Shown one piece after another: positions 1 to 64,000 of a stretch of DNA of 64,000 nucleotides. The stretch spans positions 19,861-83,860 of the forward strand of contig JABHNB010000001.1 of the NCBI GenBank assembly GCA_018694115.1, in the 5' to 3' direction. Origin of the DNA: an archaeon. GTDB lineage: Archaea; Nanobdellota; Nanobdellia; Pacearchaeales; GW2011-AR1. A program made the position numbers and the translations under genes. Position 1 is the stretch's first letter. Each line of letters starts with the position of its first letter. The notes under the pieces are model-generated. The model did no database searches. It had not been told where the DNA came from and saw nothing but the letters and a program-made list of their open reading frames with translations.

Positions 1-1218
1 GGGAGTAGCGCTTAAGGCCAGGCGAAAATTATAATCTTCTATTAAACCCCCGGAGGTCTTCAGTGCCCCGGTAGAATGAGCTTCATCTGCAATTAAAAAC
101 TTGTTAAATTCTGTCAAAGTTCTAATTTCTTCGATAAGAACTTTGGAAGTTATTAGTGCATAGCTTCCGACTACAACAAGATTCTCAAATACTCCCAGTT
201 TTAAATCCAAAATATTTTTCTTTAAATCTCTTTTCCAATTTGGATTATCATAAATTTTGCAAATTTTGCAAGGTTCTCCTTCAAATTCCTCTATCCATTG
301 ATTACAAATGGCCTTTGTTGGAGCAAAGATAAAAGTAGCGCTCTTTCCAGATTTTATAGCTTTTCTAAAAGCAAATAGGGCAGTTTTGGTCTTTCCACAA
401 CCAGTAGGCATTTCAATTATGCCCCTCTTGTCATTTTTCAACCACGCTTGTAATGCGGCATCTTGATGGGGATAGGGAGTGAGTGATTTTTTCTTCTTAG
501 TGGACATATTCTTGGAAGAAATAATTTGAAGGGATTCTTTTAATTCTGCCTCGGTCCTTGGCCGAATTCTCATTAATTCGTTCTCAAAAGCTTTTGATAA
601 AGAATAAGTTTTAGCCACAACCCCACAATTATCCCAAAACTTGTTAAATTTGGAAATAAACTCCCCTACATATTCCTCCTGCCCACTTATCCAGTCTTTG
701 AAAAAAGTTACTTGTTCAATATTTTTTTCATAGGCAGAATATGTTTCATTTGCAGATCCAGTAAATGCCACTTTGTCACCATATTCATCTTCAAATATCC
801 CTTGTTTGATATGCATTAAGTTATTGCCTTTTCCAAGAACAACCTTTATCTCAAGTTTCCCCTGATAGATTAACCATGCTAAAACTTTAGCGGAATTTAA
901 CTCCATTTCAGATTTCAGATTTTTAATATCTAATGCTATTCTATCTCCAATTTTCTGGTAGTCACAAGTCTTCTTTAGCTCCTGATGGTCTTCCTTACTT
1001 AATTCATAATTAATAATCAACTTCATCTTTCCGTTTTTTAAGAAGAGTTCTTCCAACCCCTCCGCTAATGAAATAAAAGATTTTGAAGAAAAATAGCTTC
1101 CGATCCTACTATATCTAATAGATTGTTTCAAAAGAAGATTCATTATTTCAGTTATGTCTTCAGAATCGGAATCATAAATTTTCTCTATTGAATCAGATAA
1201 TTCTTTTAAACCAGTCAT
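1..1218 (-). CDS. PLD-nuclease/DEAH-box superfamily 2 helicase, cut by the window edge
   Basis: Reading frame open on the minus strand from an ATG at 1218 to the left edge (406 codons seen; C-terminus missing). The first ~180 residues look like a phospholipase-D-type nuclease domain, with GSANETYSAYEKN in the place of an HKD-associated motif. The helicase part follows: MPTGCGKT (Walker A), IADEAHSTG (DEAH box) and LALSATP (motif III) as the last residues visible. PLD-helicase fusions act in restriction and phage defence, probably moving along and cutting DNA. Its ATG overlaps the stop of the next gene upstream (ATGA), so it is translationally coupled to the block that ends in the C5 methyltransferase. 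The product is therefore probably the motor/nuclease of that defence locus. The helicase identity is firm; the PLD assignment is a family inference. Confidence 0.85.
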   Translation of the reverse strand, partial: MTGLKELSDSIEKIYDSDSEDITEIMNLLLKQSIRYSRIGSYFSSKSFISLAEGLEELFLKNGKMKLIINYELSKEDHQELKKTCDYQKIGDRIALDIKNLKSEMELNSAKVLAWLIYQGKLEIKVVLGKGNNLMHIKQGIFEDEYGDKVAFTGSANETYSAYEKNIEQVTFFKDWISGQEEYVGEFISKFNKFWDNCGVVAKTYSLSKAFENELMRIRPRTEAELKESLQIISSKNMSTKKKKSLTPYPHQDAALQAWLKNDKRGIIEMPTGCGKTKTALFAFRKAIKSGKSATFIFAPTKAICNQWIEEFEGEPCKICKIYDNPNWKRDLKKNILDLKLGVFENLVVVGSYALITSKVLIEEIRTLTEFNKFLIADEAHSTGALKTSGGLIEDYNFRLALSATP

Positions 1219-1955
1219 CCAAGAAGTCTCCTAATTCTTATATTTTTCATATTTTCTTCTAAACTAAACATTTCATCCACATTTTTTTTAGCCCTACTAA
1301 AAGAATTATCTTCTTTTTCAAGTAGATCCAATTTCTTTGAAAATTCCATGAACTCTGAAGTTCCAAAGAAATTTTTTTCAAATTCCTTCTTTGCCTCTTT
1401 ATTTCCAATAGGCCTATTAAGAAATAAGAAAAATAAATAATGTATCTTTCTTTGTAAATCTCTTCCCTTTAATTCAAGGTATTTTCTTGGATTTTTTTTA
1501 TTCATAATGAGTTCTTCAATATATTTTACACCCGAATGTAACAAGATATTAGATCTTACAGAGTCCTCGATTAACTTCATGAGTTCATAATACTTATTAG
1601 AGATATAATTGTGATAATCCTCTTTTAAGGTCCAATATTTATTTATTAAATATTCTCCAAGTTTAGAATCATATTTTAAGAATTCCGATAAGACATGTAA
1701 GCAAATAAAAAAATCATCAACATAACCCTTTACCCCATACTCTTTCTCAGAAATAATATCTTCTGGAAGGATAAAATATGAAATAGCACTATTCATAAGC
1801 ATTTTTGTGATCCCATCCGCACTCTTATCACTAGAAATATTTGAAATTAAAGAAAAAATTGCAGGATAGTCTTTGATTAACTCAAAATCTTCGTCTTTTT
1901 TGTGAGTATTTATTAAATTCTTAAATATATCTTCAAAATCTACATAGTCTTCCAT
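1215..1955 (-). CDS. Unknown helical protein in the restriction block
   Basis: A 246-aa soluble, lysine- and asparagine-rich protein that I do not recognise. It looks largely alpha-helical, with no signal peptide, membrane segment or obvious catalytic motif. It lies between an AspBHI-N-like endonuclease gene upstream (44 nt gap) and the PLD-helicase gene downstream (4-nt overlap, ATGA). Such tight packing suggests that it is a subunit or adaptor of the same restriction or defence complex. A specificity or sensor role is possible, but nothing in the sequence shows it. Confidence 0.75.
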   Translation of the reverse strand: MEDYVDFEDIFKNLINTHKKDEDFELIKDYPAIFSLISNISSDKSADGITKMLMNSAISYFILPEDIISEKEYGVKGYVDDFFICLHVLSEFLKYDSKLGEYLINKYWTLKEDYHNYISNKYYELMKLIEDSVRSNILLHSGVKYIEELIMNKKNPRKYLELKGRDLQRKIHYLFFLFLNRPIGNKEAKKEFEKNFFGTSEFMEFSKKLDLLEKEDNSFSRAKKNVDEMFSLEENMKNIRIRRLLG

Positions 1956-1998
1956 TATCAGGTAATAAATATGGCCATATTTATAGTTAACTGTGTGA

Positions 1999-3141
1999 TC
2001 ATTCTTGCTTAAGGTTCAAAAATTTAAAAAGATCTTTTTCAGATAGGGCATTATTCTTTATCATTCTTGACTCTTTTAAAAAATTAATAATATCGTTGCC
2101 GCTAATTAACTTAATTGGATAATCATCTTCAAATAATTCTTCCTGCGCTTGTAATGTATAATACGATGTGGTGATGAATATCCCATATTCTCCACGAGTT
2201 AGTTTTGCTGCTAAACGAGATAATTCCTTAGGTCCAACTCCGCTAGACCTTGCAAACTTTTTAGCTTCTCCTTTAAAATTTATTTCATATTTTAGGGGGT
2301 ATGGCAATGTAAATCTCCCAAAGAAATCAAACCCCTTATCCCTTACTGCCCGAGTAGTTACAATTTCATGCTTTATATCTTTTATAGATTCCAGAAGTCT
2401 TACTGTAAAAAACTCAAACTCCCGGGATAATAAACTATTTATTCTCTTTAGAATTAAATCATCATTGGAATTAATTGGAGGTAATTGTTCATTTTTGGAT
2501 CTTAATCGTTTATTCCATACCTTCAGATATTTGGGTGTTTTTCCAGAAGAATAGTCCTTCCAAGCACTTGGAGAATCGGATTCTTTTTCATATATTCTGT
2601 TATGTATCCACTCAATTTTTACCTTTTCAGTATCCAATATCCGGAGTATTGCACGATAATTTCTAACAGGTTTACCCTTATCCTCAAACCAAGTTCTTTC
2701 AAGATTTTCTAACACGCACAATCCCTCAAAAAAGATTTTTCCACTTACTGGCTTTGAAAAAAGTAAAATTGGCGGAATCTTATCAAGATTACCCTCCAAA
2801 AGATTAACGTGGACCTTTTTTAGTAATTTATTTCCCATGAAGTCTTCACAAGATTTTTTTAGATCATATTTAGAATCCCCCCAGTAATATGCCTTACCTG
2901 CCAATCTATCGATTACATCCTCCCAAGGATTATGATATGAACTGCTAGCAGTTTTTGAAATTAATATTATTGCGGCAGGAAGATCTTTTTTCTTCGCATA
3001 ATTTAACCACCGAATTCCTGGAGAATTCATCATTCCACTTACATTCTTAATATTTAACCAACGCATGAATTGATCTTCATCAAACTTGGGATTGCCCTTA
3101 TCTATATATTCTTTTCCCAGTTTGTAACTTTTTTCTACCAT
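1999..3141 (-). CDS. Restriction endonuclease with AspBHI-N-like domain and Mrr-like nuclease domain
   Basis: 380 aa. The N-terminal ~200 residues resemble the RE_AspBHI_N domain: a PGIRWLNYAKK stretch, YHNPWEDVIDRLAGKAYYWGD, PPILLFSKPVSGKIFFEGL and TWFEDKGKPVRNYRA. The C-terminal ~130 residues fit an Mrr-type PD-(D/E)xK nuclease: GFDFFG supplies the Asp, FKGEAKKF the ExK, and GIFITTSYYTLQAQEE with IKLISG completes the fold. It would cut DNA at unmodified or modified sites. It is only 6 nt downstream of the C5 methyltransferase, which fits a restriction-modification pair, with the helicase two genes further on. Family recognition is from remembered motifs. Whether the target is unmethylated or 5mC-modified DNA cannot be told here. 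Confidence 0.8.
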   Translation of the reverse strand: MVEKSYKLGKEYIDKGNPKFDEDQFMRWLNIKNVSGMMNSPGIRWLNYAKKKDLPAAIILISKTASSSYHNPWEDVIDRLAGKAYYWGDSKYDLKKSCEDFMGNKLLKKVHVNLLEGNLDKIPPILLFSKPVSGKIFFEGLCVLENLERTWFEDKGKPVRNYRAILRILDTEKVKIEWIHNRIYEKESDSPSAWKDYSSGKTPKYLKVWNKRLRSKNEQLPPINSNDDLILKRINSLLSREFEFFTVRLLESIKDIKHEIVTTRAVRDKGFDFFGRFTLPYPLKYEINFKGEAKKFARSSGVGPKELSRLAAKLTRGEYGIFITTSYYTLQAQEELFEDDYPIKLISGNDIINFLKESRMIKNNALSEKDLFKFLNLKQE

Positions 3142-3147
3142 TTGAAG

Positions 3148-4212
3148 TTAACAATAATTATCCAATAAAAATTGGACTCTTTTTGCCATTTTTTCGGCAA
3201 ATTTTGGCGGAACAGCATTTGCAATTTGTTGAGATACTGAGCCCATGTTTCCTTTAAATTTATACTGTTTTGGAAAGCTATGTAAAATTGCCATTTCCCT
3301 ATTTGAAAGATATCTATCTTTGATTGGGTGGATTACGTAATTATTTGTTATTGTTCTTGAAGGCTCATCCGGATGTAACCTCCGATAATAAGAGCCATAT
3401 CTTTTTACTATCACTTCCTTCCCATTACGAATTTTCTTTGTTTTTAATGAGTCTGGTAAATCTTCGTAATAACCTCCTGGGGGGATATTCCTTATTTTCT
3501 CTAGAGTTTCTGGTTCATTAATCGTAAAATTGTGGTTACTTAAACTTTCATTATCTTTTATTTTAGCTAGGGCTTCTCCGGAAGTGATTATCCTATTCGA
3601 TTCCTTTGGGAATCCATTATCAACATTTTCATCAAGAAATTCCATTAACCTTTTTACATTAGTGGCTAGAAAAATCACTCTTTTTCTTTTTTGAGGAACA
3701 TCATACTTATCCATGGAGATAATTTTACAGTAAGTTTCATATCCAATTTCCTTGAATGCCTCCCGAATTATTTCAGAATATAATTTCCCCTCCTGATTTT
3801 TCCTATGTAGAAGGTCCCTTACATTTTCCATCAACACTATCTTTGGTTTTAGAAGTTTAACCTTTTTAATATACTCTTGAGACAGCGTTCTTCTATTGTC
3901 TTCTTTTTTTAGTTCAGATAACTTAATCAGATGATTATTATTTAATCTCGTGAAACACTGGCAAGGGGGCCCCCCAATTAATACATCAACTTGCATGTTA
4001 TTAGTAACCTCTGCTAATTCTTCTTCAGTAATGTCTTGAATTGGTTTCTCAAAAAATTTAACTTGCGGATAATTTGCCCTAAATGTCGTAGCAGCATCCT
4101 CCCACGAATCATTCCCAAATAAAACTGAGAAATCATTTTTCTCAAAACCGTGATCAAAACCACCACAACCACTAAAAAAGGAAGCCACTGTATACGGTTT
4201 ATCTTTTGACAT
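3148..4212 (-). CDS. DNA (cytosine-5)-methyltransferase
   Basis: 354 aa, a full-length C5 methyltransferase transferring a methyl group from SAM to cytosine. Motifs in order: FFSGCGGF (motif I, residues ~12-19), GGPPCQCF (motif IV with the catalytic Cys, ~80-87), MENVRDL (motif VI), QKRKRVIFLA (motif VIII), a target-recognition stretch, LHPDEPSRTITNN (motif IX region) and SQQIANAVPP (motif X) near the C-terminus. It is the first gene of the minus-strand block followed by the endonuclease, the unknown protein and the PLD-helicase. Its job is probably host protection in that system. Confidence 0.95.
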   Translation of the reverse strand: MSKDKPYTVASFFSGCGGFDHGFEKNDFSVLFGNDSWEDAATTFRANYPQVKFFEKPIQDITEEELAEVTNNMQVDVLIGGPPCQCFTRLNNNHLIKLSELKKEDNRRTLSQEYIKKVKLLKPKIVLMENVRDLLHRKNQEGKLYSEIIREAFKEIGYETYCKIISMDKYDVPQKRKRVIFLATNVKRLMEFLDENVDNGFPKESNRIITSGEALAKIKDNESLSNHNFTINEPETLEKIRNIPPGGYYEDLPDSLKTKKIRNGKEVIVKRYGSYYRRLHPDEPSRTITNNYVIHPIKDRYLSNREMAILHSFPKQYKFKGNMGSVSQQIANAVPPKFAEKMAKRVQFLLDNYC

Positions 4213-4329
4213 TATTTAAATCACCCATTCCAATAATTTGAATATTCTCAGATTTATAAATACTATTATTTGTCATACCCTGGTCTTTTTAGCTTCTCCA
4301 CAACCCCTCCATCAATCTCATCCACCACT

Positions 4330-5844
4330 TCAGTCCCCATCGTCAACAACCCCCAACAATTCTTTCACAATCTCAACCTCTGCCAACGTATCCAACTCAC
4401 AATACTTTTCCAACGCATCCCTAACCTTCTTTCTCTCTGCATCATCAACATCCCCAAACGTAACCCGTTCATACTCTAAACTTGCAAACATCCCCTCTCC
4501 AATCTCCAAATCATCATATTTCAAATTAGTCAAACAAGGCAAAACCTTTTTTATCGAAGCACTTCCGCATTGCTTCGGATCATAATAATGGAAATTTCTG
4601 AAAACATCTAAAAGATCCTTGATTCTAGGCTCAATATTATCACCATACCATCCCTTAAATTCTGGCAACGCCTCACAGCCCTCTTTCATAACGCCCTTCT
4701 CAAACCCTTGATTATAAACTAAAATGCTCCCAGAGTCTCCCAAATTGTCTTTTAGGGTTTGCATAAACTTGGGTCTTGAGTCGCTTGTGCCTTCTGCAAG
4801 GAAAGAGATATGCTCGCATTCTCCGCCTTCTTCTTTCTGAATATGTAGGGAGAATTGGAAGGGGATTCTTTGATATGGCTTCATTCCATCAAACTTAGGG
4901 ATAGCAGGATTAATTGTTTCAAAATCTAGGTAGTAAAGCGGATACTTCAAATTTCTAAGGAAATTATTTATCTCTGTTTTATCTATATGTTTAGGCCCTT
5001 CATGTGTCATGTCCTTAGGGGACGCCGCCTCACAAGCTAATCTTCTCTGTATCTGTTGTTTATCATTCAATTTTGTACTCTCTGGAACATCACTTAAGCA
5101 GACAATTCCTCCATCGTATAATTCAAAACATTTTTTCTTAAACATCCTGTAAAAATCAAATACGCTGTCTTTTGGTACATCTTTCCAGCATTCACATTTT
5201 AACGAACATTCGTAAGGATCGCTGCATGAAACTCCGATCTTACAGGAAGGTTCTTTCTTGGAATTGATAATCTTGTGCATCTCTTGGATTCTTTCTTCTA
5301 TTCCTTCGGAATATTCTTCTACCTTATCATTAATTTCTGTTTGAATGAATAATTCTTCTGGCTCGATCTCCCCATCTTTGATATATTCGTTATTAATGTG
5401 CATCAAAAAACACTTTCTAATCTTTAGTCCCGCTTTTTCATAAACATGCTTTTGAAATGAAACATCGTGAATATTCACATCTTTTACTTTTGTGGCATTT
5501 TTGACTTCTATAATGTCCCATTCATCTTCTCCTACAGGGAGTAGGATGTCTGCCCGAGAGTATACGTCGTCGGTTAGAATTCCTGCCTCGTAAATGGTCT
5601 TTCTGCTTTTAATGGCTTCCTTAGTTTTTTCTATATTCTCTTTGAAATCTAAGTTAGCTAAATCTATGCCTTTTGGGAAAACCTTTGTTGCAAGAACTCC
5701 GATAATGTCTCCCATCTCAAAATTATGTTTTGCAGAATAGTCTGGCTCTGGAATTCTTTCTTTGTTGTTCTTAGTGACCCAGAGTAGTTTTGGGCATTGT
5801 AGGCCGAGGAGATAATTTGATTTTGTTAGTAGTTTATTTGCCAT
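4330..5844 (-). CDS. DUF2779-family protein (Cas4-like plus RNase H-like nuclease domains)
   Basis: 504 aa. It begins LTKSNYLLGLQCPKLLWV, the usual start of DUF2779/Cas4-related proteins. An N-terminal PD-(D/E)xK-like part follows (DILLPVGEDEWDIIEVKN: D and ExK). A Cys-rich stretch around residues 200-230 (CKIGVSC, CSLKCEC) could hold an iron-sulfur cluster or zinc. The C-terminal part contains YYLDFETINPAIP, a DFET-type DEDD exonuclease motif, and LVYNQGFEKGV. Members are predicted DNA/RNA nucleases of unknown role. It follows the restriction block on the same strand after ~118 nt and may belong to the same accessory region. Confidence 0.85.
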   Translation of the reverse strand: MANKLLTKSNYLLGLQCPKLLWVTKNNKERIPEPDYSAKHNFEMGDIIGVLATKVFPKGIDLANLDFKENIEKTKEAIKSRKTIYEAGILTDDVYSRADILLPVGEDEWDIIEVKNATKVKDVNIHDVSFQKHVYEKAGLKIRKCFLMHINNEYIKDGEIEPEELFIQTEINDKVEEYSEGIEERIQEMHKIINSKKEPSCKIGVSCSDPYECSLKCECWKDVPKDSVFDFYRMFKKKCFELYDGGIVCLSDVPESTKLNDKQQIQRRLACEAASPKDMTHEGPKHIDKTEINNFLRNLKYPLYYLDFETINPAIPKFDGMKPYQRIPFQFSLHIQKEEGGECEHISFLAEGTSDSRPKFMQTLKDNLGDSGSILVYNQGFEKGVMKEGCEALPEFKGWYGDNIEPRIKDLLDVFRNFHYYDPKQCGSASIKKVLPCLTNLKYDDLEIGEGMFASLEYERVTFGDVDDAERKKVRDALEKYCELDTLAEVEIVKELLGVVDDGD

Positions 5845-5863
5845 TTCTTTCCCTTAAAAATCT

Positions 5864-6298
5864 TTAGAATCCTCCAAACCCCATTCCAAATGGATTCTGC
5901 TTCTTCCTTTTTTTCACAATCCGTTTCTTAGTTTCTTTGCTCACCACTTTATGATTTATCGTATTCCCAAAGGAATCTTTTGTTTTTAGAACTTTTTTCT
6001 TGTCATGGGCTTCCCTGTGGTGAATTGGACATAGTAAAACAATATTCTGAACCCGATTGTCATCATTTTTCATATTTTTATGATGAAAATCTAAATAGGT
6101 CGAATGCCTGCATCCCTTGGCCTCACATTTATTTCCAGCCCTTTTCTTAACTGCTGTTTTAATTTTTGCGGAAACGGGTTCCCTAATTCGCTTATTAGAA
6201 ATCATTCGTTGGATATCTCTTTTTCTTGGCAATACATTACGTGCAGAAGGAATTTTGGGTTTCTTTATTTTCACTGGCTTAAAGTCAAACATTCCCAT
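5864..6298 (-). CDS. Small HNH nuclease-like protein
   Basis: 144 aa, very basic. A zinc-type HNH signature sits at residues ~55-95: KCEAKGC, then LDFHHKN, then NIVLLCPIHHREAH, giving Cys pairs and the His-Asn-His core. Basic tails lie on both sides. Such small HNH proteins are typical of mobile or viral DNA in archaea and may nick or cut DNA. The start at 6298 gives the conserved basic N-terminus. It lies 19 nt upstream of the DUF2779 gene and is likely co-transcribed with it. Confidence 0.8.
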   Translation of the reverse strand: MGMFDFKPVKIKKPKIPSARNVLPRKRDIQRMISNKRIREPVSAKIKTAVKKRAGNKCEAKGCRHSTYLDFHHKNMKNDDNRVQNIVLLCPIHHREAHDKKKVLKTKDSFGNTINHKVVSKETKKRIVKKRKKQNPFGMGFGGF

Positions 6299-6336
6299 AT
6301 AATGTACAAATAACTATTATTAATAAATGCTTTGTA

Positions 6337-6669
6337 TCATTTAACATAAATCCGCGTTCCCCTTACTTCCAGCCCTTCGCCTTTCGGGTCGTTGGCAACA
6401 TAAGTCTTAATACATTTCTGACAACAAAAAGAAAAAGTCTCCATTCCGATTCCCATTTTTATCTCTTTTGTAGGTTTTCCACAAACAACACAGTTTTTCC
6501 GATTAATATTTCCCTTCATTTTTGCCTTTAAATCAATTATAGCCTCATCAAAGAATAGGCTCGGGCTAATATTATTCTTATCCATCCATTCTTTGTTTTC
6601 TTTTGTGGTCCGGACAGTAATAATCACGTCTTTTGGTTCAGGTTTTTGAATTTTTGATAGTTCTACCAT
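6337..6669 (-). CDS. Small protein with a four-cysteine zinc finger
   Basis: 110 aa. The N-terminal half (VIITVRTTKENKEWMDKNNISPSLFFDEAI) resembles a ribbon-helix-helix DNA-binding segment. The C-terminal half has CVVCGKP and FCCQKCIKTY, a CxxC...CxxC zinc site. It could be a small DNA-binding regulator of the surrounding cluster. No family name is offered. Confidence 0.7.
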   Translation of the reverse strand: MVELSKIQKPEPKDVIITVRTTKENKEWMDKNNISPSLFFDEAIIDLKAKMKGNINRKNCVVCGKPTKEIKMGIGMETFSFCCQKCIKTYVANDPKGEGLEVRGTRIYVK

Positions 6670-6714
6670 GTAATACGTATGTAATACGGGTTTATAAAAT
6701 TTTGGGAATGTTTA

Positions 6715-7041
6715 TTATTTTTTAGAAATTTCACCCATCCACCTTTTTGCCAATTTATCTGCCTCGACCTCATTATTTTTCTTCTTGCTATGGTGGAGCC
6801 TAAGGTGTGCGATTTCATGAAAAAGAATTCTTGTTTGTTTTTCTCGGCCATAGGTCCAAAAAACTGGAAACAGAAATATGAAGGAACTAAAGTTTTTATC
6901 ATAACAGTGAACAAATGCATTCTGTTTTCTCTTTTGATATCTGCCTGTATGGTACTGCGTCTCTTTTTCGACAAACGCCCCCATCCTTTTTGGCAACAGA
7001 CTTTCAATTTCAGTTATTATTTTAATCTGTTTTTTGTTCAT
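6715..7041 (-). CDS. Small HExxH zinc metallopeptidase-like protein
   Basis: 108 aa with start at 7041; an upstream ATG at 7086 would give 123 aa but a longer overlap with the preceding gene. FHEIAHLRLHH is a zinc-protease HExxH motif, followed by EVEADKLAKRW, where the Glu could be the third zinc ligand, as in ImmA/IrrE and SprT-like proteins. ImmA-like peptidases often cut repressors of mobile elements. It overlaps the zinc-finger gene upstream by 20 nt. There is no membrane segment. Confidence 0.7.
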   Translation of the reverse strand: MNKKQIKIITEIESLLPKRMGAFVEKETQYHTGRYQKRKQNAFVHCYDKNFSSFIFLFPVFWTYGREKQTRILFHEIAHLRLHHSKKKNNEVEADKLAKRWMGEISKK

Positions 7042-7276
7042 CTTTTTTCCCAATCTCTTCGGGATAGACCCAATCTCCTTTTTCATCTTTTATACATATA
7101 AGACCTTCCCCAGATAGTTCTTTATAACATTTTTCACAAACTTTTTTGCTTGTTCCCCCATACATCCTAGCATCAACATCCCAATAAATTTCTCCAGGGA
7201 ATGTCATCAATCTTTCCGACTCTTCCAATTTCCTTGAGCACCGGGAACATTTTTTTATTTCGGATTCATAACTCAT
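7022..7276 (-). CDS. Small zinc-finger protein
   Basis: 84 aa. CSRCSRKL near the N-terminus and VCEKCYKEL around residue 50 form a CxxC...CxxC zinc site on either side of a Gly/Tyr-rich loop. It is tightly packed, with 3 nt to the HNH gene upstream and overlap with the HExxH gene downstream. Function unknown. Confidence 0.65.
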   Translation of the reverse strand: MSYESEIKKCSRCSRKLEESERLMTFPGEIYWDVDARMYGGTSKKVCEKCYKELSGEGLICIKDEKGDWVYPEEIGKKDEQKTD

Positions 7277-7279
7277 TTT

Positions 7280-7501
7280 TTATTTTCTCCTTTTTATTTT
7301 CCCATGTAATTTTGAGTGAAAAGACCGGCTCATAACGGATAAATTATCTTTTCTAAAATTATTCTTATTTTCATCTTGATGATGTACAACCTCGTGTTTT
7401 CTCAGAGGTCTACCAATTTTATTTTCGGCAACCTTTCTGTGCATCAACTTTCCGTTTCTTGTAAGGGGATACCCTTTTTTATTTTTTTTCAAATAAACCA
7501 T
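7280..7501 (-). CDS. HNH-type homing-endonuclease-like small protein
   Basis: 73 aa. The core reads VVHHQDENKNNFRKDNLSVM...SFHSKLHG, the pattern of HNH_3-type small nucleases (HH, N, N and H residues in order). It is followed by a basic C-terminus. Comparable proteins occur in phages and mobile elements. It lies directly upstream of the zinc-finger gene on the same strand, making this the second HNH protein of the 5.9-7.5 kb cluster. Confidence 0.75.
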   Translation of the reverse strand: MVYLKKNKKGYPLTRNGKLMHRKVAENKIGRPLRKHEVVHHQDENKNNFRKDNLSVMSRSFHSKLHGKIKRRK

Positions 7502-7579
7502 TTTATCCTAAATATAAACCCGGCAGATTTTTCTGCCGGGATGGATGGTAAAACAACCAATCGCTAAAGCGAATATAAT

Positions 7580-7996
7580 TTACGAAGAGATGAATTTATC
7601 TCTTCTTTTCCTCCTTTCTTCTTCCAATTCTTTAATTTCATTTGCCCAATATTCTCTTGAATGCTCATCAGTCTCTCGTTGCATAATGGCCTCTTCTAAA
7701 ATTTCCTTTTCTTCACTCAAATCAAAAAGATTTTCCTTTTCTTTCTTATTTAATTGTTTTATTGGCCCTAATTTTTTAATTTCATCATTGACTATTTTAA
7801 TTCTTTTTTTATCAATTATTAATTGTTTTTGAGTAAACAATTCCTCTTTCTCTACCCTAATTTTTAATTCGTGGATAGATCTCTTAATCAATGTTGTTCG
7901 ATCACTATAGGATTTTTTTGAATGGGCATCAATCCAATCTAATAATTCTTTTTCAATCCTGAAATTAACCTGTGTGGTTTCTTTTTTATCTGCCAT
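7580..7996 (-). CDS. Ribbon-helix-helix-like protein with coiled-coil tail
   Basis: 138 aa. VNFRIEKELLDWIDAHSKKSYSDRTTLIKRSIHELK fits a ribbon-helix-helix fold: a short strand then two helices. The rest is charged, Glu/Lys-rich and predicted coiled coil. It is probably a DNA-binding regulator of the small-gene cluster that follows it on the minus strand. Upstream of its start lie short AT-rich runs suitable for an archaeal promoter. Confidence 0.7.
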   Translation of the reverse strand: MADKKETTQVNFRIEKELLDWIDAHSKKSYSDRTTLIKRSIHELKIRVEKEELFTQKQLIIDKKRIKIVNDEIKKLGPIKQLNKKEKENLFDLSEEKEILEEAIMQRETDEHSREYWANEIKELEEERRKRRDKFISS

Positions 7997-8067
7997 TGTA
8001 TATTATTACTATACATTGCTATATATAAATGTTTCTATTACAAGTATTCCCCCAAAAACCTTAACCT

Positions 8068-8595
8068 TCATCTCCCCCACGCCTCCAGAAACCTCCTCTT
8101 CTCCCCCTGCCCAAACACCCTTACCTTCCCAGGATATTTCTTCATAAGGCCGTCAAAATAAATCCTACCCTTTCCACCCTTTCGATAATCTAAATAATTG
8201 GCGTAGACAAGCTTAAGCGGATTACTGGGGGAATATTCTTCTCCGCTGGCGTTCTTCTGGAAATGGCGTTTGATGATTCTGTAAGATTTACGGAGGAAAC
8301 CTGCCTCGAGAATGATGATTAAATCGGCTCGCTTTTCTGCGCAGCTGACGTATGTGGTTGCTCCTGTTGCAATCATCCATTTATCTTTCTTGCAGATCTT
8401 CTTTAGCATGTCGCACTTTTCTTTGTAATCTCTTCTAACGGTAAATCTTTTTATCCAGGCCAGGTCGTCGGTATCGTAGAACTTAATGCGGGATTTTTTG
8501 GAAAGTCTCTCTCCGAACCAGTTTTTCCCGGTTCCGGAGGCTCCGAAGATTAGAATTCGTTTTGGGGTTGTGGGTTTGGGTTTTTTTGTAGTCAT
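8068..8595 (-). CDS. P-loop nucleotide kinase-like protein
   Basis: 175 aa. ILIFGASGTGKNWFGERLSKK is a Walker A P-loop at residues ~14-34, followed by YDTDDLAWI, the acceptor-site region seen in adenylate-kinase/topology-modulation (FlaR-like) proteins. ADLIIILEAG corresponds to the Walker B strand. It would phosphorylate a small molecule or nucleotide. The next gene upstream is 7 nt away on the same strand. Confidence 0.8.
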   Translation of the reverse strand: MTTKKPKPTTPKRILIFGASGTGKNWFGERLSKKSRIKFYDTDDLAWIKRFTVRRDYKEKCDMLKKICKKDKWMIATGATTYVSCAEKRADLIIILEAGFLRKSYRIIKRHFQKNASGEEYSPSNPLKLVYANYLDYRKGGKGRIYFDGLMKKYPGKVRVFGQGEKRRFLEAWGR

Positions 8596-8602
8596 GGAGG
8601 TA

Positions 8603-8935
8603 TTAAGTGCGGGATGTTTTTAGTGTTTTCTGTCTCTCTTCATTAACTGCTTCCTCATGAACTTGATCGACCATCCAGGGGAGATAATCATCAAAAGGAA
8701 CTTCCGAAAAAGAATCTATATGTCCCATAGGATGAAGCACAGGTTTGTCTATATGGGAACCAGTTTCTCCATCATGGGTAGACACTTTGAACCTTAAACC
8801 CGGATCCTTACCTTCTTCGGAATTCCGTTCATATACAAAAAAATCAACGATTCTATAAACTAGTTCAAAGCCGGTATATTTTTGAATATAGTACCTCCCC
8901 CCAACTCTCGCCCATATATCTTCTAACAATGTCAT
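8603..8935 (-). CDS. Unknown 110-aa protein
   Basis: A 110-aa acidic soluble protein of mixed alpha/beta character, not recognised. It is rich in aromatic residues and contains TGSHIDKPVLHPMGHID, a His/Asp-rich stretch that could bind metal. It is immediately upstream of the P-loop kinase gene, so a two-gene operon is likely. The end of the gene carries a 19-nt sequence that recurs at 17710-17728. Confidence 0.65.
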   Translation of the reverse strand: MTLLEDIWARVGGRYYIQKYTGFELVYRIVDFFVYERNSEEGKDPGLRFKVSTHDGETGSHIDKPVLHPMGHIDSFSEVPFDDYLPWMVDQVHEEAVNEERQKTLKTSRT

Positions 8936-9048
8936 AGCATTAAAATGGGGGACTACTTTTTAAGGATTACTGGGATTTATTTTCTACTTGATTCGTAAAA
9001 ATCTACCCTAAGATTGCTTCTAAATTTAATTGCATTGAATAATAAAGA

Positions 9049-9058
9049 TTTATAAATA
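9049..9058 (+). promoter_or_regulatory. Archaeal TATA box before the TPR-like gene
   Basis: TTTATAAATA, centred about 25 nt before the ATG at 9079. The ATG would therefore be at or next to the transcription start (leaderless mRNA), as is common in archaea. Confidence 0.6.
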
Positions 9059-9078
9059 TTGTTTTATATAAAACAATA

Positions 9079-10104
9079 ATGAAAAAGAGTACTAAGAGAG
9101 GATTTATGAAAAAAGGAGATGTTAAGGCTCACTTAAAGGGTTTGGGGACTGAATCTCAGATAGATTATTTGACTAATGTATTGGACAAAAAGGGACTTCT
9201 TGCTAAAGGAACACAAAAATCTGTAAAAGAGTTACTCGCAAAAGGGCTTGAGAAAAGAAGTGGACTTGTGGGTATGTTTCATGACGGGCCTTTAACTGCG
9301 GAGAGGCCTAAACTATTAAGGAAGGCAGCGGCAATAAGGGAGGAGCTAGGAGATTTCAAAAAAGCAATTAAAGATTATAAGGTCCTTAAAGATAATGAGG
9401 AGCTGGGAAGAATCTATGAAAGTGAAATGAATAACCCGTCAAAGGCAGCTTCATACTTCCTAAAGGATCCACAAAGCAAGGAACAAATTGAACATGGTAT
9501 TTCACTACTAAGGAAATCTGGAGAATTAACCAAGGCTGCAAAAAAAAGTGAAAAACTAGGACACTATCTTCTTGCTGGAGAACTTTGGAAAGAATTGGGA
9601 AAACATGAAAGGGCTGCGGAAAATTTTGAATCTGTTGCAAATATTGAAGAACGACAAAAACATACGAGGGATACAGGGTCTGGAAGGATTAGGTTCGGCC
9701 CTCAGTTTCATGGCGATCCCAAAAAACATCAGAAAGAAGCAGCAGAACTCTACTTAAAAGCGAATAAGCCAAGGGATGCCCTAAGGGTGTACGGAGAGAA
9801 AGCGTTTGATATGTTGAAAAAGGAAGGAAACCACAAGTTACTTGCAGAAGTTTATGATGGAAAGGGAGATTCTCTAAGGACCAAGAGAATGACAAGAAAA
9901 GCTAATTCTAAAAGTAGATTAACTTCCCGATTAACTGGGGTGATTGCCATTGTGGGAGTTCTTGGAGGGATTACTTTTTTATCTCCTTCAATTACGGGTA
10001 ATGCAATTGCGGGAATTGCTCCTAAGGGTAGTTCATTTTTGGGGATTGGACTCTTGGCTATTGGAATTTGTGCTGGGGTTTTTAGCATAAAAAGAAAAAG
10101 TTAA
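9079..10104 (+). CDS. TPR/SNAP-like helical repeat protein with C-terminal membrane anchor
   Basis: 341 aa. Residues ~60-270 are alpha-helical hairpins with TPR-like spacing (REELGDFKKAIKDYKVL, ELTKAAKKSEKLGHYLLAGELWKEL, AAELYLKANKPRDALRVYGEKA), a scaffold for protein-protein contacts. Residues ~290-338 hold one or two hydrophobic segments, with PSITGNAIAG between them, a segment often seen in DPANN membrane proteins. Short basic tail. The repeat domain would be tethered to the membrane. Start fixed by the TATA box ~25 nt upstream. No partner is evident. Confidence 0.85.
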   Translation: MKKSTKRGFMKKGDVKAHLKGLGTESQIDYLTNVLDKKGLLAKGTQKSVKELLAKGLEKRSGLVGMFHDGPLTAERPKLLRKAAAIREELGDFKKAIKDYKVLKDNEELGRIYESEMNNPSKAASYFLKDPQSKEQIEHGISLLRKSGELTKAAKKSEKLGHYLLAGELWKELGKHERAAENFESVANIEERQKHTRDTGSGRIRFGPQFHGDPKKHQKEAAELYLKANKPRDALRVYGEKAFDMLKKEGNHKLLAEVYDGKGDSLRTKRMTRKANSKSRLTSRLTGVIAIVGVLGGITFLSPSITGNAIAGIAPKGSSFLGIGLLAIGICAGVFSIKRKS

Positions 10105-10187
10105 AGGATAGTGGAATTTTTTCGTTTCTGTCTTGTCAATCCCCCTCCAAAAACAAAGCTTAATAAGCTGGTTTACTAATTAAAACA

Positions 10188-11066
10188 ATGAATTACAATC
10201 AGAAGTATGAGCCTAAGGGGAATCGAGTTATTCATGGGGCGGGGCAGAGTCCGGAGGCTTTTTCTAAATATTGGAAGGCAGTTGAGGATTACAAACCTGC
10301 GATTTACATGACTTATGCTAAAATTCAAAAGATTGAGCATTGGATAAACAAGATAAAGATTGAATTGAAAGATTACCCAAATATTATGTTACAAATTGGT
10401 TTCAAATTATTAGCAGAGGGGGACGGAGATATAACTCCAGAGATTTTAGAAGGAAAATATGATAAAGAAATTGATGATTTCCTAAATACTGTTAAAGAAC
10501 TAAAAAATCCAACATTCCTTAGAATTGGTTATGAGTTTGACAAAAAGGGAAAATACAATCCTAAAAGTTTTGTAAAAGCATGGAAATATGTTGTAGAAAA
10601 AATTAGAAAAGCCAAAATTGAAAATATTGCAACAGTTTGGTGTGCTTGTCCATTTAACGGAACAGATCCAGTTGAACAATTTTATCCAGGGGATGATTAT
10701 GTTGATTGGTTTGGGATCGATGTCTTTTTTGCAAGGCATATAACTGGGAAATACAAACCAGTAGAAGATTTTCTGAAGTTAGCAAAGAAGCACAAGAAAC
10801 CGGTTATGGTTGGAGAATCTACTGCGGCTGGGGTCGGCGTTATAGATGGTGAAAAGAGTTGGAAAGATTGGTTTGAGCCATATTTTAAGTGGATTCATGA
10901 TCATAAGCATATCAAGGCCTTTTGTTATATTAATTGGGACTGGATTAAGGATAAAACGTGGGGAAGTCCGGGTACTTGGGGAAATTGTAGAATTGAGGAG
11001 AATGAAATTGTTCGGAAGAAGTTTGTTAAGGAGTTAAGTAACCCAGTTTATGTCCATAATTCCTAA
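10188..11066 (+). CDS. Glycoside hydrolase family 26-like protein
   Basis: 292 aa, TIM-barrel glycosidase-like. FLRIGYEFDKKGKYNP carries the likely acid/base Glu and KPVMVGESTAAGVG the likely nucleophile Glu. WFGIDVFFAR and FCYINWDW lie at the ends of other strands. GH26 enzymes cut beta-mannans and related glycans. No signal peptide is visible, so it may act in the cytoplasm or be exported another way. The short distance to the kinase-like gene (51 nt) allows co-transcription. GH26 is the best match, but another clan A family is possible. Confidence 0.75.
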   Translation: MNYNQKYEPKGNRVIHGAGQSPEAFSKYWKAVEDYKPAIYMTYAKIQKIEHWINKIKIELKDYPNIMLQIGFKLLAEGDGDITPEILEGKYDKEIDDFLNTVKELKNPTFLRIGYEFDKKGKYNPKSFVKAWKYVVEKIRKAKIENIATVWCACPFNGTDPVEQFYPGDDYVDWFGIDVFFARHITGKYKPVEDFLKLAKKHKKPVMVGESTAAGVGVIDGEKSWKDWFEPYFKWIHDHKHIKAFCYINWDWIKDKTWGSPGTWGNCRIEENEIVRKKFVKELSNPVYVHNS

Positions 11067-11117
11067 TCGCTTCGCTCAAAACACTTAAATATTCACACCT
11101 CATTTTTCAAATATAAA

Positions 11118-11729
11118 ATGGAAAAAGCAGAAGGCTGGCAATTTAATGTTGAAATCTTTGATGATCATGTGATTAAAATCCCTAAGACTGAGGAAGAAAC
11201 GAGGAAAATGGCCATGAGATACCTTAAGCATATTGGAAAGGAAGAAGAGCTTGAAGAAAGAACTAAGATAGTTTTGAATTACTTAAAGGAATCAACTGAG
11301 ATTCTTAAAAAATCAATTATTCCTAACCAACTTCTTGGAGATTTGGAATTTCTTGGTGATGGGACGATAAAACAAAAGAGGGCGGTAACACTAAAGGAGA
11401 TCTTGAGTGGCGGGGCAGTAGATCAGAAAGAGATTATAAGAAAAGTAGTAGAATTTAACCTTGAACTTTGGAAGTATGGGATACATGAAACAACGTTCAA
11501 ATTTCATTCAAATTTTGGTTTGATTGATGATGAGATTGTTTTAATAGATCCATTCGAGATAACTGATAAAAAAGAAGTTGTGGAAAAACAAATCTTAAAA
11601 AAGAAGTGGAAAAAGAAGGCAAAATATAAGGGCCGGGCTCATGAAGACGCAATCGATTATTTCTTTAAAATGGCGGATGAACTTTGGACGAAGGAAAATC
11701 TTGATAAGTTGTGGAAGAGCGCGTTATAG
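11118..11729 (+). CDS. Protein-kinase-fold phosphotransferase-like protein
   Basis: 203 aa. DDHVIKIPKTEEE offers the ATP-anchoring Lys. FKFHSNFGLIDDEIVLIDPFE has the shape of a catalytic loop (H-x-N) followed by a metal-binding Asp, as in the compact kinases of the YrbL/aminoglycoside phosphotransferase type. Shorter than classical kinases. It ends 19 nt before a convergent minus-strand gene. Substrate unknown. Confidence 0.65.
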   Translation: MEKAEGWQFNVEIFDDHVIKIPKTEEETRKMAMRYLKHIGKEEELEERTKIVLNYLKESTEILKKSIIPNQLLGDLEFLGDGTIKQKRAVTLKEILSGGAVDQKEIIRKVVEFNLELWKYGIHETTFKFHSNFGLIDDEIVLIDPFEITDKKEVVEKQILKKKWKKKAKYKGRAHEDAIDYFFKMADELWTKENLDKLWKSAL

Positions 11730-11747
11730 TTAGATTTTATTTTTCTC

Positions 11748-12512
11748 TTACTTAGCTAACTTTTCTTCAGTTAAATTCAGAACTAATTTCTCCAACTTTT
11801 TCAAATAAATTCCTAACTTCTTTATAAATTCTGCACGATCTTTTTTATCCTTAGTTGGTTTCATCCTAACTCTTAATGCGTCATGAATTATATGATCCTT
11901 GTCCTTAATCGATTTTGATAACTTTCTCCAATGATGTGGCGGATTCTTTCCCCTAAAAACCTGTTCATTTTCAGCTAACCAAAAGACCTGTTTTGCTAAC
12001 TCAGAAAACCTTAATTTTCCTTTCTTATATCCTGGAATAAAAATATTCTTAAATGCAAAAAGCATTCCTCTTAAATGACCTTTTGGCGGGCCCTGATTAA
12101 AATTTTCTTTTTTTAACAAGGCACCATAAATCAATACGTAATGTTCCAGGTGTTTAACTGCTCTACTCGGCCTTGCTCTTAATTTCTTAACCGTTTTCAC
12201 TCTCTTATTATTTCTTAATTCCCAAAGAGAATACCCAGAAAATTGTATCTTGGGAGAATATTCATTACGATATTTTTTTTCTAATTTCTGTAACTTTTTC
12301 AAATATCTACTTTCTTTTAATATAGTTATAGTATCCACATCACTTTTTTTATTCATCTCCCTCCTAACAAAACTTCCCTTTGCATAAATTGCAACAATTT
12401 GTTCCTTTGGAAGATTATCTAAAATTATTTTCCTAGCAGTTTTCAAAGATTTAATCGCAGCTTCTTCGAGTTTAGTTATCCGTTTCCAATCTTTCCAAAA
12501 TTCGTTTTTCAT
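11748..12512 (-). CDS. Nucleotidyltransferase-domain protein
   Basis: 254 aa with start at 12512, where ATG overlaps the stop of the upstream gene (ATGA); an alternative start at 12524 adds four residues. IYAKGSFVRREMNKKSDVDTITIL is the pol-beta-type nucleotidyltransferase motif (GS...D-x-D). A helical C-terminal part follows (KHLEHYVLIYGALL, a HEPN-like region). Such proteins transfer nucleotides to small molecules or proteins. It is coupled to the GNAT gene. Confidence 0.8.
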   Translation of the reverse strand: MKNEFWKDWKRITKLEEAAIKSLKTARKIILDNLPKEQIVAIYAKGSFVRREMNKKSDVDTITILKESRYLKKLQKLEKKYRNEYSPKIQFSGYSLWELRNNKRVKTVKKLRARPSRAVKHLEHYVLIYGALLKKENFNQGPPKGHLRGMLFAFKNIFIPGYKKGKLRFSELAKQVFWLAENEQVFRGKNPPHHWRKLSKSIKDKDHIIHDALRVRMKPTKDKKDRAEFIKKLGIYLKKLEKLVLNLTEEKLAK

Positions 12513-13057
12513 TTGATATTCCACTCATCCCTACTGATCTCATAAACATTTGTATCATGAACCTTTCCAGTCGACTCCACAACTAAAGCTTTCTTCTTCT
12601 TCTTGACAAACTTAAGCCCCAATTTCTTAATCAATTTATTAGACCCGACATTCTCAACAGCCGCAAATAGAACTACCTTCTTTAACTTCAAATCATCAAA
12701 AGCATAATTAATAACGCGGACCGTAGCTTCAAAAACATAACCCTTTCTCCAGTACTCTTCCCCAATCCAACATCCAATATCCGCTACACCCCCCTCATTA
12801 GTTATAACGAGCCCAATACCCCCTACAACCTTATCACTCGGCTTTATCGTAATCCCAAACTGATAATCCTTCCTCGGCTTTTCTTTTCGTTTCTTCGCAG
12901 AATGACCGATCCACCAAATAGCATCTTTATCAGTATAGGGATGGGGAATCACAGACATATACCTCGATACATTAATATTATTAATATTTTCCCGAATACT
13001 CTTGAAATCAGACTTCTTCTTTTCTCTCAAAATCAATCTTTTAGTTTTTAATTCCAT
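12509..13057 (-). CDS. GNAT-family N-acetyltransferase (RimJ/RimL-like)
   Basis: 182 aa, the usual length. It starts with LKTKRLILREKKKSDFKSI, the typical first strand and helix of RimJ/RimL-type acetyltransferases. IGCWIGEEYWRKGYVFEATVRVINYAF is the acetyl-CoA-binding strand-helix, and NKLIKKLGLKFVKK the final segment. It acetylates an amine of a protein or small molecule. It is the first gene of a two-gene minus-strand operon with the nucleotidyltransferase. Confidence 0.9.
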   Translation of the reverse strand: MELKTKRLILREKKKSDFKSIRENINNINVSRYMSVIPHPYTDKDAIWWIGHSAKKRKEKPRKDYQFGITIKPSDKVVGGIGLVITNEGGVADIGCWIGEEYWRKGYVFEATVRVINYAFDDLKLKKVVLFAAVENVGSNKLIKKLGLKFVKKKKKALVVESTGKVHDTNVYEISRDEWNIK

Positions 13058-13142
13058 AAGTAACTAATAGATTCGGGATATAAAAGTCTTACCTTAGAAT
13101 TGCTTTAGATAATATTATAAACATTTAAGATTAATTAAAGAA

Positions 13143-13784
13143 ATGGGAAAAGAAGGTCCACTAACAAAAAGAGCTAAAAAATTACTTGAATCTTATGGAA
13201 GTAAGTTTACTCCGGATCAATACAAGGATGGTTTGCATTATGAGAATATGCTTAAATTCGGAGAGGAAATGAAAAAAAGTGGTCATGACTTTAACATTGA
13301 TGCATATAATGCTGCAGTGTGGATTCATGACTTAGGACATTATGTCGTAGATAATAAGGAAAACTTAGGAGGGGATAATTATAATCGGGATGAGCACAAA
13401 AGACGTGGTTTAGATATTTTTAATAAAGAATTTAGAGAACACATAAATGATGAAGATCTGGAGGAAAAGATATCTGCCTGCATAGTTTATCATAGTGGGC
13501 CCCTTGACGAGCAGGGAGAAGCTTATTTATTAAAACATCCTGAACTTCAAGTTATCAGGGAAGCGGATAGAGCATCCTTTTACCACCCTAGCTTTACTTT
13601 AAACCACTTACAATGGAATCCTGACAAAGAAAAACTTAGTTCATTTGAAAAATTTATTAATGATAATTATGATGAATTTATGAACCTTGGTAAACCTACT
13701 GCGGCTGGAAAGAAGATTATTAACAAATGGCGGACTGAGGCTGATAAATTAATTTCCAGTTATCGAGCTAAAAATTCTGACTAA
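13143..13784 (+). CDS. HD-domain phosphohydrolase-like protein
   Basis: 213 aa. AVWIHDLGHYVVDN carries the HD metal pair; an upstream His (LHYENMLKFGEEM) and IVYHSGPLDEQG with later IREADRASFYHP provide further ligands. HD proteins hydrolyse phosphate esters such as nucleotides. Standalone gene with an AT-rich promoter region (ATTATAAAC near 13110). Confidence 0.8.
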   Translation: MGKEGPLTKRAKKLLESYGSKFTPDQYKDGLHYENMLKFGEEMKKSGHDFNIDAYNAAVWIHDLGHYVVDNKENLGGDNYNRDEHKRRGLDIFNKEFREHINDEDLEEKISACIVYHSGPLDEQGEAYLLKHPELQVIREADRASFYHPSFTLNHLQWNPDKEKLSSFEKFINDNYDEFMNLGKPTAAGKKIINKWRTEADKLISSYRAKNSD

Positions 13785-13890
13785 TTTTATTATTATCTAA
13801 AACTGTTCTTCGAATTCTTTTTATTCATCATAAAACTTTTGGAAGATTTTCAGAAATGTTTTTAAAGAAGTTTAAGCTTTGCTTATTATC

Positions 13891-15606
13891 ATGAAAAAAA
13901 GGAGGATTGCACCAATTGTCTTACTAGCTTTAGTTTGTTTGACCGTTTTTGTTTCTGCATCTGGACTTGATAATTTTCCTGGACCAACAGAAGTTCAAAA
14001 AGTTACTTCTGCTCACCCCAATTATGAAGAAATATCGCAACAATATTCCTTATCTGGACCAGAATTATATGAGGTGACTTATCATATTAAAGCGGGGTGG
14101 AATTTCGTACCCTATTCTATTCTTAACGGAAGGGATGAAGTGACTGGAAAAGCAAGTTGTTGGAAGCAAGATGACCAAAGGGGGAATCTCCAGGCGACCA
14201 TTTTAGAATATGTTTACATGCATGAGCCAGACATGTCTATTTTACCTGAAAATCATGATAGTTATTATATTGGGGGAGAAACTGCAGAATGGGATTCACC
14301 CCCCCTATCCGATTATCAAAGTTCTATTTGGGGTATTTCAGAGCCAAACAAACAGATGACTCTTCCGATTAATTGGGTGTATTCTCCAGAGGATTGCGAT
14401 TTTTTATTTTATTCTCGTTGGATTGACGAGCAAAATCTTGAAGAAACCTCTCAAGCACTAAAAGAAGGGAATATTCCTTGCACTTCAGAGTATTGTCCGT
14501 TGAAATTGGAAAAAGGATGGCAAGTAGTTCCCCAATTATTTCCGGGTTTTACTCTGAATGAAATAAAAGGAGATTGCATAATAGAAAGAGTTAACTTCTG
14601 GGATTCTACCGCACAAGTTTATGCAATTGGCGATGAAGACGCCGCCTCATTTTTAGAAAACATAATGAATATCAAAATAGAAATTGAAGATTATTTCAAG
14701 CCTGTTTTGATGAAGGTGGGGGACGCGTGCACAATGGGATTTGAAGCAGGGATAGATCCCTTGCAAAATTTTACTTGCGAAAATGTTCTGAATAATGGGC
14801 CTAGTGATTCCAAGGTAGATATAGTATTTATTTCAGATAGATATACGGATATTAATTCTTGGACTCAGGACGTGGACTCAATGCTAGATTTTGAAGGAAT
14901 TCAAGAAGGATTGTTTTCTGTTGAACCAATGAAATCCAATAAGGAGAAGTTTAATGTTTGGAGAATTGATAAACTTGATAATGAATTCTATGATTTTGAA
15001 TTTCACGGTTATAATGGGCCAGCAATAGTCGAAATGGCTGAAGAGATATGCGAGGATATCGATTTAACAATGGTAATCTTGGATAATGCCAATTATCCTA
15101 ATTTTGAGGGAGGAATTGGGGGAAATTCTTTAGCAATGGTTGCTCGATATCGTATGGGTGAATTGAGCACTCGGGCCATGGTGCATGAATTTGGTCATGC
15201 CTTTGTAAACTTGGGAGATGAATATGAAAATGACTTACAAGCAGCCGATTATACCGAACGACCAAATATAGATTCGGAAGGTTGTCCTAAGTGGTGTTCT
15301 GGAGAGTTAAATGAAGAGGCTGATTGTTATGACGAGTACCTTGAGTTTAGAACTTGTTTATATAATGCTACAAACAATCTAACTGAAGAATACAGCGAAG
15401 AATGTAATTATAATAATATACTCACTAATTGTAATCTTGGTAAAGATTGTCAAGAGGGAACAGGGTGTTATTTTAATGCAAAAAGCGTAATAGCTTTTAG
15501 GTCTTCTGAAAGAAGTATAATGAAATATCCTAGCGAAGATCCTTTCGAATTTAATACTATAAGCAAAGAAGCAATTTTAAATAAAATAAATTCTTTAAGC
15601 GAATAA
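13891..15606 (+). CDS. Secreted M64-type (IgA peptidase-like) metallopeptidase
   Basis: 571 aa from ATG 13891; an upstream TTG at 13879 is possible, but MKKRR gives a proper signal peptide (basic start, hydrophobic core to about residue 23, then SASG). Near residue 430, MVHEFGHAFVNLGDEYE holds the HExxH zinc motif and the GDEY characteristic of M64-like peptidases. Many cysteines lie downstream (CPKWC, CNYNN, C-x-C patterns), suggesting disulfides outside the cell. An extracellular protease. It is followed within 6 nt by a membrane protein gene, so the three genes to 16223 may form one operon. Confidence 0.85.
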   Translation: MKKRRIAPIVLLALVCLTVFVSASGLDNFPGPTEVQKVTSAHPNYEEISQQYSLSGPELYEVTYHIKAGWNFVPYSILNGRDEVTGKASCWKQDDQRGNLQATILEYVYMHEPDMSILPENHDSYYIGGETAEWDSPPLSDYQSSIWGISEPNKQMTLPINWVYSPEDCDFLFYSRWIDEQNLEETSQALKEGNIPCTSEYCPLKLEKGWQVVPQLFPGFTLNEIKGDCIIERVNFWDSTAQVYAIGDEDAASFLENIMNIKIEIEDYFKPVLMKVGDACTMGFEAGIDPLQNFTCENVLNNGPSDSKVDIVFISDRYTDINSWTQDVDSMLDFEGIQEGLFSVEPMKSNKEKFNVWRIDKLDNEFYDFEFHGYNGPAIVEMAEEICEDIDLTMVILDNANYPNFEGGIGGNSLAMVARYRMGELSTRAMVHEFGHAFVNLGDEYENDLQAADYTERPNIDSEGCPKWCSGELNEEADCYDEYLEFRTCLYNATNNLTEEYSEECNYNNILTNCNLGKDCQEGTGCYFNAKSVIAFRSSERSIMKYPSEDPFEFNTISKEAILNKINSLSE

Positions 15607-15612
15607 ATAAAA

Positions 15613-16065
15613 ATGGAAGAATATACACAACCTACTTCGGAAACAATAGAGAAAAAGAGTAAAACTTGGATTTGGATTCTAATTGTTGTAATCCTGATTG
15701 CCATAGGAGTTGGATCATATTTCTTGTTTGCGGACGATAAAAATCCGGATGTCTGCACAGATAGTGATGGCGGAGAAAATTATCAAATTAAAGGGTCAAT
15801 TGATCTTCCGTCTAATGCCAGTCAAACGCCGGGAGAAGATTCCTGCCAATTAAGTACCTATAATGAGAATCTTGGACAGTGGGAATACACAGATGTCGAA
15901 GATTGCCCTCCCAACACCAATAATGATGCTCCGAATAGCAATGAAGACAGATGCATAGTACGCGAATTAGTTTGTGATTCTCCTGGCTCTTACCAATTTA
16001 AATCAAAATATTGCCCAAATGGGTGTGATGCTGGGGCTTGTGATATTGTTGAGGAATTAGTGTAA
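15613..16065 (+). CDS. Membrane-anchored Cys-rich surface protein
   Basis: 150 aa. One membrane helix (TWIWILIVVILIAIGVGSYFLFA) at residues ~16-40, then an acidic outer domain with about nine cysteines (VCTDSDGGENYQIKGS..., CPNGCDAGAC), a pattern seen repeatedly in DPANN surface proteins. Directly follows the secreted peptidase gene, so the product may be a partner or substrate at the cell surface. Confidence 0.75.
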   Translation: MEEYTQPTSETIEKKSKTWIWILIVVILIAIGVGSYFLFADDKNPDVCTDSDGGENYQIKGSIDLPSNASQTPGEDSCQLSTYNENLGQWEYTDVEDCPPNTNNDAPNSNEDRCIVRELVCDSPGSYQFKSKYCPNGCDAGACDIVEELV

Positions 16066-16067
16066 AA

Positions 16068-16223
16068 ATGAAAAAACAAAAAAGGGGCGGAGTTGGAATG
16101 TGGATTTTGATAATCTTGATTTTGATTGCACTTGGCATCGGAGCATATTTCTTATTTGCGGGCGGTGGAGCTAGTGGTATTGGTGGAAGCTCGATACCTA
16201 GTCCTCCTGCTTTGCCTAGTTAA
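16068..16223 (+). CDS. 51-aa single-span membrane peptide
   Basis: Short gene starting 2 nt after the stop of the previous gene. A basic start (MKKQKRGG) is followed by a hydrophobic helix (MWILIILILIALGIGAYFLFAGG) and a Gly/Ser/Pro tail. The helix ends IGAYFLFAGG, very like IGVGSYFLFADD of the upstream gene, so it looks like a truncated paralogue that kept only the anchor. Confidence 0.6.
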   Translation: MKKQKRGGVGMWILIILILIALGIGAYFLFAGGGASGIGGSSIPSPPALPS

Positions 16224-16260
16224 AATAATTATACTTATCAAAATACTATAAAGTCTTACC

Positions 16261-17010
16261 TTAAAACTGCCTCTCGAATTCTTTCTTATGTTTCTTTATG
16301 AATCCATAGGATTTCTTTATGAAACTCTCAAAATCATTTCGTTCATCATAAAATTTTTGGAAGATCTCCAAAAGTAATTTTCCCTCAATTTTTATTTTTT
16401 TAATGTTATCATAAACAGAAATTTCCTTATTCTTATAGATCTCTTGAATTTTTTTATCTTGTAAAATTATCCCAGGCATAACTTCACTCATCTTCCAGAT
16501 AAGATGCGGATGTTCAAATTCCTTAGAATTGATTTTGGGATAAACTTTCTTTAATTTTTCAAAGAAGATAAAATGAGAAAGCTCATGTAAAAATGTATCA
16601 ATGATTCTTTTTTCATTAAATCTATAATAAACATCAAAAGCATTGTATTCTAAATATCTCGGGCAAACAGGACACAATGTAATTCTCGCAGTAAAATTTG
16701 AATGTTTTTTTGTCCATTTAATTTGGTGTAAGTCTTCGAATGCCTTCATTATTTTATTATTTAATGGGGCCCATGCTTTTTTTGTCTTTTCAACTAATTT
16801 CTGCAATTTTTTCTTATTTTTCTTATTAAAACTTTCAAAAAACAATCTCAAATCTTCCTTTTCATTTTTTGATTTCTTTAAAATTTCTTTAAATTTTGGA
16901 TATTGGGATAAACACCCTTTCCTAAACATATTATCAGATAGAACAAAATACTCAAGAATCCCAAGGTAGTCCTTTACTTCACCTAAAACAACTCTAACCT
17001 TTGGAATCAT
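16261..17010 (-). CDS. HExxH putative zinc metallopeptidase
   Basis: 249 aa. RIIDTFLHELSHFIFFEKL has the HExxH zinc motif (residues ~141-145), followed by a helical segment with further acidic residues. CPVCPRYLEYNAF upstream has a CxxC pair. Lys-rich, soluble, no signal peptide, so it acts inside the cell. Similar lone HExxH proteins are common and poorly characterised. Single gene, convergent with the peptidase operon. Confidence 0.7.
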   Translation of the reverse strand: MIPKVRVVLGEVKDYLGILEYFVLSDNMFRKGCLSQYPKFKEILKKSKNEKEDLRLFFESFNKKNKKKLQKLVEKTKKAWAPLNNKIMKAFEDLHQIKWTKKHSNFTARITLCPVCPRYLEYNAFDVYYRFNEKRIIDTFLHELSHFIFFEKLKKVYPKINSKEFEHPHLIWKMSEVMPGIILQDKKIQEIYKNKEISVYDNIKKIKIEGKLLLEIFQKFYDERNDFESFIKKSYGFIKKHKKEFERQF

Positions 17011-17133
17011 ATGATTAGTTACTCATTGCGGTTTATAAAATCTTATCTTATCCTGCCCTCTTGCCAATCTCTGCCCCTAGTGAATTCCTCTAAAATCGAA
17101 ACATTTTTATATTCTATTCGTCTAATTAAAACA

Positions 17134-17205
17134 TATAGATGAAAGGACTCTGACGAAGACGGTCTTTGTGCCGCCAGTAGGATTGACGAGTCCCCGAGTC
17201 TATTA
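17134..17205 (+). ncRNA. Candidate small structured RNA
   Basis: Between two minus-strand genes lies a TATA-like TTTTTATATT (17104-17113); about 25 nt on, a compact GC-richer stretch begins. GGACTC (17145-17150) pairs with GAGTCC (17188-17193), and CGGT (17160-17163) with GCCG (17170-17173) inside it. The internal loops carry CTGACGA and TTGACGA, which look like C-box (kink-turn) elements. A T-rich stretch follows at 17200-17216. It has no reading frame of note. It may be a box C/D-like or other small RNA. The class is not recognised. Confidence 0.4.
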
Positions 17206-17218
17206 TTCGTTGTTCTCC

Positions 17219-17689
17219 CTAATACTCTTTTCGTCTTTCAATATTAAGCATTGTATCAATTATCAAACTCATTTGATATTCGGGGGTACCATTTTTTAAT
17301 TTGCTCTCTTGAATTATCTCTGTATTCCCCCCATCCACAACATTCAAAAGTCTCTTAAAATGTTTGAACTGAAAATCATCAATAGAAACGAAGATAATGC
17401 AATGTTTATTTTTCTTGACAAATTCCAAAACTTCAGTGAAAATTGCCACATTATCCCTAATAGAAATTATTTTAGATTTCAATATGAACGAATCAATTTT
17501 TTCTCTAGTAAATAACTTCTTCATGGCCCTTAAGTATTCCCTCTTATGCTTTAGACTTCTGTAATGTTTCAACTTAATAATCTTAGGAAGTAATTCCTTA
17601 ACCTTCTCTTTTCCAATTATGTTATACCCAATAAGGTTCTCAGAGAAGTCGATAAATATATAATAATCAAACTCTTTTCTATCCCTCAT
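17219..17689 (-). CDS. Unknown 156-aa protein
   Basis: Soluble alpha/beta protein. The start DYYIFIDFSENLIGYNIIG and the middle HCIIFVSIDDFQFKHFKRLL suggest a Rossmann/PIN-like beta-alpha layout with Asp residues after strands, but no family is certain. Many Lys residues suggest nucleic-acid contact. Single gene; its upstream region contains the 19-nt repeat shared with 8616-8634. Confidence 0.65.
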   Translation of the reverse strand: MRDRKEFDYYIFIDFSENLIGYNIIGKEKVKELLPKIIKLKHYRSLKHKREYLRAMKKLFTREKIDSFILKSKIISIRDNVAIFTEVLEFVKKNKHCIIFVSIDDFQFKHFKRLLNVVDGGNTEIIQESKLKNGTPEYQMSLIIDTMLNIERRKEY

Positions 17690-17754
17690 TACGTTATTAG
17701 AGTTGTAGAGTTTTTAGTGTTTTCTGTCACTAATCTGGGGACCCGTAATATCTA

Positions 17755-18216
17755 TTATCTTATCATCCTAACATCGTTCCTAGGCACACCAAAACGCCCC
17801 ATCAAATATTCTCTCGCTTCTACTTCATCCGGATGAAACTCGACAGATTTATCCAACGCATTCCATATTCTAACTCTCTCAAGATATCCTTCAAAAATTG
17901 CATGATTAGGAGTAACCAACCGAACTAACTCTAATTCAGAACAATGTGAAAAATCAAAAACCTTTCTATCACCAACCAATTTAAAACCATACGGATCAAC
18001 ACGGTTAATACTATCTGGAATTCCCAAACCCAAATAAGGAATAGGATTTTCTTCATTAGGCGACAAATACTGGGCCAAAAGAGAATGCCCTGCGCCAGAA
18101 CTACGAGCAATATCCTCCATCTTATCACTTGTAAACACCGGATTTTTCTCACAACCTCTAGCAAGAGTTTTAAGTAACCTCTCTGCAGAATCACCAGCGT
18201 TCCAGTCCTTATCCAT
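17755..18216 (-). CDS. Unknown 153-aa protein
   Basis: Soluble protein of mixed charge, not recognised. No membrane segment, signal peptide or clear catalytic motif. The start at 18216 is preceded by an AT-rich stretch (TATATATAA-like, 18235-18250) suitable as a TATA box, which supports this start and separate transcription. Confidence 0.6.
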   Translation of the reverse strand: MDKDWNAGDSAERLLKTLARGCEKNPVFTSDKMEDIARSSGAGHSLLAQYLSPNEENPIPYLGLGIPDSINRVDPYGFKLVGDRKVFDFSHCSELELVRLVTPNHAIFEGYLERVRIWNALDKSVEFHPDEVEAREYLMGRFGVPRNDVRMIR

Positions 18217-18264
18217 AAACCTAATGAAATTCCATTATATATAAATATTATTATACTCTATTTC

Positions 18265-19284
18265 TTATCTTATCCGACCCTCTTGCCAATCCCTAAGCAC
18301 TAACCTAGAAGTCCGATCAATGTCAACCTTTCCGCCCTTACCTAAGAACCCTTTCTTTTTGCCGAGTTCTTCGATTAAAACCTCTGGGTCTCCCTCAGCG
18401 TCGATACCATAGAAGCCTTCAATAATCTTGGAGTTCTTTTCGGCTTCGTCGATTACGGCTTGTTCTTTATCTGTGATTTTCTTAGGATCTTTAGGTGCTG
18501 GGGCGTTCATTAGATAATAAATTACATCTTCGGGATCTTTTACGTCGGAGTATGTTCTGCCACCTACTTTGACATCAGCTGCGAAGCTTTTTGTTTCTGT
18601 TGAGTATTTATCTGCAGGGATTACTCCGGGAGTGTCTAGAATAAGAATATCCTCTGATAGGCGGATCTTTTGCATACCTTTGGTGAAGCCTGCTTGTTTT
18701 GCGGTCTTGGCAGCACCCCTTCTTGTGATGAAATTGATTACGGAGCTCTTACCTGCATTGGGATAGCCAATTACTCCAACATGGATACGCCTTTTGCCTC
18801 CGAGGTCTTTGACTATTTCACCTTTTGTTCTTTTGGCCTTTCTATCTCGGGCTTTTTTATCTTCAATGACACTAAATTTACCCTTCTTTTCTTCTTTTGG
18901 GGCTTTGGTATCCTTTCTTGTTGCGAGGATTCTCTTAGCTTCCATCTTTATTCGGCTTTTGATATCTCTAAGTCCTGTTCCCTTGGTTGTAGAGGTAAAG
19001 ACATAGGGTTTCATCCACTGTGGGATTTGTTTTTCTAGCTCTTTTTTATCTACTAGATCTACTTTGTTAAAGACATAGATTAGAAGTTTTTTCTTCCTTA
19101 GGACATCTTCCTCTACAGTTATGTTTCTGGTCTCTTCGATGTATCTTGCGTCTAGGACTTCTAGGATTATATCTGAGATTCTAACTACGTCTTTCATAAC
19201 ATCGGGATATTTGCTCCGCTGTTTCTTAATTTTGGCAATTCGACCAGTATGCCTGGATCCGAATGAATATCTTACTCTTACCAT
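18265..19284 (-). CDS. Circularly permuted GTPase (NOG2/YlqF-like)
   Basis: 339 aa from ATG 19284, where the family-typical VRVRYSFGSRHTGRIAKI begins; a longer frame upstream would run through the promoter. G motifs are in permuted order: VFNKVDLVDKKEL (G4, ~residue 80), TSTTKGTG (G5), VIGYPNAGKSSVINF (G1, ~175), then LILDTPGVIP (G3). Such GTPases assist ribosome assembly. The middle has a basic linker. It faces away from the Fic gene; their shared upstream region contains the inverted repeat at 19356-19387. Confidence 0.9.
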   Translation of the reverse strand: MVRVRYSFGSRHTGRIAKIKKQRSKYPDVMKDVVRISDIILEVLDARYIEETRNITVEEDVLRKKKLLIYVFNKVDLVDKKELEKQIPQWMKPYVFTSTTKGTGLRDIKSRIKMEAKRILATRKDTKAPKEEKKGKFSVIEDKKARDRKAKRTKGEIVKDLGGKRRIHVGVIGYPNAGKSSVINFITRRGAAKTAKQAGFTKGMQKIRLSEDILILDTPGVIPADKYSTETKSFAADVKVGGRTYSDVKDPEDVIYYLMNAPAPKDPKKITDKEQAVIDEAEKNSKIIEGFYGIDAEGDPEVLIEELGKKKGFLGKGGKVDIDRTSRLVLRDWQEGRIR

Positions 19285-19355
19285 AATGTATTGAGGGGAA
19301 GGGAGTTTAAAAACTTGTATTAGTCGGAGGTCACATTTAAATATGGGAAATTGGG

Positions 19356-19387
19356 GGTGACCACAAGTAATATAAAGCGTGGTCACC
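19356..19387. repeat. Inverted repeat upstream of the Fic gene (copy 1)
   Basis: GGTGACCAC (19356-19364), 14-nt spacer, GTGGTCACC (19379-19387): perfect 9-bp arms. It ends 10 nt before the Fic ATG and overlaps the start site expected from a TATA-like TTTAAATAT at 19336-19344. It could be an operator or a hairpin in the mRNA leader. The same arms recur after the gene. Confidence 0.85.
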
Positions 19388-19397
19388 TAAATATATT

Positions 19398-20330
19398 ATG
19401 TTTATTGAAAAAAGAAAAGATGGGAAACAATATCTTGTTCATTCTTTTAGAGAAGGAAACAAAGTCAATAAAGTTAGAAAATTTTTAGGAAAAAACCTTT
19501 CTAAAAAAGAGCTTAATAAAAGAGAAGAGATTGCCAAGAGATTAATTTTAGAAGAGATTAATTTATACAAGATCATAGAGGATCCACTAAAAGTTGAACT
19601 GAGTAAGGAAGAAATTGAATTTATAAAAAATCTTCAAGAGAAAGAAAATCTAAAAGTTGTTCACTTATCCAAGGCACAATGGGAAAGGTTCTCAGAATTA
19701 TTTACCTATAATACCAATGCGATCGAAGGGAGTCAATTAACAGAAAGAGAAGTTGAAAATATATTGGAAGATAATGTTGCCCCAAAAGATGCCACAAAAG
19801 AAGATGTCGAGGAAACTTATGGGGTGAACGAGGCAATAGAATTTATTAGATCAACTAAAGATCATCTATCAATTGACTTAATAAAAGAATTACATAAAAT
19901 TGTTTTTAAGAAATCAAAAAGCTTTGCGGGTAATTTTAGAAAAGAAGGTGAAGATGTAGTCATAATGGATGGAAATCGGAGGATTGTTCATCATGGGGCA
20001 CCTCCGGAAAGGGTTTCTTATCTTTTGAGGAAATTAATTCAATGGTATGCCAAAAATAAGAAAAAATATCCTGCACTTATTTTAGCAACTGTCGTTCATA
20101 ATCAATTTGAAAACATTCACCCATTTGCAGATGGCAATGGAAGGGTTGGGAGATTACTCCTCAATAATATTTTAATAAAAAATAAGTTGCCTCCGGTAGA
20201 TATTAGTTTGAAAAATAGATTTGAATACTACGAAACGCTCCAGGAATATGAGAATAAAAATAATTTAAGGCCATCAATAGATTTAATCATAAAAGAATAC
20301 AAGAGGATCAAAAAGCTTTCTAAGAAATAG
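19398..20330 (+). CDS. Fic/DOC-family AMP-transferase-like protein
   Basis: 310 aa. HPFADGNGRVGR (~residues 237-248) is the full Fic active motif with the catalytic His. TNAIEGSQLTEREV (~110) is the Fic N-terminal segment. The first 60 residues (FIEKRKDGKQYLVHSFREG) are an extra domain common in archaeal Fic proteins, and a short helical tail ends the protein. Fic enzymes attach AMP or another nucleotide part to proteins and often serve as toxins or regulators. No antitoxin gene is adjacent. The gene is exactly bracketed by two copies of the same inverted repeat. Confidence 0.9.
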   Translation: MFIEKRKDGKQYLVHSFREGNKVNKVRKFLGKNLSKKELNKREEIAKRLILEEINLYKIIEDPLKVELSKEEIEFIKNLQEKENLKVVHLSKAQWERFSELFTYNTNAIEGSQLTEREVENILEDNVAPKDATKEDVEETYGVNEAIEFIRSTKDHLSIDLIKELHKIVFKKSKSFAGNFRKEGEDVVIMDGNRRIVHHGAPPERVSYLLRKLIQWYAKNKKKYPALILATVVHNQFENIHPFADGNGRVGRLLLNNILIKNKLPPVDISLKNRFEYYETLQEYENKNNLRPSIDLIIKEYKRIKKLSKK

Positions 20331-20359
20331 GTGACCACTGCTTAGTTATTGTGGTCACC
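20330..20359. repeat. Inverted repeat downstream of the Fic gene (copy 2)
   Basis: GGTGACCAC (20330-20338), 12-nt spacer, GTGGTCACC (20351-20359). The first base is the last base of the Fic stop codon. The arms are identical to the copy before the gene while the spacer differs, so the arms appear to be under selection or recently copied. Confidence 0.85.
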
Positions 20360-20386
20360 TGAATTGCTGTTGCGAGACATCTTTCT

Positions 20387-20935
20387 TCATACGCAACTTC
20401 TTATTTTTTTAGCTCCAGAATGTTTTTGTCTTTTCTCTTTGATTTCTTTTAGTATCGCATTGATTACTTGTTTGAGGGATTTGTCGCTGGTATCAATTAA
20501 GATATCTTCTTTATCTAGATTTTTTAATCCTTCTTTTGATTGATCAATAAAATGTTTCTTTGGCATTGTATCTTTTTTTCTTGCTTTATTCCTCTTTAGT
20601 GCATTTTCTAGATTAACGTCTAAGAAGAAAGAGTAAATCTTGTAATTATGTTTCTTTAGATAATCTTTTAGATATTTCTTGACTGTGGATTGTTTGGATT
20701 CTTGCAATACGAAATTTATTGCACCAATTTTCTTTATTGCTTCTCGCATAATATGGTATGTTGCAGATTTTGCTACCTTGTTGTGCCGACGATCTTTAAG
20801 ATTTAATGGTTCAAACATCTCTTTTATTTTCCAGATGTCTACGAAGGCAAAGTTTGGAAGGACTTTTGCTAGTTCAAAAGAAATGGTAGTTTTCCCAGCA
20901 CCGCTCTTACCTCTGATTATCACAATCTTTTTCAT
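20387..20935 (-). CDS. P-loop kinase-like protein
   Basis: 182 aa from ATG 20935 (MKKIVIIRG); a longer frame to 20980 is less likely because the P-loop would then lie unusually far in. IIRGKSGAGKTTISFEL is Walker A at residues ~4-20, FAFVDIWKIKEMF the acceptor-binding region and IYSFFLDVNLENALKRNKARKK a lid-like basic helix. Resembles zeta-toxin/AAA_33-type small-molecule or nucleotide kinases. Convergent with the Fic gene. Confidence 0.75.
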   Translation of the reverse strand: MKKIVIIRGKSGAGKTTISFELAKVLPNFAFVDIWKIKEMFEPLNLKDRRHNKVAKSATYHIMREAIKKIGAINFVLQESKQSTVKKYLKDYLKKHNYKIYSFFLDVNLENALKRNKARKKDTMPKKHFIDQSKEGLKNLDKEDILIDTSDKSLKQVINAILKEIKEKRQKHSGAKKIRSCV

Positions 20936-21038
20936 ATTTAAGGTATGTTGGAAGTAGTTTAAATAATTATTGAAGATCACTTGGCATATATACGAAGATT
21001 TAAAAGGATTAACTTACTAAAAAGATTAATTAAGTCCG

Positions 21039-21060
21039 TGGGGATAGGAAACTAACCCCA
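21039..21060 (+). other. GNRA-capped hairpin upstream of the DUF4258 gene
   Basis: TGGGGATAG, GAAA, CTAACCCCA: a 9-bp stem with one mismatch closed by a GAAA tetraloop, in the 180-nt gap before 21116. It could be part of a leader or a small RNA. It is not followed by a T-run, so a terminator is unlikely. Confidence 0.4.
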
Positions 21061-21115
21061 TGATAGGTTCTTAACTCTTAATAAACTACTTAAATCCTCC
21101 AACCTTGGAGGAATT

Positions 21116-21454
21116 ATGGTCTTCGAACATTCCGTAGATGAGAAGATAAGCAAGAAAAAATTCTCTTCTATGATTTCTAAATTTGATATTGAAGATATTG
21201 AGGTAACGGACCATGCATTATTTAGGTTAAATGAAAAACAAAGAAAGGTATACTCTGGGGATATTTTGAAGAAGATGATTATAGAGAAAGAGCCTATAGA
21301 AATATGTAAGCAAATGAATGATAATTTGGCAATTATTTATTTTTTTGAGAATAATAGAAAAATAAAGATCCTAATAAGAATATCTTCTAATAAGATTTAT
21401 ATAGTTACTTTCTATATATTAAATAGGGAACAGGAGGAGAAGGTTGGAAAATGA
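21116..21454 (+). CDS. DUF4258-like putative toxin
   Basis: 112 aa. EVTDHALFRLNEKQRKVYSGDILKKMI is the helix typical of DUF4258 proteins, followed by a beta sheet (LAIIYFFENNRKIKILIRISSNKIYIVTFYIL). These are RelE/BrnT-like small proteins, often the toxin of a toxin-antitoxin pair. The next gene, DUF2283, overlaps by 4 nt (ATGA), the usual arrangement of such a pair. Confidence 0.7.
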   Translation: MVFEHSVDEKISKKKFSSMISKFDIEDIEVTDHALFRLNEKQRKVYSGDILKKMIIEKEPIEICKQMNDNLAIIYFFENNRKIKILIRISSNKIYIVTFYILNREQEEKVGK

Positions 21455-21825
21455 AAGGAATTAGAAAATTAAAGGGATCCGGGAAAATAGACTATGATCA
21501 GGTAAATGATATTCTCTTTTTTAAGGTAGATGGGAGAGAGTATTCTCATTCTGTGGAATTACTAGGATATGTTATTGATTTAGACACTGAAGGATTTGTA
21601 GTAGGCTTACAGATATTTGATGCTTCAAGGTACTTTAATATCCCCAAAATAGCCCTAAGACAAGTTAATGAATGGAATTTTGAAGCCTCACTTATTGATG
21701 GCGTTTTACAAGTTAAACTATCTTTCAATCTAGTTATTCGTAATAGAATTGTTGAAAAAAGTCCGATTTTGGTTCAAAAAATTGAGCAACCCCTTCCAAA
21801 TTCTAGAATGATGTGTGTTGCTTAG
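21451..21825 (+). CDS. DUF2283-family putative antitoxin
   Basis: 124 aa. KIDYDQVNDILFFKVDGREYSHSVEL and YVIDLDTEGFVVGLQIFDAS are hallmarks of DUF2283, a small beta-rich family frequently encoded beside DUF4258 proteins. Here it follows that gene with ATGA overlap. The C-terminal ~35 residues are extra. An antitoxin role is inferred from gene pairing only. Confidence 0.75.
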   Translation: MKGIRKLKGSGKIDYDQVNDILFFKVDGREYSHSVELLGYVIDLDTEGFVVGLQIFDASRYFNIPKIALRQVNEWNFEASLIDGVLQVKLSFNLVIRNRIVEKSPILVQKIEQPLPNSRMMCVA

Positions 21826-21839
21826 AGATAACTAGGCCC

Positions 21840-21864
21840 AGGTTGCTGCGGTTGAAGATCACTT
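21840..21864. repeat. Repeat pair at the end of the TrmB gene
   Basis: AGGTTGCTGCGGTTG (21840-21854) recurs exactly at 25285-25299, with most of the six bases before it also shared. The overlapping TTGAAGATCACTT (21852-21864) recurs exactly at 20970-20982, so the two copies flank the DUF4258/DUF2283 pair. Both are at or near ends of minus-strand genes. Confidence 0.6.
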
Positions 21865-22608
21865 AGCTTGTTTCCATAGAAGTTCAAAGTGTTTCTTGTA
21901 ATTGTTAACGATATCAACATTTCTTATTGCGAAGCAAAGGGGATTCTTTCCAAAAACTAATATGCCGACTTCTTCATCATTGAAATCGATTGCCACTGGA
22001 GTTGTTAATTCTTTTGGGAGAACTTTAACCTGAGTAATCTTGGATTTTGTTCTTTCTTGAGCATACATTCTTGCATCATTATTATAGAGAATTTTGTATT
22101 TTATTCCTCTTTTAATTCTTCTTTTATGCCATTCAATGTAATAGGGGTTTAGAGCTTCGTTACCTTGTATGGGGGCACCCATCGTGTAGATTGTTTGGCC
22201 CTTCTTAGAATTTTTTAATAATCTTTCAGTAAAGGTCTTGATTCCCTTAATTCCTTGTAAGATTTCTGCTTGTTGCTTTACTTCATGAGATTCAAAGATA
22301 TTCTGTAGTGAAGGAAGAAGATTGTTGAGCTCTTTCTTTTTGCTTTCAAGCTCTTTTTCTTGCTCTTGGATGTTATGTTTAAGCATTTCGGGGGATTTTG
22401 CCTCAAAGCTTCTTCGATTATTCTCAATTACTACTCCAATAAGGCCTTTTTTGTTTAATCTATCTAGGATATTGTAAACTTTAGAATTGGAGACATGTGC
22501 TTCCTTGATGATATCCCCAATTGTAGATTTCCCAATTCTAAGTAGTGTTAGGTATACTCTTGATTCTCCTTCGGTTAATCCAAATTTTTCAAGTGTTTTT
22601 GCATCCAT
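21859..22608 (-). CDS. TrmB-family transcriptional regulator
   Basis: 249 aa. An N-terminal winged helix (FGLTEGESRVYLTLLRIGKSTIGDIIKEAHVSNSKVYNILDRLNKKGLI, residues 9-57, quoted here only to locate it by its ends FGLTEG and KKGLI) is followed by a coiled coil (~70-105) and an effector domain (IYTMGAPIQGNEALN...YNNDARMYAQER), the TrmB layout. It is divergent from the NadE operon with a ~90-nt shared upstream region, so that operon is a plausible target. Confidence 0.9.
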   Translation of the reverse strand: MDAKTLEKFGLTEGESRVYLTLLRIGKSTIGDIIKEAHVSNSKVYNILDRLNKKGLIGVVIENNRRSFEAKSPEMLKHNIQEQEKELESKKKELNNLLPSLQNIFESHEVKQQAEILQGIKGIKTFTERLLKNSKKGQTIYTMGAPIQGNEALNPYYIEWHKRRIKRGIKYKILYNNDARMYAQERTKSKITQVKVLPKELTTPVAIDFNDEEVGILVFGKNPLCFAIRNVDIVNNYKKHFELLWKQAK

Positions 22609-22671
22609 GATATTAGATGTTTTGATGTTATTTAAAGTTTATTGTTTCGCCCCACCCGGGAGGGGAGAATG

Positions 22672-22680
22672 TTTATATAT
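22672..22680 (+). promoter_or_regulatory. TATA box of the NadE operon
   Basis: TTTATATAT centred 25 nt before ATG 22701, which fits a leaderless archaeal transcript. A GC-rich CCCACCCGGGAGGGG palindrome-like stretch just upstream (22650-22666) may be a regulator site. Confidence 0.55.
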
Positions 22681-22700
22681 GAAAGTAATGTTACTATTAT

Positions 22701-23504
22701 ATGGTAATGAAAGACACACAAATACAAGACATTGAAAACAAAATATTGGATTCGATAAAAAAAGTAGCAAAAGACAAATCCGTAATTATTGGATTAAGTG
22801 GGGGAATTGATTCTTCCATTGTTTGCGCTTTGGCAGTTAAGGCTCTTGGGAAAGAAAGAGTTAAAGTGCTAACTGTGAAAAATTCGCGATATTCTGCTGA
22901 AGGATTGGCTATGGCGCGTGAGCTTGCTAAGGGTTATGGGCTTGAAATTCATGAAGTAAATTCGGAAATTCTTTCTAAACAGGCTATTGGGGCCTTAGGC
23001 ATAGATCCAGAGAATGTTCTTGAATCATCCACCCTGGATGCAAGGATTTGTGATATTATGATCAAGACCGTGGCAAGCAAAGAAAATCGGATATATCTTG
23101 GAACGATTAATGGGACTGAAAGGTTAACTGGATGGTATCCTAAGGGAGATTTGGTTGGAGATTTTTGTCCTATCGGGGGATTGTTGAAAGAACAAGAGAG
23201 GGAATTGGCGAATCATATGGGGCTAGGATATTTGAATGAAACAATTTCTTCTGATGCTGCGAAAGTTTGTTCCGGCTGTGGAGAACTACCCGAGTTTAAG
23301 GGTATTCCTTATGAAGTTTTGGACAAGATTTTATTGATATATGAAATCTCCAGGGGTGATGAGCTAGCAGGGAGCCTTAGAGGATCTGGAATCAAGAAGG
23401 ATGTTTATTCAAAAATTATTAATCGAGTGATGTTTGCGGATCATAAAAATGATGTTTTTCCAGATTATTGTAAAATAAATTTTCCTGGAGGAGTAAAAAG
23501 ATGA
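22701..23504 (+). CDS. nadE: NAD+ synthase
   Basis: 267 aa, near the usual length of the ammonia-dependent enzyme. VIIGLSGGIDSSIVCALAVKAL (~residues 28-49) is the PP-loop that binds ATP. LGTINGTERLTGWYPKGDLVGDFCPIGGL (around 130-160) is the conserved substrate region, and VCSGCGEL contains a CxxC pair. It converts deamido-NAD to NAD. First gene of an operon; the following reductase-like gene overlaps by 4 nt, which links pyridine-nucleotide synthesis with an NAD(P)H enzyme. Confidence 0.9.
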   Translation: MVMKDTQIQDIENKILDSIKKVAKDKSVIIGLSGGIDSSIVCALAVKALGKERVKVLTVKNSRYSAEGLAMARELAKGYGLEIHEVNSEILSKQAIGALGIDPENVLESSTLDARICDIMIKTVASKENRIYLGTINGTERLTGWYPKGDLVGDFCPIGGLLKEQERELANHMGLGYLNETISSDAAKVCSGCGELPEFKGIPYEVLDKILLIYEISRGDELAGSLRGSGIKKDVYSKIINRVMFADHKNDVFPDYCKINFPGGVKR

Positions 23505-24463
23505 AAAGAATATATGACACTATAGTTATTGGCGCAGGTCCTGCAGGTACTTCAGCTGCATGCTATGCAAAAAGATATGGGTTAGACACTCTCTTGATTT
23601 CTCCAAATATTGGCGGGCAAGTGAATTTTACAAAGAAAATCTTTTCAAATACTGCCGCAGGACATGGTATTTCCTCAAGTGTTTTAGTAAAGAGATATGA
23701 AGACTCATTAAATAAAGAAAATGTTAATATTGTTTCTCAGAAAGTAATTGATATTTCAAAAGAAAATGAGTATTATGTTATAAAAACAGACGACGATCAA
23801 ATTTTTTATTCAAAAACGATAATTCTTGCAATTGGAAGAGGCCCTAAGAAAATTTCTCTTCCATTTGATGAATCTGTTAAGGATAAAACTGTAAATTATT
23901 TTACTGATTTTCCATTTAGAAAGTTCGAAGATAAAAAGAAGATTCTTCTTGTTGGAGGCGGTTATTGTGGGTTGGATACTGCCGAGGAGTTGAAAGATGT
24001 TTGTGAGGAAATAATCATGATTGAAAGAACAAATAAACTTGGTGGGAACAGTAGGCGGCAGGAGGAGATTAAGAATTGCAAGAATGTTAAGATACTTATG
24101 AATACTAATTTGGAAAAGATTCATGAAATAAATGATCAGAAATTTGCGAGGTTAAATGTTGGCGGAGAGATAAAAGAAATGGGGATCGACGGCATATTTG
24201 TTGCAGTAGGAACTAGTCCTGCGACTAATTTTCTGAATAAATTTGAGAAAAACAATCAAAACGAATTGGTAATAAGTCTGTCCAAGGAAAAAGGAAAAAT
24301 GTATATGACTTCTCAGGAAGGAATTTTTGCCTGCGGGGACTGTAATGATATGCCTGCTAAGGGTTTTGAACCTTTATCAGTTGGAGAAGGAATTCAGTGT
24401 GCAAAAACTGTTTGCAATTATTTGGAAAGCGCCACAATTAAACCTGGAAAATTGGAGGAATAA
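23501..24463 (+). CDS. Thioredoxin-reductase-like flavoprotein lacking the redox CxxC
   Basis: 320 aa. VIGAGPAGTSAACYAKRYG (~8-26) binds FAD, VGGGYCGLDTAEELK (~150) binds NAD(P)H and GIFACGDCNDMP (~275) is the C-terminal FAD motif. Where thioredoxin reductases carry CATC, this protein reads VNYFTDFPFRKFEDK, so the active disulfide is missing. It is therefore more like ferredoxin/flavodoxin-NADP+ reductase-type members of the family, and its acceptor is unknown. Coupled to nadE upstream and 1 nt from the next gene. Confidence 0.85.
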   Translation: MKRIYDTIVIGAGPAGTSAACYAKRYGLDTLLISPNIGGQVNFTKKIFSNTAAGHGISSSVLVKRYEDSLNKENVNIVSQKVIDISKENEYYVIKTDDDQIFYSKTIILAIGRGPKKISLPFDESVKDKTVNYFTDFPFRKFEDKKKILLVGGGYCGLDTAEELKDVCEEIIMIERTNKLGGNSRRQEEIKNCKNVKILMNTNLEKIHEINDQKFARLNVGGEIKEMGIDGIFVAVGTSPATNFLNKFEKNNQNELVISLSKEKGKMYMTSQEGIFACGDCNDMPAKGFEPLSVGEGIQCAKTVCNYLESATIKPGKLEE

Positions 24464-24464
24464 G

Positions 24465-25259
24465 ATGGCAATGGAAAGAATAAAACTGCATGAAAATAAA
24501 AAATTTGTAACGGTAGAACATGAAGGATCAAAGATAGATTTTTCATTGAAACCTTATACAGGTAATTTCTATGAGGTAAAGGAGAAAATCGAAAGAGATT
24601 GGTTAAGAGTGCCCACTCTTCAAGAAATTGTTTCTCTTATGTCTGCAGCTCCAGAAGTAATTGAGGAATTAAATGGCTCTAGAATTTTTGGTTATTCTGC
24701 ACTTAGATATTTTACTGGCGGAAAAAAACATGGGGATGGGGAATTTGTATATATCCAGGATGATGCTTCAAATATAACACCAAGATCTAAAAACTGCAAA
24801 AGAGGGAATTTTTTAAGATATAATCCGGAAGCAAGGGAACTAAAATATGGTAGGTGGGGGAAACACCCCGTACAGCATTATATAACCGATAATGTGTGGG
24901 ATAAGGAGCAAGCCTTTTTGGAAGATCTACTTGAGGAAACAGCACATGAGAAAATTAGAAATTTTGCTAAAAAGCAAACCCACTATAAATCCATTTTAGC
25001 TAATAGCGCAATAATCAACAATCTTTATACAGAAAGCGGAAGTATTTATATTCCTCTCCTAGAGGTTGGTACTGGAGTAATTAGGGGGGAAAAGACCCAT
25101 GTAGGATGGGGAATATATGATGAGGGGGAACTTTATGATGTTAAACAGTTAGAGGTATACTTGGCAGAATTGGACCCCAATGGAGATTTTTATTCAAGAA
25201 TAAAATGTAAGCCCTTGAAAACACCCGTATCTTTTGGTGTCAGACCTGAGAACCAATAA
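24465..25259 (+). CDS. Unknown 264-aa protein in the nadE operon
   Basis: Start chosen at ATG 24465, 1 nt after the previous stop and preceded by GGAGGAATAAG. A soluble protein, not recognised; it contains RVPTLQEIVSLM, FGYSALRYFTGG and a C-terminal GVRPENQ. Aromatic residues and Gly are frequent. Its place behind NAD synthase and a flavoprotein suggests a role in nicotinamide-nucleotide or redox metabolism, but the sequence gives no direct sign. Confidence 0.7.
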   Translation: MAMERIKLHENKKFVTVEHEGSKIDFSLKPYTGNFYEVKEKIERDWLRVPTLQEIVSLMSAAPEVIEELNGSRIFGYSALRYFTGGKKHGDGEFVYIQDDASNITPRSKNCKRGNFLRYNPEARELKYGRWGKHPVQHYITDNVWDKEQAFLEDLLEETAHEKIRNFAKKQTHYKSILANSAIINNLYTESGSIYIPLLEVGTGVIRGEKTHVGWGIYDEGELYDVKQLEVYLAELDPNGDFYSRIKCKPLKTPVSFGVRPENQ

Positions 25260-25269
25260 CTTAGGCGTT

Positions 25270-27021
25270 TTAATAATTAGTCCGAGGTTGCTGCGGTTGG
25301 TCCCCATTTTTCTTCAGATTCTCATGTAAATGTTTGAAGTATTCTTCACTACTAGAGTTGGCCATTCTTTCGACGATTAACTCGGGGGTTGAATGAGCTA
25401 GCCTTCCTAACACGGGATTATGATCTACGATTAGGTTGTAGTTGCTGTCGAGGCCTTTTGCTTCGATTCCATCGATTCTTGCGTTCTTGGGAAGAGTTTT
25501 CTTGATTTCATGGCCGAGATGGGTTGCTAGGACCATAAAACAGTTCTTCTTGATGAAGAACTCTGCAGTGGAAGCGATTATCTTACCTGCTACTCCCGGT
25601 TCGGTTACGGATTCTATTTCGTCGGCTAAGATTAGAGTTTGATTTCCTGGGCGAATCTTTGACATTTGGGTTAGAAGTGTTTCAAATGCTCCCTTACTTG
25701 CCGAGCCTTTGTTCTTTGCGAAATAGTATACTTCTGAGAAGGTTGGAAGTTGGATTTCTCCCCTTATTGGAAGTCCTAGTTGGAATAGGGATATATTTTG
25801 TAGAATATGTTCGATTAGAGTTGTCTTTCCACCGCTATTAGCCCCTGTAAGTATTGAGCACTTGTGGAAATTGTCGAGTTTGAAGCTAACTGGCTGAGCA
25901 TTATCTAGAAACATGTTTGATGCGTTTGAGAATGTGAGATGTTCTGCATGTGCTGGGAAGGTTGTGTTTTCTTGGATGAAATTTGCTACACCAAGACAGA
26001 AGTCTTCGATTAGTAGAAGTGTGGAGAGTTTTTTTAGCTTGATTGGAATTGTCTTTAGGCTTTCTGCGTGTCGCTTTATGTTTTCTGCGAGATTTGTGAA
26101 TTCGTTTGCACTCTGTCTTTTTATTTGATCATCAAGTTCCTTTTGATCTATTTCTACAGGGATCTTTATATTGAAAATATGTTGAGATAGTCCGGTCTCT
26201 TCTATTGAATCTTCGATTATTTTTTGGAAAGTTGGAGGCATTTTACCCTCGCTGAGCATTTTTAGAAGAGAATCTCCAGAGATTGTTAGTTCTTTTACCT
26301 TGTTTGATATTTTTTCATTTATATCTTCTAAGACTTTCTCTACTTCTTCTATTGAGATTATCTTTCCCATTTTGCTATCTATTAGATTGAATAGAGGTTC
26401 TAGCTCTCTGAGAATTGTTTGGACTTCTTCTGAGGGGTTGGATTGTTTTATTATGTTGAAGTTGTCTTTCCATCCCGACAAGAGTTCGAGATATCTTTCA
26501 AGGTAAACATTATCTACAGAATCTATGAAAACTGTTTGTGGGAGCTGCTCTAAGGTCCGTTTGTAGTCATCACAGTTGATTACTTGAACGATATCATAGT
26601 TTTCTAGATCTTGAACGTCCCTTTCGGAAACTAGGAGCTGAACTGGGCAACTTAGATTCTTTAGATGGACAAATGTTGATTCATCTTCTGTAACAATTAT
26701 GATTTCGTATTTTGGACTCCAAGTTTGTCTTGGTTTTGAGAGGTTTCTTAGAAAGGTGTTGTCTCCTTTAGTTAGTTGTTTGAAAAAGTATTGTCTTCTA
26801 AGGATTTCTTGTATTTGATCTGTAAATTGGAAGTAGTGCCAGATGTTTGAGGTTTCTGGGAATTTGAAGTTAGATGAGATTTTTGTGAGGACTTTTTGAT
26901 GGATTGCCTTCGCGTCACGTGTTTTGAATATTGAATCTTTAGAGGGTTTTAGGTAGGATTTTGAAGTGCTAAATGGGGAAAGTTCATTATCCAAGATAAA
27001 TTGCATCATCTCTCTTTTCAT
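25270..27021 (-). CDS. MutS-related ATPase
   Basis: 583 aa. The C-terminal third is a MutS domain V: ILTGANSGGKTTLIEHIL (Walker A), LILADEIESVTEPG (Walker B region) and VLATHLGHEIKK (the H-loop). The N-terminal part is divergent and helical with coiled coils (core/lever domain) and lacks the MutS mismatch-binding N-terminus, so it is closer to MutS2-like or archaeal MutS-related proteins than to a true mismatch sensor. A Smr nuclease domain is not seen. The end encodes QPQQPRTNY, which overlaps the 15-nt repeat shared with 21840-21854. Confidence 0.85.
   Translation of the reverse strand: MKREMMQFILDNELSPFSTSKSYLKPSKDSIFKTRDAKAIHQKVLTKISSNFKFPETSNIWHYFQFTDQIQEILRRQYFFKQLTKGDNTFLRNLSKPRQTWSPKYEIIIVTEDESTFVHLKNLSCPVQLLVSERDVQDLENYDIVQVINCDDYKRTLEQLPQTVFIDSVDNVYLERYLELLSGWKDNFNIIKQSNPSEEVQTILRELEPLFNLIDSKMGKIISIEEVEKVLEDINEKISNKVKELTISGDSLLKMLSEGKMPPTFQKIIEDSIEETGLSQHIFNIKIPVEIDQKELDDQIKRQSANEFTNLAENIKRHAESLKTIPIKLKKLSTLLLIEDFCLGVANFIQENTTFPAHAEHLTFSNASNMFLDNAQPVSFKLDNFHKCSILTGANSGGKTTLIEHILQNISLFQLGLPIRGEIQLPTFSEVYYFAKNKGSASKGAFETLLTQMSKIRPGNQTLILADEIESVTEPGVAGKIIASTAEFFIKKNCFMVLATHLGHEIKKTLPKNARIDGIEAKGLDSNYNLIVDHNPVLGRLAHSTPELIVERMANSSSEEYFKHLHENLKKNGDQPQQPRTNY
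25285..25299. repeat. 15-nt repeat at the end of the MutS-like gene
   Basis: AGGTTGCTGCGGTTG, identical to 21840-21854. Here it is translated as part of the C-terminus on the minus strand. It lies next to the end of the convergent + strand gene, as does the other copy. Confidence 0.6.
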
Positions 27022-27083
27022 ATAGGGGTTGGGCCAAAATTGTTTATAAGTACTTATGTTGTTTAGGATATATGTTGATCAGA

Positions 27084-28511
27084 TTAATCTCTCTTGGATT
27101 GACTTCGTCTTGTATTTCTACCGCTTCCATGGAATCCGGATCTGCCGCCATTAGATGAAGAACTTCTTCGTGGGCCGTCGGATCTTCTAGGGCCGCCAAA
27201 GCTTCTACCGCCTTCGCTTCGTCTTGGACCTGAGCTTCCGCCACTTGAGCTTCTTCGTGGACCATCACTTCTTCCCCTGCCACCAAAGCTTCTTCCGCCA
27301 GATCTTCCGAATCCTCCACTGGACCTTCCACCGCCTCGGCTATTGCCTCCTCGGCTGAATCGTCCACCTTCTCTTCGGGGTTCAATTATTAATGATACTC
27401 TTTCAATTCTTGGGTTTTCTGCTCTTTCGATCTTCATTTCTGGATGACGTCTCTGAAGATTTGCGAAGTTATCATAATCTCTGCTTCCTAAAATGCTAAT
27501 TGCGCTACCTTCTGCTCCTGCTCGTGCAGTTCTACCTATTCTATGAACGTGATCTTTTGCATCGCTTGCTACATCATAATTGTATACATGTGAAACTCCG
27601 CTGATGTCTAAACCTCTTGCTGCAACATCTGTACAGACTAAAACGCTTACGTTTGAGGAATCGAATTTCTTAAGAACTTGATTTCTTCTTGCTTGTGTAA
27701 GTCCACCATGAATTACTTGTGCATCGATTTTTTGTGCCCGAAGATTTTTTGTAACAAAGTCTGCGTTTCTTCTCGTATTACAGAAGATCATAACTAAGCA
27801 TGACTTTTCATTCTTTAGTAAGTGAACTAAGAGTGAGAATTTTAAATTATCTTGTACGTCGTAGAAAACTTGCTTTAGTTTTGAAGTGTCTACATAGGAC
27901 TTAACTGAGATTTCTGTTGGTGAATTCATGTATTTGTCTGCGAAACTTGCAAGGTCTTGTGTGATTGTTGCTGAAAATAATAGTGTTTGTCTCTCTTTTG
28001 GGCATTCTCTTACAATTTTTGCTACATCATCTTTGAATCCCATGTCCCACATTCTGTCTGCTTCGTCAAGAATTAAGGTTTTTACCTTGGATAAATCGAT
28101 TGAATTTCTTTGTAAGTGATCAAGTAATCTTCCAGGTGTTGCAACAACAATATCTGAGTATGCAAGTCTTTTGATTTGATTTTCAATTGAAACTCCTCCG
28201 TAAACAGGTGTAACTTCTAGATCTTTATGGTATGCGAAGTCCTTAATTGCTCCTGCCACTTGCTCTGCAAGCTCTCTTGTAGGGGTAAGAATAAGTCCTT
28301 TGATTCCTCCGCCCTTTTCTGTTGACTTAATTAGTCCTGAACCGAAGGCTAGAGTCTTACCCGATCCGGTTGCGGAGCCAGCAATAACGTCTTTTCCTTC
28401 CATTATTAGAGGAATTGTTTTCTCTTGTATTTCGCTGGGTTCTGTAAACTTTTTTGCTGAAATTGTTTTCAACACATGTTCACAAAGTCCCAATTTTTCG
28501 AACTTTTCCAT
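27084..28511 (-). CDS. DEAD-box RNA helicase with Arg/Gly/Ser-rich tail
   Basis: 475 aa. Q-motif region (EPSEIQEKTIPLI), GSATGSGKTLAF (motif I), PTRELAEQV (Ia), ILDEADRMWDMGF (II), LLFSATIT (III), VLVCTDVAARGLDI (V) and HRIGRTARAG (VI): complete. Residues ~375-475 are low-complexity GGR/SSGG/RRS repeats that bind RNA in cold-shock helicases. It probably unwinds RNA during ribosome assembly or decay. The tail accounts for the GC-rich repeat-like DNA at 27090-27380. Confidence 0.95.
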   Translation of the reverse strand: MEKFEKLGLCEHVLKTISAKKFTEPSEIQEKTIPLIMEGKDVIAGSATGSGKTLAFGSGLIKSTEKGGGIKGLILTPTRELAEQVAGAIKDFAYHKDLEVTPVYGGVSIENQIKRLAYSDIVVATPGRLLDHLQRNSIDLSKVKTLILDEADRMWDMGFKDDVAKIVRECPKERQTLLFSATITQDLASFADKYMNSPTEISVKSYVDTSKLKQVFYDVQDNLKFSLLVHLLKNEKSCLVMIFCNTRRNADFVTKNLRAQKIDAQVIHGGLTQARRNQVLKKFDSSNVSVLVCTDVAARGLDISGVSHVYNYDVASDAKDHVHRIGRTARAGAEGSAISILGSRDYDNFANLQRRHPEMKIERAENPRIERVSLIIEPRREGGRFSRGGNSRGGGRSSGGFGRSGGRSFGGRGRSDGPRRSSSGGSSGPRRSEGGRSFGGPRRSDGPRRSSSSNGGRSGFHGSGRNTRRSQSKRD

Positions 28512-28646
28512 TGTTTTTCGAATAATTTGTCAAGAATTGTTTTCTTGAACGTAAGTCCCCACGACTTTCGTCCAAGGACTTTAACAAGCGGTGTTTTCCG
28601 CTTCAAATTAAATGTTTATTATAACTATGAGGGTTTTTGAGGGTTT

Positions 28647-29051
28647 TTAAGGCTGCTGGTTTGCTTGGTCTTTTGATTCTGCCTCTGCCTTTCCATGATT
28701 ATACGCGTCTGCGAAAGCCTCCAGAGTATCTTGATTAATGGGTCTTGGGATGCCTAACATGGGAACTCTTACGGGGAATTTATCGCTTACTTCCATCTTA
28801 TTTGTTCTTGGATTAAATATTGCTACCTGATCGAATTCAATAAATCCTTGGAGAACATCTCCTACCCTTCCATATGTTCTTGCGCCATTAAACTCATAAT
28901 CTAAAAGCTTTCCAATATAAACTCCATAAATTGGGTGTTCTTTCTTACTTTCGGGAGTTATAAAAAATGCGTCGATGTTTCCTCTAGGCTTTTTAGGGGC
29001 GTCACCGCCATAAAAGCTCATATCAGTAGTATCGGTTATTCTTTCTGCCAT
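28647..29051 (-). CDS. Unknown 134-aa protein
   Basis: Start set at ATG 29051 (MAERITDTTD). An in-frame ATG at 29072 lies in the likely promoter, where an ATTTAAAA-like TATA element is ~25 nt before 29051. The middle (IYGVYIGKLLDYEFNGARTYGRVGDVLQGFIEFDQVAIFNP) looks like a small beta barrel. The C-terminus is charged and flexible. Not recognised. Confidence 0.6.
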   Translation of the reverse strand: MAERITDTTDMSFYGGDAPKKPRGNIDAFFITPESKKEHPIYGVYIGKLLDYEFNGARTYGRVGDVLQGFIEFDQVAIFNPRTNKMEVSDKFPVRVPMLGIPRPINQDTLEAFADAYNHGKAEAESKDQANQQP

Positions 29052-29162
29052 TATATATTCTAAGAATTTCATCTTTTAAATCTATCTATTCTGTAGTTAC
29101 TATAGAATGATTACTATTTAGCTTAGGGGAAGATTTATATTGATTGATCTTTTTTCTTTGAT

Positions 29163-29291
29163 ATGCCAAAGAAATGTCCTGCATGTAATAGTACTCGATA
29201 TGAGAATATTGAAGGGAATTCTAGATGTGCTAGGTGTGGTTTTGTTAATAAATCTACAGAAAATATTGATAGTATGTGTGTTGAGGATTAG
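29163..29291 (+). CDS. 42-aa zinc-ribbon protein
   Basis: Tiny gene with KKCPACNSTRYENI and RCARCGFVN, giving two CxxC knuckles 17 residues apart: a complete zinc ribbon of the transcription-factor/ribosomal type. Preceded by an AT-rich TATA-like stretch. It ends 2 nt before the convergent gene. Probably an RNA- or DNA-binding accessory protein. Confidence 0.6.
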   Translation: MPKKCPACNSTRYENIEGNSRCARCGFVNKSTENIDSMCVED

Positions 29292-29293
29292 AT

Positions 29294-30157
29294 TTATTCT
29301 TCTTTCTTAGCTTCTTCTACTTCTTCTTTTGCTTCCTTAATTTCTTCTTTTACCTCTTCCTCTTTTTTCTCTTCTTCCTTGTTTTCTTCTTTCTCGGAAT
29401 TCTTTAAGTCTTCAAGTTCTTTTTCTTCTTTTGCAAGTTTTTCCCTTGCTTCTTCTAATTTTACATTCCTATTCTTTCCGTCTTTTATTCTTTGGATTTC
29501 GCCTTCTTTCTTTTTGATCTCAGCTTCTGCTTTTCTTAATTCCTTTTCATCACGAAGATCTTCCCGGTGGGATTTGGATCCTCGCATCATAAGGGCCGTG
29601 AACAAGAGAAGAACCATGATTATTACTCCTCCGGAGATCGATGAAGTTAAGTTTATTGAACCATCTTCTTTGAATACGATTGCTTTACCTGTTGTAACAA
29701 AAAAGTTTGGTCCGTTTTCAATTGGTTCTTCAGGTTCTTCTGGCGTTTCAGTTACATTCTCGACGGTGGTGTTTGCTTCTGTTTCATTTGTAGTGTTTTC
29801 TACGAAGGCTTCTTTTTCTTTCTTCTCTCGAAGATTGATTAAAATATCTGAACCGTTTATGGAGAATGGTCCTTGTTCTACTTCCGATCTAATACTTCCA
29901 TCTTTACTAAATCTTAGGTAAATGTCTACTTCTGAGAGAGATGTTTCAATTTCAAACTTAACAATTCCAACATCAGTAAAGTACTCTGAGGCATAATATT
30001 TATCGCTACTAAATTCTGAAGTTCCTGTCGACTTAATTTTCATAATTGCTCCACTAAAAGAATCTATCTCGTCCATAACTGTGATGTTTGCTTTGTAGGC
30101 ACTGCTAAAAGATATTAGAAATAAAGCCAAAAATATAATACTCATCACCTTTTTCAT
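29294..30157 (-). CDS. Secreted/membrane protein with acidic-basic coiled-coil tail
   Basis: 287 aa. Signal peptide MKKVMSIIFLALFLISFSSA, an outer beta-rich domain (~20-115), a Thr/Glu/Pro-rich stalk with several N-x-T sequons (~118-145), FFVTTGKAIVF, then a membrane helix (~178-196: GGVIIMVLLLFTALMM), then a long cytoplasmic Glu/Lys coiled coil (~205-287). The arrangement suggests a type I surface protein. Common style in DPANN genomes; function unknown. Confidence 0.8.
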   Translation of the reverse strand: MKKVMSIIFLALFLISFSSAYKANITVMDEIDSFSGAIMKIKSTGTSEFSSDKYYASEYFTDVGIVKFEIETSLSEVDIYLRFSKDGSIRSEVEQGPFSINGSDILINLREKKEKEAFVENTTNETEANTTVENVTETPEEPEEPIENGPNFFVTTGKAIVFKEDGSINLTSSISGGVIIMVLLLFTALMMRGSKSHREDLRDEKELRKAEAEIKKKEGEIQRIKDGKNRNVKLEEAREKLAKEEKELEDLKNSEKEENKEEEKKEEEVKEEIKEAKEEVEEAKKEE

Positions 30158-30245
30158 ATGGATTAATGGAACTTCTCCTTTATAAAAATTTCTATAGTAG
30201 TAAGTTTTAAAAGCGATATCTTTCTTTATCTCTTAAGCATATGGA

Positions 30246-30316
30246 GGCCCCATAGGCTAATGGTAGACCGTCTCGTTTACACCGAGCAGGCCCAAGTTCG
30301 ATTCTTGGTGGGGCCA
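30246..30316 (+). tRNA. tRNA-Val(UAC), archaeal half
   Basis: 71 nt. The 7-bp acceptor stem GGCCCCA/TGGGGCC is perfect, T arm CCAAG-TTCGATT-CTTGG is perfect, and the anticodon loop TTTACAC gives UAC (valine). Discriminator A; no encoded CCA. Intron not present. The D stem and first anticodon-stem pair are imperfect, as often in DPANN tRNAs. Confidence 0.95.
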
Positions 30317-30348
30317 TAGTTCGAAAAGAGTTCTGATAGTGAATTATA

Positions 30349-30582
30349 ATGGCAAATTTGAAAAGAAGCTTGCTTAAGAGAATGACAGATATTGCGTCGG
30401 ATTACTATCGTGATAGGAGCTTAGAGTTTAAGCCAGGAGTTGCGGACAGATTACTTTTTGGGAAATTAATAGATGACAATCTGGAAGTTATTGAACATGA
30501 TCTGAAAACAATGCCCATCCAGACAGGTTACAGATGGATTGCATGTAACTTGCTAACGGAATATTTTGAGCTTTACAAATAA
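30349..30582 (+). CDS. Unknown 77-aa protein
   Basis: Small, helical, basic protein (MANLKRSLLKRMTDIASDYYRDRS). No motif recognised. It starts 33 nt after the tRNA and ends ~50 nt before the large nucleotidyltransferase gene; all three may share a transcript. Confidence 0.6.
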   Translation: MANLKRSLLKRMTDIASDYYRDRSLEFKPGVADRLLFGKLIDDNLEVIEHDLKTMPIQTGYRWIACNLLTEYFELYK

Positions 30583-30633
30583 CTATCAATAATTAGTAAT
30601 AACATTTAAATAGACAAGTTATGAAGTTAAGAT

Positions 30634-32547
30634 ATGGGCGATAGTATTGAACATAAGAATTCTAAGGAAGAAAAATCTGTTGAGCAAAACTTGGCGGTAG
30701 ATTATGTTCCTAAAGCAAAACTTGGTAATTTACCCGTATCTAATCAACTTGATGAAGAAGTTAAGAAGAAGATGGATAAGACTCGAAAAGAGATTGATGA
30801 ATTCAAGGATGAAATTGCTAAGAAATTCAAATATGTCGAGGCTATTGGAATTATTCCGGCTCAGGCAGCTAAAAAGATTGAAGAAGAGTTTGAAGTTCCA
30901 GAAGAAGATTGTAAAAGAGGACTGATTCATATTTTAACAGTTATCCCTGAGAAAAACTTTAAGGAAATTGGAAAAGTAAGACTTGAAGCAATTAATTTAG
31001 CTAAGAAAATCAATGCGAAGCTTTGGGTTCATGTTGTGACTCCAGTTGACATTTGGAATCTTGGTCTTGATTCTAAGTTTGATGTTATGGAAGCTTTGGC
31101 AATGTCTTTTCCGGTAATGGATAAGGGATTACTTGGTGCTCTTCGAGTTTCGCAGATCCATAAGACTCTTGTTTTGAAGAAATTCGAGAAGTATGTAACT
31201 AGTTATGTTGTTGGTGGATCTGTTGTTCGTGGTGAAACTATTAAGACTAGTGACGTCGATGTTTTTGTTGTTATTGATGATACGGATGTTAAGAGAATGC
31301 CCCGATTGGAGCTTAAGGAAAAGTTAAGGGGAATTATTTATTCTTATATACAAGAAGCAGAAGCAATTGCAGGGGTTAAGAATAAGTTATCTCCACAGAT
31401 TTATTTGCTAACTGATTTTTGGGAATCTGTAAAGGATGCTCACCCTGTAATGTTTACGTTTATCCGGGACGGTGTTCCACTATATGATCGTGGTGCGTTC
31501 TTACCTTGGAAGTCTTTGCTAAGGATGGGCCGAATTAAGCCATCTCCTGAAGCAATTGATATGTTTATGAGTTCTGGCGATAAGATGAAGGATACAATTG
31601 AGCGAAGGCTATTTGATATTGTAATTCATGAAATATTCTGGGGAATTATCACTCCGACACAAGGTCTGCTAATGTTGTATGGTCAAACACCTGGAAACCA
31701 CAAGGGAACTGTTAAGGCTTTCAGAGAGACATTTGTCGAGAAAGAAAAGATGATTGAGAAGAGATATGGAGATATTCTTGAAGAAATTGTTCTAACCTAT
31801 TTCAAGGGTTATGAACATGGAAAAGTTAAGCCTGGAGATGTTAGTGGTAAGGATGTTGATCGTTTGACTAAGGATGCAATAGACTTTTATGGAAGACTAA
31901 AGGAATTAAGATCTCAGATTGAGAAGAGAGTTCAGGAAAAATCTATTGAACAGATTTATACAGATATTTTCGGAATGCTTGGTTCATTGTTGAAGAAAAA
32001 GACTGAGAGTGCGATTATCAAGGAATTCGACGAGAGTTTGATCAAAGAAGGGAAATTCCCTCCAAGATTCTTAGATAGTTTGAAGTTTGTTGCTAAGGTT
32101 AAGAAAGATTTTGAGAAAGCTAAGAAGAAAGCGGCTGCTGCTAAACCTGAAAAAGAGGGTAAGAAAGGCAAGAAGACGAAGAAGGCTAAGGATGGAAGAT
32201 TAGAGGATGCTAAGTTGAGACGTGAAGTTGATAAGGCTAGAAAACTTTCTACAGAAGTTGTGAATGCTTTGGTTGAATATACTCAGAGATGCGACTTTAT
32301 GGCAATGGATAGAACTAGATTCTTGATTAAAGGTCGAGATATGACTGCTGAGGCTTTCTTCTTGAAAGATCTATTTGTTATTCAGGGAGCTAAGATTGAG
32401 AAGCTTTCCGGAGCAAAGTTAGTTCGATCGGATCCGGATGAATTGAAGAACCAGATAATGGCCCACAAGGACAAAGAAACAAAGATTGATTTCAAGGCCC
32501 TTGAGAATTTAAGGAAGATTTTTGGCGAGTTTGAATTAGTTTATTGA
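30634..32547 (+). CDS. Large nucleotidyltransferase-domain protein
   Basis: 637 aa. YVVGGSVVRGETIKTSDVDVFVVIDD (~residues 190-215) is a pol-beta nucleotidyltransferase motif with GS and D-x-D. A long helical region follows, then a Lys/Ala-rich linker (~500-530: KKAAAAKPEKEGKKGKKTKK) and a C-terminal helical domain. The N-terminal ~50 residues are charged and flexible. It may act on RNA or on a protein. Upstream TATA-like ATTTAAATA at ~30605. Lies just before the ribosomal-protein genes. Confidence 0.8.
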   Translation: MGDSIEHKNSKEEKSVEQNLAVDYVPKAKLGNLPVSNQLDEEVKKKMDKTRKEIDEFKDEIAKKFKYVEAIGIIPAQAAKKIEEEFEVPEEDCKRGLIHILTVIPEKNFKEIGKVRLEAINLAKKINAKLWVHVVTPVDIWNLGLDSKFDVMEALAMSFPVMDKGLLGALRVSQIHKTLVLKKFEKYVTSYVVGGSVVRGETIKTSDVDVFVVIDDTDVKRMPRLELKEKLRGIIYSYIQEAEAIAGVKNKLSPQIYLLTDFWESVKDAHPVMFTFIRDGVPLYDRGAFLPWKSLLRMGRIKPSPEAIDMFMSSGDKMKDTIERRLFDIVIHEIFWGIITPTQGLLMLYGQTPGNHKGTVKAFRETFVEKEKMIEKRYGDILEEIVLTYFKGYEHGKVKPGDVSGKDVDRLTKDAIDFYGRLKELRSQIEKRVQEKSIEQIYTDIFGMLGSLLKKKTESAIIKEFDESLIKEGKFPPRFLDSLKFVAKVKKDFEKAKKKAAAAKPEKEGKKGKKTKKAKDGRLEDAKLRREVDKARKLSTEVVNALVEYTQRCDFMAMDRTRFLIKGRDMTAEAFFLKDLFVIQGAKIEKLSGAKLVRSDPDELKNQIMAHKDKETKIDFKALENLRKIFGEFELVY

Positions 32548-32656
32548 AGTTACTAACACGTAACCTTTAAATACCCAATTTCCACAATATAATTACTCTT
32601 AATAGATACCTTTATGGAGAAATGCCCTGAAGTGAGTATATTTTTAAGATGTATAT

Positions 32657-32935
32657 ATGATGGTAACAGCAAAAGTAATCCAGTTCCGAAGGGGAAGAAA
32701 GACCTTCAAACCTAGACATTTCTTAATCGAGATTCCGGGTGTTGATGATCGTGAAGCTGCTAGCAAGTTTGTTGGTAAAACAGTAGAATGGAAATCTCCG
32801 GGAAAAGAACCTACAATTATCGTCGGTAAGGTGTCTTCAGCACATGGTGGAAATGGTGTTGTTAGGGCTATCTTTGAGAAGGGTTTGCCAGGACAGGCTA
32901 TTGGAACTGATGTTGAAATTGGAGGTAGTAAGTAA
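32657..32935 (+). CDS. rpl35ae: Ribosomal protein eL33 (L35Ae)
   Basis: 92 aa. VIQFRRGRKTFKPRHFLIEIPG, KFVGKTVEWKSPG and ISSAHGGNGVVRAIFEKGLPGQAIG-like text match L35Ae, an archaeal/eukaryotic large-subunit protein absent from bacteria. Start could also be the ATG at 32660. Its stop overlaps the start of the uL16 gene (TAATG), so the two are co-translated. Confidence 0.9.
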   Translation: MMVTAKVIQFRRGRKTFKPRHFLIEIPGVDDREAASKFVGKTVEWKSPGKEPTIIVGKVSSAHGGNGVVRAIFEKGLPGQAIGTDVEIGGSK

Positions 32936-33468
32936 TGGCACTTAGAAAAGCATCTGCATATTCGAAGAGATTTGCTCGACCTTTTACTAGAAAATCTAAG
33001 AAAAGAACTAAGTCGTATATCAAGACAGTTCCGAATTCTAGAATTGTAAAGTTTAAGATGGGAGATATTTCAGGATTCAATAAGGGAGAATTTCCAATTG
33101 TTTTAAATGTTATTTCCAAAGAACAAATTCAAATTAGAGACAATTCTATCGAGGCTGTTCGACAGTATTTCAATCGTTTCCTTCAACTTAGAGTTGGAAA
33201 GGAATTTTATTTAGAAGTGAAGGTTTATCCGCATCATGTTTTAAGAGAAAATAAAATGCTTACTGGGGCTGGGGCTGATCGTATGCAGACTGGTATGAGC
33301 CGAGCTTTTGGTAAGACTATTGGTCGAGCTGCTTTTGTTAAACCTGGACAAGCTATTTTTTGTATTGGTGTTAAGACTCAAAAGCATGAAATTGAAGCTA
33401 GAAAATTGATTCGGTCTGCTAAGGCTAGAATGCCATGTAAGGTTGGAACTGTTACTGTGAAGAATTAG
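32935..33468 (+). CDS. rpl10e: Ribosomal protein uL16 (archaeal L10e)
   Basis: 177 aa, normal length for the archaeal form. YSKRFARPFTRKSK at the start, YPHHVLRENKMLTGAGADRMQTGMSRAFGK in the middle (located by its ends YPHH and AFGK) and QAIFCIGVKTQKHEIEARKLIRSAKARMP near the end are diagnostic. A large-subunit protein near the peptidyl-transferase centre. One-base overlap with eL33. Confidence 0.97.
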   Translation: MALRKASAYSKRFARPFTRKSKKRTKSYIKTVPNSRIVKFKMGDISGFNKGEFPIVLNVISKEQIQIRDNSIEAVRQYFNRFLQLRVGKEFYLEVKVYPHHVLRENKMLTGAGADRMQTGMSRAFGKTIGRAAFVKPGQAIFCIGVKTQKHEIEARKLIRSAKARMPCKVGTVTVKN

Positions 33469-33514
33469 ATTTTTGGAGGGCATGATTTATAAGTTTGAAT
33501 ATCATTATATTTTT

Positions 33515-34594
33515 ATGAAAACATTTTTTATTTTAGGAAGGAATCCTGAGCTATCTCGGGCTGAAGTTAATGCATTTTTAGATGCGAGGGGCAGGGAATA
33601 CTCTGAAGTATTATTTGAGGAGAATTTTCTTGTTCTTGAAACTGGAGAAGGGGAGAAGTTTGATGTTCAGGAATTTGGTGGGGTGATGAAACTTGGAGAG
33701 ATTCTCTTTGAAGGAAGTGAAGAGGGTTTTGAGCAATTTGTCGACGATAAAGATCTTGTTCCATCAGATAAGTTTTCTTATGCTTTGTTTGGAAATGTTG
33801 ATACGGAGATATTGAAGGATAAGTTTAAGCGCGAAAAAAGAAAAGCTATGTTGAAACATGGTCGGAAGAGGATTAAATTTCAGGGTGGCGAAAATGTAGA
33901 ACTACCAAATGCGGATTTTTACTTCTTTCTTCATGAATTTGATGGGAAGATTTATTTTGGAGTTATTGATCAGAGTTATGATGCTTTTAAGGTGAAAGAA
34001 AGAGATATGGGTAAACCTGTTCGTAGAGAACATCTTGCTATTTCTCCGAGATTGGCTAAGATTTTGATTAATCTTTCGCGAGCTAAGCGTGGGGAATTGA
34101 TGTTGGATCCTTTTTGTGGTGTTGGAGGAATATTACAAGAGGCTTTATTGAAGAATATTAAGGTTTATGGAATTGACCACGATAAAAGTGCAATTCGAGA
34201 TGCAGATGTGAATTTGAAGTGGTTAGCAGAAAATTATGATTTGGACGTTAAGTGGAAATTAAAGAATATTGATTCAAGAAAAGCTCCAGATCTGCAATTT
34301 GGGGCGATTGCTACTGAAACTCCTCTTGGAAAGATTTTGAGGAAAAAGCCAAGTTCTGGTGAAGCGAAGAAGATTATTCAGAATTTTGAGGCGTTTATTG
34401 TACCTATTTTGACTCGTTTGAAGAAGTGTAAGAAGCCCTCTGCTAGGATTGCTATTACCTTTCCGGTGGTTGGAGGGATTAGAGTTGATTCTGCTAAAAT
34501 TGCTGATCGAGCAAGCCTAAAGCTTAGAGGCAAACCAATCTCCGAATTTCGAGAAGATCAGTTTATTTCTCGGGATATTGTTATCTTCTCTTAG
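33515..34594 (+). CDS. Trm11/TrmG10-like tRNA guanine-N2 methyltransferase
   Basis: 359 aa from ATG 33515 (MKTFFILGRNPELSRAEV, the family-typical start); TTG 33473 or ATG 33482 would add residues after a GGAGGG site. An N-terminal THUMP-like part is followed by a SAM domain: LMLDPFCGVGGILQEAL (~205) and VYGIDHDKSAIRDADVNL. Motif IV, usually (D/N)PP(Y/F), reads TETPLGK, close to the T-E-P-Y-L-G form of Trm11. It probably makes m2G/m22G10 in tRNA. Follows the ribosomal genes. Confidence 0.85.
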   Translation: MKTFFILGRNPELSRAEVNAFLDARGREYSEVLFEENFLVLETGEGEKFDVQEFGGVMKLGEILFEGSEEGFEQFVDDKDLVPSDKFSYALFGNVDTEILKDKFKREKRKAMLKHGRKRIKFQGGENVELPNADFYFFLHEFDGKIYFGVIDQSYDAFKVKERDMGKPVRREHLAISPRLAKILINLSRAKRGELMLDPFCGVGGILQEALLKNIKVYGIDHDKSAIRDADVNLKWLAENYDLDVKWKLKNIDSRKAPDLQFGAIATETPLGKILRKKPSSGEAKKIIQNFEAFIVPILTRLKKCKKPSARIAITFPVVGGIRVDSAKIADRASLKLRGKPISEFREDQFISRDIVIFS

Positions 34595-34658
34595 GGTAAA
34601 ATCTCGAATTCTTTTGTTTGTATCTTTGTAACTAAAGAGTAAGAACAAAACAGAAAGG

Positions 34659-34666
34659 TTTATAAA
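34659..34666 (+). promoter_or_regulatory. TATA box of the HerA-like operon
   Basis: TTTATAAA about 27 nt before ATG 34689; the first mRNA is likely leaderless. No comparable element is seen between the following genes, so 34689-38487 is probably one transcript. Confidence 0.6.
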
Positions 34667-34688
34667 GTCAAAATGGTGCCATTATACC

Positions 34689-35162
34689 ATGGTAACAGAT
34701 ATTCCACAGGAGCTGAGTCGAGTATATTTAGCGGAAAACCAGGGAAATACCTGGAATACGTCTGAAAACTCCGTAAACAGTGTAGGAAACATGAAAGTAG
34801 ACTCGATGAAAGAAGCAGTCAGCGAGGTAGAGGAACTTATCACTGAAAGAGGAGTTCTTAGTCTTGAATTCATCAAGGAAGGTGAAAGTATGAAGACTCA
34901 AATTAATAATTTTCTTTTGGAGAATGCTCCAAAGGGTGAAGATGATTCTGAATTTACTAGAGAACGAGCAGAGCTTCGAAAGAAACAGATGGATATTTCT
35001 GAATTACAATTAAACGAGAGAGTTGGCTGTTGGAGAGATATTGCACTATTGAAGAGAGAACTTCGAGAAAGGCAGAAGGAACTTAGCGATAAGGAAGGCC
35101 GAGCAGAGATTCTTGATAAGATTTTGACTGACGAAGATGGTATGAAAGGAGGTATTAATTAA
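34689..35162 (+). CDS. Unknown coiled-coil protein (HerA-like operon)
   Basis: 157 aa. A flexible Ser/Asn-rich first 40 residues are followed by long Glu/Arg/Lys helices (AELRKKQMDISELQLNERVG, LLKRELRERQKELSDKEGRAEIL) that should form a coiled coil. No catalytic motif. First gene of the operon. Possibly a structural or adaptor part of the ATPase machine. Confidence 0.7.
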   Translation: MVTDIPQELSRVYLAENQGNTWNTSENSVNSVGNMKVDSMKEAVSEVEELITERGVLSLEFIKEGESMKTQINNFLLENAPKGEDDSEFTRERAELRKKQMDISELQLNERVGCWRDIALLKRELRERQKELSDKEGRAEILDKILTDEDGMKGGIN

Positions 35163-35163
35163 G

Positions 35164-35535
35164 ATGAAAGGAAAACGAGTAGGAGATGTTAGAAATCATT
35201 CCGATGAAACAACTGCTAAACACGAAAAGTTCGCAGATTATGAATCTGCAGACGGATCTCAGGTAGTTGTAGAAATGGGAAAGTTTAGGGTCCACGGAAT
35301 TGGAAAAGGTCCAAAACGTTGGAAAGAGAGCTATCAAACAAGGGTTAGTGTTGGCGGAGAAATGGTTAGACAGTACTTTGGTAATGAGCTTTCAGAGAGA
35401 GACCAAGGCGATGTTCAAGCTATTGCTGAAAACGCAGAGACTTATGGAATGAGCGCTGACGAAGTTATAGGACGTTTGGATGATCACTCCGCAGGACGTG
35501 CGAGTGACTTAGACAACTTAGACGAACTACAATAA
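35164..35535 (+). CDS. Unknown 123-aa acidic protein (HerA-like operon)
   Basis: Begins 1 nt after the previous stop, with AAAGGAGG about 10 nt before the ATG. Mixed alpha/beta, with SQVVVEMGKFRVHGIGKGPKRW as a possible small beta domain and an acidic tail (ASDLDNLDELQ). Not recognised. Confidence 0.65.
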   Translation: MKGKRVGDVRNHSDETTAKHEKFADYESADGSQVVVEMGKFRVHGIGKGPKRWKESYQTRVSVGGEMVRQYFGNELSERDQGDVQAIAENAETYGMSADEVIGRLDDHSAGRASDLDNLDELQ

Positions 35536-35585
35536 AATCAAATTTTATTTTTTATTTTTTTTAATTAATACACGGAGAAAACGAA

Positions 35586-35651
35586 ATGGAACAAGAAAAA
35601 ACAGACAGGAAAGTGAACGGGAAGTTAAGGCAGCCGGAGGTCTTTGAATAA
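35586..35651 (+). CDS. 21-aa peptide (HerA-like operon)
   Basis: MEQEKTDRKVNGKLRQPEVFE, a charged micro-ORF after GGAGAAAACGAA. It ends 1 nt before the next ATG and its 3' end contains that gene's GGAGGT site, so it may act mainly to couple translation. Confidence 0.4.
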   Translation: MEQEKTDRKVNGKLRQPEVFE

Positions 35652-35652
35652 A

Positions 35653-35967
35653 ATGATACATGAAATTATAGAAGATAAAGGCCAGTATATGAATTATGAA
35701 GTAATTCTTGGAAAGATAGAGGGCGGGATTATTCCCCAATTATCTCTTCTTAGAAGGCAGGAGGATCATCTTTCCTTAAGAGAATATGAAGGTTTAAAGA
35801 CAGCTATGGAGAAGGCACTTGATGGTGGACTTTCTCCGGAAGCAAAGGCAAGACTCCCACGAGGAGACCCGGGTAAGACTCTTAGTAGACGAGTTGCAAG
35901 AATTTATTCATTTATTTCTACGAAAGTAGTTGAAGAAAAAAAGAAGGCAAGGGAGGTAAGAAGATAA
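35653..35967 (+). CDS. Unknown 104-aa protein (HerA-like operon)
   Basis: ATG 35653 chosen: GGAGGT at 35636-35641 is ~11 nt upstream; TTG 35644 is too close to it. Helical, with charged ends (KVVEEKKKAREVRR). No motif recognised. One nucleotide separates it from the next gene. Confidence 0.65.
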   Translation: MIHEIIEDKGQYMNYEVILGKIEGGIIPQLSLLRRQEDHLSLREYEGLKTAMEKALDGGLSPEAKARLPRGDPGKTLSRRVARIYSFISTKVVEEKKKAREVRR

Positions 35968-35968
35968 A

Positions 35969-36208
35969 ATGGCAGGACAAAAAAATAGTAAACCGACTTT
36001 TGCCCCAGAAGCTTATTGTGGGATTTGTGGCGTAGAATATCAAATTGGCCATAGATGTAGTAAGGGAACTTTGGGAGCGATTGATGCAGCAAATACACGG
36101 GCCCTTAGGCAGGAATTGATATTTGAACCATTTAAGGATACTCGTAATATGAATACTAGACTAAAAAATGGATTCGATTGGATGAATCCTGACGGAGATC
36201 TTGATTAA
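35969..36208 (+). CDS. 79-aa zinc-binding protein (HerA-like operon)
   Basis: YCGICGVEYQIGHRC gives a C-x2-C...H-x-C zinc site near residues 17-31. The rest is helical. Tightly packed between two operon genes. Could be a DNA- or protein-binding accessory of the ATPase. Confidence 0.65.
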   Translation: MAGQKNSKPTFAPEAYCGICGVEYQIGHRCSKGTLGAIDAANTRALRQELIFEPFKDTRNMNTRLKNGFDWMNPDGDLD

Positions 36209-36209
36209 A

Positions 36210-38147
36210 ATGGTATTTCAAAAAGCTATGGGCATGGAAGATATATGTAATAGACTTAGACCGATCCTTGGTAAAAAGGTTGACGAATTATACTTTCGTT
36301 ATTCGGTAGCTGAAACTAGAGAAGAGCAAAATGAGATTGCTCAGTTTTTGAGAGCACTTTATCAGAAGAATTTGAACAAATTACTTGATAAGGGTGTTTT
36401 GCTTGAGCCACCTAGAAAAGAAGTTATTGATGGAGACTATAAGCTTGCTACAGTTAGTTATTCTGGGAAGAAATTGTTTCCTTTTACACTTAGAGATAGG
36501 GATTGGCCAAGGCACGTTTGTGTTACTGGAATGAGTGGTTCGGGTAAGACTACTTTGGCGTTTCATATTATTCAGAATTTTATTGATAAGAAGAAACCTT
36601 TTTTGATTTTTGATTGGAAGAAGTCTTTTAGGCCTTTGTTAAACGCAAGTCCTAACTTAATGTGTTTTACAGTTGGGGATGACAGAATTAGTAATCATTT
36701 TAAGATGAATATTAACAGACCCCCAAAGGGTGTTGCTCCAAAAGAATGGATTAATGTTCTTTGTGATCTATTAACTGAAAGTTTCTTCGTTTCGTTTGGT
36801 GTACATAAGGTTCTACTTGAGACACTTGATGAGGCATTTAAGGAATGGGGAGTTTACCAGGGATCTGAGAATTATCCTACTTGGAACCATTTGAAATGGA
36901 GACTTGAAGAAAAGCTTGGAAAGGCTGGTGGCCGAGAAGGTGGATGGATTGAGTCCGCACTTAGAATTGCTTCTCTTTTGACATTTGGAGATTTTGGTAA
37001 GACAGTTAATTATAAGGGAAATAAGGCTGTTAAGGTCGAAGAACTTTTGGATAAGGAAGTTATTTTTGAATTAAATTCACTTGGAAGTATTGAAAAGAAA
37101 TTCTTCTGTGAATTTGTTTTGACTTATATCTATAAATTGAAGAAAGCTAGACAGAATGAGGTTGAAGTAGGTTTTGATCACGCTATTCTTGTTGATGAAG
37201 CACATAATATTTTCTTGAAACAACCAACTCACTTTTCAAATGAATCTGTAACTGATATGATTTATCGAGAAATGCGAGAGTATGGTACAAGTTTGATCTG
37301 TTTGGACCAGCATATTTCAAAGATTTCGGATACTGTAAAAGGTAATTCGGCTTGTCATATTGCATTCCAACAGCAGTTACCTCAGGATATTTGGGATATT
37401 GGAGACTTAATGCAGTTAAGGGAGAATAAGCAATTCTTTTCGCAGTTACCTGTGGGTAGTGCGATTGTTAAGTTATCTGAGAGATATACGTCTCCTTTCT
37501 TAGTTGAAGTTCCTATGGCAAATCTTCGTAAGGATAATATTACAAATGAGAATGTTAAGGGAAGAATGGATGCTCTTATTCAGACTAGGGCTTTTGCAGA
37601 TGGAGAAGATCCTCAGTTCCAGAGATCTTTAGTTGATGCAGATATTATTGAAGATGAAGCTAAGAAGCTTAAGGCAGAGAATAAGATTGAAGTTCGAGTT
37701 GAACCAATCGTTGAGGAAGCTCCTGAAGTTGCTAACTTTACTTCTGCACAAAACTACCTTTATAGCCAAGTTTGGAAGAGATTGCTTAAGGGAGAAGGTC
37801 TTGAATCTATTGAAAAATCTTTAGAGAATAATGGTAAGTATACTAGTTCGGATATTATGAAGGTAATTAATTATGCCTTTGAGAACCAGTTTGCACTGAA
37901 TATTGAGATTGAAATGGATTCTGATGAGCCTAAGAGGGATATGTTGAAGGTAGGCGAACAGAATTTTATTGACTTTTTGAGAGCTAATCCGGAGCATGAA
38001 ATGAGTACTGTTGAAGTATACCGGGCAGTTGGACTTTCAGCACGAAAGGGAACTCAGACAAAGAATGCTTTGATTGAGAAGGACTTGATTAGAATTGAAG
38101 AAATTAAATATGATAAGGGTTGGAAGAAACTTATCAGGTTGAACTAG
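36210..38147 (+). CDS. HerA/VirB4-like DNA-translocating ATPase
   Basis: 645 aa from ATG 36210, 1 nt after the previous stop. VTGMSGSGKTTLAFHII (~residues 107-123) is Walker A, followed by PFLIFDWKKSFRPLL, the motif after the P-loop in HerA/VirB4/TraG-type ATPases. HAILVDEAHNIFLKQ (~325) is Walker B, and LICLDQHISKIS the sensor region. The last ~80 residues look like a winged helix (MSTVEVYRAVGLSARKGTQTKNALIEKDLIRIEEI, located by its ends). Such hexamers pump DNA in repair, conjugation or virus packaging. The six small unknown genes around it suggest a mobile-element or transfer machine rather than the HerA-NurA repair pair; no NurA is present. Confidence 0.85.
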   Translation: MVFQKAMGMEDICNRLRPILGKKVDELYFRYSVAETREEQNEIAQFLRALYQKNLNKLLDKGVLLEPPRKEVIDGDYKLATVSYSGKKLFPFTLRDRDWPRHVCVTGMSGSGKTTLAFHIIQNFIDKKKPFLIFDWKKSFRPLLNASPNLMCFTVGDDRISNHFKMNINRPPKGVAPKEWINVLCDLLTESFFVSFGVHKVLLETLDEAFKEWGVYQGSENYPTWNHLKWRLEEKLGKAGGREGGWIESALRIASLLTFGDFGKTVNYKGNKAVKVEELLDKEVIFELNSLGSIEKKFFCEFVLTYIYKLKKARQNEVEVGFDHAILVDEAHNIFLKQPTHFSNESVTDMIYREMREYGTSLICLDQHISKISDTVKGNSACHIAFQQQLPQDIWDIGDLMQLRENKQFFSQLPVGSAIVKLSERYTSPFLVEVPMANLRKDNITNENVKGRMDALIQTRAFADGEDPQFQRSLVDADIIEDEAKKLKAENKIEVRVEPIVEEAPEVANFTSAQNYLYSQVWKRLLKGEGLESIEKSLENNGKYTSSDIMKVINYAFENQFALNIEIEMDSDEPKRDMLKVGEQNFIDFLRANPEHEMSTVEVYRAVGLSARKGTQTKNALIEKDLIRIEEIKYDKGWKKLIRLN

Positions 38148-38148
38148 G

Positions 38149-38487
38149 ATGGCAGCTGTTAGTATTAATTTTGATGCGGGGGAAGAACCTCAAAATGTTG
38201 GAGTTAGGCGACCGGAATTGTCTGAATTACCAGAATCTATTAGAGAAGTTAGCAGAACGCTTTATGCTGCAAAGGGTTTTACCGCTCAGAAGAATTGGGA
38301 ATTAGCTAGAGATTATTGGGGCTATGCTGATGAAGCACTTAGAGCTTATCATAAAAGTGTTGGAGAAGGATATTTAAGCGAACAGGGAAAGAGAGCGCAC
38401 TACGGAGTTATCCGTAAGGTTGAAGATATGGTTATGGCAGGACTTACATTTACTAATAAACAAATTACAAACAAACATACCCACTAA
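38149..38487 (+). CDS. Unknown 112-aa helical protein (end of HerA-like operon)
   Basis: Begins 1 nt after the ATPase stop. Contains RTLYAAKGFTAQKNWELARDYWGYADEALRAYHKS, a helix pair with TPR-like spacing. The last clearly archaeal gene before the change in base composition. The C-terminus ends in TNKQITNKHTH. Confidence 0.65.
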   Translation: MAAVSINFDAGEEPQNVGVRRPELSELPESIREVSRTLYAAKGFTAQKNWELARDYWGYADEALRAYHKSVGEGYLSEQGKRAHYGVIRKVEDMVMAGLTFTNKQITNKHTH

Positions 38488-38507
38488 ACATTAACCCAGT
38501 GACTACT

Positions 38508-38731
38508 TATTTCGGCCTTTCTGCTGAAATATCAACTTTCCAGAAACTATGTGGAAGGGAATACCTTGCGAGGCAATAAAAACTTCGCGGAATAAGGTAA
38601 ATCCAAAGGATGATTCTATAGGTTTTACTATGACAACTCTAATCGAATGTGTGTTCCGACGTGGAATACCCAATATCTGCTTAAAGATTAACCCCTTATA
38701 GCGGAATATCTAACCTCATTTTGGAGGAAAC
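38508..38731 (+). other. Structured, apparently non-coding transition region
   Basis: No convincing gene between 38488 and 38731. Hairpins: TATTTCGGC (38508-38516) with GCTGAAATA (38523-38531), 9 bp; TTTCCA with TGGAAG nearby; and a nested stem near 38563-38600 (ACCTT-GCGAGG with CTTCGC and AAGGT). A 50-codon frame at 38549-38701 runs across these hairpins and is probably chance. This is where the archaeal and bacterial halves meet. Confidence 0.4.
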
Positions 38732-38806
38732 TTGATTAAAAGTGAAAACTTTTTGTCAAAAGATGAAAATTTTCTAAAATTCTTAAAAGAGTTTTGGGAA
38801 AGATGA
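38732..38806 (+). CDS. 24-aa micro-ORF at the junction
   Basis: TTG start 5 nt after GGAGGA, then a basic, aromatic peptide (MIKSENFLSKDENF...FWER). Could be a real small protein, a leader peptide or the broken start of a lost gene. The strong ribosome site is the only support. Confidence 0.3.
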   Translation: MIKSENFLSKDENFLKFLKEFWER

Positions 38807-38925
38807 AAATTTTCTGAGCGAAAGCGAAGAAAGTGGAAAAAAGCATTCAGAAATGAATGAGAAGTATATATTGTAGTCTGAAAAGGCTGAAATCGTGGAA
38901 TACGTGATGGATTTTGAAATTTAAT

Positions 38926-38946
38926 GCCCTTAATGGGTGAAAGGAT
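38926..38946 (+). promoter_or_regulatory. Leader hairpin before the 29-aa membrane gene
   Basis: GCCCTTAATGGGT forms a short stem directly followed by GAAAGGA, the ribosome binding site. The surrounding TTAATGCCCTT...GGGTGAAAG is repeated before 39625. Confidence 0.5.
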
Positions 38947-38951
38947 GTGAA

Positions 38952-39041
38952 ATGGATCTAACTGGAGCGATATTTGCTGTCGTATTTCTTTTAGCGATGT
39001 GGGCAGCATTATGCGGAGGGATATCCTGCGTCGTAGGTTGA
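38952..39041 (+). CDS. 29-aa single-span membrane peptide
   Basis: MDLTGAIFAVVFLLAMWAAL then CGGISCVVG: one hydrophobic helix ending in two Cys. It has a leader hairpin and GAAAGGATG as ribosome site, and its TGA overlaps the ATG of the next gene (ATGA at 39039-39042), so it is translated and coupled. First gene of the bacterial half. Confidence 0.6.
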   Translation: MDLTGAIFAVVFLLAMWAALCGGISCVVG

Positions 39042-39559
39042 TGAACCACAAACTGTGCACTGAGCACAACGGGACGAATAACTGCCCGAAATGGGTGAGA
39101 AAGGTAGGTGACGAGATGAATTTGACGAATTATGAGTATATGCTGGACATGTTGACTGGAAGGGGGATGTTCCGACCTCATGCGGTGGAAATCATCGGAC
39201 TTCTGAAGAAAGAGGTCCAAGGCAGCATAGAGGTTCAGTGGGAAGAAGAGGCCGATTATGCTTCTCAACTCCTCAAAGATCTCAACGAGCTTCTGGGTCC
39301 GATCGCCATCAAGTGGATCGATGAAAACCACACTGAGCATTATTCCTTCATTCGGGATATGTTCTTGCCCGATGAGAAGAAAAAGCCCTACTTGGCTGTG
39401 GAAATCACGGACAAGGATCGGCGAGGTCATGATCGGACGTACCTGATTGAGGGGATTATCGGGAAAATTCGTGCTTGCCTCAGAAAGGCCACAGCCGAGA
39501 ATCCCGTTGGAGAGGATGCAGTAATCTACGTCTCAGTAGATGTCGGAGTCAGGAAATAG
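39041..39559 (+). CDS. Unknown 172-aa protein
   Basis: Start at ATG 39041, overlapping the stop of the membrane peptide. N-terminus has HKLCTEHNGTNNCPKW (possible metal ligands). The middle is helical (YASQLLKDLNELLGPIAIKWIDENH). IYVSVDVGVRK ends the protein. Soluble, acidic, unrecognised. A start farther upstream in this frame would run through the peptide gene and lacks a ribosome site. Confidence 0.7.
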   Translation: MNHKLCTEHNGTNNCPKWVRKVGDEMNLTNYEYMLDMLTGRGMFRPHAVEIIGLLKKEVQGSIEVQWEEEADYASQLLKDLNELLGPIAIKWIDENHTEHYSFIRDMFLPDEKKKPYLAVEITDKDRRGHDRTYLIEGIIGKIRACLRKATAENPVGEDAVIYVSVDVGVRK

Positions 39560-39598
39560 GGGATTTTCTGGCCTCACTGCGATTGTTGAAACTTAATG

Positions 39599-39616
39599 CC
39601 CTTTAAGGGTGAAAGA
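39599..39616 (+). promoter_or_regulatory. Leader hairpin before the internal-repeat protein gene
   Basis: CCCTTTAAGGG followed by TGAAAGAAGG. Compared with 38926-38938, the loop/stem bases differ while CCC/GGG pairing is kept. Confidence 0.5.
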
Positions 39617-39624
39617 AGGTTGAG

Positions 39625-40002
39625 ATGAATCGAGCTGAACTAATTAATGTGATTCGAGGTGCAGAGATTTATGCAACTGAGAATCTGAAATTCTCTAATC
39701 CTGGATTGATCGGTCCCGTTATCGGCGCACTGATAACCAAGGCGTTGGAGTTCGAGATGGAAGCCTCCAACCTCCCAGCTCTGCTGATTGATGAAGCAGG
39801 CGGTTCGGGAACTGACCGGTTGGCCATGATGATCCGGGGCGCAGAGGCTTTTGCAACTGAAGGCCTGAATTACACCGATGTTGAAGTGGTCAGTCAGGTC
39901 GTCAGTGCACTGACAACCAAAGCGTTGGAGAAAGAGACCGCACATTATGTCAAAATTCAGCTGATTGCTGAAGCTGAAATTGCGGAGGAAAAGACGGACT
40001 GA
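39625..40002 (+). CDS. 125-aa protein made of two tandem ~50-aa repeats
   Basis: Repeat 1 (residues ~8-58) contains IRGAEIYATENLKFSNP and GALITKALEFE; repeat 2 (~68-118) contains IRGAEAFATEGLNYTD and SALTTKALEKE. Each ends in (I/L)I(D/A)EA. Both are helical. A soluble acidic protein with no known relatives recalled. The repeat shows an internal gene duplication. It lies just before a tRNA gene. Confidence 0.75.
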   Translation: MNRAELINVIRGAEIYATENLKFSNPGLIGPVIGALITKALEFEMEASNLPALLIDEAGGSGTDRLAMMIRGAEAFATEGLNYTDVEVVSQVVSALTTKALEKETAHYVKIQLIAEAEIAEEKTD

Positions 40003-40028
40003 CGATCATCAGCTCTCCTGGGCTGGTT

Positions 40029-40101
40029 TGGAGCGTAGCTCAACTGGTAGAGCGCTTGGCTTACATCCAAGAGGTCGTAGGTTCGAATCCTGCCGCTCTC
40101 A
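40029..40101 (+). tRNA. tRNA-Val(UAC), bacterial half
   Basis: 73 nt. D arm GCTC/GAGC, anticodon arm CTTGG-CTTACAT-CCAAG with anticodon UAC, variable AGGTC, T arm GTAGG-TTCGAAT-CCTGC. The acceptor stem TGGAGCG/CGCTCTC pairs except at the first position (T-C), with a G-T at the second. No encoded CCA. Sequence is of bacterial type and unlike the archaeal tRNA-Val at 30246. The poor first pair may mean a divergent or decaying gene. Confidence 0.85.
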
Positions 40102-40131
40102 CTCGTTAATTAGTTGATAAACAACAAACCT

Positions 40132-40149
40132 CGCTCCAATCGTGGAGTG
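40132..40149 (+). promoter_or_regulatory. Leader hairpin before the GspF-N-like gene
   Basis: CGCTCC, loop AATCGT, GGAGTG, then AAGAAAGGA. Member of the AAACAACAAACCTC-type leader group used by five neighbouring genes. Confidence 0.6.
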
Positions 40150-40166
40150 AAGAAAGGAAAGGTGTC

Positions 40167-40859
40167 ATGAAGATTTATTATGAGGCGATTGATAGTGGGG
40201 GGAAGATTGTTCGAGGAACTGTTGAAGCATCGGGGGAAGCAGATGCTCTAACTAAACTCTTTCAGAGTGGGTTGGTGCCTGTGGCGATTGGCAATACCCC
40301 CGGGGGAAGAGTTAGAAGCGAATCAAAGGTTGGATTCGGTGCAGGGATTGCTCTTTTCATCAAGATGTTCTTCGAAAAGTGTGCTCCCGAGAGTCATGAC
40401 TTTACCAAGGAACTTCTTGGAAGTCTTCCTGGAACGACTCCGACTGAAAAGTGCGCCTCGGCAGTTAGCCTCTTCAAGCAGATCCCCAGGGGATCCCAGT
40501 TGGAGAGAATGGTCACCGCAGTTCAAAGAGTGTATGAGGTGTTCGGAGATATTACTGGAATTCCGAATCCTCCGAGAAAGATTGACGTGATCGTCTACTG
40601 CCTCCAGGAACTTATGAACTCTCAGGAGGAAAGCTCGGATAAAGGGCATAATCCTGCAAGAGTCATCGGAAGAAGGATCGTTGAGGTCTTCGTTATAACT
40701 CTGATGATCCTAGATGCTGCCCCTGAGCATCACCCTCCTTGGATCGACCGCTCCGTCTCCGATCAGGAATTCCTGTGGAATGTCCAGGAGATAATGAGAG
40801 AAGTCGAGAAGGCTTCTGCGGCAGGAATCTATGATTCTTCGGGGAGAAGGTTTATTTGA
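40167..40859 (+). CDS. GspF-N-like domain protein without membrane part (family B, 1)
   Basis: 230 aa. KIYYEAIDSGGKIVRGTVEASGEADALTKL then GLVPVAIG (residues 2-43) follows the pattern of the N-terminal segment of GspF/PilC-type secretion proteins. The multi-span T2SSF domain is absent. Instead there is a helical domain of ~180 residues (LPGTTPTEKCASAVSLFKQIP, TAVQRVYEVFGD). The same layout recurs at 42075 and 43361. Probably cytosolic; possibly binds a partner of a secretion or pilus machine. Function not known. Confidence 0.7.
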   Translation: MKIYYEAIDSGGKIVRGTVEASGEADALTKLFQSGLVPVAIGNTPGGRVRSESKVGFGAGIALFIKMFFEKCAPESHDFTKELLGSLPGTTPTEKCASAVSLFKQIPRGSQLERMVTAVQRVYEVFGDITGIPNPPRKIDVIVYCLQELMNSQEESSDKGHNPARVIGRRIVEVFVITLMILDAAPEHHPPWIDRSVSDQEFLWNVQEIMREVEKASAAGIYDSSGRRFI

Positions 40860-40899
40860 TTCCGTAAGGGCAATGGTTTGAATGCAAACAACAAAACCT

Positions 40900-40917
40900 C
40901 ACTCTAATTGGGGAGTG
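40900..40917 (+). promoter_or_regulatory. Leader hairpin (CACTCT/GGAGTG)
   Basis: CACTCT, loop AATTGG, GGAGTG, then AATGAAAGGA and the ATG at 40936. Confidence 0.6.
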
Positions 40918-40935
40918 AATGAAAGGAAAATGGTT

Positions 40936-41463
40936 ATGACAAGAAGTGATGAAAAATCTGGTGGAAATGTGTTCTCGTGGGTATGGGACATCTGGAAACT
41001 CGGGCCGAGCTTCGGGCGATTTGTCGTGTTGCTCATCTTCGTGGCGTATACTGTTGGAGAGGTTCAGTCCATTGCCCAGCTTTGGGAATCAGTGGGCCTG
41101 GGAACCACTCTCAACCTCGGCACTAGGGGTAATGTGAGTCACCTGCCGATTATCCCTGCGCTCTTCAAGGGATGTCTCTTCGTGGTTCTGACTACAATGA
41201 GTCTTGCGTGGTGGATAAAGAGGGGCAATCTCCTCCCGTTCAGCCGCCAGGATGGATTGCTTTTCACAATGGCCACCTGGCTCTGGATCGCAGCGATGTG
41301 CGGAGGAGTTATCGGGATTTTTGGAGGGATTTTTGGATGGATTATTTGTGGAGGGTGGGTAAGCCCATTAATCATGTTTATTGCCTTCACTACAGTCGTT
41401 ACAATTGTGGTCTTCCTTATCGGAGTGATCACAGGATTGTGTTGGGAGTTGTCCAGAAGGTAA
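40936..41463 (+). CDS. Four-span membrane protein (family A, 1)
   Basis: 175 aa. Start at the second of two close ATGs (40936), 8 nt after AAAGGA; the first at 40930 is too close. After TRSDEKSGGNVFSW come about four membrane segments (~residues 22-42, 70-90, 105-130 and 140-165), rich in Gly. Paralogue of the next gene, with which it shares SDEKSGGNVFSW and the leader. No functional motif. Confidence 0.75.
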   Translation: MTRSDEKSGGNVFSWVWDIWKLGPSFGRFVVLLIFVAYTVGEVQSIAQLWESVGLGTTLNLGTRGNVSHLPIIPALFKGCLFVVLTTMSLAWWIKRGNLLPFSRQDGLLFTMATWLWIAAMCGGVIGIFGGIFGWIICGGWVSPLIMFIAFTTVVTIVVFLIGVITGLCWELSRR

Positions 41464-41484
41464 TGTCGTTAAACAACAAAACCT

Positions 41485-41502
41485 CACTCTAATTGTGGAG
41501 TG
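41485..41502 (+). promoter_or_regulatory. Leader hairpin (CACTCT/GGAGTG)
   Basis: CACTCT, loop AATTGT, GGAGTG, then AATGAAAGGA, before ATG 41521. Confidence 0.6.
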
Positions 41503-41520
41503 AATGAAAGGAACGAAAAG

Positions 41521-42027
41521 ATGGCAAGTAGTGACGAAAAATCAGGCGGAAATGTTTTCTCGTGGCTGAGTGGAACCGGGCCGAGTTTGTGGAGATTTAT
41601 CGTGTTGCTTTTCGTAATGGCATTCACCATCTACCAGGTGACTTCCCTGTTCTCCCCCGGGAACCCGCAGGGGCTGAGAATGATCCACCACAACGAAGAG
41701 TACACTGTGGCTCAACTCGATATTCTCTTTTCAATCGTCAATGTGTGTGTCTACATTACCCTGACCTCCCTGTGCCTGATCCGATGGGTACAACTCGGGA
41801 AGATCGGTAAGGGTGTTCTCTCGTGGATGAGGATATGGTCACTTGTCGGACTTGGCTTTGGGGGATTTATTGGAGGCATAGCAGGAACAATTGAGGGAAA
41901 TTGTAAGGGGATTATGTCCGAAGGTATGGGTCTCGGAATTATTGTTGGGACAAGTATCTTTCTCTTCTGCTTCATGATTATGGGGGTACTCATCGGGACA
42001 TTCCTGCAACTAGCTTTTGAAGACTAA
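41521..42027 (+). CDS. Four-span membrane protein (family A, 2)
   Basis: 168 aa from ATG 41521 (MASSDEKSGGNVFSW), 9 nt after AAAGGA. Four hydrophobic segments in the same order as the previous gene, but only the first ~15 residues and the first helix are clearly alike; the outer loop between helices 1 and 2 has diverged. A tandem duplicate that includes the leader. Confidence 0.75.
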   Translation: MASSDEKSGGNVFSWLSGTGPSLWRFIVLLFVMAFTIYQVTSLFSPGNPQGLRMIHHNEEYTVAQLDILFSIVNVCVYITLTSLCLIRWVQLGKIGKGVLSWMRIWSLVGLGFGGFIGGIAGTIEGNCKGIMSEGMGLGIIVGTSIFLFCFMIMGVLIGTFLQLAFED

Positions 42028-42038
42028 ACAACAAACCT

Positions 42039-42056
42039 CGCTCCAATTGTGGAGTG
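42039..42056 (+). promoter_or_regulatory. Leader hairpin (CGCTCC/GGAGTG)
   Basis: CGCTCC, loop AATTGT, GGAGTG, then AATGAAAGGA, before ATG 42075. Confidence 0.6.
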
Positions 42057-42074
42057 AATGAAAGGAAAATGGTT

Positions 42075-42773
42075 ATGAAAAAGTACAGATTTAAGGCGAT
42101 GCTTTGGGAGCTCCAGATTCAAGGCCCTTTAGGCCTTTTCCGTTCCGAGATGGACGCCAGAAAAAGGGCCGAAGTTCTTGGATTAAGGGAAGTAGAAGTC
42201 ACGGAAATTCTTCCTGATGAAGAAGGAGTTGAAACCTATGCGAAATGGCTTCAGGAGAGGGTGGAAAAGAATCAAGGAGTTGTGAGCGACCACGAGGGTG
42301 TCAAGCTCAAGAATTTCATGAATGATCTCCCGAGGGATTCCACGAAAGGACGATGGTCATTTGCAGTCTATTTGGGAGACCAGATCTTTCTGGCCAAGGC
42401 TTATGGCCCCCTCCATGCCTACAATATTCCTGGAACTATCACCCTGCTCAAGCGATTGATTGAACTCTCGGATCGGGTTGAAGAAGAAGCCGCCTCCGAA
42501 GAGCCTGTGGGCTCCGGATGGCTTCAGGAGATGATCGATGAACTCCCCGGAGATACGGCGGACGAGAAGGCCAGGTTTATCGTGGGATCACTCATGCTTC
42601 TTCCCGGAGAATCTCCTGAAGAAAAACTCGGAGGGGTGATTCGGTGGGTGAATACGACTTTCGCAGCTTATCCGGCCTCCACCCCGCCCATGCTTCGGAT
42701 CGAGATGGCCTGCCAGCTCGTCATGGGGATCATCATGGCTGAAAAGGATGAGTCCTTGACAGTAGGTGCCTAG
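42075..42773 (+). CDS. GspF-N-like domain protein (family B, 2)
   Basis: 232 aa from ATG 42075, 8 nt after AAAGGA. The first ~42 residues (KKYRFKAMLWELQ...GLREVEVTEI) have the strand-helix-strand pattern of 40167. Two copies of a helical module follow: FMNDLPRDSTKGRWSFAVYL and MIDELPGDTADEKARFIVGSL, each starting with a (D/E)LP(R/G)D box. No membrane segment. The LPGD box also occurs in 40167, so the family is built from a GspF-like cap plus one or more such modules. Confidence 0.7.
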   Translation: MKKYRFKAMLWELQIQGPLGLFRSEMDARKRAEVLGLREVEVTEILPDEEGVETYAKWLQERVEKNQGVVSDHEGVKLKNFMNDLPRDSTKGRWSFAVYLGDQIFLAKAYGPLHAYNIPGTITLLKRLIELSDRVEEEAASEEPVGSGWLQEMIDELPGDTADEKARFIVGSLMLLPGESPEEKLGGVIRWVNTTFAAYPASTPPMLRIEMACQLVMGIIMAEKDESLTVGA

Positions 42774-42831
42774 ACGACTAGACGAACTCGGATCAAGGAC
42801 GTACAATCTGCGCAATTACGCGTGAAACATC

Positions 42832-42848
42832 CATCCATAACAAGGATG
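42832..42848 (+). promoter_or_regulatory. Leader hairpin (CATCC/GGATG)
   Basis: CATCC, loop ATAACAA, GGATG, then CTGGAAAGGAAA and an ATG at 42868. A second small inverted repeat (GCG...CGC, 42810-42822) precedes it. This is a normal leader, yet the ATG opens a frame of only 14 codons. Confidence 0.55.
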
Positions 42849-42957
42849 CTGGAAAGGAAATTTGAAATGGCAAAGGTAGTAGCCGCAAGACAACAAGGTT
42901 TGGAGAAATAACCTCGTAGGAGACATCCAGACAGATCTGGGTAAGCTGGAGAAGGAT

Positions 42958-43269
42958 ATGGCCCTGCTTCAAACAGCGAAAGATCTCATTGAAGAATTGG
43001 GGGGAAGGCTTCAGGAAGCAAAGGACAAGGGTACTCTGGATGAGCTGGACGGAGAGGCGATCGCGGAAGAACTGGGAAATATCGTTCACGAAATGCCGGA
43101 CGATGTAGACCATCTGTTCCGTACGATCCTTTCCTCCTGGAAAGAGATCCATGGCCTGAATGGGCCCTATGTTCCTCCGATCGTGACTGATCCCAAGGAG
43201 TTGCAGGATAGCTGCGCTCCGAGGAAATTCGATCACGGAACTCCGGCCAGCAGGCGGGAAGGAAGATAA
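42958..43269 (+). CDS. Helical protein, possibly the 3' part of a frameshifted gene
   Basis: 103 aa from ATG 42958, preceded by GGAGAAGGAT. Helical and acidic (LLQTAKDLIEELGGRLQEAKDKG), then IVHEMPDDVDHLFRTILSSW, like the family B modules. The normal leader and ribosome site lie ~90 nt upstream, at ATG 42868, whose frame stops after 14 codons (42868-42912). In the frame of this gene, coding-like text (NNLVGDIQTDLGKLEKD) continues upstream of 42958. One frameshift between 42880 and 42910 would give a single ~134-residue protein. Either the gene is broken, the sequence has an indel error, or a short upstream peptide is real. Confidence 0.55.
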   Translation: MALLQTAKDLIEELGGRLQEAKDKGTLDELDGEAIAEELGNIVHEMPDDVDHLFRTILSSWKEIHGLNGPYVPPIVTDPKELQDSCAPRKFDHGTPASRREGR

Positions 43270-43305
43270 CCCTCAAACCGTGCTAGACGAACGTAAACAA
43301 CAAAC

Positions 43306-43343
43306 GTGCTTAGGCACAAAACCTTACTCCAATTGTGGAGTGA
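43306..43343 (+). promoter_or_regulatory. Double leader hairpin
   Basis: GTGC-TTAG-GCAC (43306-43317), then TTACTCC, loop AATTGT, GGAGTGA (43324-43343), then ATGAAAGGA. The first hairpin recurs at 44672-44683. Confidence 0.6.
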
Positions 43344-43360
43344 ATGAAAGGAAAATGAAG

Positions 43361-44545
43361 ATGAAAACATTCAAATGTGACGCGATGTGCGGTGGTTGTG
43401 GGGCGGCTTTTAGCGGGACCCTCGAAGCCGAGAGCGAAACTCATGCCGCCACGATGCTCATCATGGCAGAGCTAATTCCTCAGAGAGTTGAGGAAGCCTC
43501 ACCCGAAGAGCTCTCCGAGATGGCTCCCGATGCGCGGGATGATCTGGGAGACGTTATAGCGGAAAGGATGGCCCGGGTCCTTGATGATTTCCTTCAGAGA
43601 ACGATCGAAGGATTCCGACCTGATTCCTCCCAACCGCAGATCCTGGAAGTATTCTCTCCGTTCCCCGAAGTAGACTACTTCGGCCCTGGTGGACTGGATG
43701 CCGGACTGGGCGCCGCTACCCTCATAATGTTCGGTGGAGATCCCTATCCGGAACCTCCGGCAGTGGCTTCGATCGACTTTGACGAATTCGTGAGGAGCGG
43801 GTTGGCTAGTTCCGATTCTCCGATCACCCTGGTCGAAATTCCCGGAGATGGGAATTCCATCGGAAAGTTCTTCGAAAGTCTGGAGGAAGAACCGGAATCG
43901 GATCAGGTACGGATGATCGGTGACAGGGGATTCCAGATTCCCGGAAGAGGAAGGGCGAATCCCTACGATCCCTGCCTGGATCTGGATTTTCGGAGTCCTT
44001 ACGAGCGGGCCTTCGGACCAAGGATGCCCTTCCCCCCCAATCCCTATCTGCGAGGTCCCCGCACCTATCCGGTATCCCTTGGTCCGCTAGGGGCATACTT
44101 CCGTCCGCGAGATCCTCTCGGTAGGCTCGGAAATCTTATCGGAAATCGGGATGCGCAAGGTGCCCTTGCCGAGCTTCGTGACCTCACCGGCCAGGACGAT
44201 CTGGAATTCGAGACGGATCTGACCTTACAGGATCTCGACGATAAAGGGATCGATGTGGATACAGGAGATCTTCCCGAGATCCAGGAGTCGGATGGACCGG
44301 ATGCGGTAGTAGTTCCAGCGATCGACGAGACTGACGGAGAAGTCCCCGAAGATCAGAATCCCAGCCTGGGAGAGGATCTTTCCGGTTTGGGTGATCTCCG
44401 CGAACCTGAAACTGAGATGGTTCCGGCGGAAGCAATCGACGTCCAGGAAGACTCGGAAACGCCCCCCGCGACCGGCGCAACTGACGATGTCGATCCCGAT
44501 GCCTCCACTGACGGAGACTCGCAAAGCGACGAAAAGGCAGACTAA
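43361..44545 (+). CDS. Acidic GspF-N-like protein with disordered tail (family B, 3)
   Basis: 394 aa from ATG 43361, 8 nt after AAAGGA. Residues 1-45 repeat the family B cap (KTFKCDAMCGGCGAAFSGTLEAESETHAATML), here with two C-x2-C-type Cys pairs. Residues ~50-270 are Pro/Asp-rich with few helices. Residues ~290-394 are a very acidic, probably disordered tail (VDTGDLPEIQESDG, DPDASTDGDSQSDEKAD). No membrane span or signal peptide. Not recognised. Confidence 0.65.
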   Translation: MKTFKCDAMCGGCGAAFSGTLEAESETHAATMLIMAELIPQRVEEASPEELSEMAPDARDDLGDVIAERMARVLDDFLQRTIEGFRPDSSQPQILEVFSPFPEVDYFGPGGLDAGLGAATLIMFGGDPYPEPPAVASIDFDEFVRSGLASSDSPITLVEIPGDGNSIGKFFESLEEEPESDQVRMIGDRGFQIPGRGRANPYDPCLDLDFRSPYERAFGPRMPFPPNPYLRGPRTYPVSLGPLGAYFRPRDPLGRLGNLIGNRDAQGALAELRDLTGQDDLEFETDLTLQDLDDKGIDVDTGDLPEIQESDGPDAVVVPAIDETDGEVPEDQNPSLGEDLSGLGDLREPETEMVPAEAIDVQEDSETPPATGATDDVDPDASTDGDSQSDEKAD

Positions 44546-44552
44546 GTAGATT

Positions 44553-44643
44553 TGGCGCTGTTATGGTCGGCGGTTCTCATCTCAGGAGTCGGGAGTTTTC
44601 TCTCCTTTCCTCCTGGCTCTGCTGAGCCGCCGGCCTAGCGCCT
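44553..44643 (+). terminator. Long structured intergenic hairpin, probable terminator
   Basis: Nested stems: GGCGCT with AGCGCC at the outside, GTCGGCGGTTC with GAGCCGCCGGC inside, CAGGAG with CTCCTG, and GGGAG-TTTT-CTCTCC at the tip, followed by TTGTTTCTGTT. Separates the family B/A block from the next gene. Confidence 0.6.
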
Positions 44644-44671
44644 TGTTTCTGTTGAAAGGAAGTCGATAAAC

Positions 44672-44706
44672 GTGCTTAGGCACAAAACCCCCTTCCAGAA
44701 ATGGAA
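44672..44706 (+). promoter_or_regulatory. Double leader hairpin with changed second stem
   Basis: GTGC-TTAG-GCAC as before 43361, then TTCCA, loop GAAA, TGGAA in the position where neighbours have ACTCC/GGAGT, then TGGAGAAAGGA. All stem bases differ but pairing is kept. Confidence 0.6.
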
Positions 44707-44725
44707 TGGAGAAAGGACAATGACT

Positions 44726-45613
44726 ATGTCATTCAAAACAAGATGGAAAGAGTTTTTCAGATCATCGCATTCGTCAAGTGACGAAGAAGATGACAAACTG
44801 GAAAGGCCCAAGATGTGGAAGTGGTTGTTCGTTACTGCGATCCTCATAACCCTCCTCAACTTCCTCGGGCCGATATTCGCATGGGGCCAGATCGAAACAG
44901 CTTCCAGCGTTAAGGGTGGTTTCTTCACTCAGATCGCCAGCATGAACAACTGGACGATCAATATGGTTGTCTGGCGGGGACTTACCATGATCTATGCTTC
45001 GGTTTTCCTCTGGAGCTACTGGTATAACCGGGGAGCGCACAACAGCCCGTGGCTCAAGTACGCTTTATACCTCGAGGATGGTGAAAAGGCAGATAAATGG
45101 GACAATGTGCGCTATCACGGCCTTCTGATAGTCATTCCGATAGGCATTCTCCTTGTCTCTTATCTTCTCTCCCTGGTTGTCTTGGGAATCCTAGTTACAC
45201 TCCTTGGATTTCTTTGGCCGGCAATTCCGTTTGGATATTCCGGAATTAAGAGCTTCTCTGCAGTGCTGTTCACCTGCGCCATTCTCGGAATATATCTCCA
45301 CCTCTTCTGGACACTTTACCGGGATGAGATACGAGTGAGCATCAAGGCACAAAACCCTGATGAACCCGAAGAAGAAGTTCCGGCTGAAGAGCAGACCGCC
45401 GAAGAAGAACCGCCAGTTGAATCCGCAGCAGGAGGCGCTCCGGAAAATAATGAAACTCCGGACACGCCGGCAGAAGACAAAGACGCGCCGACGCATACAG
45501 ACGATCAGCCTGAAACTGCGGAATCTCCGGAAGCTGACAAAGCACCTGAAGATAACGCAGCCGGATCCGATGTAAAGAAATCGGATGATGATGGATCAGC
45601 TCAGCAGGATTAG
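44726..45613 (+). CDS. Multi-span membrane protein with long acidic tail
   Basis: 295 aa from ATG 44726 (second of two close ATGs). A charged N-terminus (RSSHSSSDEEDDKLERPK), then about four hydrophobic helices (~32-55, 78-98, 130-165, 172-195), then ~80 residues of Glu/Pro/Ala/Asp-rich disordered tail (EEVPAEEQTAEEEPPVE). The start SFKTRWKEFF and SSDEED recall the family A starts, but similarity is weak. Function unknown. Confidence 0.7.
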   Translation: MSFKTRWKEFFRSSHSSSDEEDDKLERPKMWKWLFVTAILITLLNFLGPIFAWGQIETASSVKGGFFTQIASMNNWTINMVVWRGLTMIYASVFLWSYWYNRGAHNSPWLKYALYLEDGEKADKWDNVRYHGLLIVIPIGILLVSYLLSLVVLGILVTLLGFLWPAIPFGYSGIKSFSAVLFTCAILGIYLHLFWTLYRDEIRVSIKAQNPDEPEEEVPAEEQTAEEEPPVESAAGGAPENNETPDTPAEDKDAPTHTDDQPETAESPEADKAPEDNAAGSDVKKSDDDGSAQQD

Positions 45614-45683
45614 TTCATCAGCCCTTCGCCAACCCACCTCGCTCCATTAGGGGGTGGGCTACGAATGGCTGATGAAAAAACAA
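45614..45683 (+). terminator. Probable terminator hairpin
   Basis: TTCATCAGCC (45614-45623) pairs with GGCTGATGAA (45667-45676), 10 bp, enclosing AACCCACC with GGTGGGCT; an A-run follows. Begins directly after the stop codon TAG. Bidirectional action is possible. Confidence 0.6.
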
Positions 45684-45730
45684 TGGAATGACTTGTACTG
45701 GTATAAACTGGTACGCAAGACAAGGAGACT

Positions 45731-46291
45731 ATGATGTCTTTGATAATCTGTGTTGTTGCAATATTGGTTGGGGTTCCTCTCGTCTACTTCAATCTTCCAA
45801 AATTCTTCCTAAGGCCTTTATGGATGGGAAAGAGGAATAGATTCACTAAAGGGGGGATGTTTACGTTCACCTGCATAGTGTTGGCTATTGCTACATGGTT
45901 GTTGATGGTGGACCTGGAGTTATACCGGGATAGTAGTATGGGGTTCGCACGCTGTAATTCTCGAATTGATGGTCTGAAGGGAGAGATTTATGAACTCCTT
46001 GGAGCAAGGGAAATTGATCTTACGGCATCCTCGGAGAAATTTGACGAACTAAGACTCGAGATCTCCGAGAGAGACAAACATGTTGGGAAGATCAATAGTT
46101 CTCGGGAACTTTGGGGGTTTAATCCGGTTATATGGTACTATGACTGCCACTTGAAAGGTGTGGAAGTAAATGGTAAACAACAGTTGGGATCGATTCTTCG
46201 AGAGTTCCAAACTTACCTTAAGGGGAGAGGAATTGTTGGAAAATCTCCAGCTGAACTCGAAATAATACTTGAAGCGACATTCAATGAATGA
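45731..46291 (+). CDS. Two-span membrane protein with periplasmic/cytosolic helical domain
   Basis: 186 aa. Membrane segments at ~3-24 and ~45-65, then a helical domain with coiled-coil features (IDGLKGEIYELLGAREIDLTASSEKFDELRLEISERD). Ribosome site CAAGGAGACT, shared with 46316 and 46885, unlike the AAAGGA of other groups. The layout resembles the pair at 60902/61476. Not recognised. Confidence 0.65.
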   Translation: MMSLIICVVAILVGVPLVYFNLPKFFLRPLWMGKRNRFTKGGMFTFTCIVLAIATWLLMVDLELYRDSSMGFARCNSRIDGLKGEIYELLGAREIDLTASSEKFDELRLEISERDKHVGKINSSRELWGFNPVIWYYDCHLKGVEVNGKQQLGSILREFQTYLKGRGIVGKSPAELEIILEATFNE

Positions 46292-46315
46292 AGCCACGAA
46301 GTAAGGAGACCTAGA

Positions 46316-46810
46316 ATGAAAAAGTATTTCACAAAAAGTAGAATCCTTGGAGGGATTATACTGCTAGGGCTTTTGGCAGGATATATGGTTATCCAACCTA
46401 ATCTTAGGGGAGAGGTGAAATCTGTGGGGGCCGCAATAAACTGGGAAGAAGTTTTGAAACCCCTTATTGCCGATGACTGGGCAAACCTAACCAAGTTTGT
46501 AACAGTCATGGGGATTGTTACTCTCTTACTTATATGGCCCTTGGGTCAAAGAGTAGGATTTTGGGTGTTTGTCTTGGTTAGTCCATTCCTCATTTCATGG
46601 ATAACACTCTTCGGAGGGTGGATTAATGAATTGGAAGATCTCATCTATGCCCACGCTATTGTATCACTGTTCTTCTCTGTTTTCTTCATGATTCGGGATG
46701 GCATTTGGAGGAGAAGGTCTAAAGAGCAAGAGAGTTACAAACTCTCTCATGGAGAAGATGAAATCGTAATCATGACTAGAAGAAGTGATGGTAGCCGCAA
46801 GAAGCTCTGA
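46316..46810 (+). CDS. Three-span membrane protein
   Basis: 164 aa. Hydrophobic segments at ~10-24, ~62-95 and ~105-125, then a polar tail (EDEIVIMTRRSDGSRKKL). Ribosome site TAAGGAGACCTAGA. The gap to the previous gene is 24 nt. No motif recognised. Confidence 0.65.
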   Translation: MKKYFTKSRILGGIILLGLLAGYMVIQPNLRGEVKSVGAAINWEEVLKPLIADDWANLTKFVTVMGIVTLLLIWPLGQRVGFWVFVLVSPFLISWITLFGGWINELEDLIYAHAIVSLFFSVFFMIRDGIWRRRSKEQESYKLSHGEDEIVIMTRRSDGSRKKL

Positions 46811-46884
46811 GACAGTTCTGGACGAAAACCGACGACCAGGTAACAACATCTAGTGACAAGAACCAAGAGACAAGGAGACTCAAA

Positions 46885-47436
46885 ATGATCAAGAAACTCA
46901 AGAACTATCCGAAGCCGAAGATCGCCGAAAAACTCATACTCATCGCATTGCTTCTGGGAGGAATGGGATGGTATACCTGGAATCAGTCAAATGCAAGTGG
47001 GTGGATGAAGCCGAGAACCGAAGCCGTAAAAACAGAAGGCGTTGAACAGGACACGGAAGGCAACCCTTCAGCCGTTGAAAGGCACTCAACAAGACATGTC
47101 CGCGGAAGGAGGGGGATAATCTACGTGGATTTGATTGTGATGACTCTATTCATTGCTCTCCTCGGATGCGTCATGTCTGCCCTCGCATGGTCACTAAATG
47201 GCCGGAGGATCCCAGTAATGGTCCCTGCGACATATGTCCTCTTCCTCATTGCATTCATAGCCTCCAGAATTTGGATGGCAGAGGGGACGGATAACCTTAC
47301 CTGGATTCTCATCTTGATAACGGTGCTCTTCGCCGGAGATTCAGTCATTAAGGGGGGAAAGAAACTCAAGGAAAGGCGTAAGAGGTTGAAAAGTGAACCG
47401 GGGGAAGTGAGGGTTGAAAATTCAGCTATAAGCTGA
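46885..47436 (+). CDS. Three-span membrane protein
   Basis: 183 aa. One membrane helix at ~13-30, a polar ~50-residue loop (TEAVKTEGVEQDTEGNPS), then three hydrophobic stretches (~75-97, 103-125, 130-150) and a basic tail (KKLKERRKRLKSEPGE). Ribosome site CAAGGAGACTCAAA. The hairpin TTCAGCT-ATA-AGCTGAA (47421-47437) overlaps its stop codon. Confidence 0.65.
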   Translation: MIKKLKNYPKPKIAEKLILIALLLGGMGWYTWNQSNASGWMKPRTEAVKTEGVEQDTEGNPSAVERHSTRHVRGRRGIIYVDLIVMTLFIALLGCVMSALAWSLNGRRIPVMVPATYVLFLIAFIASRIWMAEGTDNLTWILILITVLFAGDSVIKGGKKLKERRKRLKSEPGEVRVENSAIS

Positions 47437-47451
47437 ATGAAACTGGAATCA

Positions 47452-47466
47452 GCGCATGGAAAGCGC
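47452..47466 (+). promoter_or_regulatory. Leader hairpin (GCGC/GCGC)
   Basis: GCGC, loop ATGGAAA, GCGC, then GAAACAGAAAGGA before ATG 47486. First of the five family C leaders, all with a GCG-type stem and (A/G)AAACAGAAAGG. Confidence 0.55.
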
Positions 47467-47485
47467 GAAACAGAAAGGATGCAAG

Positions 47486-48124
47486 ATGAAGCACATGATG
47501 TTGGTGATGGGGGCACTGGCTATTGGAAACGCTCTGGGATTCGTCATCATGCGAAAACGTAATTGTCCGAGGCGACTTATCGACCTTCTGATCTCCTCGA
47601 TGGTTCCTTCTTTAATTCTGCTGACCTTTTCATTATACCATACTCAATGGCCGGTTATATGTTGGTGTAATTATCTCTTGCTGATCTTCTTGATATGGCC
47701 TGTGATAATCTCACTAATGATGAAAAATTGTGTGTTGGTTGATGCAGAGATACTTCGAGATAGGATCCGGGAGGAAGTTTCGGAGATAGATTGTTCTACA
47801 GAGGAATTCGTCAAGAAGGTACAACGGGCCGTTTATTCCTTAGTGAAACATGGGGGAGGAAGATATGTTAAATATTCTTTCCTAACGACCACCCTCCTTG
47901 ACCTTCTCAAGAGGATCTTGAAGCGAAAAAATCCTCTGACTGTAGATCGAACCCGTAGAGCCGTGTTTGCACTTATTGAAGATGCCATCCATGATCCCCG
48001 TGAAATGGAGTGGAATGGTTTTCGGTGGGTGCATAAATCGTGGAGAGTCCAACCTCAAATGCCTCAGGTTAAATCAATTGAAACTATTGCGTTGAAAACG
48101 CAAAACAGAAAGGAAGTAAAATGA
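47486..48124 (+). CDS. Family C membrane protein 1 (no signal domain)
   Basis: 212 aa from ATG 47486. Membrane helices at ~2-22, ~30-48 and ~58-75, with MRKRNCPRRLIDLLISS between them, then a cytosolic domain: NCVLVDAEILRDRIREEV, VQRAVYSLVKHGGG. It lacks the N-terminal secreted domain of the later paralogues. Stop overlaps the next start (ATGA). Confidence 0.7.
   Translation: MKHMMLVMGALAIGNALGFVIMRKRNCPRRLIDLLISSMVPSLILLTFSLYHTQWPVICWCNYLLLIFLIWPVIISLMMKNCVLVDAEILRDRIREEVSEIDCSTEEFVKKVQRAVYSLVKHGGGRYVKYSFLTTTLLDLLKRILKRKNPLTVDRTRRAVFALIEDAIHDPREMEWNGFRWVHKSWRVQPQMPQVKSIETIALKTQNRKEVK
48087..48103 (+). promoter_or_regulatory. Leader hairpin (TTGCGTT/AACGCAA)
   Basis: TTGCGTT, loop GAA, AACGCAA, then AACAGAAAGGA before ATG 48121. 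It lies wholly within the end of the preceding coding region, so the hairpin is kept although it is also translated. Confidence 0.55.
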
Positions 48125-49062
48125 AAAAAACGTTTATGACATTTTGGATGATGGTGGTTGTGTTGGCAGTCTGTGGGACTTCTTTCGGAGTCGTTCAGGT
48201 ATCCTCAACAGATGACGGAGGTATGGCGATTCAACCGGTTCCGGTAGTAGACGGAAGTAGTGTGGCCCCTCGGAAGGTCGGGCTTGGGGGCTATAACCAG
48301 TGGCAGTTCCTTGGACAGGCACTCGTAGTGTTTGTTGGCGGGTCGGTTATGGGATTGGCGATTATGATCCATCGTAACTCTCCTGTACCCCTTAGAAGTC
48401 TGCTTTGTTCCTCAGGGATCATGTTTGGATTCGTAGTTGGAGTGACTATCGCCCTCTTCAACTACGAGTTCCTTTCTAGAGTTTCGCTGATTTATTGCAT
48501 CGCCCTGGTAAGCTCCTTTGCTATCCCGATTACTCTTGCGTCAATCCATAATAAGCACAGACGGATTGACGCCGAAGTCCTTCGGGCTGAAATCTTGAAG
48601 TACCAGCGCGAAAATAGCGATCATACTCTTTCTGATCTCCTGGGACACGTGAGGAGTGTTACTTACACTCTCGCCGATCCGGCAAAAAGAAGAAATGGGA
48701 GAATGAAGTACCAGCTCAATGCATACGCCGTCCTGAGCCTGGTTAGGGAGTTGGAAAAGCAGGAGAAAAAGTGTTCGCCATGTGAGATCACGAGACTGTA
48801 TGATCTCGTCATGAGTAAGTTCCCTCCGGAAGAATGCTGCAGGTTTACAGTCTCCACGCCTAAAGGGAAATATCCCTATCTGGTCCTGTTCTCCAGCGAA
48901 AGTGAAATGGAGCTCGGTGTACGGGAACTTGTTCCTGGCGAACTTCGAGTCATTTGTCCAGATTCAGATGTCCCGTTTGAACTGAAGATCGCAGGATCTG
49001 ATGATCAGCCCAAATACTCTGGGCGGGAACCGATTCCAGGGATTGATACGCCTTTGGCGTAG
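48121..49062 (+). CDS. Family C membrane protein 2
   Basis: 313 aa. Signal peptide/first helix KTFMTFWMMVVVLAVCGTSFG, a short outer segment, three helices (~58-80, 92-112, 122-140), then KHRRIDAEVLRAEILKYQ and GHVRSVTYTLADPAKRR, the family C cytosolic domain, plus an extra ~80-residue beta-rich C-terminal piece (YLVLFSSESEMELGVREL). Translationally coupled to paralogue 1. Confidence 0.7.
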   Translation: MKKTFMTFWMMVVVLAVCGTSFGVVQVSSTDDGGMAIQPVPVVDGSSVAPRKVGLGGYNQWQFLGQALVVFVGGSVMGLAIMIHRNSPVPLRSLLCSSGIMFGFVVGVTIALFNYEFLSRVSLIYCIALVSSFAIPITLASIHNKHRRIDAEVLRAEILKYQRENSDHTLSDLLGHVRSVTYTLADPAKRRNGRMKYQLNAYAVLSLVRELEKQEKKCSPCEITRLYDLVMSKFPPEECCRFTVSTPKGKYPYLVLFSSESEMELGVRELVPGELRVICPDSDVPFELKIAGSDDQPKYSGREPIPGIDTPLA

Positions 49063-49079
49063 GGGAAGAAGAAGACGAC

Positions 49080-49156
49080 GACGAATAACTGAAACTCAAA
49101 GCGTTTGAAAGCGCGAAACAGAAAGGTGAATACAATGAAGCGAACGATTATGATGG
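49080..49156 (+). repeat. 77-bp perfect direct repeat, copy 1
   Basis: Covers the end of the intergenic region, the leader hairpin, the ribosome site and the first seven codons of the gene at 49135. Identical base for base to 49828-49904; a third copy at ~50964-51039 has a few changes. Confidence 0.85.
49101..49114 (+). promoter_or_regulatory. Leader hairpin (GCGTT/AGCGC)
   Basis: GCGTT, loop TGAA, AGCGC, then GAAACAGAAAGG before ATG 49135. Confidence 0.55.
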
Positions 49157-49836
49157 CGATGATGGTTGTATTGGCAATCGGGAGTGGCACTGTTGTTGCG
49201 GCAGAAGATGTGGTTGCGGCGACTCAACCTGCAGCTTCTCCCAATGGACCTGAAAATAACCTGGGGAATCGTGCCCGTAAGATGATGGGGATCCTGCATA
49301 CGAGTGAAGAAACTCGTGGGAGGTCCCGGGAATTCTACCAGGAGGTGTTGGAATCAATGGTTCTGAAAGAATTCGTAAAAGACTGGGAGAATAAGGCCCA
49401 TAACCGGAAACGGGATGCCTATCTGATTTTGATCTCAAAGAGTCCGAACGAACAAGAAGAAGGGGTGAAAACTTTCCTTGCGGAATTTGATGCGGCCGAC
49501 AGGGAGCTGAAGAGAGCATGGAACGCTGAACGAATAAGAGTTTCCCGCATTCTTGACTTTCTGAAGAATTCGGCAATCTGGACGGTGGTGGGACTTATCT
49601 TCGGATGTGTGATCCTGAGATTTAGAGACTGGCCTTCGGATTCTCCTCCGTTGGTGATCCTCTCTACCCTAGGTTATGTGGCTCTCCAATTCCTGATTAT
49701 AATTACAGGCTCCCAGAAATATATCATCGGCCCGCTACAGCCCCTTTTCTTGGCAGCTTTCTTCGCTGCTCCGATTATCTTCTCCTTGTTGGTGGGAACT
49801 CAGAAGAAGGGTGCAAGTAGCAAAAAAGACGAATAA
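49135..49836 (+). CDS. Family C membrane protein 3 (no cytosolic domain)
   Basis: 233 aa. Signal peptide KRTIMMAMMVVLAIGSGTVVAA, then AATQPAASPNG, a TQPA segment of planctomycete style, then a helical outer domain (residues ~45-145) and three membrane helices, ending in KKGASSKKDE. The C-terminal cytosolic domain of the other members is missing. Start fixed by the duplicated leader. Confidence 0.75.
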   Translation: MKRTIMMAMMVVLAIGSGTVVAAEDVVAATQPAASPNGPENNLGNRARKMMGILHTSEETRGRSREFYQEVLESMVLKEFVKDWENKAHNRKRDAYLILISKSPNEQEEGVKTFLAEFDAADRELKRAWNAERIRVSRILDFLKNSAIWTVVGLIFGCVILRFRDWPSDSPPLVILSTLGYVALQFLIIITGSQKYIIGPLQPLFLAAFFAAPIIFSLLVGTQKKGASSKKDE

Positions 49837-49904
49837 CTGAAACTCAAAGCGTTTGAAAGCGCGAAACAGAAAGGTGAATACAATGAAGCGAACGATTATG
49901 ATGG
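49828..49904 (+). repeat. 77-bp perfect direct repeat, copy 2
   Basis: Identical to 49080-49156. Contains the end of the gene at 49135, the leader hairpin (49849-49862), ribosome site and first codons of the gene at 49883. Confidence 0.85.
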
Positions 49905-50959
49905 TTATGGTGGTTGTATTGGCGATCGGCGGGGTTTCTTTTGGAGGGGATGAAGTTGTGGAAACGCGACCGACAGCGTGGCCGGCAACGACTCAGCCCG
50001 CAGGATTGGTCAATGTCAGCGATGGTGCAGATTTCTACATGTTGATCGGAGTCCTCTCTACGAGCGATAAGGTCCGTGGTGTGCGTCCTCCAGAGTTCTT
50101 GGAAGACGTTATTAGGGCCGCACGTAAGTGGAATTTCTCTTCGGATAATCCCCTTGATGGACCCCTGAGTGTCAAGAGGGGAGCTTGCACTGACCTGATC
50201 CGCAGAGTAAAACGCCATGAAAAAGGCGATCTCGTAGGGGATTTCTTGAGGGGATACGATGTAGCCGACAAGAAGTTGAAGCAAGTAGCCAAAGAGGAGA
50301 TTGCAAGGACGAATGAATCGACCAATAAGACATTTAGATTCTTGGGATTGTTGTTTGCCATCCTTTTCCCGGGATTCTTTGTCGGAAACATGATCCTGCA
50401 AAAACGAGATTGTCCGGTTCGTGCTTCTGGAGATCTTCAGCTCTCTGTGGTTCCCCTTGCTTTAGTACCCTTCTTCATGCTCTATCGCCCCGGAGTGATT
50501 GACAGCACGGGATTTTTCTACCTTTCAATAGGGATTTTCTTCTTTTCTCCCATAATCGTTGCGTTGGTCCTCAAGAAGCATCGATGGATTGACGCAAGGG
50601 TGCTTCAGGAGAAGATCAAGGAAAGGATTACTGGAAAGGGTTATTCTCGGACCAAGATCCTGAAGGTGGTACGGAACCTGGTTTATGATCTTGCGAGTCC
50701 CGGGGGAAATGTCGAAGAAGGAAATCATCCTATCGACGCCTCAGATATTCTCCACCACATAAAAAAGGTTAGAGGCAATAGGGGGCCGCTTACTGGGCAG
50801 AGTCTCCGATCGGTGGATATGTTCATCGATATAGCTATCCGGGATAAGATTGGACCGGATTGGGATGGTAACTGGTGGAAAGAGTCGATGGGAGATGGAA
50901 AAAGTGTGGCGATGAAAGCCTTCAGGCAAGATCCAGACGATGGTAAATGGAAGAGATAA
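49883..50959 (+). CDS. Family C membrane protein 4 (full length)
   Basis: 358 aa. Signal peptide (RTIMMVMVVVLAIGGVSFGG), TRPTAWPATTQPAG, outer helical domain (VLSTSDKVRGVRPPEFLEDVI, ~60-155), membrane helices (~165-185, 200-216, 222-242), then KKHRWIDARVLQEKIKERI and VVRNLVYDLASPGG in the cytosolic domain. It shows all modules of family C and is closest to the next gene. Confidence 0.75.
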   Translation: MKRTIMMVMVVVLAIGGVSFGGDEVVETRPTAWPATTQPAGLVNVSDGADFYMLIGVLSTSDKVRGVRPPEFLEDVIRAARKWNFSSDNPLDGPLSVKRGACTDLIRRVKRHEKGDLVGDFLRGYDVADKKLKQVAKEEIARTNESTNKTFRFLGLLFAILFPGFFVGNMILQKRDCPVRASGDLQLSVVPLALVPFFMLYRPGVIDSTGFFYLSIGIFFFSPIIVALVLKKHRWIDARVLQEKIKERITGKGYSRTKILKVVRNLVYDLASPGGNVEEGNHPIDASDILHHIKKVRGNRGPLTGQSLRSVDMFIDIAIRDKIGPDWDGNWWKESMGDGKSVAMKAFRQDPDDGKWKR

Positions 50960-50983
50960 CTAAGACGAATAACTGAAACCAAC

Positions 50984-50997
50984 GCGTTTGAAAGCGC
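50984..50997 (+). promoter_or_regulatory. Leader hairpin (GCGTT/AGCGC), copy 3
   Basis: GCGTT, loop TGAA, AGCGC, then AAAACAGAAAGG before ATG 51018. Confidence 0.55.
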
Positions 50998-51017
50998 AAA
51001 ACAGAAAGGTGAATACA

Positions 51018-52073
51018 ATGAAGCGAACGATTATGGTGGTGATGGTGGTTGTATTGGCAATCGGTGGGATTTCCTTCGGGGCTGCGGAAAAGGCAGAGAC
51101 TCCCCTGACAGATCCGCATTTCAGGTTGATCAATGTCAGCAAAAGCCCTGATCTCTTCAAGTTGATCGAGATCGTCTCTTCGAGCGAGATGATTCGGAAT
51201 ACGCGATCTCCCGAGTTCCTTGAGGACGTTATCAAATCCGCCCGTAAGGATGAGTTCGTCTCGGACGATCCGGTGGATAGCGCCCTTGCAGATAAGAAGA
51301 ATGCTTGCCACAAGTTGGTATGGCGAGTGAGACAGAATGAAGAGGGCGATGTTATCGGAAAGTTCCTGAAGGAATACGATGCGGCCGACAAGAAATTGAA
51401 GCAGGCGGTTGAAGCGAAGATAGCGAAGAAGAAGGCAATAGCAAATGCGGATTTACTGCTGATTCTATCTGGCATGATTACGTTATTCCTAGGAGTCTTT
51501 GTTGGAATGAAGATCGTGAAGAAGCGCCATTCCCCAAAGTCTCCGGTCTTCGTTTTTTGTTTCTCTGTTCTCGGGTTCATTCTCCTGTTTATCGGACTCC
51601 CCTTCCTTCTTCGCTATTGGGAGTTCACAGGATTAATGCCCCTCACACTCACTCCGATCTTCTTCCTCCTCCCAGTTGTAGTGGGGATACTGCTCAAGAA
51701 GCATGTGATGATCGATGCGGGAAAACTTTGGGAGGGTATCGAGAATTTCATAGACGATTTGGTGGATACGCCAAGCCCAAAAGAAATCCTCGGATATGCG
51801 CGTAACCTTGTCATTACTCTGGCAAGTTCCTCTAGCCCGAAGAACCTGAAGAATCCGATCGATGGCAGCAGTGTTCTGATGCTTGTCGAATCCCTGGAAT
51901 TTCTGCTGAAAGAAGGCGGGACAGTAGATGAGGGAGGAATGTGTAATATGCACAAGTTGTATAATCTCATCAAAAGTGCCATCGAAGATGAACCGGTTGA
52001 CGAAAGTGCGGATGGCCAGCTTGGTTGCGCGGTTGATCCCGAACCGGAAGGCCAAGGCGCAGATGGTTTCTAG
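51018..52073 (+). CDS. Family C membrane protein 5 (full length)
   Basis: 351 aa. Signal peptide RTIMVVMVVVLAIGGISFGA, outer helical domain (IVSSSEMIRNTRSPEFLEDVI matches paralogue 4 at the same place), three or four membrane helices, KKHVMIDAGKLWEGIENFI, YARNLVITLASSSS and an acidic tail. Last member of the tandem set; followed by a strong hairpin. Confidence 0.75.
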   Translation: MKRTIMVVMVVVLAIGGISFGAAEKAETPLTDPHFRLINVSKSPDLFKLIEIVSSSEMIRNTRSPEFLEDVIKSARKDEFVSDDPVDSALADKKNACHKLVWRVRQNEEGDVIGKFLKEYDAADKKLKQAVEAKIAKKKAIANADLLLILSGMITLFLGVFVGMKIVKKRHSPKSPVFVFCFSVLGFILLFIGLPFLLRYWEFTGLMPLTLTPIFFLLPVVVGILLKKHVMIDAGKLWEGIENFIDDLVDTPSPKEILGYARNLVITLASSSSPKNLKNPIDGSSVLMLVESLEFLLKEGGTVDEGGMCNMHKLYNLIKSAIEDEPVDESADGQLGCAVDPEPEGQGADGF

Positions 52074-52079
52074 CGTGAT

Positions 52080-52163
52080 CGGCGGAGGTAGCGAGAACTA
52101 ATCTCGACGATCTACCGCCAAGCCGCCCCGGTCGGCCTAAGTCAAATCTGGGCCGGGGCGGTC
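52080..52163 (+). terminator. Double GC-rich hairpin, probable terminator
   Basis: First stem GGCG...GTAG with CTAC-CGCC, capped by CGAG/CTCG; second stem CCGCCCCGG (52123-52131) with CCGGGGCGG (52153-52161). Starts 7 nt after the family C stop. No U-run, so it may instead protect or process the 3' end. Confidence 0.6.
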
Positions 52164-52205
52164 TACGCTAGGTCGTTAGGATTGGAAACATCATTGAAGA
52201 ACAAT

Positions 52206-52218
52206 GTGCGGAAAGCAC
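52206..52218 (+). promoter_or_regulatory. Leader hairpin (GTGC/GCAC)
   Basis: GTGC, loop GGAAA, GCAC, then GGGAGAAAAGAAAGG before ATG 52242. Confidence 0.5.
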
Positions 52219-52241
52219 GGGAGAAAAGAAAGGTCAGTAAA

Positions 52242-52313
52242 ATGATCAAGAAGATAAAACGTCTAGAGTGGATGTCTTTTCTAGTCATTGCGGCATGGTT
52301 CGCAATGGGCTAA
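52242..52313 (+). CDS. 23-aa membrane peptide
   Basis: MIKKIKRLEWMSFLVIAAWF then AMG: a basic start and one short hydrophobic helix. It has a full leader hairpin and ribosome site, which argues that it is translated. No relatives recalled. Confidence 0.5.
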   Translation: MIKKIKRLEWMSFLVIAAWFAMG

Positions 52314-52334
52314 GGAAATTAATTCGAAAATCAT

Positions 52335-52348
52335 GTGCCCAATGGTAC
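52335..52348 (+). promoter_or_regulatory. Leader hairpin (GTGCC/GGTAC)
   Basis: GTGCC, loop CAAT, GGTAC, then GTAACGAAAGGA before ATG 52369. Confidence 0.5.
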
Positions 52349-52368
52349 GTAACGAAAGGAAGAGTGTC

Positions 52369-52728
52369 ATGGCAAGGCGAAGAAAAATAAAGAGGAAGAA
52401 TCCGGGCGCTAACCTCGGAATCTTGTTGGTCTTGATGTTTATTGGAGCATTTGTATTCTCTCGCTCCAAGAGCCTCATGGGTTCCGAAAACCTGGGATCT
52501 GGACAAGTTGAAGCAGCTCGTAGCGAGACGCAGGATATTGTCGAAACTCCTTCCCAGAATGAAGGAAAGAGTCCTCACTGGAAGAATGGGGTGTTTAATC
52601 CTCCTGCGAAAAGTGGTGACTCTGAGCCATACATGAAGGATTGGGAGATCGTAGAGGGGAAAATCATTCCAAAGGGTTCTACGCTTGAAAAAGAGAAGGC
52701 GCTGAAACCCTGGGAAGTAACATACTAA
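52369..52728 (+). CDS. Single-span membrane protein
   Basis: 119 aa from ATG 52369, 7 nt after AAAGGA. A very basic N-terminus (ARRRKIKRKNPG), one helix (ANLGILLVLMFIGAFVF), then a polar outer or inner tail of ~85 residues (DIVETPSQNEGKSPHW). Not recognised. Confidence 0.65.
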   Translation: MARRRKIKRKNPGANLGILLVLMFIGAFVFSRSKSLMGSENLGSGQVEAARSETQDIVETPSQNEGKSPHWKNGVFNPPAKSGDSEPYMKDWEIVEGKIIPKGSTLEKEKALKPWEVTY

Positions 52729-52757
52729 CGCCAAGAAGGTTCTGAAAGGAGCTGATT

Positions 52758-53045
52758 ATGCTTATTCGTACAAAAATCCAAGTCGGGGTAATAGTGTTAC
52801 TGATGATGATTGCGATCTTAGTTAGCTGCATTGTCCTTAACGCCATCAACCACTCCTTGGATTCACCAACGGTTGGAAGTGGAGAGACGGAAGGATCGGC
52901 TACCACACAACAGGTAAGTGGGGAGCTGAGTGCTACAGACAAAAGGATAGGTGTAATTTTTATCCTTGTCATGGCATTGCTTTTTGGTCTCTATGGTATC
53001 TCACTCATAGTCGATTCAGAAGGAACATCAATAACCTGGGCATAA
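52758..53045 (+). CDS. 95-aa two-span membrane protein (family G, 1)
   Basis: Two membrane helices (~7-27: IQVGVIVLLMMIAILVSCIVL; ~66-84) separated by a polar loop (SLDSPTVGSGETEGSATTQQ). About three quarters of residues are identical to the protein at 55696. The hairpin GGGCA-TAAT-TGCCT at its stop codon (53039-53052) is the leader of the next gene. Confidence 0.75.
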   Translation: MLIRTKIQVGVIVLLMMIAILVSCIVLNAINHSLDSPTVGSGETEGSATTQQVSGELSATDKRIGVIFILVMALLFGLYGISLIVDSEGTSITWA

Positions 53046-53070
53046 TTGCCTGGGTGAAAGGAAACAGATC

Positions 53071-53817
53071 ATGGACTGTCCAAACACAGAAAAAACTGAA
53101 AGAAAGAAAATCTCCCCTGAAAACTTTTCTCGGGTGATCCAGAGTAGTATCGGGAATGCCAGTAGTGGTGGGGATAAAAGGACAATAGTTAATGGTTTTG
53201 AACTTACTGGCCCTTTCACACTCACGCCGGAGCAGGGCATCCCCGCAGATCACGATGTCATACTCATGAACATTACTGTTCCTGAGATATTCGAAGTCAA
53301 AGGTGTGTCTCTCAACTCGTTGGGTTTCATTGACTTCGAGATAACTGGACAAAGCAAGGTGGGAAACCATGGGCTTAACATTGAAAAGGTGAACATCAAG
53401 GGTTTGGGACTCGTCAAATTCAAGGCTACGTGCCATGATATCCATACCTGTCCCGAATGTACCATTGGAGATATTCGGATGGGTTCCTCCGAATTGTCCA
53501 ACTGCATTTTCTTCGGAAATCTCCGAGACTCAATGGAATTTCGGAACTCTACTCTTCATGGATGCATTAACCTCATGAACATGGAGATTCTAAATGGCGC
53601 TCAGATCCACTTTGGTGAAGGTCTGAAGATTGGCGGGGGCATGTCTTTCGTAGATCTCAATTGCCCTGGCGCCAGATTCTCCTTTGCCGGCGGGCTGTTC
53701 GATGGAGATTTCGTCGGAATAAAGGGCCGTGAGAATGGGCTGGGCATGATGGGTTCTCCAAACAGTATTGAGACACTCATAGAGAAGGTCAGAAGTGAGG
53801 GGGGAGAAGGATCATGA
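53071..53817 (+). CDS. Beta-rich, possibly beta-helix protein
   Basis: 248 aa, soluble. After a charged start come many short Gly/Asn/Ile-rich strands with regular spacing (VNIKGLGLVKFKATCHDIHTC, GCINLMNMEILNGAQIHFGEG, SFVDLNCPGARFSFAGGLFDG), which suggests a right-handed beta-helix or pentapeptide-like stack. No signal peptide. Overlaps the next gene by 4 nt. Confidence 0.6.
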   Translation: MDCPNTEKTERKKISPENFSRVIQSSIGNASSGGDKRTIVNGFELTGPFTLTPEQGIPADHDVILMNITVPEIFEVKGVSLNSLGFIDFEITGQSKVGNHGLNIEKVNIKGLGLVKFKATCHDIHTCPECTIGDIRMGSSELSNCIFFGNLRDSMEFRNSTLHGCINLMNMEILNGAQIHFGEGLKIGGGMSFVDLNCPGARFSFAGGLFDGDFVGIKGRENGLGMMGSPNSIETLIEKVRSEGGEGS

Positions 53818-54182
53818 AAAGGACAGGACATGTCGATAACAGCCTATTAGTCACAATTGTTCTGCTTCTTCTGGGGAGTGTGGCGGCGGTCGCAATCGTT
53901 AAACATCTCCAGAGAGATGAGAAAGGGCAGAATGAGAACAGTGGCAAGACGGAGGCAGCGGCTGTGCAGCCTGCTGAAAACGAAACGACAACGCCCAAGA
54001 AAGAAGTGCAGGAAGGTGAAGATCCTGAAGCAGGAAGACCCCTGGAAATAGATCGTGTGCGGGATCTGGGGAAAAAGAACATTGTAGTTCTTATGGTGGT
54101 GATTGGCTGTCTTGCAGTCATTGCCTTCTTGGTCTTTTGCAAGATCCTCAAGTCCCTCAAACCAAACAAACACTCGGATTAA
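53814..54182 (+). CDS. Two-span membrane protein
   Basis: 122 aa. Helices at ~11-30 (LLVTIVLLLLGSVAAVAIV) and ~84-104 (NIVVLMVVIGCLAVIAFLVF), with a Glu-rich loop (SGKTEAAAVQPAENETT). Start overlaps the stop of the beta-rich protein (ATGA). Same two-helix plan as the family G proteins but no sequence similarity. Confidence 0.65.
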   Translation: MKRTGHVDNSLLVTIVLLLLGSVAAVAIVKHLQRDEKGQNENSGKTEAAAVQPAENETTTPKKEVQEGEDPEAGRPLEIDRVRDLGKKNIVVLMVVIGCLAVIAFLVFCKILKSLKPNKHSD

Positions 54183-54191
54183 GTTCGAGTG
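54171..54191 (+). promoter_or_regulatory. Leader hairpin (CACTCG/CGAGTG)
   Basis: CACTCG, loop GATTAAGTT, CGAGTG, perfect 6 bp, then TGAAAGGAG before ATG 54207. The loop contains the stop codon of the preceding gene. Confidence 0.6.
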
Positions 54192-54206
54192 TGAAAGGAG
54201 ATGATC

Positions 54207-54494
54207 ATGGCTGCAACGTTTTGGTCTAAGTTGTTCAGTGAGAATGCCTTCTTGAAGGCGTCCTCTTACTTGTTTCTCTTAGTGGGGCTCACGTTCCTTC
54301 TCTCTGGATTCAGTGAGGTGTTTCTCGGTCTCAAGATGTTTGGGCATGGGGAATGCGCCTTGATCTTTAGTGGGGTTCTGATTGCCAGTGCTGTCCTGAT
54401 TGAATTACATCGGGTTAGCCGGCTCCCCCAGGAAGAACAAGACAAGCTGAACTCGCGAAAGACATGCCTTCCCATTGATGAGTGTTGGTGGTAA
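54207..54494 (+). CDS. Two-span membrane protein
   Basis: 95 aa from ATG 54207; an ATG at 54201 is too close to AAAGGAG. Helices ~15-33 and ~43-63 (ALIFSGVLIASAVLIELHRV), then a polar tail with C-x-P. Unrecognised. Confidence 0.6.
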   Translation: MAATFWSKLFSENAFLKASSYLFLLVGLTFLLSGFSEVFLGLKMFGHGECALIFSGVLIASAVLIELHRVSRLPQEEQDKLNSRKTCLPIDECWW

Positions 54495-54519
54495 GGAAAG
54501 AGATGTTAAACTCACAACT

Positions 54520-54536
54520 CCGCGCAATTAGCGTGG
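54520..54536 (+). promoter_or_regulatory. Leader hairpin (CCGCGC/GCGTGG)
   Basis: CCGCGC, loop AATTA, GCGTGG, then GAAAGGAAAGA before ATG 54551. Confidence 0.6.
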
Positions 54537-54550
54537 GAAAGGAAAGAAAG

Positions 54551-55339
54551 ATGATCAAGATTCAGTGTGATAAATGTGGTGCGAGATTCAGGGTCACGGA
54601 TGAAAATGCGGGAAAGGTCGCCTTTTGCCGTAAGTGCCAGAACAAGATTCCGATTCCCGGAACCTTCCAGCCTGCTCCCGAACCGGCACCCGTTGAACAG
54701 GCCCCGGAAAAAGAGGTTCCGCAGTGGAAAAAGGATCGGATTAAAAGGGCGAAGAGGAATAAGTGGGTGGTAATTCTTCTCTTCGTCACAATGATTGTAG
54801 GGATAACAGTCGGCCTCTGGATTGTTAAACCGTGGGAAGGTGGAAGCACTGGCAGTGATTCGGCGAAGGTTGAGCCCATTGTTCAGCCGAAACCCTTCAT
54901 CCCGCCGATCGTTCAGCCGCCGAAACCGGTGATAACGCCTCCGGTAACGATCAAACCGAAGCCGAAACCGGTGATAACGCCTCCTACGCCTCAGATTCCC
55001 GACCTGGAAGTCTTTGAAGAAAAGTTGGATTGGAAAGATCCCAACACCCTCTTCACCCAGATCGTGGCAAATAAGGCTGGAGAGTATCTCATCAGCTGCA
55101 GGTTCACAGATGCCGTAGGGAATTTACTGACCTACACCGAGACGGATGGAACTACGGGCATTCACGCCACCAAGTCCCCCGTCCAGGTGAAATTCGAGAA
55201 GGACGAGAAGAAGGCTGTATCTTTCCCCTTCGAGAAACCGGTCCCGCTCGACAAAGATCGGAGATTCTATTACAAGATCTCCTGGGACCCTGTTGATCCT
55301 CCGGCTGATGCGGCTACGCAGCCTAAATCGAACAACTAG
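54551..55339 (+). CDS. Zinc-ribbon, single-span, proline-rich protein
   Basis: 262 aa from ATG 54551. N-terminal zinc ribbon IQCDKCGARFRVTD...AFCRKCQNKIPIPG (two CxxC, residues ~5-40), typical of planctomycete and myxobacterial membrane proteins. Then a basic stretch, one membrane helix (~77-95: WVVILLFVTMIVGITVGLWIV), a Pro/Lys-rich linker with repeated KPVITPP units (~115-155), and a C-terminal beta-rich outer domain. It spans the membrane with the zinc ribbon inside. The linker would cross the periplasm or cell wall. Confidence 0.75.
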   Translation: MIKIQCDKCGARFRVTDENAGKVAFCRKCQNKIPIPGTFQPAPEPAPVEQAPEKEVPQWKKDRIKRAKRNKWVVILLFVTMIVGITVGLWIVKPWEGGSTGSDSAKVEPIVQPKPFIPPIVQPPKPVITPPVTIKPKPKPVITPPTPQIPDLEVFEEKLDWKDPNTLFTQIVANKAGEYLISCRFTDAVGNLLTYTETDGTTGIHATKSPVQVKFEKDEKKAVSFPFEKPVPLDKDRRFYYKISWDPVDPPADAATQPKSNN

Positions 55340-55366
55340 TGCCTATCGCCATCTGGTGAAAGGCGC
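55339..55366 (+). promoter_or_regulatory. Leader hairpin (GTGCCT/AGGCGC)
   Basis: GTGCCT at 55339-55344 pairs with AGGCGC at 55361-55366, with a small inner stem, then ATGAAAGGA before ATG 55384. The same outer stem is used before 56746 and 57509 and at 58255. Confidence 0.55.
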
Positions 55367-55383
55367 ATGAAAGGAAACTCGAG

Positions 55384-55683
55384 ATGATGAAAGAAACGAA
55401 AAAAGGTATACGTAAATACCGGACCGACGGAATTGTGATCATGATTATCGGCCTCATGGGAGTCCTTGCGGGGATGGCCATCGCCACATACGAGGTAATA
55501 TTGTTCCAAGGAATATTGTTCCAAGGAGCCTCCCCCGGTCCCGGAATTCCGCCCCCCTGGTTCATTGTCCTCTCTGGAGCTGCGATTATGCTTTTTGCGG
55601 GGAGATGTATTATTTCAGGTAACAAGCTTCGCACAGCGACGTATGACTCTGAAGAAGATCCAACTGAAACCAAAGGTTCATGA
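55384..55683 (+). CDS. Two-span membrane protein with a 15-bp tandem duplication
   Basis: 99 aa. Helices ~17-38 (IVIMIIGLMGVLAGMAIATY) and ~55-75. Between them ILFQG is repeated because AATATTGTTCCAAGG occurs twice in tandem (55497-55511 and 55512-55526), a recent in-frame slippage or duplication. Not recognised. The start of the next gene's leader overlaps its stop. Confidence 0.65.
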   Translation: MMKETKKGIRKYRTDGIVIMIIGLMGVLAGMAIATYEVILFQGILFQGASPGPGIPPPWFIVLSGAAIMLFAGRCIISGNKLRTATYDSEEDPTETKGS

Positions 55684-55695
55684 AAGGAACCTATT

Positions 55696-55983
55696 ATGCT
55701 TACTCGTACAAAAGTCCAGGTCGGAGTAATATTGGTACTGATGATGATTGCGATTTTAGTTAGCTGTATTGTCCTGAACGCCATCAACCACTCCCAGGAT
55801 TCACCAACTGTTGGAAGTGGAGAGGCAGAAAGATCAGTCACCACCCAATCCCCTAAGGAAGGGATGAGTGCGACGGACAAGAGGATAGGGGTAATTTTCA
55901 TCCTTTTGATGATGATAGCTTGGGGCCTCTATGGCATCTCCCTCGTAGTCGATTCAGAAGGAACATCAATAACTCGGGCATGA
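55696..55983 (+). CDS. 95-aa two-span membrane protein (family G, 2)
   Basis: Near-copy of 52758-53045: both helices and the end DSEGTSIT(W/R)A are almost unchanged, while the loop (SQDSPTVGSGEAERSVTTQ) differs. Short hairpin TGAAACC-AAA-GGTTCA precedes AAAGGA. The leader of the following gene (GGGCA-TGAT-TGCTT, 55976-55989) overlaps its stop, as in paralogue 1. Confidence 0.75.
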   Translation: MLTRTKVQVGVILVLMMIAILVSCIVLNAINHSQDSPTVGSGEAERSVTTQSPKEGMSATDKRIGVIFILLMMIAWGLYGISLVVDSEGTSITRA

Positions 55984-56008
55984 TTGCTTGGGAGAAAGGA
56001 ACCATCGC

Positions 56009-56689
56009 ATGAGAATTACATTCGTGACAATTTGTTTGTTGGTGCTGGTTTGTTTTGGGGGCGTTGCTTTCGGTCAGGCGGATGCTCTTGGGCAATGGGC
56101 TAAAGAGCAAGCTGCTGAAGCTAAGGCAGAGACGCAACCTTCCGAGACCATCGGACCTGCGAACGGCGGACCGAATATGCTCCTGAGGGGCATAGGTATT
56201 GGCAGCCTTGTGCTGGTATTCGCCGTTCTCGGAGAGGTTTTCCCGATTAGCTTCCTGAGAAGGAACTTCTATCCCTGGAAGGGGCTCCTAGCAGGTTATG
56301 TTGTTCTAGTTACCCTGGTCGGAGCCTGTTTCTTGATCTCGGGTTATAACAACGGGATTCTTTACTTCTTCCTAGCAGCCTGGATAGTCCTCCTGATCTC
56401 CTCCTACGTCATTCGACGAATGACTCTGAAGGTGATTGTGGTATTTCTGAGGGGTTCGAGTGATCAGGAATGGACGGTTTATCTCGATGATAACCCCGGC
56501 TACCGGATCTCGCGGGAAGAAGACGGGAATTGGTCGATTGAGATTTATATCTTTACTCACTCAGACTGGTTCCCGATGGGAAATGGTTATCCCTCCTGGA
56601 ATGAAGCGGCAAATGAAGTAATGGGCGATATCCGCGCATTCAATTTCAGACCGGCCAAGATCGTGAGAATTCCAGAGAACACCCCCTAA
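56009..56689 (+). CDS. Secreted/three-span membrane protein
   Basis: 226 aa from ATG 56009. Signal peptide RITFVTICLLVLVCFGGVAFGQ, helical segment with AEAKAETQPSET, then three membrane helices (~58-75, 88-108, 113-133) and a soluble C-terminal domain (VYLDDNPGYRISREEDGNWSIEIYIF) of beta character. The plan resembles family C, but similarity is not clear. Unrecognised. Confidence 0.65.
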   Translation: MRITFVTICLLVLVCFGGVAFGQADALGQWAKEQAAEAKAETQPSETIGPANGGPNMLLRGIGIGSLVLVFAVLGEVFPISFLRRNFYPWKGLLAGYVVLVTLVGACFLISGYNNGILYFFLAAWIVLLISSYVIRRMTLKVIVVFLRGSSDQEWTVYLDDNPGYRISREEDGNWSIEIYIFTHSDWFPMGNGYPSWNEAANEVMGDIRAFNFRPAKIVRIPENTP

Positions 56690-56709
56690 GCCTGGTCGAA
56701 ATTTACAAA

Positions 56710-56725
56710 GTGCCTGATTAGGCGC
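56710..56725 (+). promoter_or_regulatory. Leader hairpin (GTGCCT/AGGCGC)
   Basis: GTGCCT, loop GATT, AGGCGC, then GCAGAGAAAGGA before ATG 56746. Confidence 0.6.
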
Positions 56726-56745
56726 GCAGAGAAAGGAAATTAGAG

Positions 56746-57462
56746 ATGAATAAGACTATGAAAAAACCCGAGACGAAGAAGCCGAAAATCGCCGAGATGA
56801 CCCTCCACTACAATACGAAAATGGGGACTTGGTTCGGCAGTAAGTTCGATGGGAAGTCCACGCTGGAGATTTCACACAAGGACCTCTCCGATTTCTTCGG
56901 TATCAAGGTGGCTTATGGAAAGCTGCACCTGACGGCCAGCAAAGAAGATTTCGAAGGTGCAATCCCCATCAGGATCGCAATCGAAGCCTATGAGGAAGGA
57001 GAGGTTCGGTCCGCAATGGGTGGTCTGCCAAGAACTACTATCCCTGTGAGAAAGTATTGGACACAGATCACTGCCTCGAGGACGAAAGATCCGAACCGCG
57101 ACACATACGGGGCCAATGTGCGCTGGTTGTCTCGGGTCGGCGGTTTTCGCGCAGGCAACCAAAAACTCGGAGAGAGAGTAATCCACACGATCTACCTCCG
57201 GGTGGAGAAGAAAGTCCAAACGCCCGCCGAGGATCTGGTTGACGTGTTCAGTGAGAATACCGACACGATCCGACGAAACCTGGAATCGCTACTCAAATCG
57301 GGGCAAAGATTGTACTGGGCAAAGAGAGATTACGAGCTCAAAGATCTCGATCTGGCAGCGATTATCCGAGAAGGTGGCCCTCTGATGGAAACACTCGAAG
57401 CGGCCGCCCGCATCTATGAAAAGTTCGTCAAGCCCCTGAAAGATCTCCACGGCAGGGAATAG
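56746..57462 (+). CDS. Soluble paralogue pair E, 1
   Basis: 238 aa, no membrane segment. A basic start (MKKPETKKPKIAEM) is followed by a beta-rich domain with LHLTASKEDFEGAIPIRIAIEAY and WLSRVGGFRAGNQKLGERVIHTIYLRVE, and a helical end (IIREGGPLMETLEAAARIYEKFVKPLKDLHGRE, located by its ends). The same blocks in the same order occur in the next gene. Function unknown. Confidence 0.7.
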   Translation: MNKTMKKPETKKPKIAEMTLHYNTKMGTWFGSKFDGKSTLEISHKDLSDFFGIKVAYGKLHLTASKEDFEGAIPIRIAIEAYEEGEVRSAMGGLPRTTIPVRKYWTQITASRTKDPNRDTYGANVRWLSRVGGFRAGNQKLGERVIHTIYLRVEKKVQTPAEDLVDVFSENTDTIRRNLESLLKSGQRLYWAKRDYELKDLDLAAIIREGGPLMETLEAAARIYEKFVKPLKDLHGRE

Positions 57463-57476
57463 TCGAACAAACAAAA

Positions 57477-57495
57477 GTGCCTGAAGTTTAGGCGC
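57477..57495 (+). promoter_or_regulatory. Leader hairpin (GTGCCT/AGGCGC)
   Basis: GTGCCT, loop GAAGTTT, AGGCGC, then GCAGAGAAAGGA before ATG 57509. Confidence 0.6.
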
Positions 57496-57508
57496 GCAGA
57501 GAAAGGAA

Positions 57509-58237
57509 ATGAAAGTGAAAAAGACGAATAAAAAATCAGAGAAGGCTGCGAAGATCATCGAAATTGACCTTAAGTACGGATATGACCCTGATGCCGAATG
57601 CAAGGTCTGGTTTGGACAAAAACACGGTAAGGAGAGCAAAGTGTGCTTCTCATTGGATAACATCTTCGATCTTTTCCAAGTTTACGAGGGAGATGAAAAG
57701 GAAGATGGAACCATACTTTTGAGGGCCAGCAAAACAAGGTTCGAGGGCGCAGTTCTCGTCCGATTTGCAGTTGAAGTCTGGAAGCCGTACCAAGAAGAAC
57801 CTGATGAGAATCCTCTGGAGGGAAGGAATTTCAGTGCATGCATCGCTGCCCCCGGAACAACCGATAGAATGCCCGACTCGGAGGGAGAGCAGACGTATTG
57901 GTTGGTTGAGGCCACTGGTTTTAAACCCGGCAACATGAAGTCTGGAGATTTGGACAGAATTCATCGGTGCTGGGTTTCTGTTGAAGGGAGAGCCAAAACG
58001 CCTTTCGAAGAAGCGATAGAGTCGTTTGTCAGTGCACCGTGGAATATTCGGCAGGTGCTCGGCGACATGGACAAATTAGGCGATAAGTTGTCAGCAGCGA
58101 TGGAGAGTGGTCGGCTTGAGGATCTTGATCCTTCAGAATTCATTAAGGAAGAAGGTCCCGTGGATAGAATACTCGCGACGGCGGAAGGTTTAGGGGAGTT
58201 TCTCAAGCTATGGAAAGAACGCCATGGCTTGAAGTAG
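57509..58237 (+). CDS. Soluble paralogue pair E, 2
   Basis: 242 aa. Matches 56746 in several blocks: KIIEIDLKYGYD, LLRASKTRFEGAVLVRFAVEVW, WLVEATGFKPGNMKSGDLDRIHRCWVSVE and the helical end (IKEEGPVDRILATAEGLGEFLKLWKERHG). An Asp/Glu-rich insertion follows the second strand block. Not recognised. Confidence 0.7.
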   Translation: MKVKKTNKKSEKAAKIIEIDLKYGYDPDAECKVWFGQKHGKESKVCFSLDNIFDLFQVYEGDEKEDGTILLRASKTRFEGAVLVRFAVEVWKPYQEEPDENPLEGRNFSACIAAPGTTDRMPDSEGEQTYWLVEATGFKPGNMKSGDLDRIHRCWVSVEGRAKTPFEEAIESFVSAPWNIRQVLGDMDKLGDKLSAAMESGRLEDLDPSEFIKEEGPVDRILATAEGLGEFLKLWKERHGLK

Positions 58238-58254
58238 CTGACGGATAAACAAAA

Positions 58255-58300
58255 GTGCCTGAAGTTTAGGCGCGCAGAGAGCGACGAAAGGAGAACAACG
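58255..58300 (+). pseudogene. Orphan leader without a gene
   Basis: GTGCCT (58255-58260), loop GAAGTTT, AGGCGC (58268-58273), then GCGACGAAAGGAGAAC. It is the same leader as before 57509, but no ATG follows at the proper distance and no frame longer than ~20 codons begins there. Between 58300 and 58440 only weak hairpins are seen. Likely the remains of a third pair E copy. Confidence 0.5.
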
Positions 58301-58468
58301 TTAAATCTTGGGACGTTTGATGTATGCGTACAGTCGTATTGTTAGTTGTTGTTGGAGGGATTGAGAGATAAGGATGTTGAGGAGTCTCTCAGTCACTGTG
58401 TACAACGACGCTGGGTGTTGTTGTTTACATGGATGACTAAACGAGCATGGATGCTCCTAATTTATCCT

Positions 58469-58483
58469 GCGCTGCTCAAGCGC
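58469..58483 (+). promoter_or_regulatory. Leader hairpin (GCGCT/AGCGC)
   Basis: GCGCT, loop GCTCA, AGCGC, then TGGAAGGAG before ATG 58500. A GAGCAT/ATGCTC hairpin lies just upstream. Confidence 0.55.
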
Positions 58484-58499
58484 TGGAAGGAGATTTGTA

Positions 58500-58763
58500 A
58501 TGCTCAAGATGAACAAGACAATCTGTTTCGTAATGGTAGCCGTATTCGCGATTTCGATGATGTTGGTTAGCGGCTGTGGTGGCAAGTTCGAGGAGCTCGA
58601 GTACAAGTACAGTTTTAAAATTGGAAAGGCTCAGGCTGCCACAAAGGATCTCGGTTGGAGAAAAACCAAGGATGGAAGTGAAGTAACTCTCACAGACCCC
58701 TACGGTGATAACTCCGAGAGAAGAAGAAAAAGCCGCGGATCCGGTCGTCCGGCCCGTGACTAA
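58500..58763 (+). CDS. Small lipoprotein
   Basis: 87 aa. MLKMNKTICFVMVAVFAISMM then LVSGCGG: a lipoprotein signal peptide with the lipid-modified Cys at about residue 26. The mature part is charged (SERRRKSRGSGRPARD). Anchored to a membrane on the outer face. Start at 58500 has GGAAGGAG 8 nt upstream; ATG 58509 is also possible. Confidence 0.65.
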   Translation: MLKMNKTICFVMVAVFAISMMLVSGCGGKFEELEYKYSFKIGKAQAATKDLGWRKTKDGSEVTLTDPYGDNSERRRKSRGSGRPARD

Positions 58764-58792
58764 TTCGCGGTATTTAACGAAAGGAAACTATC

Positions 58793-59275
58793 ATGAATAG
58801 TTACAAGGCTAGCCATATAATCGGTTTCGTTGTTGTCGTTACGCTTGGCATCGCGCTTGATCACGACAGCTATCACGCTTTACTCGCCGTTGGTTCTGGC
58901 ATGTTGGCCTACTTTATGACCATGTGTCTGATTCGCCACGGAAAGGGGAAGCAGATCCTGTTCTTCGCGTTCATGACTATCGCGTTCGCGCAGACTTCTG
59001 TGACCGTCAAACGGGCGATTATGGAAGAGGGCTTCAAGAAGACTCTTGCAGATAATCCTCTTGGAGTGATTGTTGGTGATGTGGTCTATGGCGTCCAACA
59101 TGTCGTTATGGTCATCGGCGATGCATGGAATGGTGTCTATGAAGCCATTCAGTTGAGCGACTATACGACTATCGAGCAGATGAATTACCGGTTCTTTACG
59201 GTTTTCGTTATGCTCCTGTTACTTGTTCCTCGGATCGGCTTTAAGAAAGACCCTGGGCAGCAAGAGTATGCCTAA
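58793..59275 (+). CDS. Four-span membrane protein
   Basis: 160 aa. Hydrophobic segments ~6-24, ~27-45, ~52-70 and ~137-153, with a polar stretch in between (EEGFKKTLADNPLGVIVGDVVYG). Ribosome site CGAAAGGAAAC. Followed by a strong hairpin, so probably the last gene of a unit. Not recognised. Confidence 0.65.
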   Translation: MNSYKASHIIGFVVVVTLGIALDHDSYHALLAVGSGMLAYFMTMCLIRHGKGKQILFFAFMTIAFAQTSVTVKRAIMEEGFKKTLADNPLGVIVGDVVYGVQHVVMVIGDAWNGVYEAIQLSDYTTIEQMNYRFFTVFVMLLLLVPRIGFKKDPGQQEYA

Positions 59276-59299
59276 TGAGTCCGTAATGTTTTGTGGGTT

Positions 59300-59333
59300 C
59301 TGCCCAGATGCTCGATTTGATAGATCTGGGCAG
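59300..59333 (+). terminator. Terminator-like hairpin
   Basis: CTGCCCAGAT (59300-59309) pairs perfectly with ATCTGGGCAG (59324-59333), extended by GGTTC/GGACC, followed by TTTCATTA. About 25 nt after the stop of the four-span protein. Confidence 0.75.
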
Positions 59334-59436
59334 GACCTTTCATTAACAGTGTATTCCCAAAGTTGGGAGAGGTGAATTTATTCTGAGCTTATTTGTGAAA
59401 AGGACTATTCCGTAACTCGTATGTGAGGTAAAGAAA

Positions 59437-59619
59437 ATGGTTGCAATGACAACAAAAGGACGGCCCGGCGGGGAAGAACACCTTATTGGTGAGAGAATCC
59501 TGCAAGGCCCCCCTCCGGCGGTCGATCACTCAGATCTCGAAGTCTTCGAAGACGAAGAAGATGACCTGACCCCTGGTGATGACTATCAGGCCGAAGTCGA
59601 CAAGTTCGGGTGGAAATAA
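59437..59619 (+). CDS. 60-aa acidic protein
   Basis: Basic-Gly start (VAMTTKGRPGGEEHLIGERI), then an acidic stretch (DLEVFEDEEDDLTPGDDY). Probably disordered. TCCCAA-AG-TTGGGA (59354-59367) lies upstream, and the ribosome site is weak (GTAAAGAAA). About 150 nt without a gene follow, in which I see only a GACGTACAAAA direct repeat (59738-59762). Confidence 0.45.
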   Translation: MVAMTTKGRPGGEEHLIGERILQGPPPAVDHSDLEVFEDEEDDLTPGDDYQAEVDKFGWK

Positions 59620-59772
59620 AACCTCTAGCGAGAAAGGAGACGCTGAGGAAGACGTGGCAGTAAGATGTGGACGAAAGGTTTGTGAGGGACTTGAAGGATT
59701 GGTTTTGGCTTGTTGCCGAAGCCTGAGATGTAATCGGGACGTACAAAACAAGACGTACAAAAGGAAAGACTC

Positions 59773-60747
59773 ATGAAGACAATCGCAACTATCGTATTGG
59801 CAGCCGTGATTTTCTGCGGTTTCGGGATGATTAACAACGTAGCGGACGGCGGTGTGATTATGGTGACCGAGACCTTTACGCCGACTGTCGAGATCGTCAC
59901 GCCGACGATCGAAGAACCGACATCTACTGGTGGCGGAAGCGGTGGTTCCGGCGGCGGCATTACACTGCCCGAACTCCCGGATCGGCAGACAAACATTGGG
60001 TACAACAGCGACGGCCTTGACATCAACGTCAATACCGAGGTTGAGGAAGCGTGGGAACATCTCACCAAGTGGACGGATATGGCCGGCAATGAGTATTCGG
60101 ATATGCATATCCACCCTCAACAGGTGCGCGGAGATGCAAACCTCTACCTCAACCAGGACCGTTTCACCTATCTCGGCGAAAAGATGTATGTCTATCCGTA
60201 TAGCACGGAACTCCGCATCTACCGGAATGACGACAAATACTGGAATGACGAAGAAGAAGGTATTCGATTCCAGATCTCCGGCGAGATGCAGTTCCTGTTC
60301 ACTAGCGACGCCGATGAAATCGCCAACTGGCCGACGCCCCCCGGATCGAATTATTACTACAACATGGGCGGCATCAACCTCAGCGCCAGCATCGAGATGC
60401 ACCACCAGTATGATTATGTGCAAATCGACCAGGACAGCGATGAGTGGACAAGGATCCTCACAGACGACATCCGTGCCAGCATGGACTTCCGGCTCGAAGA
60501 TGGCAAGATCGATTACGCGGGCCTTGGCATCGGCGATCTCTATTGGTGGGGCGATGACGTCCTCGGCATGAGGGTGGACATCGATTTCTCCGCCTTTTAC
60601 ACCGGTTCAGATGTCGAAGCGTTCAAGGCCGCGGTGCCCATGGAATCTCAGCACGCGCCCGAGCCCGCCACGATGATCCTGCTGGCTTCCGGCGGTCTGG
60701 TCATGCTGAAGCGCCGACTCCGATCCCGACGTTTGCAAAAGTCGTAA
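59773..60747 (+). CDS. PEP-CTERM exosortase-sorted secreted protein
   Basis: 324 aa. Signal peptide (KTIATIVLAAVIFCGFGMI), a Gly/Ser linker (GGGSGGSGGGITLPE), a beta-rich mature part with many Asp/Tyr, and a C-terminal sorting signal: PEPATMILLASGGLVML followed by a basic tail KRRLRSRR. Exosortases in planctomycetes and other bacteria cut such tails at the cell surface. The first clear marker of a bacterial origin for this half. The exosortase gene is not in the window. Confidence 0.9.
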   Translation: MKTIATIVLAAVIFCGFGMINNVADGGVIMVTETFTPTVEIVTPTIEEPTSTGGGSGGSGGGITLPELPDRQTNIGYNSDGLDINVNTEVEEAWEHLTKWTDMAGNEYSDMHIHPQQVRGDANLYLNQDRFTYLGEKMYVYPYSTELRIYRNDDKYWNDEEEGIRFQISGEMQFLFTSDADEIANWPTPPGSNYYYNMGGINLSASIEMHHQYDYVQIDQDSDEWTRILTDDIRASMDFRLEDGKIDYAGLGIGDLYWWGDDVLGMRVDIDFSAFYTGSDVEAFKAAVPMESQHAPEPATMILLASGGLVMLKRRLRSRRLQKS

Positions 60748-60807
60748 GGCGATGAAGGGACTCGGTCGCCCAGGGCTGTTGGTAGCGGATAACATTTCGT
60801 AATAATG

Positions 60808-60870
60808 GTGGCGGGTTTGTTGGCTTGCATTGTGCTTTAATGTGTGGTGTGAGCCAGCCCGCCGCCTTTT
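60808..60870 (+). terminator. Probable Rho-independent terminator
   Basis: GGCGGG...GGCT pairs with AGCC...CCCGCC around 60810-60863, followed by TTTT. Ends the PEP-CTERM gene transcript. Confidence 0.65.
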
Positions 60871-60901
60871 GTTAACAAGACGTTGAAGAAAGGTAAAAAT
60901 C

Positions 60902-61387
60902 ATGATCCATTCATTGTTCCTTATCCCCATAATTTCCCTGTTTTGGGCCTACTTTGCTAACCGGCAGAAAAAAGATTACACTCCCGGACTGGTTGCAGTG
61001 GGAGTCATCGGCCTGATCGCCCTTCTGATTCCGACTATCGCGGCTACATTCAGGGTCTATAACGCCCAGGTGAATATGCGGACGATTCAGCGAAACATCG
61101 TGGCGAAACAGGCCGAATACAAGAAAGTGGAGAACTGCGCCGATGCCAGCATAGCGAAGTATCCACTGGAGAAGGGATTGTTTGGGAGTCTCTCGCGGAC
61201 ATTGCTCCTCAAGATGCCTGAGATAAGGGGAGACTCTCTCCTTGTAGCAAAGCTGAAACAGATGGCAGAACTCGAAGACGAGATCTACAAGCTTAATGTG
61301 GAGCTGAATGAGAACAAAGGCTGTCTCGACTGGCACTCCGCCTGGTTCAGCATGTCGCTGATCTCGCCGTATCCCGAAAAGGACTAG
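60902..61387 (+). CDS. Two-span membrane protein with helical domain (pair D, 1)
   Basis: 161 aa. Helices ~2-20 and ~33-52, then VNMRTIQRNIVAKQAEYKKVE, KYPLEKGLFGSLSRTLLLKMPEI and a coiled-coil-like end with WHSAWFSMSLISPYP. The next gene has the same length and order. Possibly an inner-membrane subunit with a helical domain. Not recognised. Confidence 0.7.
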   Translation: MIHSLFLIPIISLFWAYFANRQKKDYTPGLVAVGVIGLIALLIPTIAATFRVYNAQVNMRTIQRNIVAKQAEYKKVENCADASIAKYPLEKGLFGSLSRTLLLKMPEIRGDSLLVAKLKQMAELEDEIYKLNVELNENKGCLDWHSAWFSMSLISPYPEKD

Positions 61388-61423
61388 TTCCTGCGAGGTT
61401 GTTGCAGTAAATGATGAAATATT

Positions 61424-61442
61424 CTCGGCTAGTGTAGCTGAG
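61424..61442 (+). promoter_or_regulatory. Leader hairpin (CTCGGCTA/TAGCTGAG)
   Basis: CTCGGCTA, loop GTG, TAGCTGAG, 8 bp, ~35 nt before ATG 61476. Embedded in a repeated stretch (GCAGTAAATGATGAAATATT) also found at 61981. Confidence 0.7.
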
Positions 61443-61475
61443 ACTTTAAAAAAACAAGACAGAAAGGAAAAAACC

Positions 61476-61961
61476 ATGATTTGGTTATTGATTCCAGCAT
61501 TCCTGTTCGTTATGGCGATCATTGCGGGCATAAGCACAAGAGACGCAAACTATTTCTGGGGATGGACAACTGCGGCAATTATTGTTTCGGTAATCCTCCT
61601 GATCCCCACCGGGGTTTGTACCTACCATGTTCTGGATCACCGTGTTAATATCCAAAGGATTCAGGACGATATCGTGGCGAAGCGGGCCGAGTACGAAGAT
61701 GTCAAGGCAGATATCGAAGCCTGCATCAAGAGCTATCCGCTGGAGAAGGGGTGGTTTGAGAATCTTTCGCGAACGTTCCTGCTTCGACTGCCCGAAGTGA
61801 AAAGCGATGTTCTCCTGGCGAAGAAAATCAGTCACCTTGCAAAACTTCGTAACGACGTCTTCCAGTTGACTCAGAACCTGAACGCTACAAAAGCTAAACT
61901 CAGGTGGCATGAATCCCGCTGGTTCAGCATGACGTTGGCCGATCCGTGCCTGAAGAAGTGA
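61476..61961 (+). CDS. Two-span membrane protein with helical domain (pair D, 2)
   Basis: 161 aa, tandem paralogue of 60902: VNIQRIQDDIVAKRAEYEDVK, SYPLEKGWFENLSRTFLLRLPEV and WHESRWFSMTLADPC match its blocks one for one. Ribosome site GACAGAAAGGA. Confidence 0.7.
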   Translation: MIWLLIPAFLFVMAIIAGISTRDANYFWGWTTAAIIVSVILLIPTGVCTYHVLDHRVNIQRIQDDIVAKRAEYEDVKADIEACIKSYPLEKGWFENLSRTFLLRLPEVKSDVLLAKKISHLAKLRNDVFQLTQNLNATKAKLRWHESRWFSMTLADPCLKK

Positions 61962-62001
61962 TTGCGGTTGGCAGGTTTTTTGCAGTAAATGATGAAATAT
62001 T

Positions 62002-62020
62002 CTCGGCTAGTGTAGCTGGG
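62002..62020 (+). promoter_or_regulatory. Leader hairpin (CTCGGCTA/TAGCTGGG)
   Basis: CTCGGCTA, loop GTG, TAGCTGGG: one T-A pair becomes T-G. Before ATG 62057. Confidence 0.65.
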
Positions 62021-62056
62021 ATTTTGCGAACAAGACGTTGAATAAAGGTAAAGATT

Positions 62057-62908
62057 ATGAGTTTTATAACTGTTGACGAAAACTCCCGAATCGGGAAACT
62101 TCTCGCGGAGTTGATGGGCAAATTCGAAAACGTTCCCACCGAGGATCTTCCGGAAAGCATCCAGGTAGCGGTGGGGGAAGCGCGTAAGCAGATTGGCGAG
62201 CTTGAAAGTGAGAAGGCGGAGACACTCTCCCCCCTGACAGACAATCTCGAGGCAGTCCAAAGGAATATCCAAACCGCTCTCGAGCTCTCCGAAATTCAGG
62301 ATGCGGTTCGGACCTATGAGAACCTCGATTTTCTTATCCAGAATGGCGGCTCACCCGATTCCTTGTCGGAGGACGTTCACGGCAGGGTAAGTTCCATTGT
62401 GGCTCTCGTCGGAGATCACATGGATCAGGTTTCCCTGCGCCGGAATCAGATCTCCGAAGCTGGAGAGCAGTACGATACAGCGATCCGGGCACTCAAAACG
62501 CAGGTGAATATGTTCATCGCCGGCGCGATAGCCAAGTCCTATGTCCAGGACATCGGACCGTATCTTGGAAAGGTCAATGGCCTCAAGGACATCGTCATCG
62601 ACATTCTCGCAGACAATCGCGAGTCCATCGGCGGTCTGCTTGGCGTGTTCCACGAACTGGCCCTCGAAGTGAAGGAAGGTACGCAGGACGCGCGAATGGA
62701 GCTCGTCAAGCTGAGAGTTACGGAACAGCGCAGGAAACTGGATTCGATGTTGAAAGCCGGGCTCCCCGAAAGGGTCGCTATTGCTGTCCTCCTGAAAGAG
62801 TCCAAAGGACTTTCGACCTCTGAAGCCCGGGGTCGTTCCCTCGCCATCCAGATTCTTTCAGCAAATCTGAGTAAGCTGATTGACTCAATCACGTCATCAC
62901 TCTCCTAG
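62057..62908 (+). CDS. Helical protein (pair F, 1)
   Basis: 283 aa, no membrane span. Long helices throughout (AVGEARKQIGELESEKAETLSPL, SLRRNQISEAGEQYDTAIRALKT). The segment LADNRESIGGLLGVFHELAL then EVKEGTQDARM (~185-215) is almost unchanged in the next gene. Not recognised; might form a coiled-coil scaffold. Confidence 0.7.
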   Translation: MSFITVDENSRIGKLLAELMGKFENVPTEDLPESIQVAVGEARKQIGELESEKAETLSPLTDNLEAVQRNIQTALELSEIQDAVRTYENLDFLIQNGGSPDSLSEDVHGRVSSIVALVGDHMDQVSLRRNQISEAGEQYDTAIRALKTQVNMFIAGAIAKSYVQDIGPYLGKVNGLKDIVIDILADNRESIGGLLGVFHELALEVKEGTQDARMELVKLRVTEQRRKLDSMLKAGLPERVAIAVLLKESKGLSTSEARGRSLAIQILSANLSKLIDSITSSLS

Positions 62909-62959
62909 TGGTGCCGCCGAACCAAGATTGTATCTTATTGCTGTATCGTAAAACCTATT

Positions 62960-62978
62960 CTCAACTAGTGTGGTTGAG
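62960..62978 (+). promoter_or_regulatory. Leader hairpin (CTCAACTA/TGGTTGAG)
   Basis: CTCAACTA, loop GTG, TGGTTGAG: compared with 61424-61442, both strands of the stem changed together. Before ATG 63015. Confidence 0.65.
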
Positions 62979-63014
62979 ATTTAGCAAACAAGACTTTGAT
63001 CAGAGGAAATGATT

Positions 63015-63821
63015 ATGACAAGCATTATGAATATTATTGGAAGTGGAAGAGCTCAGGCAGGAGCAATGCTTCAGGGCCTGATGAGTCAACTCAGCAGCGG
63101 ATCCGGAATGGAAGATCTTCCGCCCGAAGCCCTGCAGAAAATCGCGGAAATGTCGCAGCAGGCAGAGACGCTCTCCGAACAGAAGGCCGAAGCGTTGAAG
63201 GCCCTGGAAGACGGAAAGGCCGCGGACCTTCGGAAAGAAGTTAATGACGCCATCGAAGCGGAATTCCCCGGAAAGATGGAAGAAATCAAGGCCACCGCGT
63301 TTCAGGGACTGCTCAGCGAAATACCTCCCGAAACTGCGGCCATGATGGATCGCATCGAAAAGATCCAGGAAGGTTTCAAGGATCGCATCGAGGCTATCGA
63401 GACCGAGCACGCCGCTCTCGAGAAGAAGTACGACGATCAGATCGAAGCACTCCAGGACTCAATCGGAATGATCGTTGCCGGCGAGATGGGGAAAGTCCTG
63501 TTCAAGGCAACCGCCGGACCGTACCTCGAAAAGGCCATCGGCGTTAAGAGCATCGCCCTAGGCTTCCTCGCGGACAATCGCGAGTCCATCGGCGGACTGC
63601 TCGGCGTGTTCCACGAACTGGCCCTCGAAGTGAAGGAAGGTACGCAGGACGCGCGGATGAAGCTCGTTGATCTGAAATCCAGGGAGCAGAGAATCGAACT
63701 GACCGCCCTGGAAGAAGCATTCGGCTCGGAGCTCGCAGAGGTGATTTTCCTGAGCAAAATGAATGCGATTCAGGTCACCGACCCCGCCAGCCTTCCCGGC
63801 GCTATGGCTCCCCGGAGCTAA
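63015..63821 (+). CDS. Helical protein (pair F, 2)
   Basis: 268 aa from ATG 63015; ATG 63009 is too close to AGAGGAAA. A helical, Ala/Glu-rich protein with ALKALEDGKAADLRKEVNDAI in the middle. The region LADNRESIGG...GTQDARM (positions ~187-217) is shared with the previous gene almost base for base, whereas the rest is only weakly similar. Not recognised. Confidence 0.7.
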   Translation: MTSIMNIIGSGRAQAGAMLQGLMSQLSSGSGMEDLPPEALQKIAEMSQQAETLSEQKAEALKALEDGKAADLRKEVNDAIEAEFPGKMEEIKATAFQGLLSEIPPETAAMMDRIEKIQEGFKDRIEAIETEHAALEKKYDDQIEALQDSIGMIVAGEMGKVLFKATAGPYLEKAIGVKSIALGFLADNRESIGGLLGVFHELALEVKEGTQDARMKLVDLKSREQRIELTALEEAFGSELAEVIFLSKMNAIQVTDPASLPGAMAPRS

Positions 63822-63962
63822 ACAACCGCGAGGTAGTCTTAGAAGAATGACGTAAACTAGTTCCGGGCTCTGCTTGTGGTTGTTTTGAGCATCCCGGGGC
63901 TGGTTGTTTGTTGGGTATGGTTCTATTCATTGGTTGTTAACTCTAGTTGAAAGGAGCACTTT

Positions 63963-64000
63963 ATGTGCCCATCGCAAGACGAGTCGAACATACAGGATGA
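63963..64000 (+). CDS. Start of a gene cut by the window edge
   Basis: ATG 63963, 6 nt after AAAGGAG; MCPSQDESNIQD is all that is seen. A structured stretch (CCGGG...CCCGG, 63871-63897) lies upstream as before other genes of the array. Confidence 0.4.
   Translation, partial: MCPSQDESNIQD

What the first reader, a model, noticed from the sequence alone, without database searches (positions are those of the whole stretch)
38952..64000. A short RNA hairpin sits directly before the ribosome binding site of nearly every gene in the 25-kb array
At about 25 gene starts, a 4-8 bp stem with a 3-9 nt loop lies a few to ~35 nt before an AAAGGA site. Stems differ between groups: CGCTCC/GGAGTG, TTCCA/TGGAA, GCGTT/AGCGC, TTGCGTT/AACGCAA, CACTCG/CGAGTG, CCGCGC/GCGTGG, GTGCCT/AGGCGC, CATCC/GGATG, CTCGGCTA/TAGCTGAG. 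Position is kept while bases change, and in several cases the hairpin overlaps the stop codon or coding end of the preceding gene. This argues for selected RNA structure rather than chance repeats. It may be a 5'-end stabiliser, a processing site, or a binding site for a common translational regulator. I know of no described system of this form.
Basis: partly seen in the sequence, partly recalled or inferred. Interest (0 to 1): 0.85.

Follow-up and report, generated by a model that had tools for sequence, protein, structure and literature searches.

The report
RNA-punctuated orphan-gene array in archaea
An archaeon with a very small genome carries some fifty mostly unknown genes in one row, at a chromosomal spot that its relatives fill with quite different genes, and many of these genes start shortly after a predicted RNA hairpin that likely helps to cut or protect what would be one long shared transcript.

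Summary
The hairpins are there and are not chance. Of 51 leaders, 34 have a stem of 5 bp or more within 38 nt before the Shine-Dalgarno (SD) site (shuffled 16.4, sd 3.0), 10 one of 8 bp or more (1.3). The signal peaks at the SD and is stronger on the coding strand. "Nearly every gene" is too strong: 20 of 53 leaders are significant singly. The host is most likely a Pacearchaeota-type DPANN archaeon, not Phycisphaerae. The array continues on a second contig (about 39 kb in all) between a HerA-like ATPase and pyruvate phosphate dikinase; relatives hold other genes there. The array shows no excess of promoter-like boxes. A covarying leader RNA absent from Rfam follows HerA in 12 related loci; tRNA-like elements lie between genes in some arrays. 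I favour intercistronic processing and 5'-end stabilisation; no experiment shows it. Against a general rule: other arrays exceed background only slightly (41 of 376 against 17 of 213 host leaders). Integron membership fails.

The parts
36201..38147 (+). HerA/FtsK-superfamily ATPase gene (648 aa) that borders the array on its left in this genus
   Evidence: Pfam DUF87 4.2e-9; NCBIfam CedD 55 bits, far under its cut-off of 600; found in 12 of 16 genus genomes, own included, and at 61 loci
38556..38678 (+). structured leader RNA, weak match here to a leader family conserved in part of the relatives
   Evidence: model R1: 14.1 bits, E 0.0075 in an 801-base search with filters off; not reported in the wide scan; family covariation
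38952..64000 (+). window part of the co-oriented orphan-gene array (goes on over a 90-bp overlap into contig C8)
   Evidence: GC about 0.49 against about 0.36; 90-bp overlap, a 44-nt probe from it found only at these two contig ends
40029..40102 (+). tRNA-Val(TAC)-like element between two array genes
   Evidence: ARAGORN, Rfam tRNA 63.8 bits; 26 nt after a stop, 64 nt before the next start
40131..40150 (+). hairpin before gene 40167, TCGCTCCA/TGGAGTGA, 8 bp
   Evidence: z -4.04
40899..40918 (+). hairpin before gene 40930, 7 bp
41484..41503 (+). hairpin before gene 41521, 8 bp
42038..42057 (+). hairpin before gene 42069, 8 bp
42832..42848 (+). hairpin before ORF 42867, CATCC/GGATG, 5 bp
   Evidence: not significant alone
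43324..43343 (+). hairpin before gene 43355, 8 bp
44693..44706 (+). hairpin before gene 44720, TTCCA/TGGAA, 5 bp
   Evidence: aligned with the 43355 leader it shows two double changes, by an alignment that is open to other readings
45694..45715 (+). hairpin before gene 45731, 9 bp
48087..48103 (+). hairpin before gene 48121, TTGCGTT/AACGCAA, inside the coding end of the gene before it
   Evidence: not significant alone
49101..49114 (+). hairpin before gene 49135, GCGTT/AGCGC (copies at 49849-49862 and 50984-50997)
   Evidence: not significant alone
53034..53055 (+). hairpin before gene 53071, 9 bp
54170..54192 (+). hairpin before gene 54207, 10 bp, spans the stop codon of the gene before it
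54519..54537 (+). hairpin before gene 54551, CCGCGC/GCGTGG
55973..55992 (+). hairpin before gene 56009, 8 bp; copy of the 53071 hairpin before a gene with no BLASTP match to gene 53071
56710..56725 (+). hairpin before gene 56746, GTGCCT/AGGCGC
   Evidence: not significant alone
57477..57495 (+). hairpin before gene 57515, 8 bp
61425..61441 (+). hairpin about 35 nt before gene 61476, CTCGGCTA/TAGCTGAG group (copies before 62057 and 63015)
   Evidence: one double change G-C to A-U among the three copies

Best explanation
The hairpins are predicted RNA stem-loops, far more frequent than chance, between the genes of one co-oriented gene array of about 39 kb in a DPANN archaeon, and they likely act in the mRNA as processing and 5'-end stability elements that turn one long predicted transcript into separately maintained messages. 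Shown: position at the SD, excess over shuffles, coding-strand bias, no excess of promoter-like boxes inside the array, a tRNA-like element in the array and more in relatives. Inferred: that the array is one transcript read from the left; that RNase P and tRNase Z cut at the tRNA-like elements; that an endonuclease cuts at or above the hairpins and that the hairpin then shields the new 5' end just before the SD. Leader copies probably spread with tandem duplication and recombination of array genes.
For: Excess and position. Coding-strand bias, which a DNA-level palindrome would not give. TATA-like 8/8 boxes: 1 of 52 array leaders (shuffled 1.5) against 17 of 36 host leaders (6.1) in this genome; in 33 related loci 26 of 296 co-oriented array genes (35.4 expected) against 95 of 283 host genes (39.6). 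Leaders are better conserved than the genes behind them and stand before genes without BLASTP kinship. tRNA-like elements between cistrons: own 40029-40102 and L044 (1), L046 (3), L050 (1), L074 (3): nine, all on the coding strand, five of them 36-46 nt before the next start, none with an encoded CCA as read; two in L046 have a six-nt anticodon loop and so hardly decode. Precedent: intergenic stem-loops of the cip-cel operon set cleavage and stability (PMC10311766, passages).
Against: No transcript data. Other arrays show little: 41 of 376 leaders with p<0.05, mean z -0.21, against 17 of 213 host leaders, -0.14 (that set was not trimmed at PPDK or array ends, which dilutes it). The C8 half of the own array has few (2 of 14 leaders significant against 18 of 39 in the window). 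Stems vary in length, loop and distance (up to 24 nt), which suits no single known nuclease. tRNA density is not clearly higher downstream of HerA than upstream (23 hits, 0.059 per kb, against 21, 0.041 per kb); four further hits in Pacearchaeota-type loci (L054 two on the coding strand, L057 and L063 one each on the other), all more than 9.3 kb out, I set aside as probably beyond the array; with them 11 of 13 are on the coding strand. With a looser TATA score (7 of 8) host leaders are not enriched either (28 of 36, shuffled 29.2). The compensatory evidence inside hairpin families is thin.
Confidence: 0.42

Rival explanations
1. Translation-initiation elements: the hairpin lies just before the SD and would keep upstream RNA away from it, act as a ribosome standby site, or break coupling with the gene before.
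For: The last stem ends 0-5 nt before the SD in 32 of 51 leaders and the peak is at the SD.
Against: Predicted SD accessibility is not higher than with shuffled leaders: 0.577 against 0.576, higher in 29 of 51, p 0.41.
Confidence: 0.22
2. Binding site for one translational regulator that reads shape, not sequence.
For: Shared position with different stem sequences; the array shows no excess of promoter-like boxes, so control after transcription is plausible.
Against: By eye, loops and stems share no common motif between groups except the SD; relatives with arrays mostly lack the hairpins.
Confidence: 0.12
3. No function: leaders copied by tandem duplication, kept by recency.
For: Leaders of a group are copies; hairpins are concentrated in this one array.
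Against: Composition-controlled excess remains with one value per family (34 units, p about 1e-4); coding-strand bias; stem changes mostly keep pairs.
Confidence: 0.16
4. Recombination sites (integron attC-like): the array is a cassette array and the hairpins are folded DNA sites.
For: Co-oriented orphan genes with full turnover between species; one duplicated unit runs from just before the SD of one gene to the SD of the next (52736-53066 and 55673-56004); integrons are known in archaea, Nanoarchaeota included (PMC9668308, passages).
Against: No attC-like R-box pairs on either strand (0; 1.1 expected); folding is stronger on the coding strand; the two tyrosine-recombinase hits of the genome look like XerA (279 aa) and a topoisomerase IB-like protein, judged by eye.
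Confidence: 0.05
5. Assembly chimera of archaeal and bacterial DNA.
For: GC jumps from about 0.36 to about 0.49 at the left border and one array gene is a bacterial-type vault protein.
Against: The array joins archaeal DNA on both sides through a 90-bp overlap of two contig ends; HerA and PPDK are co-oriented neighbours in all 8 other genus genomes that hold both on one contig, 1.5 to 36 kb apart; other species hold arrays there too.
Confidence: 0.03

Closest known systems
cip-cel operon intergenic stem-loops, Ruminiclostridium cellulolyticum (selective RNA processing and stabilisation; PMC10311766, abstract and passages seen)
   Same: stem-loops in intergenic regions of a co-oriented operon
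   Different: bacterium; there in six intergenic regions and with cleavage shown; here before dozens of genes close to the SD, in an archaeon, with no cleavage data
Start-associated (SAS) and extended start-associated sequences (ESAS) of cluster K mycobacteriophages (PMC3203893, passages seen)
   Same: repeated element at the start of a subset of genes, about half of them with an inverted repeat just upstream
   Different: SAS is one conserved 13-bp sequence and ESAS a 17-bp inverted repeat with a consensus per genome; here stems differ between groups and only the SD is shared
Archaeal integron cassette arrays (PMC9668308, passages seen)
   Same: co-oriented arrays of short genes in archaea
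   Different: no attC-like sites, no IntI found, structure favours the RNA strand
tRNA punctuation of polycistronic transcripts, as in mitochondria (recalled, no call)
   Same: tRNA-like elements between cistrons in the same orientation
   Different: few elements per array here; processing not shown
Leader RNAs of long operons for processive antitermination such as EAR and put (recalled; one search listed four papers, none on an archaeal one)
   Same: structured RNA ahead of what would be one very long operon
   Different: archaeal, no kinship tested, function unknown

Membership tests
Integron / attC cassette array | attC sites with R'' and R' boxes | tested here: not met
   0 box pairs on each strand of the 39.5-kb array, shuffled mean 1.1; a pattern scan, not HattCI or the attC covariance model
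Integron / attC cassette array | IntI integrase in the genome | tested here: not met
   2 PF00589 hits in the own genome (82.7% complete): XerA-like and topoisomerase IB-like, judged by eye; IntI-specific model not run
Integron / attC cassette array | co-oriented short orphan cassettes | tested here: met
   database search for two array proteins only, one an orphan, the other the vault protein with many bacterial relatives
SAS/ESAS of cluster K phages | one conserved start-associated sequence | tested here: not met
   stems differ between groups, only the SD is shared
SAS/ESAS of cluster K phages | inverted repeat just upstream of the start element | tested here: met
   34 of 51 with a stem of 5 bp or more
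Intercistronic processing/stabilisation stem-loops (cip-cel type) | stem-loops between cistrons of one transcript | tested here: inconclusive
   stem-loops met; one transcript only inferred from missing TATA-like boxes
Intercistronic processing/stabilisation stem-loops (cip-cel type) | cleavage at the stem-loops and different stability of the pieces | not testable with these tools
   no transcript data
Known RNA family (Rfam 15) for hairpins or leader RNA | match at or above the gathering score | tested here: not met
   only the tRNA family above its cut-off in window 38400-64000; no match at the leader of L056, L073, L064, L060, the four loci tried

The most novel reading that the evidence does not exclude
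DPANN archaea share a chromosomal expression locus for rapidly replaced orphan genes: a HerA/Ced-like ATPase gene, then a new covarying leader RNA that lets RNA polymerase read tens of kilobases (an archaeal antitermination-type leader), then a promoterless array whose cistrons are separated by RNA punctuation, hairpins in some species and tRNA mimics in others. New genes need only an SD and a punctuation element to be expressed there, so the locus works like an integron without an integrase.
Probability: 0.2. Interest if true: 0.9.

Novelty: new variant of a known kind. Interest (0 to 1): 0.72.

Why it matters
DPANN archaea have small genomes, yet this lineage keeps up to about 40 kb at one locus for species-specific, often membrane-type proteins (TM-like segment in 32 of 50 array against 4 of 36 host proteins). 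If the reading is right, it shows how one archaeal promoter region can serve a fast-changing gene store, and it offers a new structured RNA and ready-made punctuation elements that can be tested in culturable archaea.

Tried and rejected
Integron reading: attC-like scan and integrase search negative. SD-insulator reading: accessibility no better than shuffled. DNA palindrome / operator reading: coding-strand bias and different stems. Chimera reading: disfavoured by synteny and the two-sided junction. Phage reading: three scans of viral contigs with the HerA-like protein, one array protein and one leader pattern found nothing (the tool may leave out records of this genome). Function of array genes: Pfam gave mostly nothing. 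A general hairpin rule in other arrays: not found. The pair statistics (5 compensatory, 30 consistent, 0 broken over 53 leader pairs in 11 arrays) are biased, since RNAalifold picks consistent pairs; I use them only as illustration. The own array proteins have no match in 64 related loci at E 1e-3 (repeated with HerA as positive control: 62 of 64 loci; the best of 14 weak matches up to E 1 was 0.017). 50 proteins were compared; the 429-aa gene on C8 was left out through a wrong start in my list. One search also matched the 157-aa ORF at 34689-35162 in 61 of 64 loci, but positions were not examined, so I claim nothing from it. A first leader alignment of ten loci was replaced by one of the six that share one layout for the model.
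Full report
What the window is. Bases 1 to about 38,500 are archaeal chromosome (ribosomal protein L35Ae, HerA-like ATPase; GC mostly 0.3 to 0.4). The window is the end of contig C3 of a 0.9-Mb genome, 82.7% complete. The HerA-like protein is found in 12 of 16 genus genomes, own included, and at 61 loci of named records, titled archaeon, Nanoarchaeota, Pacearchaeota, Woesearchaeota or Nanoarchaeia, with one Diapherotrites and one Desulfobulbaceae label. So the host is a DPANN archaeon, most likely of the Pacearchaeota group, not a Phycisphaerae bacterium.

The array is a real chromosomal stretch. The last 90 bases of C3 equal the first 90 of the reverse complement of C8; a 44-nt probe from the overlap occurs only at these two ends. 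Joined there, about 50 co-oriented genes run for some 39 kb and end before a pyruvate phosphate dikinase (PPDK) gene. In the 8 other genus genomes where HerA and PPDK sit on one contig, the two are co-oriented with PPDK downstream, 1.5 to 36 kb apart (G003, G005, G007, G008, G009, G018, G022, G023); in three more genomes with HerA they lie on different contigs. The space is filled with different, mostly co-oriented genes. None of 50 own array proteins matches any of 64 related loci at E 1e-3, while HerA, run as a control, matches 62 of 64. One array protein (window 49883-50959) found only itself and one further protein, at 41% identity and of the length of its own neighbour 50988-52073, among 5.8 billion proteins. 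An exception is a 918-aa bacterial-type major vault protein on the C8 half.

Hairpin test. 53 gene starts were used; 51 of them have a recognisable SD. Stems of 7 bp or more: 16 of 51, shuffled mean 3.3, largest of 100 shuffles 7. Energy z -1.35 over 53 leaders, 20 with p<0.05, 18 of 39 in the window and 2 of 14 on C8; one value per family leaves 34 units with mean z -1.17. The effect sits at the SD and not in neighbouring windows. The sense strand folds better than the antisense strand (-1.48 kcal/mol; shuffled -0.17, sd 0.26). My reading is that this comes from G.U pairs, which are A.C on the other strand, and that it argues for RNA. Predicted SD accessibility is not improved.

Copies and changes. 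A self-comparison shows that leaders are repeated before genes without kinship and are better kept than the genes: five copies of the CTCGCTCC group, three of the CTCGGCTA group, five of the GCGTT group. One duplicated unit of about 331 bp runs from just before the SD of one gene to five bases before the next start (52736-53066 and 55673-56004, 83%). Inside stems, 39 of 40, 27 of 27 and 16 of 16 cells pair, with one double change; but with so few copies the shuffle control is blind. In another species (L048) two similar leaders show a compensatory change at the same place.

How general. In other loci hairpins are barely above background (41 of 376, 10.9%; host leaders 17 of 213, 8.0%), with local excess in L042, L047 and L094 (3 of 10, 3 of 6, 6 of 14). 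That set was not trimmed at PPDK or at array ends. So the array is general in this lineage, the hairpin leaders are not.

One transcript, inferred. TATA-like 8/8 boxes are enriched before host genes (17 of 36; shuffled 6.1) but not before array genes (1 of 52; 1.5) here (the windows differ by ten bases, and at 7 of 8 neither set is enriched), and likewise in 33 related loci (95 of 283 host against 39.6 expected; 26 of 296 co-oriented array genes against 35.4; plain shuffles). Co-oriented array proteins are rich in TM-like segments (167 of 296 against 59 of 293 host).

The leader RNA. The 700 bases after HerA carry the motif GRAAWACC 2.93 times per kb, against 0.25 elsewhere. A model from six loci, run over the window and 56 loci, finds six further loci at E<0.001, all just after HerA; of the 18 hits listed at E up to 0.5, 14 lie there and 4 elsewhere. 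So most loci are not matched by this one model. On the 12-sequence alignment 22 of 31 pairs have a change on both sides (shuffled 11.0, sd 2.1; 0 of 500) and 89.1% of cells pair (74.9%), far above slid versions. The alignment was fitted to the model, which leans towards it, and the model's E-values are rough. The window's own copy is a weak match at 38556-38678 (14.1 bits). Rfam has nothing there.

tRNA-like punctuation. The own array holds a tRNA-Val(TAC)-like element between two genes. Eight more lie between array genes of L044, L046, L050 and L074, all on the coding strand; five of the nine end 36-46 nt before the next start, none encodes CCA; the two in L046 have a six-nt anticodon loop. 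Over all loci one search lists 23 hits downstream of HerA: these eight, four in Pacearchaeota-type loci that lie more than 9.3 kb out (L054 two on the coding strand, L057 and L063 one each on the other), which I set aside as probably beyond the array, and 11 in other lineages. tRNAs are not clearly denser there than upstream of HerA.

Reading. Intercistronic RNA structures that set processing and 5'-end stability of one long transcript fit best; the cip-cel operon is the nearest worked example. Initiation control is the main rival. Literature: in the rows listed by seven searches I saw no paper on a HerA-linked orphan-gene array, on its leader RNA or on hairpins before the SD in DPANN; most of these lists were cut at 10 to 15 rows and the library holds only open-licence papers, so absence there is weak evidence.

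Noticed in passing
L006 307-3063 (-), contig C8: 918-aa major vault protein homologue (MVP_shoulder 9.1e-25), 38-44% identical to the listed relatives other than itself, those with an organism name being bacteria, inside the archaeal array; a second one lies elsewhere in same-genus genome G022 (C2:35696-36028). 2 of 16 genus genomes.
   Followed up: partly
L046 16571-16641 and 17303-17373: Two near-identical tRNA-like elements with a six-nt anticodon loop between array genes; likely not decoding tRNAs.
   Followed up: partly
L044 18340-18414 and L085 4566-4638: tRNA-like elements with anticodon TCA (would read UGA) downstream of HerA in two different lineages.
   Followed up: no
L005 16524-17627 (-): Array gene with solute-binding halves around an ion-channel domain, like ionotropic glutamate receptors.
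   Followed up: no
window 59773-60747: Array protein ending in a PEP-CTERM-like motif (TIGR02595 18.8 bits, cut-off 16), a bacterial sorting signal.
   Followed up: no
window 36201-38147: The HerA-like protein has a partial CedD match (55 bits, cut-off 600); CedD is named a DNA-translocating ATPase.
   Followed up: no
L042: Contig filed under a Desulfobulbaceae MAG that carries the DPANN HerA locus and array; probably misbinned.
   Followed up: no
L060 45-245: Match to RT-16 RNA (Rfam RF03019, 71.3 bits) about 2.5 kb upstream of the HerA gene.
   Followed up: no
window 63857-63912 and C8 copy: 56-bp intergenic repeat (93% identical) before two neighbouring genes, and a second repeat pair on C8; no clear hairpin at the SD.
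   Followed up: no
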